From the NCBI GenBank assembly GCA_037013685.1, contig CM072885.1:64831785-64895784 (forward strand): DNA of 64,000 nt, in the 5' to 3' direction. The position numbers and the translations under genes were made by a program. Shown piece after piece: positions 1 through 64,000 of the stretch (position 1 is the stretch's first letter; every line of letters begins with the position of its first letter). The notes below the pieces were generated by a model that had not been told where the DNA came from, made no database searches, and worked only from the letters and a program-made list of their open reading frames with translations. The stretch is from Acridotheres tristis. Its lineage: Eukaryota > Chordata > Aves > Passeriformes > Sturnidae.

Positions 1-337
1 AAATCATTGTCACCATACAAGTTCAGGGACTACTTAATAAAGGAGCACTTGTGAGAGCTAAGTGAAACTTAGGCTTTTCACTCGTGTTTTGATTTATAAA
101 TGTGGAAGTCATACCACAGTCTGAAAACCAGACAGGTCTTCCAAATGTTAATGATTGTTTGGGTTGTATGAGTTGTATCAGACCGTGGCCAGAATTTGTG
201 GGCTGAGATAGAGAACCCTTGCATTATTATGCTAATCAAGGGGATGGAGGTGGGAAAAGTGATTAGGGATGGGCTTCAGGATCTTCTTTGGCCATTCTTC
301 CTCATAAAAGACTGTGCCATTCTCTAATGCCCTGTGC

Positions 338-534
338 AAACAGATTTTACAGTGAGAGTAGGGGTGCCCTGGCACAGGCTGCCCAGAGCAGCTGTGGCTG
401 CCTCATCCCTGGAAGTGTCCAAGGCCAGGGTGGATGTTGGCTTGAGCAACCTGGGATAGTGGAAGGTGTCCCTTCCACTGGTTGAAACTTTGATCTTTAA
501 AATCCCTTCTATCCCAAACCATTGTGTGATTCTA
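338..534 (+). repeat. CR1 LINE 3' end
   Basis: The stretch has the typical CR1 3' terminal order: GGCACAGGCTGCCCAGAG, then CATCCCTGGAAGTGTCCAAGG, then AGCAACCTGGGATAGTGGAAGG, then a diverged CCCAAACCATTGTGTGATTCT tail. It is a 5'-truncated, decayed copy. It lies upstream of the first recognised IRAG2 exon and is probably intronic. Confidence 0.85.
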
Positions 535-2134
535 TTTTATTAAGAAATCTAGAATGTGTTGTTTCTCTTTTATTGGGATTTTTTTTCCCTTTATGTGGAG
601 TCCATGGGAGTGTACAATCCTAGTAGCCAGCTTAGGGTTTTGAAAAACTGAATTGAGGATTTTCCTTCTATTGCAAACAGAAACCACTGACCATGTGCCC
701 AACTGGGCAGGTACAGGTCATGTACCATAATGTATTGTTTCAGTCCTAGGTGATAAAAGGGCTCTTCTTTACTTGGGTGCTGTGTGTTAGGTTTAAAAGC
801 TCTTTAGCTTTCTTTTCTTTCCAACATGATGTTATTCTCCCTTTCCAATACTCCTGCAGACCCAATGGCCTGAACAAGGCAAATGCATTGCTGCACTTCC
901 TCAAGCTTAGGAGAGAATTCAAATAACAGTAATAAAAATAGCCTGAATTTGCATTAGAAGAAGCATCCACCCGGCTGGGGCAGGGCTGTGCAGGAGCAGC
1001 CCAGCTCCAACAGGGCAGGAAGGAGGGAAAAAGCACTTCTTGATGCTGGGAGCAGTTGGTCATTCTGAGGAGTGACCAGGGCTCTTGGATACCTCCTGTT
1101 GTCATTTGCTGGGTTTCCTGTGTCCTCTGAGGGCATTTGAGTGGGCAGGAAAGATATCAGAACACAGGCAATCGCTTGCTGGTGTGGTTTTTCTGTTTCT
1201 CCACACACTTCAACAGTGCTCTTGTGTGCTTGCTGTGCAGGGAGCTGTCTGGCCTTATTCCTCCTCTTCTTGGAGAGAGGAGTGGGTTTGGGCTGGCTTT
1301 GTTTTCTACTCAGCACTTTTCTTCAACACTGGGTGTAACTCAGCACAAGTCATTACCAACTTAAACCTTTAAACCTCATCACTTCCCCCCTGTATTTTCA
1401 TCCATAAAGAGAGACCAACCTAACAACTGAATGATCCAGCTGAAGCTTTCCAGGGTGAAATGCAGAAGAGGGATGTTGTACATAGAGCACCTCCCTCGAA
1501 ATCAAAAGCCTCAAGAGGATGTTGGTTTTGCCTGTGATGTGATAAGACTTGGGTCCAAAACCACACTGTGGCAGCTAGAGGAACATCAGCAAAACTGCCA
1601 GCTTTTAATGGTTCCTCTGCTGTTTGCACACCAGGGAGGCTTGAGGCCTCTCAAGGGGCTGGTTAATTATTATATATAATATTGTAAAACTGGATACCTT
1701 CAAAGGCAGTCACTAAGATGTACATCACAGCACACATTTTCTGTGTTCTGAACCACCTAATTGTTCATGCTGTAGCTATTAACACTTAGTTACCAATGAG
1801 TCTGATACCTACAGCCAAGTGAAGCTCTGTGCACCTCCTTTGTAGGTTTTGAGCTCTAGACCTTGAAAATGGATCTCTCCTGATGCACAGAGTTCAGCTG
1901 GAACAGTGGTGGTGCAGTAACATGTTTGTTGGTCATTGAACATGTGGGATAGGAGCAAACCACGGAGTCAGGAACCAAAATATATCTCTAAGTATGACAT
2001 TCCTGAGATGGCTTTAGTCTAGTGGGTGAAAGTGTGCACTTACCAGCTAGTTTTTCACTGCTGGAATCGTTTTGACACTCAAGTTTTATACTGGCAGTTA
2101 CCACTCTGATACTCACACTTTTCTCTCTCTAAAG
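535..2134. other. Non-coding stretch upstream of the first recognised IRAG2 exon
   Basis: No exon with a recognisable protein match was found. The open frames near 1.0-1.65 kb occur on both strands and resemble no known family. Most likely it is an IRAG2 intron, because the exon at 2135 begins with a splice acceptor and cannot be the first coding exon. Confidence 0.5.
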
Positions 2135-5100
2135 GTTGACTGTGGGGAGCCAACACCAGCAGCCACTCTGATCCCATCCAGGTCAGGTCTTGTGCAAGGT
2201 TTAAAATCCTTTATCAAGAATCTGTATCTTGTGGATGAGTATCTGAAAGGGTTTTGTTTTGGCAGTGATCACTTAACATCAGCCCCAGAAGCTCTTGCAT
2301 CCTCAGTGGAAAGCACAGCACCGGTACCAGGTGAGTCTTTAATTTGGGGCACTGGAAGTCCTGGATGTGCCCAGGTCTGTGTGTTTACTGAACAATAGGA
2401 GATGTGTTTACTGATGTTGCAGGCTGCCCTGTTATGGAGGAGGGATCATCCAAGGGCTTTCCTGAGAGAGGGGAAGATGTGCCAACTTCTGTGGCAGCAG
2501 AGACAAACAGCGATAAGGACGCAGCTGCTCCCGTGTCAGGTACAGTGGCTGCTCCCCCAGTGAGGAAATGGTTTGCTTCCAGCACATCTTTGAAGTGAGG
2601 AAGTTGAGTAAGAGCAACAACATGAGACTGTTTATTCTTGCAAATATTTTCACCTGCCAGTGCTCTCAAGCCTCCCTGAAGCCAAGTAGGAATAAAGTTT
2701 TGTACCCACCTTGCCACAGCACTGAGGGCAGGGAGCATGAAACGACCCAGTGAGATCTTCGGGCTTGCTCAGCTGGTAAAATATTGCGTGGGTACAAAAT
2801 CCCAGACAACTTTGACAAGAGAACATGTTTTTATGGGTTCAAACAGTTATTTAGTAGAACAGTGCCACTAAACACTTTCCTCTCTTTCGAGGCTGTTGCA
2901 CAAGAAACTGGGATAAGTCGAGAGGAGAAATGAGGGTAGAGGCATTTTTGTATTGCTTTGTCTTTGCTAGAGCAATAAACACTCACCAGATTCTTACCAG
3001 ATCTGATGGCTTTCTTCCACTGAAGAACTATAAAACCAAAACTGGAGCGTGTGTACACACAGTATTTAAGCTGGTTTTGTAAAGCTGATCTGAATAAGCA
3101 GCACAGAACACCTGTGCATACTTGTTTGTAATTTTTTTTTTAATCTTTACCTCTATATAAGACTACAGTTTCTTGCTTGGTTTTGTTTCTTTCCTCAGTA
3201 CTATCTTCCTGAAATTTAATTCTATTCTTTCATTCAAAAGCGTTTTCTTTCTGCGAATTTCTCTCTACTGTTAATTTTCATACCTGGTCCAGGTGCCTTT
3301 GGCTAAGAGAAAGCAGATATGCAGAACAAATTTTAAAAAGTCCCAACAGCTTTTAACTCTGAGAATCCAGCTGCCTGTTGCAGATCTCTGAAAATAAAGT
3401 GTTCCTAACACTAGAACTGATGAATCTCTCCGTGCAGGCTTCACACCTGAAGCTGGAGTTTATCTGGGTTTTTTGTTTTCTTTTTTGTTTTCCCCCTGTG
3501 CCATTTCTTTGGCTCACAGCTGTGTGACTGCATAAACAGAGGAGATAAGAAAATATTCTAGACATTCTAAAAGGTATAAATATTGTTTAAAAGCTGCCTC
3601 TTTAAACAGCAAACATAACAACAAAAAACCTCCATGCTGGTAGCAAATAATAAAATTTATTTATCCAAGGGAATATTACTGTAACCCTTGCATCTTCAGC
3701 TACAGGAAGTACATTATATTCTCAGCTGTAGGCATATAACACTTCTAATGGGGATTTTTTCCAATCATAGTTATCATCACACTTCTTCCTATGTGTCTTT
3801 GTAGTGTCTTTTGCTGCCTCCTCTTTTTCTCAGCTGTCTTTCATGGCATTTGGTGTGGTTTTTTAGCCTGGTTAGCCCGTGGCTAAAATGTTGGGTGTTA
3901 GCAGCTCAGTGTGTTTTATTCATTGTTATGTTTGCTTTTGGGAATGTTTCTCCACAGGACCAAGTCAGACCAAGAATGAATCCTGCCTGGTGATGGAAGA
4001 ACACAAGCCTGTGTTTCAGAATGTTTTGAAGCAAGACCTGGTAAGAGTGCTGGTGGCAGGGAAAAGCCCAGCTGGGTTGGCTGAGCAGTGACAAAGGAGG
4101 GGACAGACCCCTCCAGGGGTGGTGTGGCTGCTCCCCTGCTGTAACTGCTCTGCTGTGCCCTTAGGAGGTGGAGCAGGAAAAGAAAAATAATAAAGAGCAG
4201 AGTGAGGAAGCACCAGCTGTGGTTCCCAGCAGGAAAGGTAAGGGGGTTTTGCTGAGCACCTTCATATTGCTGGAGCACAAGCTGAGTCCAGAGCTGTGTA
4301 GAAGCTGCCTGTCCCACACCAAATATGATCAGAGGCTTTTGTTTTAGGGCTTGGTACCTGCAGTTGGAGATCAAAATGAAGAGAAAAGAACAGTGGTGTA
4401 ATGCAAAATCTGCAGATACTGATCTAATGAGCTCCACATTCTCCTAGACAGGGGAAAATCCTTAGCTGCCAAGGAGTTGGGATGTTTGAAACAGTTCTGG
4501 CGCTCCTGCTCTCCCCGAAGATTTGTAGAAAAGCATCTCTGTGCTATCCATGATGTAGAGGAGCAGGATGTTGTTTCTCCTTAGACATCTCCACTTTTTA
4601 AATCACCTGCTCTTTTGCCTTTGGAGATGGCTAAAAACTAGTGAAGTAATAAATCACATAACATCCTGGAGCCAAAACCTGCACTTAACCATTTCTGTGT
4701 TAATAAGATGCCAGCTGAAGTCCCTTGGGCATCTGACTTTTGGGGCTTTGTACATTTGGCAGTGCTGTTCTGCCTCTCAATGAATAGAACCTGAGGCCCA
4801 CGAGTTTTTTACAGTGGCAAGAGCTTAACACTGGAAATCCCAAGCACGGGCTTCTGTGGAAGCTTAAAAGACTCACAGGTTGGTTTGGGGAGGCTGTTTT
4901 TTCACTTTGGTCTGAAAACAGTTTGCTTTGGTCTCTTCTCAGGGAGTTCACCCACTGCAGGTGGCATTAAAGGAGATAAAACCAAGCAAAATGAGCCGTA
5001 AGTGTTTTAAGTGCTCACCTGCAGGTATGAATTTAAAGCCACAGTCTGTTTCATGGTTCTTTTTTTCTTCTCCTACAGTGAGTCCCCAAATGAGAAGGAA

Positions 5101-8100
5101 GTGGAGGTAAGTCTCAGTTGCTTGTATCCTGAAGTATTTCAGATAACAGGTCTTGTAGATAAACTCTTAATATCTCGTCCTATATAAAAGAATGATACAG
5201 CTTAAACTGGATGTATTTCTGTAGGTTAACTTCTGAAATCTTTCCAAGCCTAATGGAAATTTTTGCAGGAGATGGGATGGAGAAAGGTGGAAATCTGTAA
5301 AACTGAACAAAGACTTGTCACTACTGTGACGTTTGTTTGCAAGCTTGAAGGAGCATAGCTGTGACCTCCTCCCAGGCGGAATGTGCTGATTTAAGACGGT
5401 TTTGTCAGAAGGCACAGATGGCACAGGGTGTTGCCAGGATGTCACCTCTTGTGGCTGCAGAACATTCCACCCATCACTACAGATGGAAGCAGGGTAGACC
5501 TGCTTTAAGGAAATGGGTCATGTTCACTTATTCTTCTGTATCTCTCCTAAATTTCTGTCACAAGGTATAGTCCCAAATGTCATATCAGTGTCCAAGTCTA
5601 CTTAAATTTCTGCATCACTTGGATTCCTCTGAAATCTTTCTTCTCCCACAACAGGCTGAATTTCTGAGGCTATCTTTAGGTTTTAAGTGTGACTTGTTTA
5701 CCTTGGACAAAAGAGTGAAACTTGAAGAGAGGTCCCGAGACCTGGCTGAAGAAAACTTGAAAAAGGAGATCACAAATGCTGTGAAGATGTTAGAGGTTGG
5801 TATTGGCCAGGGCTGGTAGGGTGGATGGGATAAGTAGATGTGAGTGTCTCAAAACAGCTCTTTAAAGGGAAGGTGTGCATGGGATACATTATGAGCAAAT
5901 ATGAATGAACTTCTGGAGCAATGCAGTTGAAATAAGAGAAGTTATGATCCAAGTGCATTGTGTGTTCAGGCAGGGGGGTATTTTTCTGTTGCACAAACAT
6001 CTGACCCCTGCTTCAGCTGATTTTATTCTGCAGACTCTGCCCATTAGAGCTCTCTATCCAAGTTACACTGATTGAAGATGCTGATGTGGGCCTGAACCAC
6101 AGCTCCTCAGTGTGACCAGCTCAATCCTTCATTCTCTGTTAATAATTCACACCAGTTTTCTTACCAATGTGTGCTCTTAGGCACTAGTTCCTTTGTGTGA
6201 AGAAGATAACCAAGCACAGGAGATCATTAAGAAGCTGCAGAAAAGCCTGCAGTTCCTCAGCCAATATGCAGCTCGAGTTGCCAGCAGAGCAGAGATGTTG
6301 GGAGCTATTAATCAGGTAACACTTTCCATCTAAAAGTAGTTTGTACAGAGCTGAAATCCTCTAACTGCAAAGGGATAGGCATATCTGCTTGCTGGGCTTC
6401 TGGTTCCAGGATTGGGTTTGGGAGTCTGGTGTGTGTGGTGTGTAGACTGGTCAGGACAGCTTAGTTCTGGCCTTCTCTGTGTTCTTATAAGGAATTCCAG
6501 GCCTTCAGAGCAGGTATGCTGCACTAGAATTGTGCAAAAACACGCAGCAGAAATAAGATTCTGGTTGAAAAAATTACTTTGCAGCAGTGAGATGTGCAAA
6601 ATACCAAGCAGGGTAGTAACAATGGCCTTGATGCTGCCAAGATGGTTCCGTGCCTTATGGAAAGGGCAGCTAATCAGCTAAATCTATAGAAAATTGAAAA
6701 GCCCTGCTCAAATGTTAGGTGTAGCTGTGTATAATACAACAGCAGCATGAAAATATGACTTGGCAATACCAGCAAATGTATGGTGGCAGCTGAGACTACA
6801 GCTCAGAGGAGAGGATGATGATGATTTGTAAGGGCTTGGAAAACTGAAGACTGATTAATTTATTTTACAAGAGTGATCCTCAGAGAAATGAAACCTGCGC
6901 AGCATGTGCCAGGACAGGGGTTGTAGAGAAGCTTTGAAAGGGAGGATAGAAGTGAGATTCCAGAGGAGAGAAGATGCTTGAGGGGGAAATCTCCAACCAT
7001 GAGGCAACTACTGAGAGCTGCTGCTTTCCCTGCTGCCCCAGGAGAGCCGGGTGAGCAAGGCTGTGGAGGTGATGATCCAGCATGTGGAGAACCTGAAGCG
7101 CATGTATGCCAAAGAGCATGCCGAGCTCGAGGAGCTCAAGCAGGTCCTGCTCCAGAACGAGAGGTCCTTCAGCTCCCTTGGAGACAGAGGTAACCAGGAA
7201 AAGCCTCTTGCCCCTTGATAGCACCTGCCAGACAGACCCTTATAGCTGCAGAATAGTCATATAATCCCTCCATGCCATGGGTGATAGAATTATAGTTGTT
7301 TTATCTCCTCTTCTAAAAATGGGATTATATTGGGAAAATATATATATCCCATATATTATTATGGGAATAGCGATTTATTAACACTGTTAAAAGCATCTCT
7401 CTGAAATTAAATTTGTACATAAACTATCATGGATCTCAGGGTGTGTGTGTGGGACCATTGCAAATACACAGGAACGTGTTCTGGCTTGCCATGTGTTGGT
7501 GATAATCTTATTCCTTGTGAGCAGTAAATTTGGGTGCTTGTTCACAGTAGCTATTTCTAGGTAGCCGAGTTTTGGCTGCTCCCTACAGATGCACCCTGCC
7601 CCATTCTACATAGGAATTACAAACACCTAAAGTGCAGGGAGCCTCTATTTCCCCTTCTAAGCAGCCACGTTTGCAGCCAATGCTGTTCACCTGTGGCTTT
7701 GCCAAAGAAGCGTTCAATTCTTGTGAAAAATAGGATGTCTTTTTTAAAGATCAAAAGAGAGGTCTTGCACACCATAAAATCCTTGCAGGAGCCTTTTGAA
7801 TTACAGTCCTGACTGTGAAAGGCAGTCCTGTAACAGAATACTGCCTCAATAATAGAAAATAGTTGATAATAATGACAGAAGGTGATGCTTGCAGAGGATG
7901 GGTAATGTGTGAATATTTAATGAAATATGAAGCTTCTTCCTGAGATCTCATTTCTGCTTTCTGGGAGTGCATTGCTTAAACTTCAGAAAGTCAGACTTTA
8001 GGCTGCAAATTAAACTCCCTGCATTCCTGTAAGCAGCAAACTCCTCCTGTAAAGCTGTGATGTTTGATCTCTTCACAGATGAATCTATGAATAAGAAGCT

Positions 8101-10387
8101 CCCAAGTCCTTTTAACTTCAAGGTAATGGTCCTTACATAAAATTGCAAAATTTTAAGTCCGTGTGTGTTTTTCTTTGCTTTATGTGCTGGTGCTCTACTG
8201 CATGCTTGCTTGACTTTGTACTTTTCTGTCACAAATATGGGCTGGTCTCATCAAACATGAGGATCTACTTTTCAGGCACCCCACCAACCTTCCAAGTGGT
8301 TCCCCTTAGAAGATGAAGGTGAAATGGTTGGGCTCTCACTCACTGGTTAAGAAATATTGTTCCTGTTTGGCTCTCTTGGAGTTAGAGGAGGGTTTAGCAC
8401 AAAAATATGAGATGGGGAGCAGTTCAAACTGAGTGTAGGAATTCCTGTGAGTGAAGTTAGGGGAACTTAGTTACATTCAGCTTTAGTATGTTGCTGGAAG
8501 CTGTGCAGCCAGCCTCACTCAGGTGGGCAGAAAGCACTTACTGTAGAAAGGTGCTGCTTTAAAGATCTGACTTGATCTGTACTTGAGATTAGATTCTTTG
8601 TGTGTCACTTCAAGCTAAGTGCCAACTTTTTTTAATATAGTTTGCATAAACAGATGGTATTTTGTGTGCTCAGTGAGTAACCCAGTTGTGCCTCTTATTT
8701 GTCTAGCCCTCGGCAGCCCTGCGGAGAGTGAGCATTGCCACAGTGCCCAGGAGTGCTGGGAATGCAGGGATTGGGGTGCCATTGGTAAGTAGGGGCTGCT
8801 GGAGGGAGGCTGAGGTGCTTCACCTCCCCAGAGCTGGCTGGGATGAAGCATCACAATGCCAGTGCAGTAAATATTGGCAAATTTCTCCTCCAGGCCCAGT
8901 TCCACGAACCTGATGGGGATGAACGGAGTGACAGATTCAGCAGGAGATCAAGCAGTTGGTAAAAATCACCCAGGCTTGTCTTTGAATGGGGGAAATATTT
9001 TCTGACTCTCTGCTTGTAGTAAGCAGTTTATGGAGCATCTTGGGGTAGAATAATGTTTAAGCTACACCTTTTGCATTAGTTTTATGAGCTATAATAGGTA
9101 AATGAGACTTTTGAGCTCACCTTTTTTATTTATTGAGCATTGAGAGCTTTAAAAAAACTCCAACCTCTCAACTTTCTTGCTTTAGAGAGAAAATGTGAAA
9201 TCTAAGTATCCACAGTGGATGGATCTGCAGTTTTGTTTGGTTTCATTTGGGGTTTTTTTTAAATTATTCTGATTTCAAGCAAAAAAATTCTAAGTTTAAA
9301 TTTGTAGGTTATTTTTCTGAGGTCAACCAAAAGAGTAGGCTGCTGCTAAATTTCTGATTTTTCTTCTCTCTGTCTGCTGGGGAAAATGAGACAAATTTGT
9401 TTGACACATGGCAGGGGCAGGCTAGGGGTGAAGCAGAATGAGAAGCGTCCTTCACTGCAGAGGTTCCTCAGCACCTATTCCTGGGCAGAGTATGAAGAGG
9501 AGCATTTTGAAACCAAGTAAGTTCAGCAGCAGCCTCCTCCCAGGTGTGCTGGTTTGCTTTTTAATGAGCTTTTAATTCATCACCTGGCCAGGACTATAAA
9601 GCCAAGCTGTTGTGAATTTGGCAAAGCTTTGGAACTGTTGATTCTTGTTTACAGAAATGAGCAGTTGGAGTCACCTGCTGAAGTACAGGAACAACCAACA
9701 AGGAAGGAAAGTGTCTCTGAAAAAGGAAAATGCACATCCAAATGGACCCTGGAGTCAATGTAAGTTTCTTTCACAAGTTAAAGCCATGTTTGGGATGTTG
9801 ACATGGGAAGAGGGTTCAAACAAAAGGCCAGGACTTTCAATGCTTTCTACGAGCAAGATTTCTTGCTGCTCTTGCAGGGCAGCTTTTGTGAATGCTCTTC
9901 AGACCAGTGTGAGGTACAGGGAGCATGGGTGGACTGGTGAGCTGGGTCAGCTTATCAAGAATTTGCTTCCTTGGCTGTGTTTTAGACTCAGAAGTTCCCC
10001 TGCACAACTCCCAAAATAGTAACAACCTGTCACTTTTGATGTTTGTGGGCTCTGGTTTCCTTTTTGGCTTTTTGGGGTGGGGTGGAGAGATTTGCACATT
10101 TTGAAGGAACACTGAAGGCTCTGTGCTTTCCTGTCCTGCCCAGGTACAATTTGATGTCAGCGTGGGCATCCCACTTCAAGGCTTCCTTCTGCAACGCTAA
10201 CAAAACCCTCTGGGTGTCCGTGTCCATCCTGGTGCTGCTGGCTGCTCTCACGAGCTTCCTGACGGGGCTGTCCCTGCAGAGGCCAGCAGATGCAGCCCCT
10301 GTGGGCACTGGGGACTCCTGGACATCACTGCAGCAGCTGCTGTGGCCCTACACAGGACTGCAACACCACGGCCCTCCCCCGGTATAA
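2135..10387 (+). CDS. IRAG2: IRAG2 (LRMP/Jaw1), 3' coding exons, N-terminus outside the window or unrecognised
   Basis: ER/outer nuclear membrane protein that binds inositol trisphosphate receptors and acts as a KASH-type protein. Exons seen, with GT/AG borders and phases that join: 2135-2330, 2423-2539, 3958-4040, 4165-4237, 4943-4997, 5079-5106, 5655-5795, 6181-6315, 7042-7189, 8079-8122, 8707-8784, 8894-8958, 9415-9516, 9655-9759 and 10144-10387 (stop TAA). The joined product has an acidic, poorly conserved N-terminal part (first six exons). It then has a conserved coiled coil containing [18 protein letters not shown] and [20 protein letters not shown], a Ser/Arg-rich segment with RFSRRSSSW, a hydrophobic anchor ([20 protein letters not shown]) and a short lumenal tail ending GPPPV. 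From memory, the human protein matches strongly from the coiled coil to the stop. The paralogue IRAG1 is less likely because the tail and coiled coil fit IRAG2. The first one or two listed exons are assigned by phase and splice sites only. No frameshift or stop was seen. Confidence 0.93.
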
Positions 10388-10791
10388 CCCCGGCCCCGCC
10401 GCCCGAGCGCCACTGCCACGGCTGCAGGACAGGACCTGGAGCTGCCACTTAGTGCAGGTTACACGCTGGATTTGTTCTGCTGGGTTGAAGGAATTTTTTT
10501 GGGGGAAGAGATCAATTTTTCTTTTTTTTAAAGCATGACTTGAAATGGAAAAAAAGTATCTTTTTCCCATTCTGACAAAAGTCATCTTTAAAAGCAGCTA
10601 AAAGGGTCTCAGTTCTATTGAGGTTTACAATAGAACAGGAATTTTGAACATAGCTAACAATAAACATGTCTAGGTGGTCTAGCCACAAGAGAATAAAAAA
10701 TTTATTTTGCTTGAACAAAGATAAAATGTTTTCATTTTAGATCCTGTTTCAATGATTTGAATAGAAAAGGATTTAAGACTTGAAATGTAAC

Positions 10792-10797
10792 TTTATT
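10792..10797 (-). promoter_or_regulatory. Probable poly(A) signal of the DNAI7 remnant
   Basis: The + strand reads TTTATT, that is AATAAA on the - strand, about 45 bases after the DNAI7 terminal stop at 10843. Together with the + strand signal at 10811 it makes the two converging transcripts overlap at their 3' ends. Confidence 0.45.
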
Positions 10798-10810
10798 GAA
10801 AGCTTTTGAT

Positions 10811-10816
10811 AATAAA
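10811..10816 (+). promoter_or_regulatory. Probable poly(A) signal of IRAG2
   Basis: An AATAAA hexamer lies about 420 bases after the IRAG2 stop, in AT-rich DNA. A further AATAAA-like hexamer occurs near 10,690. Use of this site would carry the IRAG2 transcript to within about 30 bases of the DNAI7 stop codon on the other strand. Confidence 0.5.
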
Positions 10817-10842
10817 GTTTTAAAGGAAAGCATCTAAAGTAT

Positions 10843-13800
10843 CTAAGAGTATGCTAAAACTCGGGTAGCAAGGAGCAGCTGATACACAGAATCAATAAAC
10901 AGGAAGCCAGCTCTTTCCACTTTACCCATGGCTTTGTTGCTGGCAGAATCCTTGAGCATATGGTAGAGTGTGGAGTGAAATTCAGACTCTTCTTCCAGCT
11001 CTTCTGAAAAAGCTTCACTGGTTTCAGTGAGTTTGAGGTTTTGTACTTTCTCACCACTGAACATATAAAGAAACTAGTCCTTGTCTTTGGCAGAGTCTGC
11101 TGTAAGATGTTCACCCACCTATTGCAGGAAAAAATGCACAGTGAGGTGAAGCCTGTGCCACTGCCAGAGTACAAATTCTAATATTTGTGTCACATGCATT
11201 AACCTGAGAGTGAGAGAGCCACTCCAGCTTTCAGCACTGGGCTGTGTTACCTTTCTCCAGCTACGTGTGGGAGTGTTTGGCTGGCTGGGAGAAGTTTTAA
11301 CCAGTTTTTAGCTCCCAGGTGGAGACAAATCAACACTGAGGTTGCTTATTCCCCCCTTTTCAGTAGGGAGCAAAAGAAGCCCTAGAGGCAGGAACAAAGC
11401 CCAGCTGTTCCTTAAAAAGTTGGCAGAGCAGATCACTGATTTTCAAGGGACTTCTGAAGAGCATGAAGCTCTGTCACCCCAGCTCTGTCTAAAGCTTCCC
11501 TTGGTGCTTTATCAGTTCCATTTTCCTTAGCAAGTGTCTTTGTTGCTGACACCTGTGTCCCCTGAGAGCTCTCTCAAGTGCAGTCTGTGACTCTGAACTG
11601 AGGCAGGAGCTGAAGCCACCATGGGTGAGTTAATTCTTTCTGTCTAACTGGGGAAGGGGTCAGTGCTGGTCTGCCCTGGAGGTCTGGTCTGACTCCACAA
11701 ACCTTGAACACAACTCCTTCTGGCTCTGCTTCTCCATTCCACTTGCTGTGAGCAAAAGCAGCTGCAAGCAGAGCCATCTGTTCATAGGCCTTCACTTCTG
11801 CTGGGGCAGCCTGCAGTGCACAAGCACAGATCAGACAAAACAGATCTCACTCATTTCCCTGTGCTACAGCCATGTCAGAGCCTGCTTTCCTCAGTCCCTG
11901 GCTCAGCTGGGAGTACCCTGCCGGGAAAATGTTCACTCCAGCTCCTTTCAAAGCTTCTCTGAGGGCAAAAGGACTCATCCATTTTCCTGTGATGTGGGAA
12001 AGCACCTTCTCTTTTTCCACCACTACTGAAGACAACATACACTGATTATCCTGTTGTACAAACCAGTGAAAGCAACTTACTGGTCAGGGATGCTCCTTTC
12101 TGGTTTAGGCTTCAAATATTGATGTTTTTGCTATACAGGTCTATACCCAAATCATCTGCTACTCTGGGCTGTGACCTTTCATTTACAGATCCTGAAGAAA
12201 GCCAGCTTTGTGTAGGAATTCAGAAATGACACTGGTGTACTGATCTGTACACCAATGAACAGATGGATAATCATGAGTAGCTTGAACGTTGAGAGGAAAC
12301 AAGGAGCATTAGCAGTAGGCTGCTAGAAATCCTTGTATTTCTCCTGGTAGAGTTGGAAGGAGAGAGGAACAGTTTTCAGGTCTCTAACAGGTGGAACAGA
12401 CCTGAATGAGCACCAGCAGCAAAGCACTGAAACTTTCCAGAGCAAATGCACAGATGCTTTCTCATAGTAAATAACTGAAATTAAATAACCAGTGCAGTGC
12501 TCGGGAAGGAAGAGACATTCAAATTGACCTTGTGGAAGCATCCCAGATTCTTAAGCAGGGACACTGTAATAATGATAGGTTTTTTTAACTGCAAATGTTT
12601 GATTGAAAGAATTAACAGTACCTTAATTTGTATCTGAACGGTTGCAAAGACTGCAGTAACTGTGAAGAGTCCTTCATCCACACCAGTAGGGTGCAATTCC
12701 CAGGCCTGATAGGGCAGGTTCAGGTGAGCATCCTGGAGAAGGGCTACTGTATAAAAGGCACCCATCCTAAAGGAGATGCTCTTTTCTTCTGCTTCATAGG
12801 TTATGTTGCTGATGCCATCAGTTCTCCACTGCTGGCCTGGACAAAGAGGATGGAAAGATACAATCTTGTACATGGAAGGCTTCTGCCAGTAATGCTGAAG
12901 TAAAACAAACCAAAAAAGTAATAATAATTGATTTGGGGATCTTAAGGTGGTTTTTTTAACACTGAAGTCCCCAAACTATTTCTGGGCTCCAAACTGGCCC
13001 TTATATTTACAGCTGGATTGCAACAAGAGTTCAGCTCAGGTATAAATTCCACTATTGAATTTTAAAATAAATTTCTGTCTTAAGTTCATACCTGCAGGCT
13101 CCTATCGGGCTACCACAGGCACTTTAAAATAAATCACATTATCAGGAAGCTTCAGGGTTATCTGTACTGCTTCCTGTGTGCCATCTTCAGCCTCTCCTGG
13201 GGAATATGGATACAGCTCCAATCCAACATCCAGCAGCTTTGGCAAGAGAGGAAAAGGACAGATAAAGGGTTTATCAGAAAATGCAGGGTTTTTTCCTTGA
13301 GTTCCTCTCACCACTGCAAAGTTTTTTAACGGACCATTTAAAAGGGTTTGCTAATGTTGCACATTTCCAACTACAACTTTGAAGGCAACAGAAGAGTAGC
13401 TACCCCGAGACCTTGGAACCCTTCCTGTGCTGCTGGAGGCACCCTCAAGGCAGGGTGGCACAGCCCTTTCTAACAGAGCCACAGCCTCAGAAAGCAGGAG
13501 CAGCTGGGAGGCAGAAGCAGCTGTAATTCCACCCTGTCCCCAGTGTCAGAGGGAAGGAGAGGTCACAGGGGGCTGGGGATGAACAGCCCAGGGCTCTTCC
13601 CCTGCCCTCAGTCCTGCTCTCCGAGTCTGGCTTATTGGGAATTCTGCTTATTAAAGGTTTCACAGATTCACAGTGCAGTCTGGGGAGTAGCTCAGCACCA
13701 GAGGAAACCAGAGCACAGTGCCCACATTCCTCAGCCGCCTGAAGAGCCTGGAGCTGGTCCAGCAGTGATTTTTGGTACCACCCTGCTTTTACCTTTCACA

Positions 13801-14096
13801 TATGAAAAACTGATGATTTGCAAACCTTGCCTCGTTAGTTTGCTGCTCAGGAAGTCGTGTCCAGTGCATGTGGCAGCAGTGACAAACCTCAGGAGCAGCT
13901 CCCCAGAGGTGCCAGGGCTGATCCCTGTCCTCCCTCACCTCCACCATGCTCCAGTCCCCGACGTCCCGGGCCTGTGGTGGCAGCTGCAGGGCAGCGATGT
14001 GGTACACACCCCCCAGGGGCACCAGCTGCTGCACATCAACAACCCTCGGTGCCTCTTCTCTGCCTCCTGCCTCCTCCTGCAGCGGCGCTTCCTCTC
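10843..14096 (-). pseudogene. DNAI7: DNAI7 (CASC1) C-terminal half with two in-frame stops
   Basis: DNAI7 is an axonemal dynein-associated protein of motile cilia. Exons recognised on the - strand: 14096-13939 (has LGGVYHIAALQLPPQ), 13236-13092 (LPDNVIYFKVPVVAR), 12836-12622 (QWRTDGISNITYE, LLQDAHLNLPYQAWELHP), about 12050-11886 (ITGKWMSPFALREALKGAG), 11810-11703 (AEVKAYEQMALLAAAFAHSKW) and 11118-10843 (SEAFSEELEEESEFHSTLYHM, ending TRVLAYS plus stop). Order and phases agree with human DNAI7 as remembered. Two stops interrupt it: TAG at 13104-13102 just after VPVVAR, and TAG at 11076-11074 just before FLYMFSGEK. In both places the human protein has Trp, so each is a single-base TGG to TAG change. 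The join between the fourth and fifth exons lacks a good GT donor. No N-terminal exons (about residues 1-370 of the human protein) were found upstream to 27 kb. It is tail-to-tail with IRAG2, as in human. Confidence 0.85.
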
Positions 14097-15394
14097 CTGC
14101 AAAGTTCACCAGACAGCAGGAGTTAACCCGGCGCTCCAAGGCGGCGGCATTTCCCAGCTCTCCTGATCCTCCCGTGTGCTGGGAGCGCTTCACTGCAGCA
14201 GCTCAGCCCCATCTGCTGGTGCTCCTCAATCATCCCTGGTGTGGGCAAAGGCAGAGCTGGGCACTGAAAAGCTCTGCTTGCTTTGGGGCTGAGCTTTTGG
14301 ATTTGTGGCCAGCTCCAAACGCTTTCTATAGGAATAAGGTTTTACTGACAGAATGGGTCTATCATTGCCCGCAGAAGAATTTCACGAGCACAATAATACA
14401 GTAGGTTCTGGACGGGTTTAGTAAGATTGTATTGATACGAAAAGAAATGAGGCAAATAGCATATCAAAATAAAAATAAGGCACCAAAAGTGGGCTGAAAA
14501 TGAAAAACATTATAATTATGAAGAGCAAGAGGGATTTAACATGAAACAGAATTTTCACATAACAAAGATAATCATGCAAAAAAAAAATTATGACAAAAAA
14601 AAGAGAAGGAATTTAGGGTTTAATTAGTTGGAAAATGTTAGTAAAAGGCAGAAACGCTGTGGACAAAAATGGCCATAGATATTTTCTTTTAAAGAAACAA
14701 ACCAGCCCATATCAAGCATCACAGGGCAGAGTACAGGAGATGTTGCAGTTTACAGAAGTCAAGGAAAAAAGCGTTCAGTACTGTAAAAACAGCTAGTGTA
14801 CTTGTTATGGAATTTGCTTTGAGAGAACGAGATCAAAAAATGGCAACTCTAAAAGTCTGTTAAGCGGAGCTAAATTATGCCAATAGTTTGCAGTTATTTT
14901 ATTTAAGTCAGTACTACAAAAAGCCTCACTCTTCTTAAATCAAAGGGCACCACCATGTGGGACAAACAAATAGTTTTACTTCCTAAAATTAGGCCCTCTT
15001 TTAACAAGGTTTAAGAGCAGGTATCTCACTTTAAGCACCCATTCAGGTAACACTCAGTAACACCCCACACTACACCAATGCCTACCATGATATGCATTGG
15101 AATCATCATTTTCTGAGGAAGCAAATCTCCCCAGAGCCTGGCAGATTCATAGAGATTATAGGTGAGACACACAGACATATGTATAATAATACACATATCT
15201 ATATAAACATGATAAACATGTATATAAGCATAAATAATAAAGAAAAATAACTGAGGGGACAAACTCCATTTTCCTATCTGTCCTGCTATCTCTCCGCATT
15301 TAACAATCATTAATAGAAATGTCAACAAAACCCAAGTTTATCAAAACATCCCAATATTTAGAAACTTTGCTCCATTCACGTGGAGATGGTGCAG
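14097..15394. other. AT-rich non-coding DNA upstream of the last DNAI7 exon found
   Basis: Contains A-runs and a low-complexity TATA/ATAC-rich part near 15,170-15,250. The expected preceding DNAI7 exons were not recognised. No other gene was seen. Confidence 0.5.
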
Positions 15395-15540
15395 TGATTC
15401 CATGGATCGTGGAATGGCCTGGATTGGAAGGGACCTGGAGCTCAGTTTCATTGTCACAGGTTGGTGGCTGCCCTGGGGGCAGCGTGTCCTGGGATGCTCC
15501 CGGGATGCTCCCACTCAGGCAGCAGTTCTCCTGTATCCAG
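15395..15540 (-). repeat. CR1 3' end fragment
   Basis: Reads as the reverse complement of a CR1 tail: GTGATTCCATGGATCGTGG then CCTGGATTGGAAGGGACCTGG. It appears to be cut at its far side by the LTR-like sequence that begins at 15,543. Confidence 0.7.
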
Positions 15541-15542
15541 AT

Positions 15543-16240
15543 TGTCATGGGTTTAGGTCTTCAAAAGAGCAGAGCAGTTGTTGGTTGCTGTAAAGTTGTT
15601 TATTTGTAGAAACACATCAGTCTCAGAGACAAGGAGTCCGAAGTGTTAAAGTCCATGCTAAAAACTTTCTGGTATAGAGTCCCAATTAGGAGCAGAAGCT
15701 GCAGTTTGGTACAGAGTCCTGAGCAGAGGCAGAAATTGCAGCAGCAGCTCCAATCTTCTTCCAGGCAGTGATGATGGCAGTGAGGAGAGAGGGAGAGAGA
15801 GAATCTCTCCCCAGTGCACAGATTCTTATTTACAAATTACCCAATGAGCTAAAAACACGAATCTGAAGCATTTCCTCTAAACCTATTAGAATTCTAGTTC
15901 TATAATACAAAAGTTTATGCATAACTTGTGCACATAGCCTATCTGCTCTATCTGAAGAATGTAAGCAATATTCTTCCTATATTGCTTTTTATTATTTCTA
16001 GAACTATGTTTTTGAGCTCTCACTGAAGCTTGTTTTTGAAGCTTGTTTTTTACACCAGATTCTAAGACTTTTGCTCTTTAAGGCACTTAAAACACATTCT
16101 TACTTACTTAAATCTAAAGCTTACACCTCTATTTCATGTCTGAGTGGCTTAATATATTTTAATTTCTCTAAAGGCTTTAATTCAAGCCCTGCATTTTGAT
16201 CTGTCTCTGAAGAACTCAGAGAGGCCTCTGTTTTTCACAC
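15543..16240 (-). repeat. Probable ERV LTR, antisense
   Basis: The stretch starts TGTCATGGGTTTAGG directly after CR1-like DNA and is compositionally unlike its flanks. It contains a purine-rich part (AGGAGAGAGGGAGAGAGAG) and a long AT-rich part. A TG start and an approximate CA near 16,237 suggest an LTR. No clear target-site duplication was found and the right border is a guess. Alternatively it is unclassified repeat DNA. Confidence 0.4.
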
Positions 16241-16282
16241 TCCAACCCTCCTGGATCCCAGTGTGTGCTCACTGACCCATCC

Positions 16283-16850
16283 AGCAGTGGGATGGGAGCA
16301 CCAGGGACAGACAAGGAGAGGCAGAAAGAGGGAGTGGGAGCAGAGAGGACACAGGAAGAAAAGGAAGAACAGAGTGTAGGATGGAGGTGAAATATAAATA
16401 ACTGGGATGGGCAGCATGACAGAAGGGGATTAAAAAAGAGTAGGGACAGAGAACAGGACAGATGGATCTAGTGAGAAACAATGGCACAGGGAGCAGGACA
16501 GAGCAACAAGGAATAAAAAGGAAATTGAGTGAGGCATGGAGAAGGACAAATAGAAAGACAGAGTGGTAAACACACAGGAAGGACAGAGGGATACAAAGAG
16601 GGAAATAAGGACAGAGAGAGAAAATGACCACAACAGGGAAAACAGCAGAGGGATGGAGAAGGAGAGGGATGGGCAGCAGGACAGAGGGTTATAAAGAGAA
16701 GAGTACAGGGAGGGAGAAGGACTGAGCAGCAGATACAGACATACAGGCAAAAGGACAGTGAGATGGACAAAGAAATACCATCATGGTTCAGGACAAAGGA
16801 AAAAGGAGAGGAAGGAAGAAGGAAAGATAAAGATGCAGCGCTCTCCCTGC
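16283..16850 (+). repeat. Purine-rich low-complexity tract
   Basis: Over 500 bases the + strand is strongly biased to A and G, with degenerate GGACAGA, GGGAT and AGAGGGA units repeated without a fixed period. Its complement gives long Ser/Leu/Pro-rich open frames in more than one frame, which are compositional artefacts rather than genes. Confidence 0.7.
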
Positions 16851-18686
16851 TCCAGCTGTGAAACACATCCTGGTGATTCCTGGATTTTATGTCCATCCCG
16901 TGGACTGCAGCCTAGTGTCTAAGCCTGGGCTAACACAACTTCACAGGACAGCATTTCGTTTTTCTAGAGGGACTCAGAAAGAAAATTTACTCTGCAGCAT
17001 TCAAGTAAATCCATGTGATCAAAAGGCAAAAGCTGGATCTTTTGTCTTGTAGAAACTGACACATGACCACAACTCTGATAACACAGATACATTCTAAATG
17101 TGCCCCACAAGAAAATGCAGTTTTGCCTGCTTTCTGTCTGTCACTTTGTTTGTTTGTTTGTTTTTTTAAAAAGAAAAAATAGCTGGAATTAAAGACTAAA
17201 ATGCAGTAGGATTCAAGAAGGTGGAAAAAATTACAGTGAAAAAGAGTTGCTTACTGACTGAGCTGGTGCCTGTGATTCATATGCTGAACAAATTAAGCAT
17301 GCTAAATCCCAATGGTAGAAGTTTACATCTCATAGAAACAAGCTGTTGAAAAGCTAGGACTGAGAAGAACGTTCCAATGACTGAAGTTCCAAAGAGCACT
17401 CCTGTCTAATAAAGTATTTCTTGATATCATGCAGCCTGAAACACTGAAGCTCTGCAGTAGGATTTTTAAAATTGACTGAACCTGACTGAATAGAACGAAA
17501 CCATTTTTATTACATGGTTTGAAGAACTTATAGGAAAAAACTAGGCTAGATAAGGTAGAACACACTAGTTTTAATTTTTAATATAGCTACCACACAGAAG
17601 ACCTGTTTTGAAATGCACATGCTTTCAGATGGATAGGATTGCTGGAAAGAAAAGCTGAAGTTTTTTACAAATGCCTGTAACTCATAGACTAAGTATCAAA
17701 ATTATTTACATAGCATCAGAAAGCTATATTTAATTTTTTGCTTTTCCATCCATTTGGGGAATGTGGAAAGAGCCTCCAGGGCCCAAGATCTGGCAAGGCT
17801 GTGAGACTGCAGCACACAAATGCCATGAGCATAGCCTGGTTCCCTAGGAGGAAGATGACTGGAGCTACAGGTATGTTCCATGTTGGTTGTAAGGAAGTGC
17901 TCCATTTCAGGACCACAAGACTCAGAGACAGAAAAGAGAAAACTGGCATTCTGAGCAGGCAGCAAAATGCTGGCATTTGTGCCAAGCACATCCTGGAAGT
18001 GGTGAGATCTGCTGATTTGAGGCTCTCTTTTGAAAGAGACAGCAGCAGGAGACAGCTCTTCCCTGCTCCCCTGCATCTTCCTGCATCCATACATTGAGCC
18101 TGGACCAAGTGCAATTGCAGAGAAAGAGAATATGGAACTTGATACAAGATCCTGCAGAAAGAATCTGCTGTCATTTCGTCACCCAGAAGAAATACAAGGT
18201 ATTGGATGTTCCTATGGAAAGTCCAGTGTTTTGCTAAAAAGAACAGACTCCAGCTTCTTGAATCTGACACCTAACTACAGGTCAGCAGAACAGAATGTGG
18301 GTCCTAGGAGATGGACTGGCTTTGTGCACTGGTCAGGCACTGCAATTGCTCATAATTGCTTCTCCTCTTCCTGACTGCAGACAGCTGAACACCATGGAGT
18401 AAATCCTTTCTTCTCAATTCCATCATTCTCCACACCACCCTACTCTAGAAGAGCAGTACAAAACACAGGGGATAAAAAAAACCCCAAACCAAAACACAAA
18501 CAAACATAAGGATTTCTATATTACAGAACTCTGCTTAAACTTCAAAACTGTTGGGGGACATTCCTCCCACCTCTCCTCTCTGCTACCTGCTTTATGTCCC
18601 CCAGCATGGGGTTCATCATTGTTTCTCTGTCATTTGCAAAGTGCCACATCTCAAGGGCCCCAAACCCAATACTTCCCTCCCTCCAT

Positions 18687-18745
18687 TGGACTTGAAGTTC
18701 CATGTGGGCCCCTTCCAGCTGGGAAAATTCTGTTCTGTGATTCCA
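18687..18745 (+). repeat. Short CR1 3' end fragment
   Basis: GGACTTGAAGTTCCATGTGG, CCCCTTCCAGCTGGGAA and CTGTGATTCCA match the consensus order of a CR1 tail. Only about 60 bases are recognisable. Confidence 0.6.
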
Positions 18746-19411
18746 GCACAGGTCCAGTGGACAAGAAGAGGCTGTGTTGCAACAGGATTTCCTACACTCC
18801 TGGAAATGATGAGATAAACCTCCAATGGGAAGGAAATATAGGATAAACCAGATAGTTGGTATTCTACACACTTCCTTTGGGAAGACAGACCTGACCTGGG
18901 AAACGCCAGCCACATGCTCTTCATTTAGTTTCCATGGCCATAATAACATCACACCCTGGAGCCACTCTAGGTAGTGCTGCAAAGCAAATTATGTCCATTA
19001 GTTTACAAACTGAGAGCCTGAAACCACTTTAGAGACACAGATATGCACATATCTGTCTATCTAAAGAGAATATTTAATTTTCCATGAATACATTTAGGAA
19101 GCCTGGAATGAGAGCTGGCTGAACTTGCTCAATGGATTCTCCTTTCCAAAGGCAAAGGCAGTATTTTGTTCAGTGGGTTAGATCCAAACAGTAAACAATA
19201 ACCTGAACTGCTCAGCTGAAGGGAAGGGTTTCACTTCTAGTGAGAAACTCCTTTGAAATGACCCTATTTTGTGTCAAAAATACACACCCTTTTGAGTATT
19301 ATATGGTTTTATGGAGCAGATTTGGGGAAGGGCCTTAGGGGGAACCTGGTCCTGTGAAGAACTGGTTCGACTGCTCCTGCCTGCTCTCCAAAACCGGCTG
19401 AATTTGGAAGG

Positions 19412-19525
19412 ATCATGGAATCATAGAATGGTTTGTGTTGGAAGAGACTTTAAAGATCCCACTGGCCCTTCCTGGGGCACAGCCATGCACAGAGATGGGG
19501 AGGAGACACTCCACTGCCTTGCAGC
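19412..19525 (-). repeat. CR1 3' end fragment
   Basis: Starts with the reverse-complement CR1 tail (ATGGAATCATAGAATGG, TTGGAAGAGACTTTAAAG) and continues for about 100 bases with weaker similarity. Confidence 0.75.
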
Positions 19526-22500
19526 CTCTCTTTATTTGTTTGGATCGTGACAAGATGATTTACTTTATCTACAAATATCCCTCTGGCACAGGGAATAATG
19601 CACTGGATCATGTTCCTGGGTGAGGTGATCCCCTGGCATCATTAGGAGAGGAAAGAAAATGGGGTCTGCAAGTTCACACATCATTGTGTAAGTGACCTTA
19701 AAGTAATTCCATGTCCCTCCTTGCTCTCAGGACAAAGCAGGAACAGTCAATTCCCTTCATTTTGTTGTGATTCCCAGGCTGAGATATAGCACCCTCAAAA
19801 TCCACATCCTGCAAAAAACCTCTCAGGCACACAGGAGTCAGTGGCTTTTCTTTTCTGCTTTTTTGCCCCTCAGCCTTTCCTTCATTTTTCTTCAGAAAAA
19901 AAAATGCTTTTTCTTTTAAGTGGGGGAAGGATTTGAGGATTAAGAAACTGAAAACTTTACTGCTGTTCCTTATTATGCTGGGGTTCCCTTTGTTTTTTTT
20001 TTTTTATTTCTCACACTTGTTTCACCAAAAAGAGCTGTGCAAGACAGGCATTTGAAGTCACCACTGCTATTCCAAGCACACAGTGTTTTTCCAAGGCCTT
20101 TGGAAGGGGCAGCCTGACCTGGCAGCCAGTGGACCATGCCATGATTAGCTGCCATTAAGCTGTGCAGGTGAAATGATCTGCCTCCTGTGGCAGGACAGGC
20201 AGGATCACCTGGGACATGCCATGGAACTCCTTGGCTACATTGCTCAGGAGCCTTGTGACATTCCTTCAGGGTGGGACAGAGGGGACAGCTGGAGCTGCAG
20301 AGCTGGGAGCTGTAGGAAGGGTTGAGGAGCAGCATCCTGTGCAGGACCAAGATGTGTGCAAGGACATGTTCTGTCTCCGCAACTGGGACACCCTCTGGAC
20401 ACACAGGGATGCTGAGGAGGAGCTGCTCTTGCAGGGATCAATGAGGTATGGAGCAACCAGACCAACTCCCTGAGCAGCTTTCTGTGGGTGATGTTACCCC
20501 ACAGAATCCTGTTGGAGCAATGAGGAGAGCTGGGTTCTGGAGTGGAAAAGAACAAGCAGAATTCACCAGGTGCATCGTGCAGGTGTGCAGCAACTTTGTG
20601 CTGACCACAGGAACTCAGGGCACACAGGCAAAACCCTGGCCAGATTATCCAAATATGTTGTGCAAATCCAAGCATATTTTCTTTTGTACTGTAATAATCC
20701 TATTGATTGGTTGATTTAGTGGGTGGAAAACCAGAAGTGAGCCAATAGGGGGAAACAAGTAAATGCCTCTGGGTGGCTGAGATCACACTGCTAGATCTCC
20801 AGCTGGGACACAAACCTGCATCCAGCACCGAGCCTGAGAGAAATCCTCAATGTCCAAAATTTGGAAGCTAATATCTGGGATACAAAGATGCCCCTGTGCC
20901 TGCAATGTTTCAGGTGTCCTCAAGGCCCCAGGAAGGCAGGAGGGGTCTCCACTGTTATTTTTACAGATTAATGGAGTATGTAAGAGCACCTCTGGGCTCA
21001 GTGACCATGACAGCTGAGAGAACTGGCTCCTGCTCCTGCCATGCTGGCAGCCACTCCAGGGAGAGCATTGGGAAGCCCCTTTGGAGCTCTCATGGTTCAC
21101 AGCCTGGTATGTTGAGAGGCTGCCCCAGGTCAGCTCCTGTTTGCTTTAATTCCCTGCTCTTTTGGGAGCTGCTTCCCAGGGGTCTGCAGCTGCCTGCAAG
21201 GTGAACAGGAGGGGCTGGCAGCAGGTAACCTGTGTGACAGGGCAGCTCCTGGACCCTGCACCCTGCCCTTGGCAAAGCCTCCTTCCCTGCAGGTCTCTGT
21301 GCCATTGTTTATCCCCGTGCTCCCGTGGTTACCTGTGCAGCAGCAGCACCGAGGTTTTTGGATGGTTGTCCCTCCTCAGGGGTGCTGGCAGGGCCATTGC
21401 CCGCTGTGGGAGCAGTGGGGTCACCGTGCTCTGGGCAGGAGCACCAGCCCTGGGCAACAAGCAGTGCCTGGCCACAGCACTGGCTCTGGAGCTGAACAGA
21501 GCAGAAGGGCTGTAAAACACAGGAGAAGCTTTGCCCAGTGCCTGTGGTGTTTCTGGTTGGAGAAGTGCAGCCCTGGAAGTATTTAGGGAGCAGGGAGGAC
21601 AGGGGGAGGATGCACTGAGAGAGACCAGCCTGGCCATGCTGCAGCTGCCTGCCATCCACACCGAGAATATTCCCAGCTCAGCCACTCTGGAAGGAGCTGG
21701 AGCTGCATTTTTTTAGGTGCCTTTACTCACAGCCTACAAGGGCTGGAAAGAGGCTGGCACAGGGGCTCTGCGCTTGGCAAGGGATGGCTCCAGGGGGGAG
21801 ATCTGGGCTGTCAGTGCTGATGCACTGCAGGGAAGTCCCCACTGTCACTGCTCCCAGGGCCAGGTGCTTCATCACAGACAGAACGGGAGCTGTGGCCCCT
21901 GCTCATCCTGGCATTTGCCACCTTAGACTGGAAACCTGGGGAGGGTGTGAGTTTCTGTGCTTCCCTTGGAAATTGAAACTCCAGCTTGGGAAAGATCCTC
22001 TGGACTTCACCTGCTCTCGACACTCACAGGAGTGGCCTCTCCTGCTGACCATCCCCAAAACACCACTACCACTGTGCACAGCTCTGCTGCCTTCAGCTTC
22101 ACTTCATTTTAGGTTCATTTTATTTTGGTTAACCTACTCCAGATTGGCTGTTATTTTCTCTCTGGAGCCAGGGAAAGCAAAACTGTGCAGTGCTGATGGA
22201 GGCTCTCGGAGGAGCCGCCTGCGGTGGGCGAGCCCTGAGCAGCTTCAGGGAAAATGTGGTCACTGCATTGTCACAGGGCTGTGACACGGCCACGGGTCCC
22301 CTCCACCAGCTCAAAGGATACACCTGCTCCGGGCTCTTCAGCCGGGAAAACGGAGTGCCTGTCTTTGCTGTCTGCACTTCCCGGTGATGGCAGTGTGATT
22401 AATCCCTAATTCTGCTGTAGCCAAGGGTGTTTTTCATCCTCCTCTGGGTTTAAGGCAGCCCTGCCTGTTGGCAGGTGAGCACTTGCCTCAGGCACTGGTC

Positions 22501-25500
22501 AGGATTACCAGCCCTGCCGTGTTTACCGACTCCATGGCTACTATGAAAAACTACTCTGGTTTTCCTGCCCGCTCCTCCTTCCTTATCAGTCCAGGGGTGG
22601 CTAAGGATGAATGATTTGAGGTTACGGCAAATATTACACCCGTGCTACCAATTCTGCTTTTCAAATGGAAATCAAACAGAATTAAAGCTGACACAATGGC
22701 CAGGAAGGACGCTGGCGCTGTTGAAAGACCATTAAGCTTTAAGGAGAGGATGAGTTGCAGAAAACGTTCCGTAATTAACTTCAGCCACCCACAGCCTGCT
22801 GGAAACCCGGAAAACCTCAGTAAACATGGGCAGTTCTGAGTGTGAACAAAAGGACTCTATTTCACCGGTTAAATACTCCCTCTAAACTTGGTAGGTGCTG
22901 TGTGCTGGTATTGGTTGTCTCAGGGGGAGTGAAAATCTCCCGTGGACCTGTTTTTCCCTGGTATTTTGGTGGGTTTGTTGATCCTGCTCTCATGCCCCAT
23001 CCCAGAGCGGAATGAGTTTCCCTGGGGATGAGTAGTTTCTGCTTTGCGTAAGTGTTGTGGGATTTTTGGCTCCTACAGCACCTCTAGCACCTAGCAAGGT
23101 CAGTGCTTAAGCATCTGCTAATCCTTGAGACTTGGGCTCTGGCCTCTGGCTCAGGAGTCTGGAGCTCTGCCCAGCCAGACCAGTGCGGACTGAAATGGGA
23201 CTAAGGAGGGATGCCACCAACAGGAAAACCAGACAGGTCTGCTGGAATTCACCCAGACAAACACGAAACCCCTTGCAACACACAAAGAAGGAAAAAAACA
23301 TCTGTTAAATGATATTGTTGTGATCTGGCTGATGAGCACGCAATGTACCCATGCCTATTCCTTTACCTGAGGATTTTTGCCCGTTTCACAAACTAGTTTT
23401 GGTGGCTCAGAAATCTCAGGCAGCCATACACACTACTTTCAAACTGGTACAGGTTTCCTATCAAAACGGTTCACCTCCTTCAAGAGGAAACATTTAAATG
23501 AAAATGTCCAAATCCCCAACGCTCCAGCACTCAGACTAGACCATCTTCTTTCTTGCATTAGCACATTGGAAGAGTAGCCCTGCATCAATGATGAGCCAGG
23601 CATGTTTTTTGAAAATGGACTTTCACATCTATATTTATATTCCTAAATGTATTTTCCTTCCAAATAGCCTCTGAGTAAAGAGTAATGCACATCTGAAGAG
23701 TCATGAAGTGCTGTAATACAGCAAATATCCTTAAGGACCAAGGGAGGAACAAAAGGCTTACAATGACCTTTATTTGTGTAGGAACACAGGGGTCAGTTGG
23801 GTTTAAGGTGTCCTCACTGTCTTATTTCCCTCCACACACCATGGTGGGCTCAGTGTGAAGCACAGAGCATTTTGTCTTGCTGTACCAGAACTGGGAAGTG
23901 CTGCAGCTGCTTCCCTTCCTTTAGGAAAACTCCACTTTGTGGCCGTGATTGTTAACATCAGTCTGACAAGAAACAAATGTTTACAAATAGATATAAACAA
24001 GGGGGTGGGGACAGTCAAAGGCTGGGCATTTGTAACTTGATTTCGGTTATCAGGATCACCTGATTTATGAGAACTGGCAGCTCTATTGACCACAGAATTA
24101 CAGGTCTGGGTTCTTATTAGTAGCTATGAAATTTGGTTATTGCTGTAATTGGTGGAGTTACTTGGGGATTTTCCAGTGATTCAGGGCTTTCTGGCACTTT
24201 TTTTCAAACTGGGGTTCTGGCAGGAAGAAGTGACTTTTAATGAGTATTGAAACTAAAAGGAAATATGTTGAGGTGAATTAAAAATACACAGCAATTTAAT
24301 AAATTTTACATTTTCTATGTAAACATTTTCTCTCCAACTCAAAACAAATACTTCTTTTGAAACAGCATTTGAATCTTGAATATGGTTAAATCTATTTAAA
24401 TGTAAAAGTAAAATTATTTTGTACAATCAGCATGACACTTTACAATCTGATCCAACCCAATTTGACAGTGATGATTAATTCAATACTCTCTAACTTTGGG
24501 CTTGGGCCAGGGAAAGCTTTTGCAATCTCAGGTTCCTATAGAAAGGGACAAACAACTACTTCATTTCCATGTACTCAAATGTTTCCAGGTCTCCCTGCTG
24601 CCAGCTGTAGTTACAGGGGATTTGCCCTTAGGGATTCTTGGAATGGGCAGAAAGCTGAAGCAGAGACCTGCTAGACCATTATTGTGCAGAGCAGGGGGCT
24701 GCTGGCCTTTTGTCTGTGGTAGAACACCTCACTTTGGGTTTAAATTATGTAGCAGCCATCCTGCTTTCTCTCTGAGGGTGCCACACTGTTCCAATTTCCC
24801 TCACATCACATCTCCATTATTAATCCACTTGCTGGACATGATGTTTATTATCACAGTTGACTCCACTGGCAAAATGTATCAGAGTGCATAAACCAGGGTT
24901 GGTGCACGCTGATCAATAAATATTATAATGTCCTAATGCCTCTAAAAGGATTTATCTGTTTCTGCCAACTTCATTTTTTTTAAAAAAAAGCTCTTGGTGG
25001 AGGCTCGGGAACTTCATTCCAAGGTGTCTGCTAGCAAAGCACTCACAGTTTTATGCTACTTCTTTCCTCTCACAGAAACTTGATCAAGAAAACCTGGGAA
25101 TAGGAACACACTCCAGTGTCAATCCCATTGAGGCAGATTGGGAATACCGTGGCACAAAAAAGGCAGGTGTTTTAAGGGTCTCAGTCTGCAATCTGGCTCC
25201 TGGCAGGAGAACACCAGACAAGGGCTGCTGGCTGCATCCCAAGAGGGTTTGTTCTCTGTTTTTCCAAAGAGAGGGAAAACTTCTATTTGGCTAAAACCCA
25301 AGTCAGAAGAGACAGCAAGAGAACAGCTGAGGTTGAAAAGCATGAGAGAGGAGAGCAGATATGAGTGTCCTTCAGCCCAGCCAGGGTCACCACCTGCAGC
25401 ACCCCATGAGGAGCTGCTGGATGGAAAGGCAGGAGCAGTGCTGCACCAGACCCCCTGTGCCTGCAGGAGACTGCCCTCAGGCAGGAACAAACAGCCCAGA

Positions 25501-27410
25501 GGGCAAAATCACACCCTTGGTTATACCCATTTACCATGCTGAGCCTTGCAGCTCGGTGAACATCTGGGCTGAACCTGTCCTCCAAGGAAATGGTCCGGAA
25601 AACATCTGGGAGACTGATCCTGCGAGGGCTCAGCATGTATGAGATCTGGGAGACTGCTGGCTGCCTGCCTTCCTTCCATCCCCTGAGCTGTGTGCAGGCA
25701 GCCCTTGGATGTCCCCCCTGCCCTGCCGTGTCCCCAGCCCTCTCCTGGCACAGGACGGTGCAATCTAATCACCAGGTACCAGCCACACCGTGCCCTTCTC
25801 CCTTCCCTCCTCCCCTGAGCCCTTCACTTGTGCCAGGCTGGGAGAGCAGTGCCGTGACTGCTTTCACAGGAATCAGTCCCGTGGAAGCTCTTTCCAGCAG
25901 CAGGGCTCAGCCCTGGCCAGCAGCTGGCTGGTTTATTTGAGGCAGGGACAAGCAGAAGCCACCTGTATCGTCACGGCAACCCCTCCCCAGAGGCTTTCCC
26001 CTCCCAGGTCACACTGAAGTCACCTCACCGGCTGACAGATGACATAAGGGAACATGACATGAAATGCGATGACATGAGGGAACTGCTCATCGAACCAAAA
26101 CCGGACCAAAAGCTTGAAAACTGTTTTACTGAGGCGATTTGAAGCTGTGAAACTAGTTCAGAGGTGATGATGCTACTGCCTTGATGGGTGCTTTGGAGGC
26201 TGATTTACACCTTGTTATGCTCTCCACGGGGACTCGGGGTGGATTATTTGCTTCCCACACCCGGACCTGGCTCCTTCAGATCCCGCATACCCCAGCCCAG
26301 ACCTGTGAGTGGTGCTGGATGGCATCCTTGGAGTACTGCCCCCCACTCAAGCTTCAGGAACTGATGGTGAAACAGCCCGGAAGCACACGTGTGATCTGAA
26401 TTCTGCTGGCTGGATACATCTCCATGTCCAGAAACTAAGATTTTACCATTCCTACTGTAGTAGCCCCAGGGGATATAAATGCTGGCTCTGGCATTCTTGC
26501 GGAGAGAAGTCTGGGCTCCAGACTCTCCTTCCCCACTTTGTCACTTTCCCACGGGCTATCTGCGTGTGGCAATGCTGCAGGTACTGCGCTTGCCCTACGA
26601 GCCCCCACAATCCAGCTGCTGGCTCCTGAATGCTCCCATGGGCTTCACAAACCCCATCGTGCCTCCCACTGCATCCGAGGGCTGTTCTCACCCAGGGACC
26701 AGGCAAGGAACGGCATCCAAGCAGGATGCTCCAAGGAGGATGAGCATTGACACCTTCAGTAGCAGCAACTCTCATTAATTTAAATTTTGCTCAGCCGCTC
26801 AGACAGAAATATCTTGAAATCTCTTTTAACTTAAAATTTGATTAAGACCTGCTCTGATAAAAGAAATAACACCTTATCAGCGGAGAGAAGCAATTTCTGA
26901 TTATTTGGTTGCGGGGAAAGCTTTTTTGTTTCCAGCGGTGTCGGTATTTCTGTGGTGGAAAGGTTTGTCACAGGTACATTTGTAACACATTGGTAACACA
27001 TAAATACCGTGGGAATCAAAACACTGGGCTGGAAGGCATCTCTAAAGAATTCGTGTTGAACTCTTGTTTCAGGTAGGATTATCTGTCTAAACTATTCTTG
27101 ATTATCACCTAACCTGCTTCGCAAACTCTCTGATGATTTTCCAACTCAATTTACTCCACCCTACAGCAGCCTAGCAGTCAATTGTGCTTTTCTAAATGAA
27201 AGCCCAAATTTCCTTTCTTTGTTCATGCTCATTAAGAACTTGTTAAGCAATCATTGCCAGGAATAATTTAACAGAAAAGTTCCTCCTGCTTGAGGGTACG
27301 TTGGAAACTTGCTTTGCAACACGTCAGCAGCTCAGGTACGGGCTGCCCCTTTTTTTTTTTATTGTTTGCTTTGTTGGTTTTTTTTTAAACTAAAATTTTC
27401 GGTTTCCCAT
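19526..27410. other. Gene-poor stretch between DNAI7 remnant and CpG island
   Basis: About 8 kb of unique-looking sequence. Part of it (20.2-22.4 kb and 25.1-26.8 kb) is GC-richer and therefore rich in spurious open frames on both strands. None of these shows a recognisable domain, consistent codon bias or paired splice sites. DNAI7 N-terminal exons would be expected here by synteny but were not identified. Confidence 0.5.
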
Positions 27411-27419
27411 CTTTAGTGA

Positions 27420-28550
27420 CTCGCGTTCCGCTTTCTAGATGAGCTCCCTTGGCGTCACAGGTGTGGGAAGTTTCCGCCTTCCCCTGCTCCTCCTCCTGTC
27501 CATAATTAGCGGCCCCTGAGGTCGGGATGTCTCTGCCCAGGGTGGGTCACCCCTGCCACGCCACTCGAGCGAGACAACACAGGTACAACTGCTCGGCTTA
27601 CCCGGCTGTGGGGTAGAGCACAAACTCCTGGAAGGGGGAAGGAGAAAGCGAGGTGGTGGTGGGGAGGGGGAGGAATAAAAATCTTTAGTGCTATTTGAAG
27701 TGGCACATTGGGAATTCAAAACCCCAGAGCGCCCGGCCGGCAGTGCCGGGGGTGGGGCCGTTCCGCGGGGCACCGCCACCGCCCCGGGGTTCGGGGAGGG
27801 GACAGGTCCCTCTCGAGGGATGGACCCGACCCGACCTGTCCTGAGGGGCGGCCCCAGGACAGACATCTCGGTCTGGTCCGGCGGTGCGAGCGGCGGGGGC
27901 GGTGCTGGCGCTGCCGGACGGAGCCGCGCTCTCGGCAGAGGTGAGCCCGGAGCTGCGGGGGGATGCGGGGCTCCGCTCGGCTGGACCGGGGCTGGCCGGC
28001 TTTGGCCTTCGTGTCCCGCTCGGGGAAAGCGGTGTTTTAGCACGGGGAAGGTGCGGATCGGAGCGGCAGCGGGACCCTGGCAGCGCCGGGCCGGCTCCGT
28101 GCGGCCAGCGGGGCTCTGCGGGGCAGCTCTCGGCGCTCCCTCCCGGAGGGCAGGCGGCGTTTCGGCCGCGGGGTGTGGAGGGCAGCCCCCCCCCGGGTCC
28201 CCCGCACCTGTGTGAGGTCTGTGAGGCTCGGGCAGCGTTCTCGGGGGCAGTGGCGATAGGGCGAGTGATGGAGGCAGCTCGCAGCCGTGCCCACCTGTGC
28301 CGCAGGCTGGCAGGGCTCCATCCTGCCCCAGGAACACCGGTGGGACGCTGGAAGGTCCGGGAGGGTGGCAGCAGTGGGAGGACGAAGAGGAACGGGTCAG
28401 CTGGGAGGGAGAAAAGCGGAATTCCGCTCTGCCAGCGGTGACTAAGAGGTCTGGCTTGGCTGAGAGGGTGGAAAGACATCACAAATTGTGAGCGGGGAAG
28501 GTGCCGTTGGCTGCCGTGTTCCCGGGCAGACGTGCTCTTGAAAACGTCGG
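27420..28550. promoter_or_regulatory. CpG island, probable promoter of an unidentified gene
   Basis: The GC content and CpG density rise sharply compared with both flanks (for example around 27,720-28,250). This is typical of an avian CpG-island promoter. A good splice donor (CGGCAGAG then GTGAGC) lies on the + strand at 27,940, so a first exon could end there. By synteny this could be the DNAI7/ETFRF1 divergent promoter, but neither first coding exon was recognised. The long open frames here (up to 321 codons) follow from GC richness and exist on both strands. Confidence 0.65.
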
Positions 28551-31500
28551 AGTCTGGACAGGGATAAGGTCTGAGGAAGAAAGATGGAGATTCACAATAG
28601 AACTGTAGGAGAGGAGGAAGAGAGCACCTACGAAAGAGACATAAAAAAATACACAAGTCTTGTAACTGTAGTAACCTAAAACTATTATTGCTGCTGAAAA
28701 AAGGCGAGTCTAGAAGCTTTGGCTAAAAATGAACCATCCTGGTTTAGCGAATATGTGGCTTTCTAATGCGTGAGAGGTTTCCCAGAATAGACAGGATGTT
28801 TCTTAACTCTGAAGAAGCCGGTGGTTTTGCACTATTATCCATCGGGTTTGTTGCAATGGAAGCCAGAGGAGCAAATCTCAAGAAACTCAAATAGCCCTGT
28901 ATTTGGGTTTTGTAGCAATCCCAGCAGCATCTCGAGTCAGTGGCGCTCTGCAGGAGGAAGCACTGACTGGTGAGGCGCCTGTGAACGCCCTTCTCTTGTT
29001 CATGTGCCCTGTTTGGCAACACACAAATGGCCATTACCCTCGAGGGCAGGAGTGTGTGAGGTTGAGTGAAAAACAGTCTGCGTGCCAGGTTTAGCGTTAG
29101 GTGTGCAGTTCAGGGAGCAGCTGTCCCTGTGCCTCAAGGTTTCCTTCTCATGGGATTTCTACTGACTCTCGAGGCATTTGCTCTCTCCATCCAGTGGTGG
29201 CTCTAATGAAGTTTTTCCTGTTCAGGGACATCATTGTGCCAAGTTACCACACACTGAAGTTCAGTGACACCAGAAGTATGCAGCCTCCTGGATGCCTCCT
29301 GTAAAATCTTCCTGTGCCAATTTGTGTCTGTCTCACCGGTACCTGTGCCACAAGGAAGAACATTGAAGCTTTCAGTAGAAGCAGCCTTTTCTGCTTTAGC
29401 AAGGCTGGTCACAGCAGGTTCAGAGAAGCACAAAAGAGCCTGAGGAGGGAGGGAGTAGGGCTACTTCCTTTAGCAGCAAGCAGCCATCTCCTTGGTTTTG
29501 TCATCAGCAGATACTTTGGCATGAGGCGTTTATGAGTAATTCTTCCATCTCACTTTGACTTTGTTTGGTCTCTAGTATAGGAGGAGCCTCTGTGCCAGTC
29601 ACAGTCACCATAGGAAACCATATAGCACAGTCACCATAGGAAACCTGTTCCTTGTGTAGAGGTGAGGCCAGGGGAGCCTTGCTGTCAGTGCCCTGGTGGT
29701 TTGGATCAAGTTCAGTATGTGATGGCAGGAGAGACTGGGGACACCCCTCTTGTCTTTACTGGCAGCCCCCAGTAAATCAGAGTAGCAGTGCTGTTACTCA
29801 GCTCCCTAAGGGTTGTGCTTCCCAGGTTTGTCAAAAACTAGGACTGTGTCTTCTGGCTTTGTGGTTCCTTCCTCTGCTCTCATCGGGGAGGTGTGTTTTA
29901 CTCCTGATCAAATTAACACTAAAACTCCTCAAGTTGCTGGGTTGTTCAGGTTCCAGAACAGATTCACAGATCATCTTTTGGGTGGTGCTTTCACTGGGAA
30001 ACAGGTGATACACTACCAACTAACTTCTTGTAACTCATTTCTTAGTGTCTTTACTGACTTTTACAAATATCTTAAACTGGGGCTGAGAACTCTGCCTAAC
30101 AGCTTAAATGAGGTCTGGTGGAACTTCAGATTATGGAATTGTGAACCAACCACTCCCCTGTCAATGAAGGATTAAGTACAATCGTGTTTATTTAGATTTT
30201 TCTCTTAGAAAGGAAAATGTTCATGCTCTCTTCTGTACAATTGCATAACGCCTCCTGTCTATTCAAGGTTAATGTCTCCCAATCTTTAATAAGTTCAGCC
30301 TTGCAGTTGCGCTGTCAGACAGGAAAGTACTTCCTCAATACTCATAGGAGGAAAGTTGAGACACAAAAACAACCCCTGAGATCCTTGAAGAAATTTAGAC
30401 CTCAACTTCACTGCCATTTCAAATCAGAGGTGACACTTCCTGCTTCAGTTCTAAGTGACCTGCTCCTTGGTCTGTAAGAAACCTGTTCCAGAGCAGCAAA
30501 ATAAACAGAAATCCCCCAAATCCATGTGTAGTCTGCTGTTAGATCGTTTTTCCTTGCAGTTAGCATTGATACTGTGAATTAACAGAATTTTCTCACTTCC
30601 TGATCTGGGGGAATTCTGACTTCTGTGTTTTCATGGTCTTCTTGGATGTGCCACCAAAGGGCAGCTCCTTTTCTAGCTGTGTGCCAGTATTCTCTTGAGC
30701 TGTGAGGGTTAAAACAGTGTTTAGTCTTAAATTTTATACCCCAGCACACAAGAGCCTGCATGGCTTCCTACAGAAACACAGTAACAGGAAACTACTGTTT
30801 GGAAGCTGTTGGTGGCATGGAGCTGTATCAGTTTCCCAGCTCGCCCAGTGCTAGCATCTGTCCTTTTGTCTCTTTGCCCTTTCCAGCAGCTTTAGACAGT
30901 CAAATTCTGCCATCCCTTTCATTTTAAGTATTGATGAGGGGTTTATGTAGTTGCTTCCTGAAAACTAAAGGCTGTGAGGTACAAAGTTACTCCTTTTGGT
31001 TAAAGAAGACCTAAAAGATAGTCTACAAAAAAACGTGTTGGGAAACTTTTATTGACAGGGTGCTGAGAGTGATTGTCCTGTGTTCTTCTGGGTGGAAAGC
31101 AAGATACCAGAGCTTTCTCTCCTGTTGTGCAATGGCATTTTCTGTCTTGTCTCACAGCTCAGGGTTTGTGGGCTGGTGGTCACCTCAGATTCCTGAAGCC
31201 GTCATTCAATAGCTGCTGCTCCCAGTGTCTCCTGTGCTGGGCTCAAGGGCTGTGGCAGAGTGGGGAGGAAGGTGTTGAGCAGAACAGTTTTGGGGAATTA
31301 TGTAACTGCCATGAGAAGTAAGGGGACCACAGCTTATCCTGAAGGGAGTGGATGAAGGTTCAAAAAAAAAGAAAATGAGAGGTGGGCTTCAGGTTACAGC
31401 AGTTTTTGAGCTGGGGGGCAGGTTACAGCTCTCACCTCATTGGCGTTCTGTGTTCTGCAGCAGGGAGGGCTGGCTTTGCTGCTCTGCTCTCATGTCTGAT

Positions 31501-31892
31501 AGGTGCAAGTAAATCTTGCCTCTCCATTCATGAAATAGGCACAGAAATCTGAGGAAGGCATCAAACTATAGTGTTTTGTTTGTATTTATGAGCCTTCACT
31601 AACAAACACTCAAGGTCATACGAGATCCTTGTGAGGACATGCAGAATCTTGCATTTCAACAAGTAGTCTTGAGACTAGCAACAGTGTTTTGTAAAGTTAA
31701 TCTTCCTGGGGCTTTTTGGGTAATCCCAGGTATCCCTGAATAGTGGAGAGCAGATGTCACCAGAGGGCTCTCCTGGCCCACACCTTAGTGGCCTGGCCCT
31801 GGCCGAGGGGGAAGCTGATACCTGCACAGCTCCCTGGAGGGCTTTGGGAGAGCTGCAGGGCAGAAAAGACACTTCCTCACTAGCCCTCTGAG
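28551..31892. other. Non-coding stretch downstream of the CpG island
   Basis: No recognisable exon. The only local structure noted is a short imperfect direct repeat: CAGTCACCATAGGAAACC occurs near 29,603 and again 26 bases later. Confidence 0.45.
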
Positions 31893-32185
31893 TAGAATCA
31901 CAGAATCAGCTGGGTTGGAAGGAACCCACAAGGATCCTTGAGTCCAACCCCTGGCCCTTGACAGGACACTCCAACAATCCCACTCTGGGCTGAGAGCATT
32001 GTCCAAACACTCCTTGAACTTTCTCAGGCTTGTGCTGTGATCAAATCCCTGGGGAGACTATGCAGTGTCCCAGTATCCTCTGGGTGAAGAACCTTTCCCC
32101 AAAAACCACCATAACCCTACCCTGGCACAGCTCCAGTTGCTCCCTCCAGTAGTTCAGCCCTGTGTTCATTTGAGCAGGCAGTCAC
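31893..32185 (-). repeat. CR1 3' end fragment
   Basis: Begins AGAATCACAGAATCAGCTGG and runs through TTGAGTCCAACCCCTGGCCC and GGTGAAGAACCTTTCCCC. This is the standard reverse-complement order of a CR1 3' end about 290 bases long. Confidence 0.85.
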
Positions 32186-33308
32186 TATTTCAGTGTTAGA
32201 AATCTCTGCTGTTGATCAGGCAGGTGAATTCTCCGTGTGAGTGCCATGTGGAGCATGAACAGTATGGAATTTTCAAAGGATGCATTCAGGGAGGTCACCA
32301 GTGATCTTGATATGCCCTGTTTGAGCTAAGTGCAAATGGGATATTCTCATGAAGTGTGCAGAAGTGAACAGAACCAATTGCATTAGTTCTTCTTGTTCCA
32401 TATGCATTGGTGTCAGGCTATTGGTATGCCATGTTCCATATGTTTTGGTATTTCTCAATGAACAGGAAGTTATAATTCAGGCACAGGGTGTGTAAAAAGT
32501 CAAGGCTTTTGAAATGTGGAAAGGACAGTACCTGGTGCAGCCTTGGGAAAGGCCCTGTGATTCCCCCTTAGGCTGTGGTTGTGGGAATGGCTTCACCCAG
32601 CCTGACCTGCAGCCACTCCCACGCAGTCCATAGTGCTGGGACAGGACCAAAGAAGCACGGATCCAAACACGAGTGCCCAGCCCATCTCTCTGCTGCAGAC
32701 TGCCTCATTCTGAGTATTTCTAGAGACTGGCCCTGACCACAGCTCTCCACAGCACGTGGTAGCAATTCAGAGTATTAGTTCCTATTTCTGCTCTTGGCAA
32801 ACATGCTGGACTGGAAAGAGCAAGGGGGTAAAAGCAGAAGGTGCAGTGCAGGGCAGTTTTGACTGTGGTCTTTGGAAGGAAACAGCCCACATGCTTTGCT
32901 TTGACAATTTGTGCAGTCCGTAGTTCTAGGAGGGTTTTTTTCTAATTTATTCTTGATGAAAGCTTTGAAATCTTGAATTTGCCATTGTGCTCAAAAGGAA
33001 GAAAATGCCTGTCCGCACCTGCTCTGAAACACAGTAACTAGGAACTGATTTATGTAAACTTTCAGCAGCTTTTTTTTTTTTTTTTCAATTTCACTTAAGG
33101 GTGCCTTAACACCAAATATATTTGCTGGGGATTACACCCACTGGTTACTTCTAAATTGCCTTAGCTCTAGAGCCAAGATTAGTATGTTTAATTTTGGTGC
33201 ACCAAATGTTATTTAAAAGTCTGCCGTGACAATTATGCTCTTATTCTAGCTTGAGATTTTAAGATTGTGTATTTTCTTGTGATTTAATATTTCCATTGGT
33301 TTTTAAAG

Positions 33309-33377
33309 GAAAAGCTTGAAAATAAAAATCCTTGGCCTTCTGGGAAAAACAAAAGCAAGGGCAAAACCTGTTGGCAG
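33309..33377 (+). other. Candidate internal coding exon of an unidentified gene
   Basis: 69 bases (23 codons) lie between an acceptor (TTTTTAAAG) and a donor (GTAGGA). The open frame reads as a Lys-rich peptide ending GKTCWQ. It joins in frame to the candidate exon at 37,716. No ATG is present, so a start would have to lie upstream, perhaps in the CpG island. No family recognised. It may be chance. Confidence 0.2.
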
Positions 33378-33757
33378 GTAGGAATGGAATCATAGATTTT
33401 CTCCATGAAGCAGCAGCAAAAATACTCTGGATCTTTTCTAATGTTCATCTGGGAAAATATCCTGGACTCGGTATCAAGGCCCATATTTAACAAAGCATTT
33501 AAACCCAGTGTTTCACCTGACCTATGCAGAAATGCCCTAAACTTGTCTTTTATTACCTGGAGTGAGTTGCAGCCCTGTCTGCCTCTGGACAATCTGGGAT
33601 GGATGTTCTGTGCTTTACTGAGCCAACAGGACTTTGCTGCAGTGGGTAACCAACCCTTGGGGTTGGAACAGGATGGGGCTCTGGCAGTGTGTGACAGCTG
33701 GGATTGCTGCTGGGATGTGGCATATGGTCCTGTACAGCAAGTGCCCCACGAAAAGAC

Positions 33758-33778
33758 TTTAAAAAAAAAAAAAAAAAA
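33758..33778 (+). repeat. Poly(A) run
   Basis: About 19 consecutive A within unique sequence. No recognisable retroposed cDNA was seen upstream of it. Confidence 0.7.
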
Positions 33779-35397
33779 CAAGTTTATTCCTTGCTCTGTG
33801 TGCTACAGGAAAAGCACTCAACAGGTCAGTCCCTGGCCTGGTGGGAAGCACAGCCTGGGTGTGGTGAGTGAGGACCTGGCTCTTGTCTCTGGCTGCTGTG
33901 ATACCTCTTTGCTCCCAAGTCATCTCTGTGTTGTCCCAGCAAAGTCCTAAAGCGCCTCTTTCTGACAGGGCCTGGGAACTTATTAATGTTTGCTTTGCTT
34001 TTTAGGCAGTCACAAAGTACTGCTAAGGTAAAAGCAGGAGCAGATTTCAAGCAAACACAGCTGCATGTTTGCATTGGTGTGGCAGTCATTCCTGTGCTTG
34101 TGGTCTTTCCTCTTGCTTTGTTTCCTCCATTAAAACTGCTGGATGGAACCTTACAGCTGCATCACTACCAGCTGCTGTGTAGCTTCTGATGAGACTTCTT
34201 CAGATATGATGGGAAGTAATGGAGCTTTTGCTCTGGCTTCAGAGGTGTTTGCAGTGCCCCAGAGGACCCTGTGGTTTCCTTCTTGCTTTCACTGCTGGAA
34301 CCTGCTGCTCCTATTTACTGCCTGAGATAGTTCTATATTTCTCTCCTATTAAGCTAAGGAGTGTCCTTTAAAAAAATCAAACCAGATTATAGCTATTTCT
34401 TTGCTGCTTGAGAGGGAGAAGTACTGAGGGAGCAGCAGTGCTCTTAACTACTCTCCCCCACAACTATGCTCCAGTTGAGCTGTTGTGTGGAAACCAAACC
34501 CTCAGGAAAGCTCCATATTTATTTTGTAGGTAAAGTTTTCTGCCTTGGATTACTGAGATAATCCCCACTTTTTTGGCATCTTCTCCTTAGGCTGGTTTAG
34601 TTGCAACACAAAGCCTTGCTTTCTGGGAAGTCTTCACAGGTATGTGGCAGTGCTGTGGTGTCCCCATATTCCTGTTTAACTGGTAGAGAGCCCTTTGGTA
34701 CATGCTAAGGAGCTGCTTGGGACAAGCTCTTGACAAATTTAAGCAAATAATAAAATATGGGATGGGATGCTATCAATAAACTCTTGGAAAGACCTTTGCG
34801 TTCAAGTAAATGATGACATGGCACTTAGGATCTATTGTCTTCCTTCTTTAAAGAATTTCTAAAGAATTGGACAGGTACCTTTTGGAAATTGATGTTACCA
34901 CAAAGGGAAGGGAAATAAATATATGAGTCATTCAGTAAGTCAGTAACCCTCACCACCTAATTTCTTTTATAACCAGTTTTGTTTGCACTAGGTAGTGAAG
35001 AACAGCTCACCAATTGGTAATCCAACATTCAAATCCAAGTTTCACCTTTACAGGAAGAAAAAAAAACCACTTCTGTATTGAAACATTGCAAAGTACTCTG
35101 TATGAGGCAGAATCTGCAGGGTTTGGGAGTCAGGGGCAAGGGCTGTGATTCCAGCTGGTTCCAACCAGCGCCAAATTAGAAAAACTCAGCCCATTGCACA
35201 CCAAAATTGCAGCTGGTCAGAGCATCACACTCTGCCTCTGCTTGAACATTTTTATGAAAGGCTAGAAGCTGCTAGGGATAGGATTGCTGTTTCTAGTATC
35301 TGTATGGACAGAAAGTGTGTGTTACCCCTTCAGAGTCCCAAGGAAAGCAGAAGGGCAGATAACCTGGAGGTGGCTACTCCCAGGGCTGCTGACCAGG

Positions 35398-36222
35398 TGT
35401 CTTGGTTTGAAAGACAGATGTCTGTTAAGAAAGGCAGGAGCCTCTCTTTGAAATAGAGAATGTAAATCCCCTCCCTCTAAATTATTATAATTTTGAAATT
35501 AAGGGGGCTCTCGGGCAAAGATATGGGAATAGGAATAATAGCTTTTTACTAGGAAAATTAAAATAGAAATACAGTATTACAAAGAACAAACCCAAAACAC
35601 TGACAGAGTCACAATAGAACCTGACACCCCATAAGTCATTCAGGGTGTTGGTAGCAGTCCCATTAAATGGTGGCTGCATCCTCCTGCAGTGACACGTGTG
35701 GTTCTGTTGAAGCAGTGCTCCTGTAAAAGAGTGCAGTTTTCCTCCAAATCCTTTAAATCAGAGGGTTTGTTTGTGATTCTGTGTGTAAAACCCCTGGCCA
35801 GCATTAGAAAGGTCTGTTTTTTCCTCTGGAATCCAGTGGAAAAAGGCTGCTCCAATGTTCCAAATCTCAGATTTTTATCTAGGTAGGAAATGCTTAGCTC
35901 CTCCCCCTGGGTGGAGCATCTCACAATGGGATGATGTAATTTTATCAATCATGCAGTGGGACTCAATGGCCCATTAACAGGAGATCTCTCCTTGGAGGAA
36001 GGATGGGTACAGTCTGGATCCCAGTCTCCTGGGAAGTAACTAAAGGATGATTATTTTCTCTGTTGTGGAAAAAGATAAAGATGACTGCCCCTCCTGGTTT
36101 CAACAGATGGCCCATTAGCAGAGGATATCTCCCACAGAGATAAGGATCACTGACCCACCTGGTTCAACAGATGGTGTTAGAATATATACTTTTGGTCACA
36201 TCCTGTATTGCAACTTAATACA
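35398..36222 (-). mobile_element. Solo ERV LTR (antisense) with 5-bp target-site duplication
   Basis: The element begins TGTCTTGGTTTGAAAG and ends TTAATACA. It is flanked on both sides by CCAGG (35393-35397 and 36223-36227), which fits an LTR insertion with 5-bp duplication. Its reverse complement resembles the LTR at about 50,078-50,690. Shared landmarks are the TTTCAAACCAA-type end, GATTACATCATCCCA and ATCTCTGTGGGAGATATCC. No gag, pol or env was seen, so it is a solo LTR. It is longer (825 bp) than the related copy. Confidence 0.75.
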
Positions 36223-36971
36223 CCAGGTGATGTGTTAGGTAGTGTAGAAACACTCCAAAGTGGCCAGTCTGAGAGGCTAAAGGTGTCTTAGAAAAGTTAC
36301 AGAATAATAAGGCTTTTGTTCAATAAAGGGGGAAAGAAAATGAAAGAGGAAAAAAATTCTCAGCAGAGAGTTTTCTTCTTGTTTTCAACGGAAGAGTGAT
36401 TAATCTGAAATGGAAAATTCTATTATCAAGCTGACCCATAGCTCTCTTTAGGAGGCATAGTATAGTTCTCTGTTACATTATTCACATTTCTGATTTGTCT
36501 GACTGAACTTCTGTTTTTACTGTTGGATTGTATTGATTTTATTTCTTTTAAATTATGCAAACTTTTACCAAAAGATAAACAGGGATTAAAGCAGAGGAGA
36601 CACTAAAATGTTCTGCATCTTTCAGATAATTTTTTAATCTTTCAGAGAATATATTCCTTGTGAAATATTTCTGGGATTTTAATTTTATTAAGAGCCAGGC
36701 ACTTCTGAGAAAAGTGTTGCCACACTGATGACAGTGCCCTTCAATTAAACTGTGTGTTTATACAGTTTATTTCATGTCATGACTCCTGTCCTGGGGCTCA
36801 TGAAGGTTAGCTGGTACATGGGTGTTGTACCTCAAAGGGGAAGCAGGGTGGGACTGGAGATGCAGAACTGGCCAGTGCAGCAGAAGAGGAGCATGGAAGG
36901 ATCAGGAATGTAACCCTGGATCCAGTCTCCTGGGAAGTGACTAAAGGATTATTATTTTCTCTGTGCTGTCT

Positions 36972-36998
36972 GAGAGCTCTCCTGTGCCAGGAGCTCTC
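36972..36998. repeat. Short inverted repeat
   Basis: GAGAGCTC and GAGCTCTC are separated by 11 bases and could form a small hairpin. It lies just after a stretch (about 36,908-36,965) that resembles part of the LTR at 36,010-36,063. No function is proposed. Confidence 0.4.
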
Positions 36999-37715
36999 AT
37001 GTTGGGAGCATCCAGGACACACAGTCAGGAGTTATGCTCTGTAGGGCTCTTTTTCCTCTTGTTATTCTCCTCCTTGTTTTATCTCCCTCCTCCCAAAATG
37101 TGCAGTCTGGGAAGGCCATAGTGCAAAGTAGATTCTCGTGGGAAAGTGCAGTTACTTGTCTTAATCTGATATATGCTGGGGACTGAGCTCTCTGCCTAGG
37201 GCTGGTGTGTTCTCAGCAGGAGAGAAAAGGGGAAGCAAAGCTCTCCCCATGCTCTTTTAGGCATGTCCCTTTAGTCCTTCATAGATACTTCAAGTTTATC
37301 TCTCTCAAGTGATTGTGACCATTCCCTTGTTCACTTGGCTCATGGTCTCTGGTTTTTGCATTATAACCGTTCCTGGAAATCAGATGAACAGGCAGAGTCT
37401 GGAAGAGAGAACTGCAGGGGGAAGTCACTAGCTGCACCCTGCCATTACAGCCCAAGCTGACATCTTGACATTTAAATTTGTGTATAATGATGAAGCCAAA
37501 CAGCATCCTGTAATATGCTGGCAGAGGTATGGGAAGTATAGAGCCCTCTTCAAAATGGCATCTGTAACTAGGGGGAAAATGAAGTAGGCACATGAGGTCT
37601 GGCAAGTTAAATATGGCAACACCATGAGACTATAGAAAACACTGTTTGGAAACAATTTCCAAAAGATAGTAATGCTACCAATATTATTAATCCTTTTTTT
37701 TTTTTTTTTTCCCAG

Positions 37716-37821
37716 TGGCAGAAGGAATATGAAGCCTGCTATAGAGGCAGAAGGTCGGTAGATTGGGAGTTCAGAGATTGCTTTGAAACAACCCAGAATT
37801 AATTTCTACATCTGGCTACAG
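37716..37821 (+). other. Candidate last coding exon of an unidentified gene
   Basis: A strong acceptor (long T run, then CCCAG) precedes an open frame of 28 codons that starts WQKEYEAC, contains VDWEFRDCF and stops at TAA 37800-37802. A donor-like GTAAGA follows at 37,822. Joined to the exon at 33,309 it gives Cys, nine residues, Cys, a spacing also found in CX9C mitochondrial proteins, but the second cysteine pair does not fit. No identity assigned. Confidence 0.22.
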
Positions 37822-37974
37822 GTAAGAGGATCTTGGGGATACTGGGCCCTGCTGTTGGTGAACGGAAAAGGGCTGGTTGGAGTCTGTCTTGGGCATAGTG
37901 GTCTTTAAATGAGAGTTTTCAGTTCTTGAAGGAATATGGAATATAATCACAAAACTTCCACCTTGGACTTCCAG

Positions 37975-38885
37975 ACTTTGGCCCATTCAGGGCACTGGTT
38001 GAGGAAGTCCCTTGGGAAGCAGTCCTGAGAGGCAAGGGGTGCAAGAAGGATGGATGTTGTCAAAGAGCAACATCTGAAAGCCACAGGAACAGGCCAGCCC
38101 AATGTGCCATAAGACAAGCAAGCAAGGAAGAAAACTGGCCTGGATGAACAGGGAGCTTTTGATTGAACTCAAGGGGGAAAAAAAATGCTAGCTTTGGAAG
38201 AAGGGACAAATGGCTCAGGCGGGATTACAAGGGTGTCATTAGGTTATGCAGGGAGAAAGTCAGAAAGGCTGAAGGCCCAGATAGAATTTAGTCTGGCAAG
38301 TACCACAAGAGATCACAATTATTTTTTTTTTCCAAATACATTAATAACAGAGAGCCAAGGAGACTCTCCATCCTTTATTGCACATGAGGGAAAACATGGC
38401 CACCAAGGATCCGAGGATGAGAAAAAGGCTGAGCTACTTGATGCCTTCTTTGCTTCAGTCTTTAAATGAAAGACCAGTTATTATCAGGGTGTCAAACTCC
38501 CTGAGCTAGAAGATAGGGACAGGATAACCCCCCTGTAATCCAGGAGGAAACAGTGACCTGCTGCTCCTCTTAAAATTGCACAACCTGTGGGGCCAGGTGG
38601 GATCCACTCAAAGGGACCGAGGGAGCTGCTCTCCATCATTTGCTGGCAGCCCTGGTGAACTGGAAGACTGAGGGTTAGCCAATGTGATAGCCATCTACAA
38701 GAAGGCTGAAAGGAGGATCTGGGGAGCCACAAGCCCATGAGCCTGACCTCGATGCCAAGGAAGGCTGTGGAACATACTGAGTGTGACCAACCAGGGGGGA
38801 AGGCCCAGCCAGCACACATTCACAAGAGGCAGGTCCTGCTTAACAAACCTGATCCTACAAATTTCTGACTAAGTGTAACAGCATT
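37975..38885 (+). mobile_element. CR1 LINE ORF2 fragment
   Basis: The order of motifs is that of a CR1 ORF2 body: a region before the reverse transcriptase with CTGGATGAACAGGGAGCTTT, then GYAGRKSERLKAQIE, then AELLDAFFASVFK. A decayed reverse-transcriptase start follows (CACAAGCCCATGAGCCTGAC, GTGGAACATACTGAG). Stops and indels interrupt it and it is 5' and 3' truncated. Confidence 0.85.
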
Positions 38886-41565
38886 ACTGATCATTTTCCC
38901 TTCATCTTGGGCTCCTGCTTATTGTATTCAGAGAGGCTGATCACAACATAATGATGTTGCCATGTCTGGCTATCTGATTTCTGTTTGTGGCCATTAATTA
39001 GGTACATCATTGGTATTCTCTATTGCAAATAACAGAGCCTGTAGATATTTTTTCTGGACGGCTTCAGTGAGATGCTTCTGTGGCTGCTTTACAGTGATCT
39101 GGGAATCAGCAACTATCAAAACTGCTGTATCATTTCTTCCCACAATCTGTTTATTTTTCTGTAGAAACTTGCTAATCTCATTTTCTGACTCTTTGTTGTG
39201 GCTTGCTTTCAATGCATCTTATCCCACAGAGTGTCTATCCAGTATTTCATTACACAAGAGGGTGTTTATACCTCTTGCTTTTATTTCAGGAGAAAACTGA
39301 GTTCTAAACCCACTGTAAGTGAATTGGATGTTACAGGGTTCCTTCTGGAAAGGTAAAGTTGTGATAAATACAGAAGATGCAGTTAAAGACGTCCTCTGCC
39401 TTCAGCTGCTGTATTTTATTGGTCTAATATACTCCATTTAAAATATTTGCTCTCCTCTTACCTTAACACGTGCTTGGTCTGCTGTCTTCTCTGGGTTCAG
39501 GAGGAGGAGCTCTAAAGCTGTTGGTAAAATGCTAAAAATTAATTCCCCTAAATACTAGGGGAATTTGCTGGTGATGCATCCCTGTTGGACACCACTCTGA
39601 GTTTCTATGCCTAACAGACTGATTAGTCACCCACTGAATGCTGTTATTGTCAAATCTCACCTCTTCTACTCTCATTATTAATGTGAAAATGGAGCTATTC
39701 AGCTGTTTTCTGGTGGGTCCCCAAAATACTTCTATTAGGCTGCTTGTGATGGGTGATATTTATTGTTCCAGACCCTTAGCAGCTACCTCGGTATTCAGCA
39801 GTACTTTGCTGGATCTTTTCCTCTCTTCTCTGTTTTTTGTTACCAAATTTGTAGCAAATTTACAACCACCCCCTCAGATGTTTTGCAGTTCCTATGTCCA
39901 CACATTCACTTGTAAGGCCATCACTGATCTCAAGGGTATTTTGTTCCTTCCCCTGAAGACAGCAGGGGCTGGTGCAAACACTTTTTCCAAGGCTAACCAG
40001 AGCTGTGTTGCTGTGTTTGTGCTGGATATACATTCAAACATAGCTTTTATAGTTTAATGCCATAAAATAGTGGAAGTCTTGGTAAAAATACACAACAACG
40101 ACAAGCAGTAATAAAAAAAAGAAAGAAGTGAAACTATACCACAGGATGCTTGCATTTAGCTCTTGAAGACTGGATGTTCATGACAAATTCTGGCTGATCT
40201 GCTTTGCTACTCCAGCAGTACTTTCCTTAAACCCAGAAGGATATTTTCAGTGCCTAGAACTGCAGGAATGGCCACGAGAGGGCACAGCTATTGCTTGAAA
40301 ATGTTGGGAATCAACCAAAGCATCTTTCCCAGCTAAAGATGCAAAATCATCTCTAACCATTTCTCTGCATGTTCTGAGGTGCAACAAAGAGTTGCATTGC
40401 AAATCCATTTTAGTTAATAGTATATTATGTATCTATAGATACATGTATATTTGCTAATATTTAGATGATCCCTTTGCACCTTCTTTTCTGTAATTTTCTG
40501 CCAATTTGCAGGTCGATCCAGCTTCATAGGCTAAATCTCCTAATTACCTAGGTATAAGCTGTATCCATTAAATCCTAGAAAGGAAACAATAGCAAAGTCC
40601 TTATTGACATCCACCATTATACTCCGTTTTTGAAACAACACACTTCTGCAATGTGGGCAAGCGTAGTTTCCCTGTAATCATCTGATCACCTCTGGCTAAA
40701 ACACAATTTTTACCTGATATGGTAAGATTTAAGCCTGGAGGTTTTGAGACCTTATACAGAACTCATACTCTGAGAATTACACAGTTCTAATGTAATTATG
40801 TAAAAACAATCCTAAATGCTTTCGGTGCAAAGTGAGAATGTAACATGTAATTCTCTGACATCACTAAACGCATGCCCTTAAAGAATTTTTACATTTCTTC
40901 CATTTGTTATCACTATTTGAGCTGTCATGTAGATCATATGATGTTTAATAAGAGTATCACTCAATAATGAATTTTTTTTCTTATTAGGAATGATTTGCCA
41001 GGTTTCAGGAACTTCTGAATATCAGCTGTTACAATTTGAAAAGTTAAGGATTGCAGGAATGCAGGATGCTTTTTTTGGCTTCATGTAAGTTGGCTTCATG
41101 CACAGTTCATGCTGTACCATCAGGCAATCATTCAATTATCATCTAGTGTGGGTTGTTTCCTTTTTTTGTTGTCTGTGATTTTGCTACCAAGGAAATATCA
41201 GTGAAGCGCTGTTAGTCATGTTGGGCAGGAAATCACTTTGCTCAGGCCAAGGTGCATTAAAACTGAGTGTGAGCATGTGCAGATCCAGCAGCAGCAGACT
41301 GGTGGCAGTCCTTGCATGGTGGGGTTACAAAATCATCTGTGGTGGCAGCCCTGTGTCTGTTTGCTTTGTTTTATCCCTTTTATGCTTGGGCTCCTCGATG
41401 ATATTTAAATATCAGGGTTTACATTGTGCAGTGAGGTGTCTCTGTGGATTTTGCAATTTTTGCTTGGACACATTTTTTTGTTTGCATAACTCAAGCCCTG
41501 TGTTGGTTAACTTAGCATTTAAATTTAATAAGCAAAGCCATGAAAATGATAGGCAGCATTTTGAT
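38886..41565. other. Non-coding AT-rich stretch before the A4GALT array
   Basis: No protein-like exon, LTR or CR1 was recognised over about 2.7 kb. The longest open frames (for example 39,638-40,057 and 41,218-41,679) have no recognised domain and no supporting splice sites. Confidence 0.5.
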
Positions 41566-41880
41566 GGGAAATACCTGGGCAGAAAAGGGTCAGGTGGTCC
41601 CCTGGACCACAGGCTGATCAGGAGCCAGCAGATGTCCCCACAGCCTGTAGAGCATGCCCTGCAAGGTCATGGGGGGTGATCCTTGCCCACCACTCAGCAC
41701 TGATGAGACACACCTGGAGGGCTGGTTCTGGAATCCCAGGATGAGGAAGGCGTGTCCATACTGGAGCAAGTCTGGCAGAGGGCCACTAAGGTGAGAAGGT
41801 GCATGGGCAGAGGCTGGGAGAGCTCTGCTGACTTTTCTTGGTCTGGAGCAGTCTGGGCTGTCTGGTCAGGGTGTACAAAC
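41566..41880 (+). repeat. CR1 fragment spanning the left edge of the duplicated unit
   Basis: CCTGGACCACAGGCTGATCA, then ATCCTTGCCCACCACTCAGC, then TCCATACTGGAGCAAGTCTG follow the order of a CR1 ORF2-to-3'UTR region. The repeated unit starts inside it at 41,679: sequence to the left is not repeated in units 2 and 3 while sequence to the right is. Confidence 0.75.
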
Positions 41881-42741
41881 GCCTGACTGAAGGTGGGTGG
41901 GTGAAAGACACAAGCAAGACACTCTTCAATGCAGAGATGGCAGGAGACACAATGTTCACAAATGGAACTGTGGCAAGTTGGAAAGGAAGGAATGGTGGTG
42001 AAACACTGGCTGAGGTAGCCCAGAGCGGTTGTGGAGTCCCTGTGCTGGGACCAGAGTTGTCATGAGTCCATCCATGGTGCTGCTGTGCGTGGAAGGAGGT
42101 GGGGAGGCAAGAGGAATATGGGATGCTACAGAGCAATATTAGTTTCAGGCAGCTGAGGAGGAACTACAGTAAACCCTAAATTTAGTGGCTGTACTGGTAA
42201 GGGAGGGATTTTATGAAAGTGCCTGCATGCCTCATGCAAGGGAAGCTCAGCCAGCCTTGACCACAGGGGCAAGGGGGAACTGTCACAGAATGAGGGACAC
42301 CTGAATGTGGCAAAGTCCTTCAATGAGATCAATGGCATGTGAAGGAGTATTCCCTAATAACATATGTAAGGTATTTGGTTAAGAGAATGTGTTTCTAAGG
42401 GGGCGTTCTGTACTTAGGTCTTGGTGTGGGAGCAGGCAGCTCCATGGAAAGGTCAGATTAGTTATCGTGGCAGCCCCAGAAGGAGCGAGAGCACTGGGAA
42501 TTCTTAGCAAAGGAGGAGAAAAGGAAAACCAGAAATGCTCCTGGCTCCAACTGAAACTTAAAGTGTACTGAAAATGAGGTCTGAATTTCTTTCTTTGTTT
42601 CATAATTAGGTGGGTTCTTTGCAATACTACGTATATCCTTTCTATCTGCTGCGCACTGGATAAATGACTGATGTCATATCCTCCTTCATCTATTGTGTTT
42701 GTCCATATATTAAGGCTGTTTCTCTTGTCATTTCTTTTCAG

Positions 42742-42853
42742 AAGGAGGAATTGCCAGTACATAGAGTTGTAGGCACTCTCAACAGACTCCAGCCTCTTAA
42801 AACTCTTCACCAGCTGAACAATGAATTCCATGGTGTCTTGAACATAGGGACAG
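42742..42853 (+). other. Candidate 5' non-coding exon of A4GALT copy 1
   Basis: Bounded by a good acceptor (CATTTCTTTTCAG) and a donor (GACAG then GTGAGT), about 1.9 kb before the A4GALT coding exon. The A4GALT coding exon itself has a splice acceptor three bases before its ATG, so upstream untranslated exons must exist. The homologous segment in units 2 and 3 keeps both splice sites although the surrounding sequence has diverged. Confidence 0.4.
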
Positions 42854-43632
42854 GTGAGTAGTGTTTGCAATTTCTTTGCAATGGCCCTTGCATTTTCGGA
42901 GGAAGAGATAGAGCCAGTCTTCCTGTCTTTGTTTTGTAAAAGAATTACACAGGCTAATGCATTGTCTAAAGCGTTGCCTTATCTGCTCCAAAAGCAGAAA
43001 CTTCCTAAATTTATAGGGATGTGATGGCAGTAAAGTTCGGTCTTTACCTCAAAATGCCCTGACAACCTTGAACCTTGCTTGTGGTTAGACTAGCGTGGCA
43101 CTTTCGTGCCCCTCTGCTGCACAGGAACTTCCCCCAAAGCCGCTTTCTCTTCTTGTGCTCACAAAACAAAAAAATTATTTACAGGATTAAGCCAGTTATG
43201 GTATGGAGGGTGGGGAATGAAAAGGGTCTGTAAAAGGCAGGATGGGCTGGCTTTTGCTGCCTGTAGCATTGGCAGCACGCGCTGGCATTTCTGTGCAGAA
43301 GGAGAAAACCTTCTGGGGATACAGAGCTGATCATTTGTCTATCGGCTGCCTTTCCTCTGTCTCCCAGTGCTTGGTGCAGAGTGGTGGCTCCATGCTCTGA
43401 CATTTGGATGCCTCCCAGTGTAGCTGACAAGTCAGTTTTGGCTCCATGTATGACCTAGGCACAGTGATCAAGGAGCAATGACAAATGGGACTGTGCCACC
43501 CCTGTCGCGTTCCTTGCCACTTTGCTTATGCCTGTTGGATTGAAGCTTTTCCTGTTTTCTGAACCTTTCTGTCCTGGGGCATGGGGCTTTGGAGATGGAG
43601 CTCATGGAGGTGAGAGAAATTACTCAATGCTT

Positions 43633-43885
43633 TAGCATGGAAGAGACCTTTGAGATGCTTGAGTCCAATCCCAAAGCACACTCTGTCAAGTCCACCATTC
43701 AACCAAGTCCCTAAGTGCCACATCCACACATCTCTTAATTACATCCAGGGACAGTGGCTCCACTACATTCTTGGGCTGCCTGTGCCAGTGCCTGATAACT
43801 CTTCCAGGGAGTAAAATTCTGAGTAACATCCACTCTGACCTCCCTTGGCACAACTTGAGACCATTTCCCCTGGTCCTAAAAGCCA
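43633..43885 (-). repeat. CR1 3' end fragment in unit 1
   Basis: Antisense CR1 order: GCATGGAAGAGACCTTTGAG, TTGAGTCCAATCCC, CTAAGTGCCACATCCACAC, GCCAGTGCCTGATAAC, CTGGTCCTAAAAG. Present at the same place in all three units, so it predates the duplication. Confidence 0.85.
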
Positions 43886-44750
43886 CACCCTTCCTCACTG
43901 CTTCTTCCTGTGCTGTTCCCCATTGACCTTTGGGGCCCAGTGGTGGAGGAGGAGGTGCTGCTTCTGCTGCCCTTCACTTTAAGGAGAGGCAAGGGCAGCA
44001 ATGCTGATGTTAACACTGAGGATGGAGCTAGACTGACTTATCTGTTTGTGGCTGCCTCGTTAAGAATCTCTTCCTCTCCATCCCTCCCTTTTGCCAGAAG
44101 AGGAGAGCAAGTTAGGGCAGGAGAGTGGAGGGATTGCCTGTCCACCAACAGGATCTACTGAGAGAGCTGAGCAGGTCAGAGCCAGTGAGGGCTGTGCAGG
44201 GCAGGGAAGCAGCCTTGGAACGCCCTTTACAAAGGCAGTTCTTGACCTAATTGTCTGCATCAGCCTCCAGGGCTGCCCTGTATCCATTCCTTTCCCATCC
44301 TCATCCATCCTGCCAGGATATGTAACATGAACAATGGGCCAGGCTCTCTGCAGGGGAAGGTGGTTGGTTTGGAAAGGCAGCAACTGCCACATCAACAGCC
44401 TGGAAGACTGAGGCTTGTGTTTGGTTTGAGGAAGGACATGTTGTGTATCAGGAGTAAACAACAGCTCTCATGACAACCAGCTGGCAGCAGCTCCACATAG
44501 TGTCTGTTCAGAGGCTCCAGGAATGGTCCTAAGGAACATTGCTATTTCCTCCTGCCAGGACCTTTGCAGACGTGTCTCATGTCTCCTGTTCACAGTGACT
44601 TGAAATTCTAGAGGGTGACAGATGAGGTTTATAATGGTGTTCCAGAGTTTGTTGTGCACTGCTATGAAGGTGGGACACACCTGTGAATGAAAGCTCATAC
44701 TCTGCTGCCTCATCTGTCAGGTTTTTCTCTTCTTTCCTTTCCTTCAGATC

Positions 44751-45884
44751 ATGATGGCTGTCTCGGGAGAGCAGGCTCTGGCTGGAGAGAGAATGCTCCG
44801 GATGCCCAGCTGCCTCCTAAAGCTCACCAGAGTGGTGCTGAGCCACAAACCCTGGGCCCTGTTTTTCCTCATCTTTGTGTTCATATCCTTCACCTACCAC
44901 AAGTTCTACTGGGGTATCTGGGAGGACTCAGAGAACAGACTCCCCACCTATGACTTGTCTGCTGAGATCGTCTGTGCTCACTATGTGACTTCTCCCATCA
45001 ACATTTCTGGTGAGCCCCCTCCTTCTGCAGGAAATGTGTTTTTTGTGGAGACCTCAGAGCAAACTTCCCCAAGTTACCTGTTCTCATGTTCTGTGGAGTC
45101 AGCAGCCAGGACACATCCTGAATCAAGAGTTGTGGTGCTGATGAAAGGCTTGGCCAAAGAGAACGCTTCCCTACCCAAGCACTGGGCTTTCTCCTTGCTG
45201 AGATGCTTCCCCAACGTGGAAATCCAACCCCTGGACTTGACAGAGCTCTTTTCTGGAACACCTCTGGCACAGTGGTACGTGCAGCATCAGCGGCACCAGG
45301 AGCCTCATTTTTTAGCAGTCCTGTCTGACGCCTGTAGGATTGTCCTCATGTGGAAATTTGGTGGCATCTACCTGGATACAGACTTCATTGTGCTTAAGAA
45401 CTTACAGAACCTCACCAATGCCCTTGGGATTCAGGATCATGATGTACTGAATGGGGCCTTTCTGTCCTTTAAGTCCAAGCACAAGTTCATGGCGCTTTGC
45501 ATGCAGGACTTTGTGGAGGACTACAATGGCTGGGTCTGGGGACACCAGGGCCCAGAGCTCCTAACTCGTGTCTTCAAGAAGTGGTGCTCCATCAAGACTA
45601 TCAAGACCATGAGCTGCCAAGGTGTGAGTGCTCTTGCCCCAGAAGTTGTTTATCCTATTCCCTGGCAGGACTGGAAGAAGTTGTTTGAGGCAGTCAGTGC
45701 CTCAGAGCTTCACCAGCTCCTGAAGAACACCTATGCAGTGCACATATGGAACAAGCTGAGCCATGGGACCAAGTTAGAGATCCACTCCCAGGCTCTGCTG
45801 GCTCAGCTCTATTCCCAGTTCTGCCCTGCCACCTATGCAAAGATGAAAGAGGACTCTGAAGAGTTGTCAAAGCGTGCAGTGTGA
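44751..45884 (+). CDS. A4GALT: Alpha-1,4-galactosyltransferase, copy 1 (ancestral-like)
   Basis: Type II Golgi glycosyltransferase of family GT32 that transfers galactose alpha-1,4 to terminal beta-galactose, making Gb3 (Pk) from lactosylceramide and P1-type Gal-alpha-1,4-Gal. 377 residues, near the length of human A4GALT. Seen in order: cytoplasmic N-terminus, signal anchor about 36-54 (LFFLIFVFISFTY), a stem, then NVFFVETS and ESAARTHPESRVVVLMKGL. The donor/metal site GGIYLDTDFIVLKNL has DXD at 209-211. Then LNGAFLSF, NGWVWGHQGP (259-268), LLTRVFKKWCS, YPIPWQDWKK and TYAVHIWNK. Gln228 matches human Gln211, which controls acceptor choice. Sequons at N84, N138 and N220. The whole CDS is one exon with an acceptor (CCTTCAG) three bases before the first ATG; a second in-frame ATG follows at once. 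A4GNT is excluded by the closer match to A4GALT throughout. It keeps human-like residues that copies 2 and 3 have lost. Confidence 0.96.
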   Translation: MMAVSGEQALAGERMLRMPSCLLKLTRVVLSHKPWALFFLIFVFISFTYHKFYWGIWEDSENRLPTYDLSAEIVCAHYVTSPINISGEPPPSAGNVFFVETSEQTSPSYLFSCSVESAARTHPESRVVVLMKGLAKENASLPKHWAFSLLRCFPNVEIQPLDLTELFSGTPLAQWYVQHQRHQEPHFLAVLSDACRIVLMWKFGGIYLDTDFIVLKNLQNLTNALGIQDHDVLNGAFLSFKSKHKFMALCMQDFVEDYNGWVWGHQGPELLTRVFKKWCSIKTIKTMSCQGVSALAPEVVYPIPWQDWKKLFEAVSASELHQLLKNTYAVHIWNKLSHGTKLEIHSQALLAQLYSQFCPATYAKMKEDSEELSKRAV

Positions 45885-46365
45885 CCTGTAGGGTCTTGGC
45901 AGTGGGGATGTTCCCCAGACTGAAGGAAATAGAGTGCCTTTCACCTTCCCCAGAGCTGGGTTCTAGACTCCAGAGGAGGTGTTCTGTGAGACAGCTCTGT
46001 TGTTTTTTGACTAATATCCCTGGTATCTGCCTCAGATCCTTTGTTTCAAATTTACAGCAGAACCTGAGTTCAGCCTCTTTTGCTGTTCTTCAGGAGACCT
46101 GTTGCTGCAGGGAAGGTTGAAGTTGTTCATCAGCACCTCTCAGCTGGTTCTCTCTTGGTGTTCTCCAATGGCTCCTCCTGTGGATCCCAGGCTCAGCAGC
46201 CCCTTGTGATGTTTCAACAGCTGTAGGGACCCGTGGCTTGCTGTCTGTGGCATTTCCGAGCTTTTAAATCGCTGCCAGGCAGTGCCCAAGGTCATTTTTC
46301 TGCACCTCAGAACAGAATTCCCTGGCTTGCCCAGATGCTTTATGCCTGGGGAATAACATGGGGGT

Positions 46366-47061
46366 TGTTGGGGGTTGAATTGTTCCCTTTTCTTTCTGTG
46401 GAATTTTTCCCATTGTTATGTTAAATATTTGTGGCTACACCTTAGTAGCAATAGTTTTCTCTCGCTGGGGGGTGGGGCATAGTGGGACACGGGAAAAGGA
46501 AAGGTGGGACAGGGGCTTGGGCTTTTGCTCTCTCACTTCACTCGGGGAGTGAAAGGAGGATGGCCCGTGCTCCGATCTTCCCTGCCATCCCAGCGCCGAG
46601 ATCCACGCTCCCAGCCATCGAAAACCGCTCTGCTCCTCTCCCACTTCATCCCACTACCTCCGGACACTCTGCCGAGCACCACGACCCACACCGTGAGGGG
46701 GAGTCGCTCCTCCATCCCTCTCACCCCTGGGCGGCCGCCATCACTCCAGCCCCTCTTCAACTGCGCGGGCCCTGCCCTGCCCACAGCACCGGGAACTGAG
46801 CGCAGGGAGACGGCCTGCGGCCAAAAGGGACTGGAACTGAGCTATACTGTTTTATTGTCAGTTTTTATAGCTGTTGTTGTTTCTGCTGTTTGCCTTGTTA
46901 GGTATATCAGTAAAGAACTGTAATTCCTATCCCCATATCTTCGGCCTGAAAACTTCTGTTTTGAAACTATAATAAATAGAAGGGAGGGGGTTGCACTCTG
47001 CATCTCAGGAAAGGGGTTCTCGCCTTTCTTTAGCAAAATACCTGTCTTTCAAACTGAAACA
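46366..47061 (+). mobile_element. Solo ERV-type LTR in the 3' flank of A4GALT copy 1
   Basis: About 696 bp present only in unit 1. It runs from TGTTGGGGGTTGAATTG to CAAACTGAAACA (TG...CA) and interrupts sequence that is continuous in units 2 and 3 (ATACATGAAGAGTACC, then TGAAAATTGC). It is GC-rich in the middle and ends with a T-rich part, an ATAATAAATAG and a CTTTCTTTAGC segment, like an R-U5 region. No internal retroviral genes. The direct repeats at its borders (GGGGT and GGGAT) are imperfect. Confidence 0.65.
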
Positions 47062-47719
47062 GGGATCTATGAAAATTGCTGTAAGAAGTAGAAAACATTT
47101 TACATCCCTGCATGGCTCAGTGATAAGTTCTTCTGAACTTCTAAAGGGAGAAATGTTCAAATGGTGCTTTCCACTGTTTCAGATTCCACAGCAGAGGGGT
47201 GACTTTTCTGGGACTCCTCAGGGAAACAAATAGACAAAAGCAATTATTTTAGAAAGGGAAATTATAAACATCCTTGCTCTGCTGAATTAATTCTTATAGG
47301 ACAACAACATCTATCCAGGCATTGTCACACTCTGAAGAGTCTTAGCATTGCCTGTTTCTGCAGTGCTGTGAGGTGGATTATGTCCCTTTCATTGGAATAT
47401 TGAGTGCATTGTGAAAGGCCAGAGCATGACATGTCCCCATCAACAGGACCAGGTCCAGGACTCAGAGCCGTGTTCCCAGGGACAAAAATAAAAACTCAGA
47501 AGCAGATGAAAGTTGGAAAGACGTCCAGGATCGAGTCCAGTCTTCAACTAAGTATCATCATAGGCACTGGCCTTTATCCCAAAATGCCATGGGTACTCAG
47601 TTTTTGGAGCACTTCCAGGAATGGTGACTCCATCACTTCTCTGGGGATGCCGTGGTACACAGTGCTTAAACACTTTGAATTTATACTTAATTTCCAAGCT
47701 GAAACTACTGTGGTGCAGG

Positions 47720-48224
47720 GGATGCTGCACCCAGCCCTGGGCCAGTACAGGCAGGACAAGGACCTGCTGGAGCCACGACAGAGCAGGGACACCAAGGGAT
47801 CAGAGGGGTGGAGCAGCTCTGCTGGGAGGAAAGGCTCAGGGAATGGGGATTGTTCAGCCTGGAGAGGAGAAGGCTTTGGGGTGACCTCATTGTGGCCTTC
47901 CAGTGCCTGAAGGGAGCTCACAGGAAAGATGCAGACAGACTCTTGACAAGGGCATGGAGTGACAGGACAAGGGGCAATGGCTTCACGCTTACAGAGAACA
48001 CGTTTAAATTGGCAAGGAGGAAACAATTGTTCCCTGTGAGGGTGGTGAGGCCCTGGCACAGGTTGCCCAGAGAAGCTGTGGCTGCCCATGGATCCCTGGA
48101 ACAGTCCGAGGCCAGACTGGACAGGGCTTGGAGCAGCCTGGGATAGTGGAAGGTGCCCCATGGCAGGAGGGATGGAAGAAGATGATCTTTAAAGTCCCTT
48201 CCAACCCAAACCATTCCATTGATT
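47720..48224 (+). repeat. CR1 3' end in unit 1
   Basis: Runs through GGCCAGTACAGGCAGGACAA, TTGTTCAGCCTGGAGAGGAG, TTGTGGCCTTCCAGTGCCTG, GGTTGCCCAGAGAAGC and AAAGTCCCTTCCAACCCAAA. It is longer at the 5' side than the counterparts in units 2 and 3. Confidence 0.88.
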
Positions 48225-48249
48225 TCCCCTTCCCTCTGCCTTGTTCCCT

Positions 48250-50852
48250 GGGAGCAAAGTCTGACCCCCACTTGGCTGCCCCTTCCTGTCAGGGGGCTGT
48301 GCACAGCAGTAGGGCCCCCCTGAGCCTCTTTTCCTCCAGGTTAAACACCCCCAGCTCCCTCAGCCCCTCCTCATCAGCCTTGTGCTCCTGCCCCTTGCCC
48401 AGATCCTTTCCCTTCTCTGCACAAGCTCCAGTCCCTCAATGTCCCTCTGCAGTGACAGGCCCAGAACTGGACACAGCATTTGGGCTGAGGGGGATGGACA
48501 GTCACTGCCCTGGTCCTGCTGGCCACACCATTGCTGACCCAGCCCAGGTGCCATTGGCCTTCCTGCCCACCTGAGCACACGCTGTGGACCAGCAACCCCA
48601 GGCCCTTTCCTGCTGGGCTCTCCCCCAGCCTCGAGCTGCTGGAGGTTGTGGCCAAGGGGCTGGAGGTGGCACTTGGCCCTGTTGAACCTCATGTGAAACA
48701 CGACTGGCCCTGACAGTGGGCCCTGGGGCACAGCACCAGTGACCTGCTGCCACCTGCATTAATTCCAGCACCACTCCCCGGGCCCAGCCATCCAGGCAGT
48801 TTTTTCCCAGCAAACAGGGAAGCTGTTAAATCCATGGCCTGCAAGGACCATGCTCTCCAGGAGAATGCTGTGGGAGCAGTGATCAAAGGCTTTACTGAAG
48901 GCCCTGGTATACAACATCCACAGCCTTTCCCCATCCATTAGGTGTTCATAGGAGGAGGTTTGGTCAGTCAAGAAAGACCTGCTTAAACAACCCGTGCCTG
49001 ATGCCCCAGTGGTGCAGCACACATCATGTGATTGCGCTCCACGTAATCTGTTCCATACCCTTCCCTGGCACCAAGGTCAGGCTGACAGGCCTGTGGTTCC
49101 CCCAGTTGTCCTTCCAAGACCTCTCACAGATCTGTCTCATGTTGGCCAACCTCCAGTCACCCAGGAGATCTCCAGTTAACCAGGACCGCTGATAAACAAT
49201 GGAGAGTGGAGCTTCGTCAGCTGCTTCACCAACTCCCTCCATAGCCTTATGAAGAAGGATGGCATCTCCCTACACTTGTGCATGTCTGGGCAGCACAGCA
49301 GCTCACGAACAACTTCCTCCTGCAGTGTGGGGACTTCATTCTGCTCCCTGTTTTCGTCTTCCAGCTCAGGGGGCTGGATATGCAGAGGGTAACTGGGCTT
49401 TCCGTGAAAGGCTGAGGTCACTGAGTACTTCAGCCTTTTCCTCATCCCTGGAGGTAATGTTCCCACTGCAGCATGCAATAAAGGATGGAGAATCTCCTTG
49501 GCCTCTTTTTGTTACTAATGTATTTGGAAAAGCTTTTTCTCTTAACTTTTATGCTGCTGACCAGATTGACTTCTAGCTGGACTTCTACCTTTCTAGTTCT
49601 CTCTCTGCTTATCTCCATGACATCCTTGTAGTATTCCTGAGTTGCCTGACTGTTCTTCCAGAGCTGCTAAACTCTCTGTTCATCCCTGAGTCCCAGTGGA
49701 AGCTTGCTGTTCATCCAGGCAAGCCTTCCTGAATCAGCACATTGGAATGGGCTCCTACTCTACCTGTATGACCTCCTTCCTGAGGAATGTTCAGCCTTCC
49801 TGGGCTCCTTGGCCCCTCGGGACTTCCTCCCAAGGGATTCTCTCAAGCAGTGGTCTGCACAGACCAAAGCCTGTCCTCCACAAATCCAAGGTAGTGGTTT
49901 TGCTGAGCCCCTTCCTTCCTCCCTCCTTTCACTAAGAACCGAAATCAAATCATGTCACAGTCACTGCACCCAAGATGCCTCAGGCAATCTCATCTCCCAC
50001 CAGTGCTGCTCTGTTTGTAAACAGCAGCTCCTCGGGGACACCTCAACTGGTGGGCTCACCTACCAGATTGTCCTGGGGTACAATTCAAAAATGTGTATTC
50101 TATCACCATCTGTTAAAATGTGGGAGGGGTAGTGATCCTTATCTCTGTGGGAGATATCCTCTGCTGATGTGCCATCTGATAAGATCAGGGGGATGATCAT
50201 CGTTATCTTTTCAAAACCCATCCTTCCTCCAGAAGATATATTCCGTTAATGGGCCATTAAGTCCTCTTGTGTGACTGATAAGATTACATCATCCCACTGG
50301 GAGACGATCCAGCAAGGGGGAGGAGACACGCCCTTCCTACCTAGATAAAAAAACTGGGGTTTGGGACGCGAAGGCAGACCTTTCCACTGGATCCCAGAGG
50401 AAAGTGGGACCATTTCCACATCATCGCTGGATCTTCAGAGGAAAACTGCACCTTCTACAGGAGCACTGCTTCAACTGATCCACATCTGTCATCCAGGAGG
50501 ACTGCAACCACCATTCCACGATTTACACGGACTGCTACCAACACCCTGACTGACAGGGAGTCAGGTTGTATTTCTGACTTTGTCAGTGGTTTTTCTTTTA
50601 TATTATTGCATGTATTTTATTTTTTCTCTTTTCTCCTATTAAATTGTATTACTGACTTGGAGTCTCACACTGGTTTTGCTTTCAAACCAACACATAGCTG
50701 TGTCAGGAAGTTCTCTTCCACCTGCTCCAGGAACCTCCTGGAGTGTCTCCTGTCTGCTGGATGGGATTCCAGCAGACACCTGGTAAGTTGAAGATGTCAC
50801 TGGGGATGTCAGCAGTGGATGAGGTGGGGTCATCCATCTACCCCTAATGGAA
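48250..50852 (-). mobile_element. CR1 LINE with ORF2 remnants, inverted, split by a solo LTR (unit 1)
   Basis: On the - strand the segment carries CR1 ORF2 pieces in order: FLEQVEENFL-like DNA near 50,790, a region with AKEPRKAEHS, then EEVVRELLCC, then LSIVYQRSWLTGDLLGDWR, NHRPVSLTLVPGKGMEQ and FSKAFDHCSHSILLE. It ends near GAGGGGCTGAGGGAGCTGG. It lacks the last few hundred bases of a CR1. Stops and indels make it defective. The LTR at about 50,078-50,690 interrupts it; the copies in units 2 and 3 are uninterrupted. Confidence 0.85.
50078..50690 (+). mobile_element. Solo ERV LTR inserted in the CR1 of unit 1
   Basis: Absent from units 2 and 3, whose sequence runs straight from GGGCTCACCTCCCAG to CTGTGTCAGGAAG. 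The insert begins TGTCCTGGGGTACAATTC and ends TTTCAAACCAACA. Near the end it has a CTATTAAATTGTATTACTG polyadenylation-like region. It is related, in opposite orientation, to the LTR at 35,398-36,222. It inserted after unit 1 separated from the ancestor of units 2 and 3, or was not copied with them. Confidence 0.75.
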
Positions 50853-51910
50853 ATCCTTGCCCGCCACTCAGCACTGATGAGACACACCTGGAGGGCTGGT
50901 TCTGGAATCCCAGGATGAGGAAGGCGTGTCCATACTGGAGCAAGTCTGCCAAAGGGCCACTAAGGTGAGAAGGTGCATGGGCAGAGGCTGGGAGAGCTCT
51001 GCTGACTTTTCTTGGTCTGGAGCAGTCTGGGCTGTCTGGTCAGGGTGTACAAACACCTGACTGAAGGTGGGTGGGTGAAAGACACAAGCAAGACACTCTT
51101 CAATGCAGAGATGGCAGGAGACACAATGTTCACAAATGGAACTGTGGCAAGTTGGAAAGGAAGGAATGGTGGTGAAACACTGGCTGAGGTAGCCCAGAGC
51201 GGTTGTGGAGTCCCTGTGCTGGGACCAGAGTTGTCATGAGTCCATCCATGGTGCTGCTGTGCGTGGAAGGAGGTGGGGAGGCAAGAGGAATATGGGATGC
51301 TACAGAGCAATATTAGTTTCAGGCAGCTGAGGAGGAACTACAGTAAACCCTAAATTTAGTGGCTGTACTGGTAAGGGAGGGATTTTACGAAAGTGCCTGC
51401 ATGCCTCATGCAAGAGAAGCTCAGCCAGCCTTGACCACAGGGGCAAGGGGGAACTGTCACAGAATGAGGGACACCTGAATGTGGCAAAGTCCTTCAATGA
51501 GATCAATGGCATGTGAGGGAGTATTCCCTAATAACATATGTAAGGTATTTGGTTAAGAGAATGTGTTTCTAAGGGGGCGTTCTGTACTTAGGTCTTGGTG
51601 TGGGAGCAGGCAGCTCCATGGAAAGGTCAGATTAGTTATCATGGCAGCCCCAGAAGGAGCGAGAGCACTGGGAATTCTTAGCAAAGGTAAAAAATAAATC
51701 CAGACGTTTTCCTGTCATGGTCTAAGGTGTGGTGACAAAGGAGGAGCTATTTGCTCAGTTTTATTCTGTATTTAAAGTTACTTTTTAACTAACTTCTTGG
51801 TTCCTAGCTGTTCTTTGTGACCTTTGCATCCATTAATATCTACATAATTGCTGTTGCACTCTCCCCTTTTGTTTTCCCCGGCCTCTCCATCTGGCATTAT
51901 TCATTTTCAG

Positions 51911-52024
51911 AAGAAGAATGATCAGCCACATACTGGAGTTGTAATCATCCTCTCAAAATTTAATTTCTTAAATATCTCTCCCAGCTGAACAGGGAACTCC
52001 GTGGGGTCTTGAAAGAGGAGACAG
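51911..52024 (+). other. Candidate 5' non-coding exon of A4GALT copy 2
   Basis: Counterpart of the unit 1 segment at 42742. Acceptor (CATTTTCAG) and donor (GACAG then GTGAGT) are kept, while the inside differs clearly from copy 1. Confidence 0.4.
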
Positions 52025-52560
52025 GTGAGTTTTGTGCCTTCTCTATGGCACCGATGCGGTTCTGCAAAGTCCGCACTTCTTTGCCTTCTACAGCTTAAAA
52101 CATTATTTACGGGATAAACCCAGCTCTGGTATGGAGGGTGGGTAATGAAAAGGGTCTGTAAAAGGCAGGATGGGCTGGCTTTTGCTGCCTGTAGCATTGG
52201 CAGCACGCGCTGGCATTTCTGTGCAGAAGGAGAAAACCTTCTGGGGATACAGAGCTGATCATTTGTCTATCGGCTGCCTTTCCTCTGTCTCCCAGTGCTT
52301 GGTGCAGAGTGGTGGCTCCATGCTCTGACATTTGGATGCCTCCCAGTGTAGCTGACAAGTCAGTTTTGGCTCCATGTATGACCTACGCACAGTGATCAAG
52401 GAGCAATGACAAATGGGACTGTGCCACCTCTGTCGTGTTCCCTGCCACTTTGCTTATGCCTGTTGGATTGAAGCTTTTCCTGTTTTCTGAACCTTTCTGT
52501 CCTGGGGCATGGGGCTTTGGAGATGGAGCTCATGGAGGTGAGAGAAATTATTCAATGCTT

Positions 52561-52812
52561 TAGCATGGAAGAGACCTTTGAGATGCTTGAGTCCAACCCC
52601 AAAACACACTCTGCCAAGTCCACCATTCAACCAAGTCCCTAAGTGCCACATCCACACATCTCTTAATTACATCCAGGGACAGTGGCTCCACTACTTTCTT
52701 GGGCTGCCTGTGCCAGTGCCTGATAACTCTTCCAGGGAATAAAATTCTGAGTAGCATCCACTCTGACCTCCCTTGGCACAACTTGAGACCATTTCCCCTG
52801 GTCCTAAAAGCC
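52561..52812 (-). repeat. CR1 3' end fragment in unit 2
   Basis: Orthologous position and sequence order to the CR1 fragment at 43,633 in unit 1. Confidence 0.85.
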
Positions 52813-53683
52813 ACACCCTTCCTCACTGCTTCTTCCTGTGCTGTTCCCCATTGACCTTTGGAGCTCAGTGGTAGCGGAGGAGGAGGTGCTGCTTCTGCTG
52901 CCCTTCACCTTAAGGAGAGGCAAGAGCAGCAGTGCTGATGCTAACACTGAGGATGGAGCTAGACTGACTTATCTGTTTGTGGCTGCCTCGTTAAGAATCT
53001 CTTCCTCTCCATCCCTCCCTTTTGCCGGAAGAGGAGAGCAAGTTAGGGCAGGAGAGTGGAGGGATTGCCTGTCCACCAACAGGATCTACTGAGAGAGCTG
53101 AGCAGGTCAGAGCCAGTGAGGGCTGTGCAGGGCAGGGAAGCAGCCTTGGAACGCCCTTTACAAAGGCAGTTCTTGACCTAATTGTCTGCATCAGCCTCCA
53201 GGGCTGCCCTGTATCCATTCCTTTCCCATCCTCCATCCATCCTGCCAAGATATGTAACATGAACAATGGGCCAGGCTCTCTGCAGGGGAAGGTGGTTGGT
53301 TTGGAAAGGCAGCAACTGCCACATCAACAGCCTGGAAGACTGAGGCTTGTGTTTGGTTTGGGGGAAGGACATGTTGTGTATCAGGAGTAAACAACAGCTC
53401 TCATGACAACCAGCTGGCAGCAGCTCCACATAGTGTCTGTTCAGAGGCTCCAGGAATGGTCCTAAGGAACATTGCTATTTCCTCCTGCCAGGACCTTTGC
53501 AGACGTGTCTCATGTCTCCTGTTCACAGTGACTTGAAGTTCTATAGGGTGACAGATGAGGTTTGTAATGGTGTTCCAGAGTTTGTTGTACACTGCTATGA
53601 AGGTGGGACACACCTGTGAATGAAAGCTCATACTCTGCTGCCTCATCTGTCAGGTTTTTCTCTTCTTTCCTTTCCTTCAGATC

Positions 53684-54817
53684 ATGATGGCTGTCTCGGG
53701 AGAGCAGGCTCTGGCTGGAGAGAGAATGCTCCGGATGCCCAGCTGCCTGCTAAAGCTCACCAGAGTGGTGCTGAGCCACAAACCGTGGGCCCTGTTTTTC
53801 CTCATCTTTGTGTTCATATCCTTCACCTACCACAAGTTCTACTGGGGTATCTGGGAGGACTCAGAGAACAGACTCCCCACCTATGACTCGTCTGCTGAGA
53901 TCGGCTGTGCTCACTATGTGACTTCTCCCATCAACATTGCTGGTGAGTCCCCTCCTTCTGCAGGAAATGTGTTTTTTGTGGAGACCTCAGAGCAAACTTC
54001 CCCAAGTTACCTGTTCTCATGCTCTGCGGAGTCAGCAGCCAGGACACACCCTGAATCAAGAGTCGTGGTGCTGATGAAAGGCTTGGCCAAAGAGAACGCT
54101 TCCCTACCCAAGCACTGGGCTTTCTCCTTGCTGAGATGCTTCCCCAACGTGGAAATCCAACCCCTGAACTTGACAGAGCTCTTTTCTGGAACACCTCTGG
54201 CACAGTGGTACGTGCAGCCTCAGCGGCAGCAGGAGCCTCATTTTCCAGTTATCCTGGCTGATGCCGCCAGGATTGTCCTCATGTGGAAATTTGGTGGCAT
54301 CTACCTGGATACAGACTTCATTGTGCTTAAGAACTTACAGAACCTCACCAATGCCCTTGGGATTCAGGATCATGATGTACTGAATGGGGCCTTTCTGTCC
54401 TTTAAGCCCAAGCACAAGTTCATGGAGCTTTGCATGCAGGACTTTGTGGAGAACTACAATCCCTGGATCTGGGGACACCAGTGCCCAGGGCTCCTAACTC
54501 GTGTCTTCAAGAAGTGGTGCAACATCAAGACTATCGAGACCATGAGCTGCCAAGGTGTGAGTGCTCTTGCCCCAGAAGTTGTTTATCCTATTCCCTGGCA
54601 TCACTGGAAGAAGTTGTTTGAGGCAGTCAGTGCCTCAGAGTTTCACCAGCTCCTGAAGAAAACCTATGCAGTGCACATATGGAACAAGCTGAGCCATGGG
54701 ACCAAGTTAGTGATCCACTCCCAGGCTCTGCTGGCTCAGCTCTATTCCCAGTTCTGCCCTGCCACCTATGCAAAGATGAAAGAGGACTATGAAGAGTTGT
54801 CAAGGCGTGCAGTGTGA
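53684..54817 (+). CDS. A4GALT: Alpha-1,4-galactosyltransferase, copy 2 (derived)
   Basis: Same architecture and length (377 residues) as copy 1, with intact signal anchor, DXD (209-211), Gln228 and C-terminal domain, and a splice acceptor just before the ATG. It differs from copy 1 at 29 residues. Many differences cluster at 179-195 (QPQRQQEPHFPVILADAARI) and 242-285. In the latter, NGW becomes NPW and GHQGPE becomes GHQCPG. Sequon N84 is lost (NIA) and a new one appears at N162 (NLT). Changes private to this copy include Q306H/D307H in the conserved PWQDW motif (here PWHHW), N326K and S369Y. No stop or frameshift, so it is presumably translatable. Whether it still makes Gb3, uses another acceptor, or is decaying cannot be told from sequence alone. 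Confidence 0.94.
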   Translation: MMAVSGEQALAGERMLRMPSCLLKLTRVVLSHKPWALFFLIFVFISFTYHKFYWGIWEDSENRLPTYDSSAEIGCAHYVTSPINIAGESPPSAGNVFFVETSEQTSPSYLFSCSAESAARTHPESRVVVLMKGLAKENASLPKHWAFSLLRCFPNVEIQPLNLTELFSGTPLAQWYVQPQRQQEPHFPVILADAARIVLMWKFGGIYLDTDFIVLKNLQNLTNALGIQDHDVLNGAFLSFKPKHKFMELCMQDFVENYNPWIWGHQCPGLLTRVFKKWCNIKTIETMSCQGVSALAPEVVYPIPWHHWKKLFEAVSASEFHQLLKKTYAVHIWNKLSHGTKLVIHSQALLAQLYSQFCPATYAKMKEDYEELSRRAV

Positions 54818-55524
54818 CCTGTAGGGTCTTGGCAGTGGGGATGTTCCCCAGACTGAAGGAAATAGAGTGCCTTTCACCTTTCCCAGAGCTGGGTTCTAGA
54901 CTCCAGAGGAGGTGTTCTGTTTGACAGCTCTGTTGTTTTGTGACTAATGTCCCTGGTATCTGCCTCAGATCCTTTGTGTTTCAAATTTACAGCAGAACCT
55001 GAGTCAGCCTTCCTTGCTGTCCTTCAGGAGACCTGTTGCTGAAGGGAAGGTTGAAGTTGTTCATCAGCACCTCTCAGCTGGTTCTCTCTTGGTGTTCTCC
55101 AATGGGTCCTCCTGTGGATCCCAGGCTCAGCAGCCCCTTGTGATGTTTCAACAGCTGTAGCGACCCTTGGCTTGCTCTCTGTGGCATTTCTGAGTTTTTA
55201 AATCACTGCGAGACAGTGCCAAAGGGCGTGGTTTTCTGGAGCTCAGAACAGAATTCCCTGGCTGGCCAAGATCCTTTATGCCTGGGGAAATACATGAAGA
55301 GTACCTGAAAATTGCTTTAAGAAGCAGAAAACATTTTACATCCCTGCATGGCTCAGTGTAAAGTTCTTCTGAACTTCTAAAGTGAGAAATGTTCAAATGA
55401 TGCTTCCTACTGTTTCAGATTCCACAGCAGAGGAATGACTTTTCTGGGACTCGGACAATAATCCAATGCACTTCTGCCTTGTCTTAGCGCAGAGGATCAC
55501 TCTGTAAATATGAACTGCATTCTC

Positions 55525-55530
55525 AATAAA
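55525..55530 (+). promoter_or_regulatory. Probable poly(A) signal of A4GALT copy 2
   Basis: AATAAA about 710 bases after the stop codon, in CTCAATAAAATGCC. The same site is present in unit 3. It is absent from unit 1, whose 3' flank is different from 47,214 onward. Confidence 0.5.
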
Positions 55531-55607
55531 ATGCCTTCTTTTCCAGAAGGAGGTCTGTGTTGGGATCATTGCTTTCTCTAGTGCAGTAACGACATCCTGC
55601 CAGGAGC

Positions 55608-55966
55608 AGAGAAGGCTTTGAGGCTCCCTCATTGTGGCCTTCAAGTGCCTGAAGGGAGACCACAGGAAAGATGCAGACAGACTCTTTGCAAGGATCTGCA
55701 GTGATAGGACAAGGGGCAACGGCTTCACACTTACAGAGAACACGTTTAAATTGGCTAGGAGGAAACAATTGTTCCCTGTGAGGGTGGTGAGGCCCTGGCA
55801 CAGGTTGCCCAGAGAAGCTGTGGCTGCCCATGGATCCCTGGAACAGTCCGAGGCCAGACTGGACAGGGCTTGGAGCAGCCTGGGATAGTGGAAGGTGCCC
55901 CATGGCAGGAGGGATGGAAGAAGATGATCTTTAAAGTCCCTTCCAACCCAAACCATTCCATTGATT
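55608..55966 (+). repeat. CR1 3' end in unit 2
   Basis: Same terminal CR1 segment as in unit 1 but starting only at about GAGAAGGCTTTGAGG. The sequence before it is the unit 2/3-specific 3' flank of A4GALT. Confidence 0.85.
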
Positions 55967-55991
55967 TCCCCTTCCCTCTGCCTTGTTCCCT

Positions 55992-57963
55992 GGGAGCAAA
56001 GTCTGACCCCCACTTGGCTGCCCCTTCCTGTCAGGGGGCTGTGCACAGCAGTAGGGCCCCCCTGAGCCTCTTTTCCTCCAGGTTAAACACCCCCAGCTCC
56101 CTCAGCCCCTCCTCATCAGCCTTGTGCTCCTGCCCCTTGCCCAGATCCTTTCCCTTCTCTGCACAAGCTCCAGTCCCTCAATGTCCCTCTGCAGTGACAG
56201 GCCCAGAACTGGACACAGCATTTGGGCTGAGGGGGATGGACAGTCACTGCCCTGGTCCTGCTGGCCACACCATTGCTGACCCAGCCCAGGTGCCATTGGC
56301 CTTCCTGCCCACCTGAGCACACGCTGTGGACCAGCAACCCCAGGCCCTTTCCTGCTGGGCTCTCCCCCAGCCTCGAGCTGCTGGAGGTTGTGGCCAAGGG
56401 GCTGGAGGTGGCACTTGGCCCTGTTGAACCTCATGTGAAACACGACTGGCCCTGACAGTGGGCCCTGGGGCACAGCACCAATGACCTGCTGCCACCTGCA
56501 TTAATTCCAGCACCACTCCCCGGGCCCAGCCATCCAGGCAGTTTTTTCCCAGCAAACAGGGAAGCTGTTAAATCCATGGCCTGCAAGGACCATGCTCTCC
56601 AGGAGAATGCTGTGGGAGCAGTGATCAAAGGCTTTACTGAAGGCCCTGGTATACAACATCCACAGCCTTTCCCCATCCATTAGGTGTTCATAGGAGGAGG
56701 TTTGGTCAGTCAAGAAAGACCTGCTTAAACAACCCGTGCCTGATGCCCCAGTGGTGCAGCACACATCATGTGATTGCGCTCCACATAATCTGTTCCATAC
56801 CCTTCCCTGGCACCAAGGTCAGGCTGACAGGCCTGTGGTTCCCCCAGTTGTCCTTCCAAGACCTCTCACAGATCTGTCTCATGTTGGCCAACCTCCAGTC
56901 ACCCAGGAGATCTCCAGTTAACCAGGACCGCTGATAAACAATGGAGAGTGGAGCTTCGTCAGCTGCTTCACCAACTCCCTCCATAGCCTTATGAAGAAGG
57001 ATGGCATCTCCCTACACTTGTGCATGTCTGGGCAGCACAGCAGCTCACGAACAACTTCCTCCTGCAGTGTGGGGACTTCATTCTGCTCCCTGTTTTCGTC
57101 TTCCAGCTCAGGGGGCTGGATATGCAGAGGGTAACTGGGCTTTCCGTGAAAGGCTGAGGTCACTGAGTACTTCAGCCTTTTCCTCATCCCTGGAGGTAAT
57201 GTTCCCACCGCAGCATGCAATAAAGGATGGAGAATCTCCTTGGCCTCTTTTTGTTACTAATGTATTTGGAAAAGCTTTTTCTCTTAACTTTTATGCTGCT
57301 GACCAGATTGACTTCTAGCTGGACTTCTACCTTTCTAGTTCTCTCTCTGCTTATCTCCATGACATCCTTGTAGTATTCCTGAGTTGCCTGACTGTTCTTC
57401 CAGAGCTGCTAAACTCTCTGTTCATCCCTGAGTCCCAGTGGAAGCTTGCTGTTCATCCAGGCAAGCCTTCCTGAATCAGCACATTGGAATGGGCTCCTAC
57501 TCTACCTGTATGACCTCCTTCCTGAGGAATGTTCAGCCTTCCTGGGCTCCTTGGCCCCTCGGGACTTCCTCCCAAGGGATTCTCTCAAGCAGTGGTCTGC
57601 ACAGACCAAAGCCTGTCCTCCACAAGTCCAAGGTAGTGGTTTTGCTGAGCTCCTTCCTTCTTCTCTCCTTTCACTGAGAACCAAAATCAAATCATGTCAC
57701 AGTCACTGCACCCAAGATGCCTCAGGCAATCTCATCTCCCACCAGTGCTGCTCTGTTTGTAAACAGCAGCTCCCCGGGGACACCTCAACTGGCGGGCTCA
57801 CCTCCCAGCTGTGTCAGGAAGTTCTCTTCCACCTGCTCCAGGAACCTCCTGTAGTGTTTCCTATATGCTGGATGGGATTCCAGCAGACACCTGGTAAGTT
57901 AAAGATGTCACTGGGGATGTCAGCAGTGGATGATGTGGGGTCGTCCATCTACCCCTAATGGAA
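55992..57963 (-). mobile_element. CR1 LINE with ORF2 remnants, inverted (unit 2)
   Basis: Uninterrupted counterpart of the unit 1 element, with the same ORF2 remnants (RPVSLTLVPGKGMEQ, AFSKAFDHCSHSILLE). It forms the right end of the duplicated unit. Confidence 0.87.
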
Positions 57964-59014
57964 ATCCTTTCCCGCCACTCAGCACTGATGAGACACACCT
58001 GGAGGGCTGGTTCTGGAATCCCAGGATGAGGAAGGCGTGTCCATACTGGAGCAAGTCTGGCAAAGGGCCACTAAGGTGAGAAGGTGCACGGGCAGAGGCT
58101 GGGAGAGCTCTGCTGACTTTTCTTGGTCTGGAGCAGTCTGGGCTGTCTGGTCAGGGTGTACAAACGCCTGAGTGAAGGTGGGTGGGTGAAGGACACAAGC
58201 AAGATCACTGCAGAGATGGCAGGAGACACAATGTTCACAAATGGAACTGTGGCAAGTTGGAAAGGAAGGAATGGTGGTGAAACACTGGCTGAGGTAGCCC
58301 AGAGCGGTTGTGGAGTCCCTGTGCTGGGACCAGAGTTGTCATGAGTCCATCCATGGTGCTGCTGTGCGTGGAAGGAGGTGGGGAGGCAAGAGGAATATGG
58401 GATGCTACAGAGCAATATTAGTTTCAGGCAGCTGAGGAGGAACTACAGTAAACCCTAAATTTAGTGGCTGTACTGGTAAGGGAGGGATTTTACGAAAGTG
58501 CCTGCATGCCTCATGCAAGAGAAGCTCAGCCAGCCTTGACCACAGGGGCAAGGGGGAACTGTCACAGAATGAGGGACACCTGAATGTGGCAAAGTCCTTC
58601 AATGAGATCAATGGCATGTGAGAGAGTATTCCCTAATAACATATGTAAGGTATTTGGTTAAGAGAATGTGTTTCTAAGGGGGCGTTCTGTACTTAGGTCT
58701 TGGTGTGGGAGCAGGCAGCTCCATGGAAAGGTCAGATTAGTTATCATGGCAGCCCCAGAAGGAGTGTGGGCACTGGGAATACTTAGCAAAGGCAAAAGAA
58801 AATCCAGACGTTTTCCTGTCATGGTCTAAGGTGTGGTGACAAAGGAGGAGCTATTTGCTCAGTTTTATTCTGTATTTAAAGTTACTTTTTAACTAACTTC
58901 TTGGTTCCTAGCTGTTCTTTGTGACCTTTGCATCCATCAATATCTGCATAATTGCTGTCTCACACTCCCCATTTGTTTTCCCTGGCCTCTCCATCTGGCA
59001 TTGTTCATTTTCAG

Positions 59015-59128
59015 AAGAAGAATGATCAGCCACATACTGGAGTTGTAATCATCCTCTCAAAATTTAATTTCTTAAATATCTCTCCCAGCTGAACAGGGAA
59101 CTCCGTGGGGTCTTGAAAGAGGAGACAG
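59015..59128 (+). other. Candidate 5' non-coding exon of A4GALT copy 3
   Basis: Identical or nearly so to the copy 2 segment, with the same acceptor and donor. Confidence 0.4.
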
Positions 59129-59663
59129 GTGAGTTTTGTGCCTTCTCTATGGCACCGATGCGGTTCTGCAAAGTCCGCACTTCTTTGCCTTCTACAGCTT
59201 AAAACATTATTTACGGGATAAACCCAGCTCTGGTATGGAGGGTGGGTAATGAAAAGGGTCTGTAAAAGGCAGGATGGGCTGGCTTTTGCTGCCTGTAGCA
59301 TTGGCAGCACGCGCTGGCATTTCTGTGCAGAAGGAGAAAACCTTCTGGGGATACAGAGCTGATCATTTGTCTATCGGCTGCCTTTCCTCTGTCTCCCAGT
59401 GCTTGGTGCAGAGTGGTGGCTCCATGCTCTGACATTTGGATGCCTCCCAGTGTAGCTGACAAGTCAGTTTTGGCTCCATGTATGACCTACGCACAGTGAT
59501 CAAGGAGCAATGACAAATGGGACTGTGCCACCTCTGTCGTGTTCCCTGCCACTTTGCTTATGCCTGTTGGATTGAAGCTTTTCCTGTTTTCTGAACCTTT
59601 CTGTCCTGGGGCATGGGGCTTTGGAGATGGAGCTCATGGAGGTGAGAGAAATTATTCAATGCT

Positions 59664-59918
59664 TTAGCATGGAAGAGACCTTTGAGGTGCTTGAGTCCAA
59701 CCCCAAAGCCCAGTCTGCCAAGTCCACCATTCAACCAAGTCCCTAAGTGCCACATCCACACATCTCTTAATTACATCCAGGGACAGTGGCTTCACTACTT
59801 TCTTGGGCTGCCTGTGCCAGTGCCTGATATCTCCTTCCAGGGAATAAAATTCTGAGTAACATCCAGTCTGACCTCCCTTGGCACAACTTGAGACCATTTC
59901 CCCTGGTCCTAAAAGCCA
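59664..59918 (-). repeat. CR1 3' end fragment in unit 3
   Basis: Orthologous position and sequence order to the CR1 fragment at 43,633 in unit 1. Confidence 0.85.
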
Positions 59919-60780
59919 CAACCTTCCTCACTGCTTCTTCCTGTGCTGTTCCCCATTGACCTTTGGGGCCCAGTGGTGGAGGAGGAGGTGCTGCTTCTGC
60001 TGCCCTTCACCTTAAGGAGAGGCAAGGGCAGCAATGCTGATGCTAACACTGAGGATGGAGCTAGACTGACTTATCTGTTTGTGGCTGCCTCGTTAAGAAT
60101 CTCTACCACTCCATCCCTCCCTTTTGCCAGAAGACGAGAGCAAGTTAGGGCAGGAGAGTGGAGGGATTGCCTGTCCACCAACAGGATCTACTGAGAGAGC
60201 TGAGCAGGTCAGAGCCAGTGAGGGCTGTGCAGGGCAAGGAAGCAGCCTTGGAAGGCCCTTTACAAAGGCAGTTCTTGACCTAATTGTCTGCATCAGCCTC
60301 CAGGGCTGCCCTGTATCCATTCCTTTCCCATCCTCCATCCATCCTGCCAAGATATGTAACATGAACAATGGGCCAGGCTCTCTGCAGGGGAAGGTGGTTG
60401 GTTTGGAAAGGCAGCAACTGCCACATCAACAGCCTGGAAGACTGAGGCTTGTGTTTGGTTTGGGGGAAGGACATGTTGTGTATCAGGAGTAAACAACAGC
60501 TCTCATGACAACCAGCTGGCAGCAGCTCCACATAGTGTCTGTTCAGAGGCTCCAGGAATGGTCCTAAGGAACATTGCTATTTCCTCCTGCCAGGACCTTT
60601 GCAGACGTGTCTCATGTCTCCTGTTCACAGTGACCTGAAATTCTAGAGGGTGACAAATGAGGTTTTTAATGGTGTTCCAGAGTTTGTTGTGCACTGCTAT
60701 GAAGGTGGGACACACCTGTGAATGAAAGCTCATACTCTGCTGCCTCATCTGTCAGGTTTTTCTCTTCTTTCCTTCAGATC

Positions 60781-61914
60781 ATGATGGCTGTCTCGGGAGA
60801 GCAGGCTCTGGCTGGAGAGAGAATGCTCCGGATGCCCAGCTGCCTGCTAAAGCTCACCAGAGTGGTGCTGAGCCACAAACCCTGGGCCCTGTTTTTCCTC
60901 ATCTTTGTGTTCATATCCCTCACCTACCAAAAGTTCTACTGGGGTATCTGGGAGGACTCAGAGAACAGACTCCCCACCTATGACTCGTCTGCTGAGATTG
61001 GCTCTGCTCACTATGTGACTTCTCCCATCAACATTTCTGGTGAGCCCCCTCCTTCTGCAGGAAATGTGTTTTTTGTGGAGACCTCAGAGCAAACTTCCCC
61101 AAGTTACCTGTTCTCATGCTCTGCGGAGTCAGCAGCCAGGACACACCCTGAATCAAGAGTCGTGGTGCTCATGAAAGGCTTGGCCAAAGAGAACGCTTCC
61201 CTACCCAAGCACTGGGCTTTCTCCTTGCTGAGATGCTTCCCCAACGTGGAAATCCAACCCCTGAACTTGACAGAGCTCTTTTCTGGAACACCTCTGGCAC
61301 AGTGGTACGTGCAGCCTCAGCGGCAGCAGGAGCCTCATTTTCCAGTTATCCTGGCTGATGCCTCCAGGATTGTCCTCATGTGGAAATTTGGTGGCATCTA
61401 CCTGGATACAGACTTGATTGTGCTTAAGAACTTACAGAACCTCACCAATGCCCTTGGGATTCAGGATCATGATGTACTGAATGGGGCCTTTCTGTCCTTT
61501 AAGCCCAAGCACAAGTTCATGGAGCTTTGCATGCAGGACTTTGTGGAGAACTACAATCCCTGGATCTGGGGACACCAGTGCCCAGGGCTCCTAACTCGTG
61601 TCTTCAAGAAGTGGTGCAACATCAAGACTATCGAGACCATGAGCTGCCAAGGTGTGAGTGCTCTTGCCCCAGAAGTTGTTTATCCTATTCCCTGGCAGGA
61701 CTGGAAGAAGTTGTTTGAGGCAGTCAGTGCCTCAGAGTTTCACCAGCTCCTGAAGAACACTTATGCAGTGCACATATGGAACAAGCTGAGCCATGGGACC
61801 AAGTCAGTGATCCACTCCCAGGCTCTGCTGGCTCAGCTCTATTCCCAGTTCTGCCCTGCCACCTATGCAAAGATGAAAGAGGACTCTGAAGAGTTGTCAA
61901 AGCGTGCAGTGTGA
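60781..61914 (+). CDS. A4GALT: Alpha-1,4-galactosyltransferase, copy 3 (derived)
   Basis: 377 residues from the ATG at 60781. The open frame extends in phase to an ATG at 60718, but that part is intron, because the CTTTCCTTCAG acceptor lies directly before 60778 as in the other copies. It shares with copy 2 the clusters at 179-195 and 242-285 (NPW, GHQCPG, N162 sequon). It keeps copy 1-like residues at the PWQDW motif, N326 and the C-terminus. Private changes: F47L, H50Q, C75S (loss of a stem cysteine kept in copies 1 and 2), F212L directly after the DXD motif, and L342S. It differs from copy 2 at 13 residues and from copy 1 at 27. Intact and presumably functional as a Golgi transferase of the same family. 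Confidence 0.94.
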   Translation: MMAVSGEQALAGERMLRMPSCLLKLTRVVLSHKPWALFFLIFVFISLTYQKFYWGIWEDSENRLPTYDSSAEIGSAHYVTSPINISGEPPPSAGNVFFVETSEQTSPSYLFSCSAESAARTHPESRVVVLMKGLAKENASLPKHWAFSLLRCFPNVEIQPLNLTELFSGTPLAQWYVQPQRQQEPHFPVILADASRIVLMWKFGGIYLDTDLIVLKNLQNLTNALGIQDHDVLNGAFLSFKPKHKFMELCMQDFVENYNPWIWGHQCPGLLTRVFKKWCNIKTIETMSCQGVSALAPEVVYPIPWQDWKKLFEAVSASEFHQLLKNTYAVHIWNKLSHGTKSVIHSQALLAQLYSQFCPATYAKMKEDSEELSKRAV

Positions 61915-62622
61915 CCTGTAGGGTCTTGGCAGTGGGGATGTTCCCCAGACTGAAGGAAATAGAGTGCCTTTCACCTTTCCCAGAGCTGGGTTCTAGACTC
62001 CAGAGCAGGTGTTCTGTGAGACAGCTCTGTGGTTTTTTGACTAATATCCCTGGTATCTGCCTCAGATCCTTTGTGTTTCAAATTTACAGCAGAACCTGAG
62101 TTCAGCCTCCCTTGCTGTCCTTCAGGAGACCTGTTGCTGCAGGGAAGGTTGAAGTTGTTCATCAGCACCTCTCAGCTGGTTCTCTCTTGGTGTTCTCCAA
62201 TGGGTCCTCCTGTGGATCCCAGGCTCAGCAGCCCCTTGTGATGTTTCAACAGCTGTAGTGACCCTTGGCTTGCTCTCTGTGGCATTTCTGAGTTTTTAAA
62301 TCACTGCGAGACAGTGCCAAAGGGCGTGGTTTTCTGGAGCTCAGAACAGAATTCCCTGGCTGGCCAAGATCCTTTATGCCTGGGGAAATACATGAAGAGT
62401 ACCTGAAAATTGCTTTAAGAAGCAGAAAACATTTTACATCCCTGCATGGCTCAGTGTAAAGTTCTTCTGAACTTCTAAAGTGAGAAATGTTCAAATGATG
62501 CTTCCTACTGTTTCAGATTCCACAGCAGAGGAATGACTTTTCTGGGACTCGGACAATAATCCAATGCACTTCTGCCTTGTCTTAGCGCAGAGGATCACTC
62601 TGTAAATATGAACTGCATTCTC

Positions 62623-62628
62623 AATAAA
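62623..62628 (+). promoter_or_regulatory. Probable poly(A) signal of A4GALT copy 3
   Basis: Same AATAAA context as in unit 2, at the equivalent distance after the stop codon. Confidence 0.5.
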
Positions 62629-62705
62629 ATGCCTTCTTTTCCAGAAGGAGGTCTGTGTTGGGATCATTGCTTTCTCTAGTGCAGTAACGACATCCTGCCA
62701 GGAGC

Positions 62706-63064
62706 AGAGAAGGCTTTGAGGCTCCCTCATTGTGGCCTTCCAGTGCCTGAAGGGAGACCACAGGAAAGATGCAGACAGACTCTTTGCAAGGATCTGCAGT
62801 GATAGGACAAGGGGCAACGGCTTCACACTTACAGAGAACACGTTTAAATTGGCTAGGAGGAAACAATTGTTCCCTGTGAGGGTGGTGAGGCCCTGGCACA
62901 GGTTGCCCAGAGAAGCTGTGGCTGCCCATGGATCCCTGGAACAGTCCGAGGCCAGACTGGACAGGGCTTGGAGCAGCCTGGGATAGTGGAAGGTGCCCCA
63001 TGGCAGGAGGGATGGAAGAAGATGATCTTTAAAGTCCCTTCCAACCCAAACCATTCCATTGATT
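62706..63064 (+). repeat. CR1 3' end in unit 3
   Basis: Same as the unit 2 copy, with only scattered substitutions. Confidence 0.85.
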
Positions 63065-63089
63065 TCCCCTTCCCTCTGCCTTGTTCCCT

Positions 63090-64000
63090 GGGAGCAAAGT
63101 CTGACCCCCACTTGGCTGCCCCTTCCTGTCAGGGGGCTGTGCACAGCAGTAGGGCCCCCCCGAGCCTCTTTTCCTCCAGGTTAAACACCCCCAGCTCCCT
63201 CAGCCCCTCCTCATCAGCCTTGTGCTCCTGCCCCTTGCCCAGATCCTTTCCCTTCTCTGCACAAGCTCCAGTCCCTCAATGTCCCTCTGCAGTGACAGGC
63301 CCAGAACTGGACACAGCATTTGGGCTGAGGGGGATGGACAGTCACTGCCCTGGTCCTGCTGGCCACACCATTGCTGACCCAGCCCAGGTGCCATTGGCCT
63401 TCCTGCCCACCTGAGCACACGCTGTGGACCAGCAACCCCAGGCCCTTTCCTGCTGGGCTCTCCCCCAGCCTCGAGCTGCTGGAGGTTGTGGCCAAGGGGC
63501 TGGAGGTGGCACTTGGCCCTGTTGAACCTCATGTGAAACACGACTGGCCCTGACAGTGGGCCCTGGGGCACAGCACCAATGACCTGCTGCCACCTGCATT
63601 AATTCCAGCACCACTCCCCGGGCCCAGCCATCCAGGCAGTTTTTTCCCAGCAAACAGGGAAGCTGTTAAATCCATGGCCTGCAAGGACCATGCTCTCCAG
63701 GAGAATGCTGTGGGAGCAGTGATCAAAGGCTTTACTGAAGGCCCTGGTATACAACATCCACAGCCTTTCCCCATCCATTAGGTGTTCATAGGAGGAGGTT
63801 TGGTCAGTCAAGAAAGACCTGCTTAAACAACCCGTGCCTGATGCCCCAGTGGTGCAGCACACATCATGTGATTGCGCTCCACGTAATCTGTTCCATACCC
63901 TTCCCTGGCACCAAGGTCAGGCTGACAGGCCTGTGGTTCCCCCAGTTGTCCTTCCAAGACCTCTCACAGATCTGTCTCATGTTGGCCAACCTCCAGTCAC
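63090..64000 (-). mobile_element. CR1 LINE, inverted (unit 3, cut by window end)
   Basis: Counterpart of the unit 2 element; the window ends inside its reverse-transcriptase part. Confidence 0.87.

Follow-up and report, generated by a model that had tools for sequence, protein, structure and literature searches.

Organization of the A4GALT array

The 64,000-nucleotide stretch of common myna DNA analysed here (the window) ends in a head-to-tail array of intact A4GALT reading frames on the forward strand, each of 377 codons, three within the window and a fourth beyond it. Unit 1 (41679..50852, 9,174 bp) carries copy 1 as a single coding exon at 44751..45884, with a pyrimidine-rich, AG acceptor-like site just 5' of it. 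Unit 2 (50853..57963, 7,111 bp) carries copy 2 at 53684..54817; the limits of both units were set by self-BLAST boundaries and junction sequences. Unit 3 (57964..65061, 7,098 bp in the genome) is cut by the end of the window at 64000 and carries copy 3 at 60781..61914. Among the open reading frames of the window, copies 1 to 3 are uninterrupted from ATG to TGA, that of copy 3 being nested in a 398-codon GTG-start frame beginning at 60718. A truncated fourth unit starts at 65062, its similarity to unit 1 ending near 69628, with copy 4 at window coordinates 68131-69264 (C2:64899915-64901048). The original prediction of three full-length 377-codon A4GALT frames in direct tandem is therefore borne out by the frames, Pfam and self-comparison, except that copy 4 raises the count to four; its repeat lengths of 9.2 and 7.1 kb agree with ours, and the third, given as more than 6 kb, is that of the unit cut by the window.

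Self-comparison gives 98.4% identity between units 2 and 3 across 6.2 kb. For unit 1 the identity is 96.5% along the 3.2 kb surrounding the gene, and some 2 kb of its DNA is additional or different. The copies themselves share 96-99% DNA identity. A whole-genome Pfam search reduced seven scored candidates to five places, namely the four array copies and a two-exon gene on another contig (C14), separate from the array, that by our own reading is A4GNT.

Copies 1 to 3 score above Pfam's curated thresholds for two domains, PF04572 (Gb3_synth), with E-values of at most 1e-44, and PF04488, the DXD sugar-binding region, with E-values of at most 3.6e-15; copy 4 matched PF04572 in the whole-genome search. 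The DXD motif reads DTD at residues 209-211 in all four translations, and named protein matches are to A4GALT/lactosylceramide 4-alpha-galactosyltransferase rather than to A4GNT. No solved structure matched the array proteins by sequence; in the predicted structure of copy 2, residues 21-62 form a helix, with low confidence in that part of the model. By homology, each copy is predicted to encode a Golgi type II alpha-1,4-galactosyltransferase that would make Gal-alpha-1,4-Gal by transferring galactose from UDP-Gal onto a terminal beta-Gal. Human A4GALT, of the P1PK blood group, is described as belonging to the same family with D192TD as its DXD motif (PMC11546571), and as mainly glycolipid-directed (PMC8466213).

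Chromosomal position

The array lies at C2:64.88-64.90 Mb on a 72.5 Mb contig. Exons matching Casc1_N, the sole match to that model, lie at 65.99 Mb of the same contig, 1.1 Mb beyond the array; the Casc1_C model gave zero matches anywhere, controls included. Searches by tblastn for PACSIN2 and ARFGAP3, the neighbours of A4GALT in human, found neither in the window or in the surrounding 102 kb stretch, although with the queries used this is a weak negative.

The zebra finch has an array that is closely comparable. As described in 2014, three complete tandem copies, A4GALT-1, -2 and -3, occupy chr1A 65.19-65.21 Mb, and CASC1-2 lies at 66.37 Mb (PMC4377847). The two arrays are alike in having complete head-to-tail copies with both domains, in spacing (7.1-9.2 kb in myna, about 7.9 kb in zebra finch), and in chromosome position and distance to CASC1; they differ in copy number (four in myna, three in zebra finch) and in a partial CASC1 copy reported 35 kb upstream in zebra finch (PMC4377847), for which no counterpart was detected in myna. 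The tandem expansion of A4GALT in songbirds is thus already in print, so that the array itself is unsurprising and the novelty implied by the original prediction does not stand. What is new in myna is the fourth copy, the gene conversion, and the asymmetry between copies 1 and 4 and copies 2 and 3. We consider it probable that these are four real tandem A4GALT genes on myna chromosome 1A, in the same place as the zebra finch array, that grew by unequal exchange and were partly homogenised by conversion.

Phylogeny of the copies

The original prediction had pointed to neoavian birds and proposed a phylogeny of A4GALT copies from several bird orders; the host is a neoavian bird, a passerine. A 74-row tree unites the four copies in one clade (support 100/100) with P0002, a further myna A4GALT protein encoded outside the window. 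This clade falls within songbirds, adjoining Buphagus, and with turtle as the root, the pigeon proteins group nearest to the passerine clade. All 49 passerine rows fall outside the Galloanserae/turtle-type A4GALT1 clade, whose seven rows are Colius_b, Tyto_a, Harpia, Trachemys, Cygnus, Meleagris and Tympanuchus; the myna copies do not group with canonical, chicken/turtle-type A4GALT1.

Gene conversion, divergence and constraint

Units 3 and 4 share 1,234 bp of identical sequence (59533-60766) that ends 15 bp before the ATG of copy 3 and likewise a little short of that of copy 4. Between copies 3 and 4, coding differences occupy 34 of 1,134 sites, compared to 18 of 2,516 flanking sites. The 7-9 kb unit probably multiplied through unequal exchange, and gene conversion is probably still homogenising the copies in part.

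Pairwise dN/dS among the copies ranges from 0.63 to 1.09. Replacement and silent changes summed over all copies stand at 41:14, near the neutral share of 0.70-0.77, and replacement changes are not significantly in excess of silent ones. Given this near-neutral proportion, four intact frames need not equal four equal enzymes. At the same time, substitution scaling predicts 4.3 to 5.2 stops and indels between copies 1 and 4 on one side and copies 2 and 3 on the other, and none is seen (P 0.005 to 0.014 between these groups; about 0.10 within pairs 2-3 and 1-4; pairs non-independent). The between-group comparisons speak for the maintenance of some coding constraint.

The copies differ in how many of 131 highly conserved residues they have changed: none in copy 1, one in copy 4, four in copy 2 (V115A, S192A, C195A, G267C) and five in copy 3 (V115A, S192A, C195S, F212L, G267C). 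The zebra finch copies, in contrast, are termed nearly identical (PMC4377847). Leave-one-out counts for other homologs have a median of one change, and 12 of 135 reach five or more; most of these are reptiles, and the birds Malurus, Psophia, Cathartes and Podargus are among the rest. The changes in copies 2 and 3 therefore do not prove an altered activity. The human null substitution P251L presumably falls close to G267, and we have not used it as evidence. On this pattern, the outer pair, copies 1 and 4, would have retained the usual enzyme, and the inner pair, copies 2 and 3, may be weakened or altered.

Alternative explanations

One alternative is that the array is redundant and in decay, with copies 2 and 3 becoming pseudogenes that are intact only through youth. 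In its favor are the near-neutral replacement proportion, with a dN/dS of 0.93 between copies 2 and 3, the loss from both of G267, a residue kept in 135 of 135 background proteins, and the zebra finch report, in which no expression of the array was found in the tissues examined (PMC4377847). However, all four frames lack the stops and indels expected between the groups, and private replacement and silent changes are also near neutral in copies 1 (10:2) and 4 (4:2), so that neutrality does not single out copies 2 and 3. We regard decay as possible, if somewhat doubtful.

A second alternative is that codons 188-195 and 257-269 of copies 2 and 3 have been selected for a different acceptor, with conversion maintaining the similarity of the flanks. 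The coding frame has diverged more than the flanks, and of the 20 coding differences fixed between copies 1 and 4 and copies 2 and 3, nine lie within 25 bp, a clustering reached by none of 20,000 random draws. In the copy 2 model, whose mean pLDDT is only 69, these patches sit in helices that immediately precede the DXD and within the GHQGP segment, and a single residue at human position 211 is reported to be able to change the acceptor (PMC5149393). Yet the fixed differences show no replacement excess (14:6, Fisher P 0.87), and residue 228, which by its offset from the DXD equals human 211, is Q in all four copies. Clustering would also result if a diverged donor had supplied a conversion patch, but the motifs PVILADA, CPGLL and NPWIW occur in none of 118 other proteins examined. 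Selection of this kind seems rather unlikely.

A broader reading would add that canonical A4GALT1 has been lost in myna, leaving a neoavian-type array in which flanks are kept alike by conversion and inner copies, remodelled in near-catalytic patches, make a new product or use a new acceptor beside two conventional enzymes. The loss would rest on the whole-genome Pfam search, on the tree, and on a comparison with Tyto A4GALT in which none of the passerines among the 120 matches listed of 359 had more than 74% identity; 127 members of cluster P0059 fall outside this comparison. Taken whole, this reading is quite improbable.

Finally, copy number inflated by unmerged haplotypes, which the original prediction had named as its refutation, or by misassembled repeats is very improbable. 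In its favor, the divergence between the flanks of units 2 and 3 is just 1.07%, where heterozygosity across the genome is 0.71%, near-identical copies could be blurred by short-read polishing, and of the tandem duplicates seen in zebra finch alone, many of those exceeding 95% identity are considered probable assembly artefacts (PMC4377847). Against it, the 102 kb stretch contains no N, the unit-to-unit junction recurs identically three times, units 1 and 4 differ structurally from units 2 and 3 by hundreds of bases, and the copy 2 protein (P0001) is also found, with P0002, on a contig of 77,303,064 bp, whereas that of the window measures 72,486,765 bp. These two proteins indicate at least two distinct copies in what we infer to be a second assembly, and a PacBio VGP assembly from Israel is named in print alongside the present ONT assembly.

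Functional implications

A close parallel to the array is found in the pigeon, also a neoavian bird with several A4GALT paralogs. As the original prediction had stated, the pigeon Gb3/CD77 synthases P and M are reported to differ in their use of protein and lipid acceptors; they share 93% nucleotide identity and were assayed in cells, in contrast to the 96-99% identical myna copies, known from sequence, and birds are described as possibly having up to seven genes of this type (PMC8466213). By analogy with these pigeon paralogs, which belong to the sister group in the phylogeny, the myna enzymes may favor glycoproteins over lipids as acceptors. Gal-alpha-1,4-Gal is a ligand of bacterial adhesins and lectins and has been shown on neoavian egg-white glycoproteins (PMC8466213). 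The array could be a source of glycan diversity. Human, by comparison, has A4GALT as a single gene.

The contrast between outer and inner copies makes these near-identical transferases a tractable natural system for asking which residues govern acceptor choice or activity, and the myna array can be used to ask how tandem glycosyltransferase arrays turn over.

Results

All three A4GALT reading frames in the window are 377 codons long, carry both A4GALT Pfam domains and lie in direct tandem, in units starting at 41679, 50853 and 57964. The original prediction of three full-length frames, head to tail, stands for the window itself, but the array continues past its end, where a fourth intact 377-codon frame (copy 4) occupies 68131-69264 in window coordinates, within a truncated unit whose similarity to unit 1 stops near 69628. 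Searching the whole myna genome with PF04572 yielded 5 places out of 7 scored candidates: copies 1-3, a fourth at C2:64900632-64901009, on the contig that carries the array, and one on another contig, C14. The last (L010, G000 C14:5175000-5183000, minus strand) is a two-exon gene that, from its sequence, reads as A4GNT; it retains a GNQGP segment with the G that A4GALT copies 2 and 3 no longer have. The four upstream regions share a pyrimidine-rich stretch and a CAG directly 5' of ATCATG, which would fit a splice acceptor before a single coding exon; four bases are missing from the pyrimidine tract upstream of copy 3. By a simple 500-bp scan, the sole CpG-island-like stretch in the window is at 27300-28700, and none was found in the array units.

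The array is judged real, and ordinary in kind. There are 0 N across the 102 kb examined around it, the unit junction is found three times in the same sequence context, and units 1 and 4 differ from units 2 and 3 by blocks of hundreds of bases replaced or missing. The weakest step is the separation of copy 2 from copy 3, with flanking divergence of 1.07% against a reported heterozygosity of 0.71% for the myna genome (PMC10917472).

Aligned, the units form a mosaic of differing pairings. Units 3 and 4 are identical over their first 529 bp and over 1,234 bp (59533-60766 versus 66878-68111). In 42214-43215, and at most informative coding sites, unit 1 goes with unit 4 and unit 2 with unit 3. In the 3' part (48159-49659), 500-site windows hold 0 to 2 differences each among units 1, 2 and 3. 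Such a mosaic, with its near-identical 3' tracts, is what gene conversion or unequal exchange of recent date leaves behind, and sequence polishing could add to the tract identity between units. One stretch exists in two versions, one in units 1 and 4 (42514-43168) and a shorter, non-aligning one in units 2 and 3 (51688-52096). A dispersed repeat of ~360 bp inside the units (55599-55966, with equivalents at 47857-48224 and 62697-63064) is 80-84% identical to sequences at many sites elsewhere on the contig. An open frame of 217 aa on the minus strand, antisense, at 55393-56046 (unit 2) and 62491-63144 (unit 3) is probably due to chance or repeat-derived; a Pfam search with the unit 2 copy gave no match.

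The other homologs used as background numbered 135 (birds, reptiles and platypus), and 131 columns are conserved in 95% or more of them. At these columns, copy 1 has 0 changes and copy 4 has 1, as against 4 in copy 2 and 5 in copy 3. V115A, S192A, G267C and a change of C195 are common to copies 2 and 3, and copy 3 adds F212L, adjoining the DXD motif; none of the 135 background homologs departs from S192, G267 or F212. These sequence changes should nevertheless not be over-read, because 12 of the 135 background proteins also reach at least 5 deviations by the same count. The 20 differences fixed between the 1/4 and 2/3 groups (14 replacement, 6 silent) show no excess of replacement (Fisher P 0.87), and 9 of them lie within 25 bp, a clustering reached by 0 of 20,000 random draws. 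The two patches in which copies 2 and 3 differ from 1 and 4, codons 188-195 and 257-269, are predicted to fall in helices 187-203 and 260-263/267-279 in an AlphaFold model of moderate confidence (mean pLDDT 69, pTM 0.67), built for copy 2 from 48 aligned proteins. Pairwise dN/dS is 1.09, 0.80 and 0.65 for copy 1 with copies 2, 3 and 4, 0.93 and 0.88 for copy 2 with copies 3 and 4, and 0.63 for copies 3 and 4. None of the four frames contains stops or indels, an absence with P 0.005-0.014 between groups and about 0.10 within groups under pure neutrality; intact frames would be unlikely under that model between groups, and not within them.

The protein tree was built from the four copies and a hand-chosen 70 of 119 other proteins that a protein search had listed. 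That search returned two myna proteins from one contig, different from that of the window: P0001, which matches copy 2 exactly, and P0002, named Acridotheres tristis. P0002 differs from copy 1 at 7 residues and from copy 4 at 10, and so seems to be a further allele or mosaic of the outer type (copies 1 and 4). Besides AcTris_vAus2.0, the Australian ONT assembly, a PacBio assembly from an Israeli bird is described (PMC10917472), and we infer that the contig bearing P0001 and P0002 belongs to the latter. Among the matches listed, two proteins from one contig also occur in Lonchura, Ammospiza, Menura, Pluvialis, Columba guinea, Colius and Balearica, among others. Copies 1-4 and P0002 form one clade (100/100) adjoining Buphagus. 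Rooted on turtle, the tree sets passerine genes apart, with support 100/99, from a canonical clade of Galloanserae, turtle, Tyto_a, Harpia and Colius_b; Tyto and Colius each have one member there and one in a second neoavian group. Among the 120 of 359 matches listed for Tyto A4GALT, no passerine protein exceeded 74% identity. The turtle-rooted tree and the 5 places of the genome search suggest that the myna may be without a canonical A4GALT gene.

Discussion

A tandem array of this kind is already described in another songbird, the zebra finch, with three complete A4GALT copies on chr1A at 65,194,903, 65,202,780 and 65,210,658 (PMC4377847). The myna array is at the matching place: Casc1_N exons lie 1.1 Mb downstream of it, and zebra finch CASC1-2 is likewise downstream of its array, at the matching distance (PMC4377847). 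For the zebra finch copies, that 2014 account reports no expression in the tissues searched. Pigeon paralogs P and M are described as differing in glycoprotein versus glycolipid use, and the number of such genes in birds is put at up to seven (PMC8466213). Among the titles listed for A4GALT, in a search that most subscription papers lie outside, none is on a myna array, and the 2014 account is the one paper listed on A4GALT copy number in the zebra finch. What the myna adds to the zebra finch array is a fourth copy and the contrast between inner (2 and 3) and outer copies.
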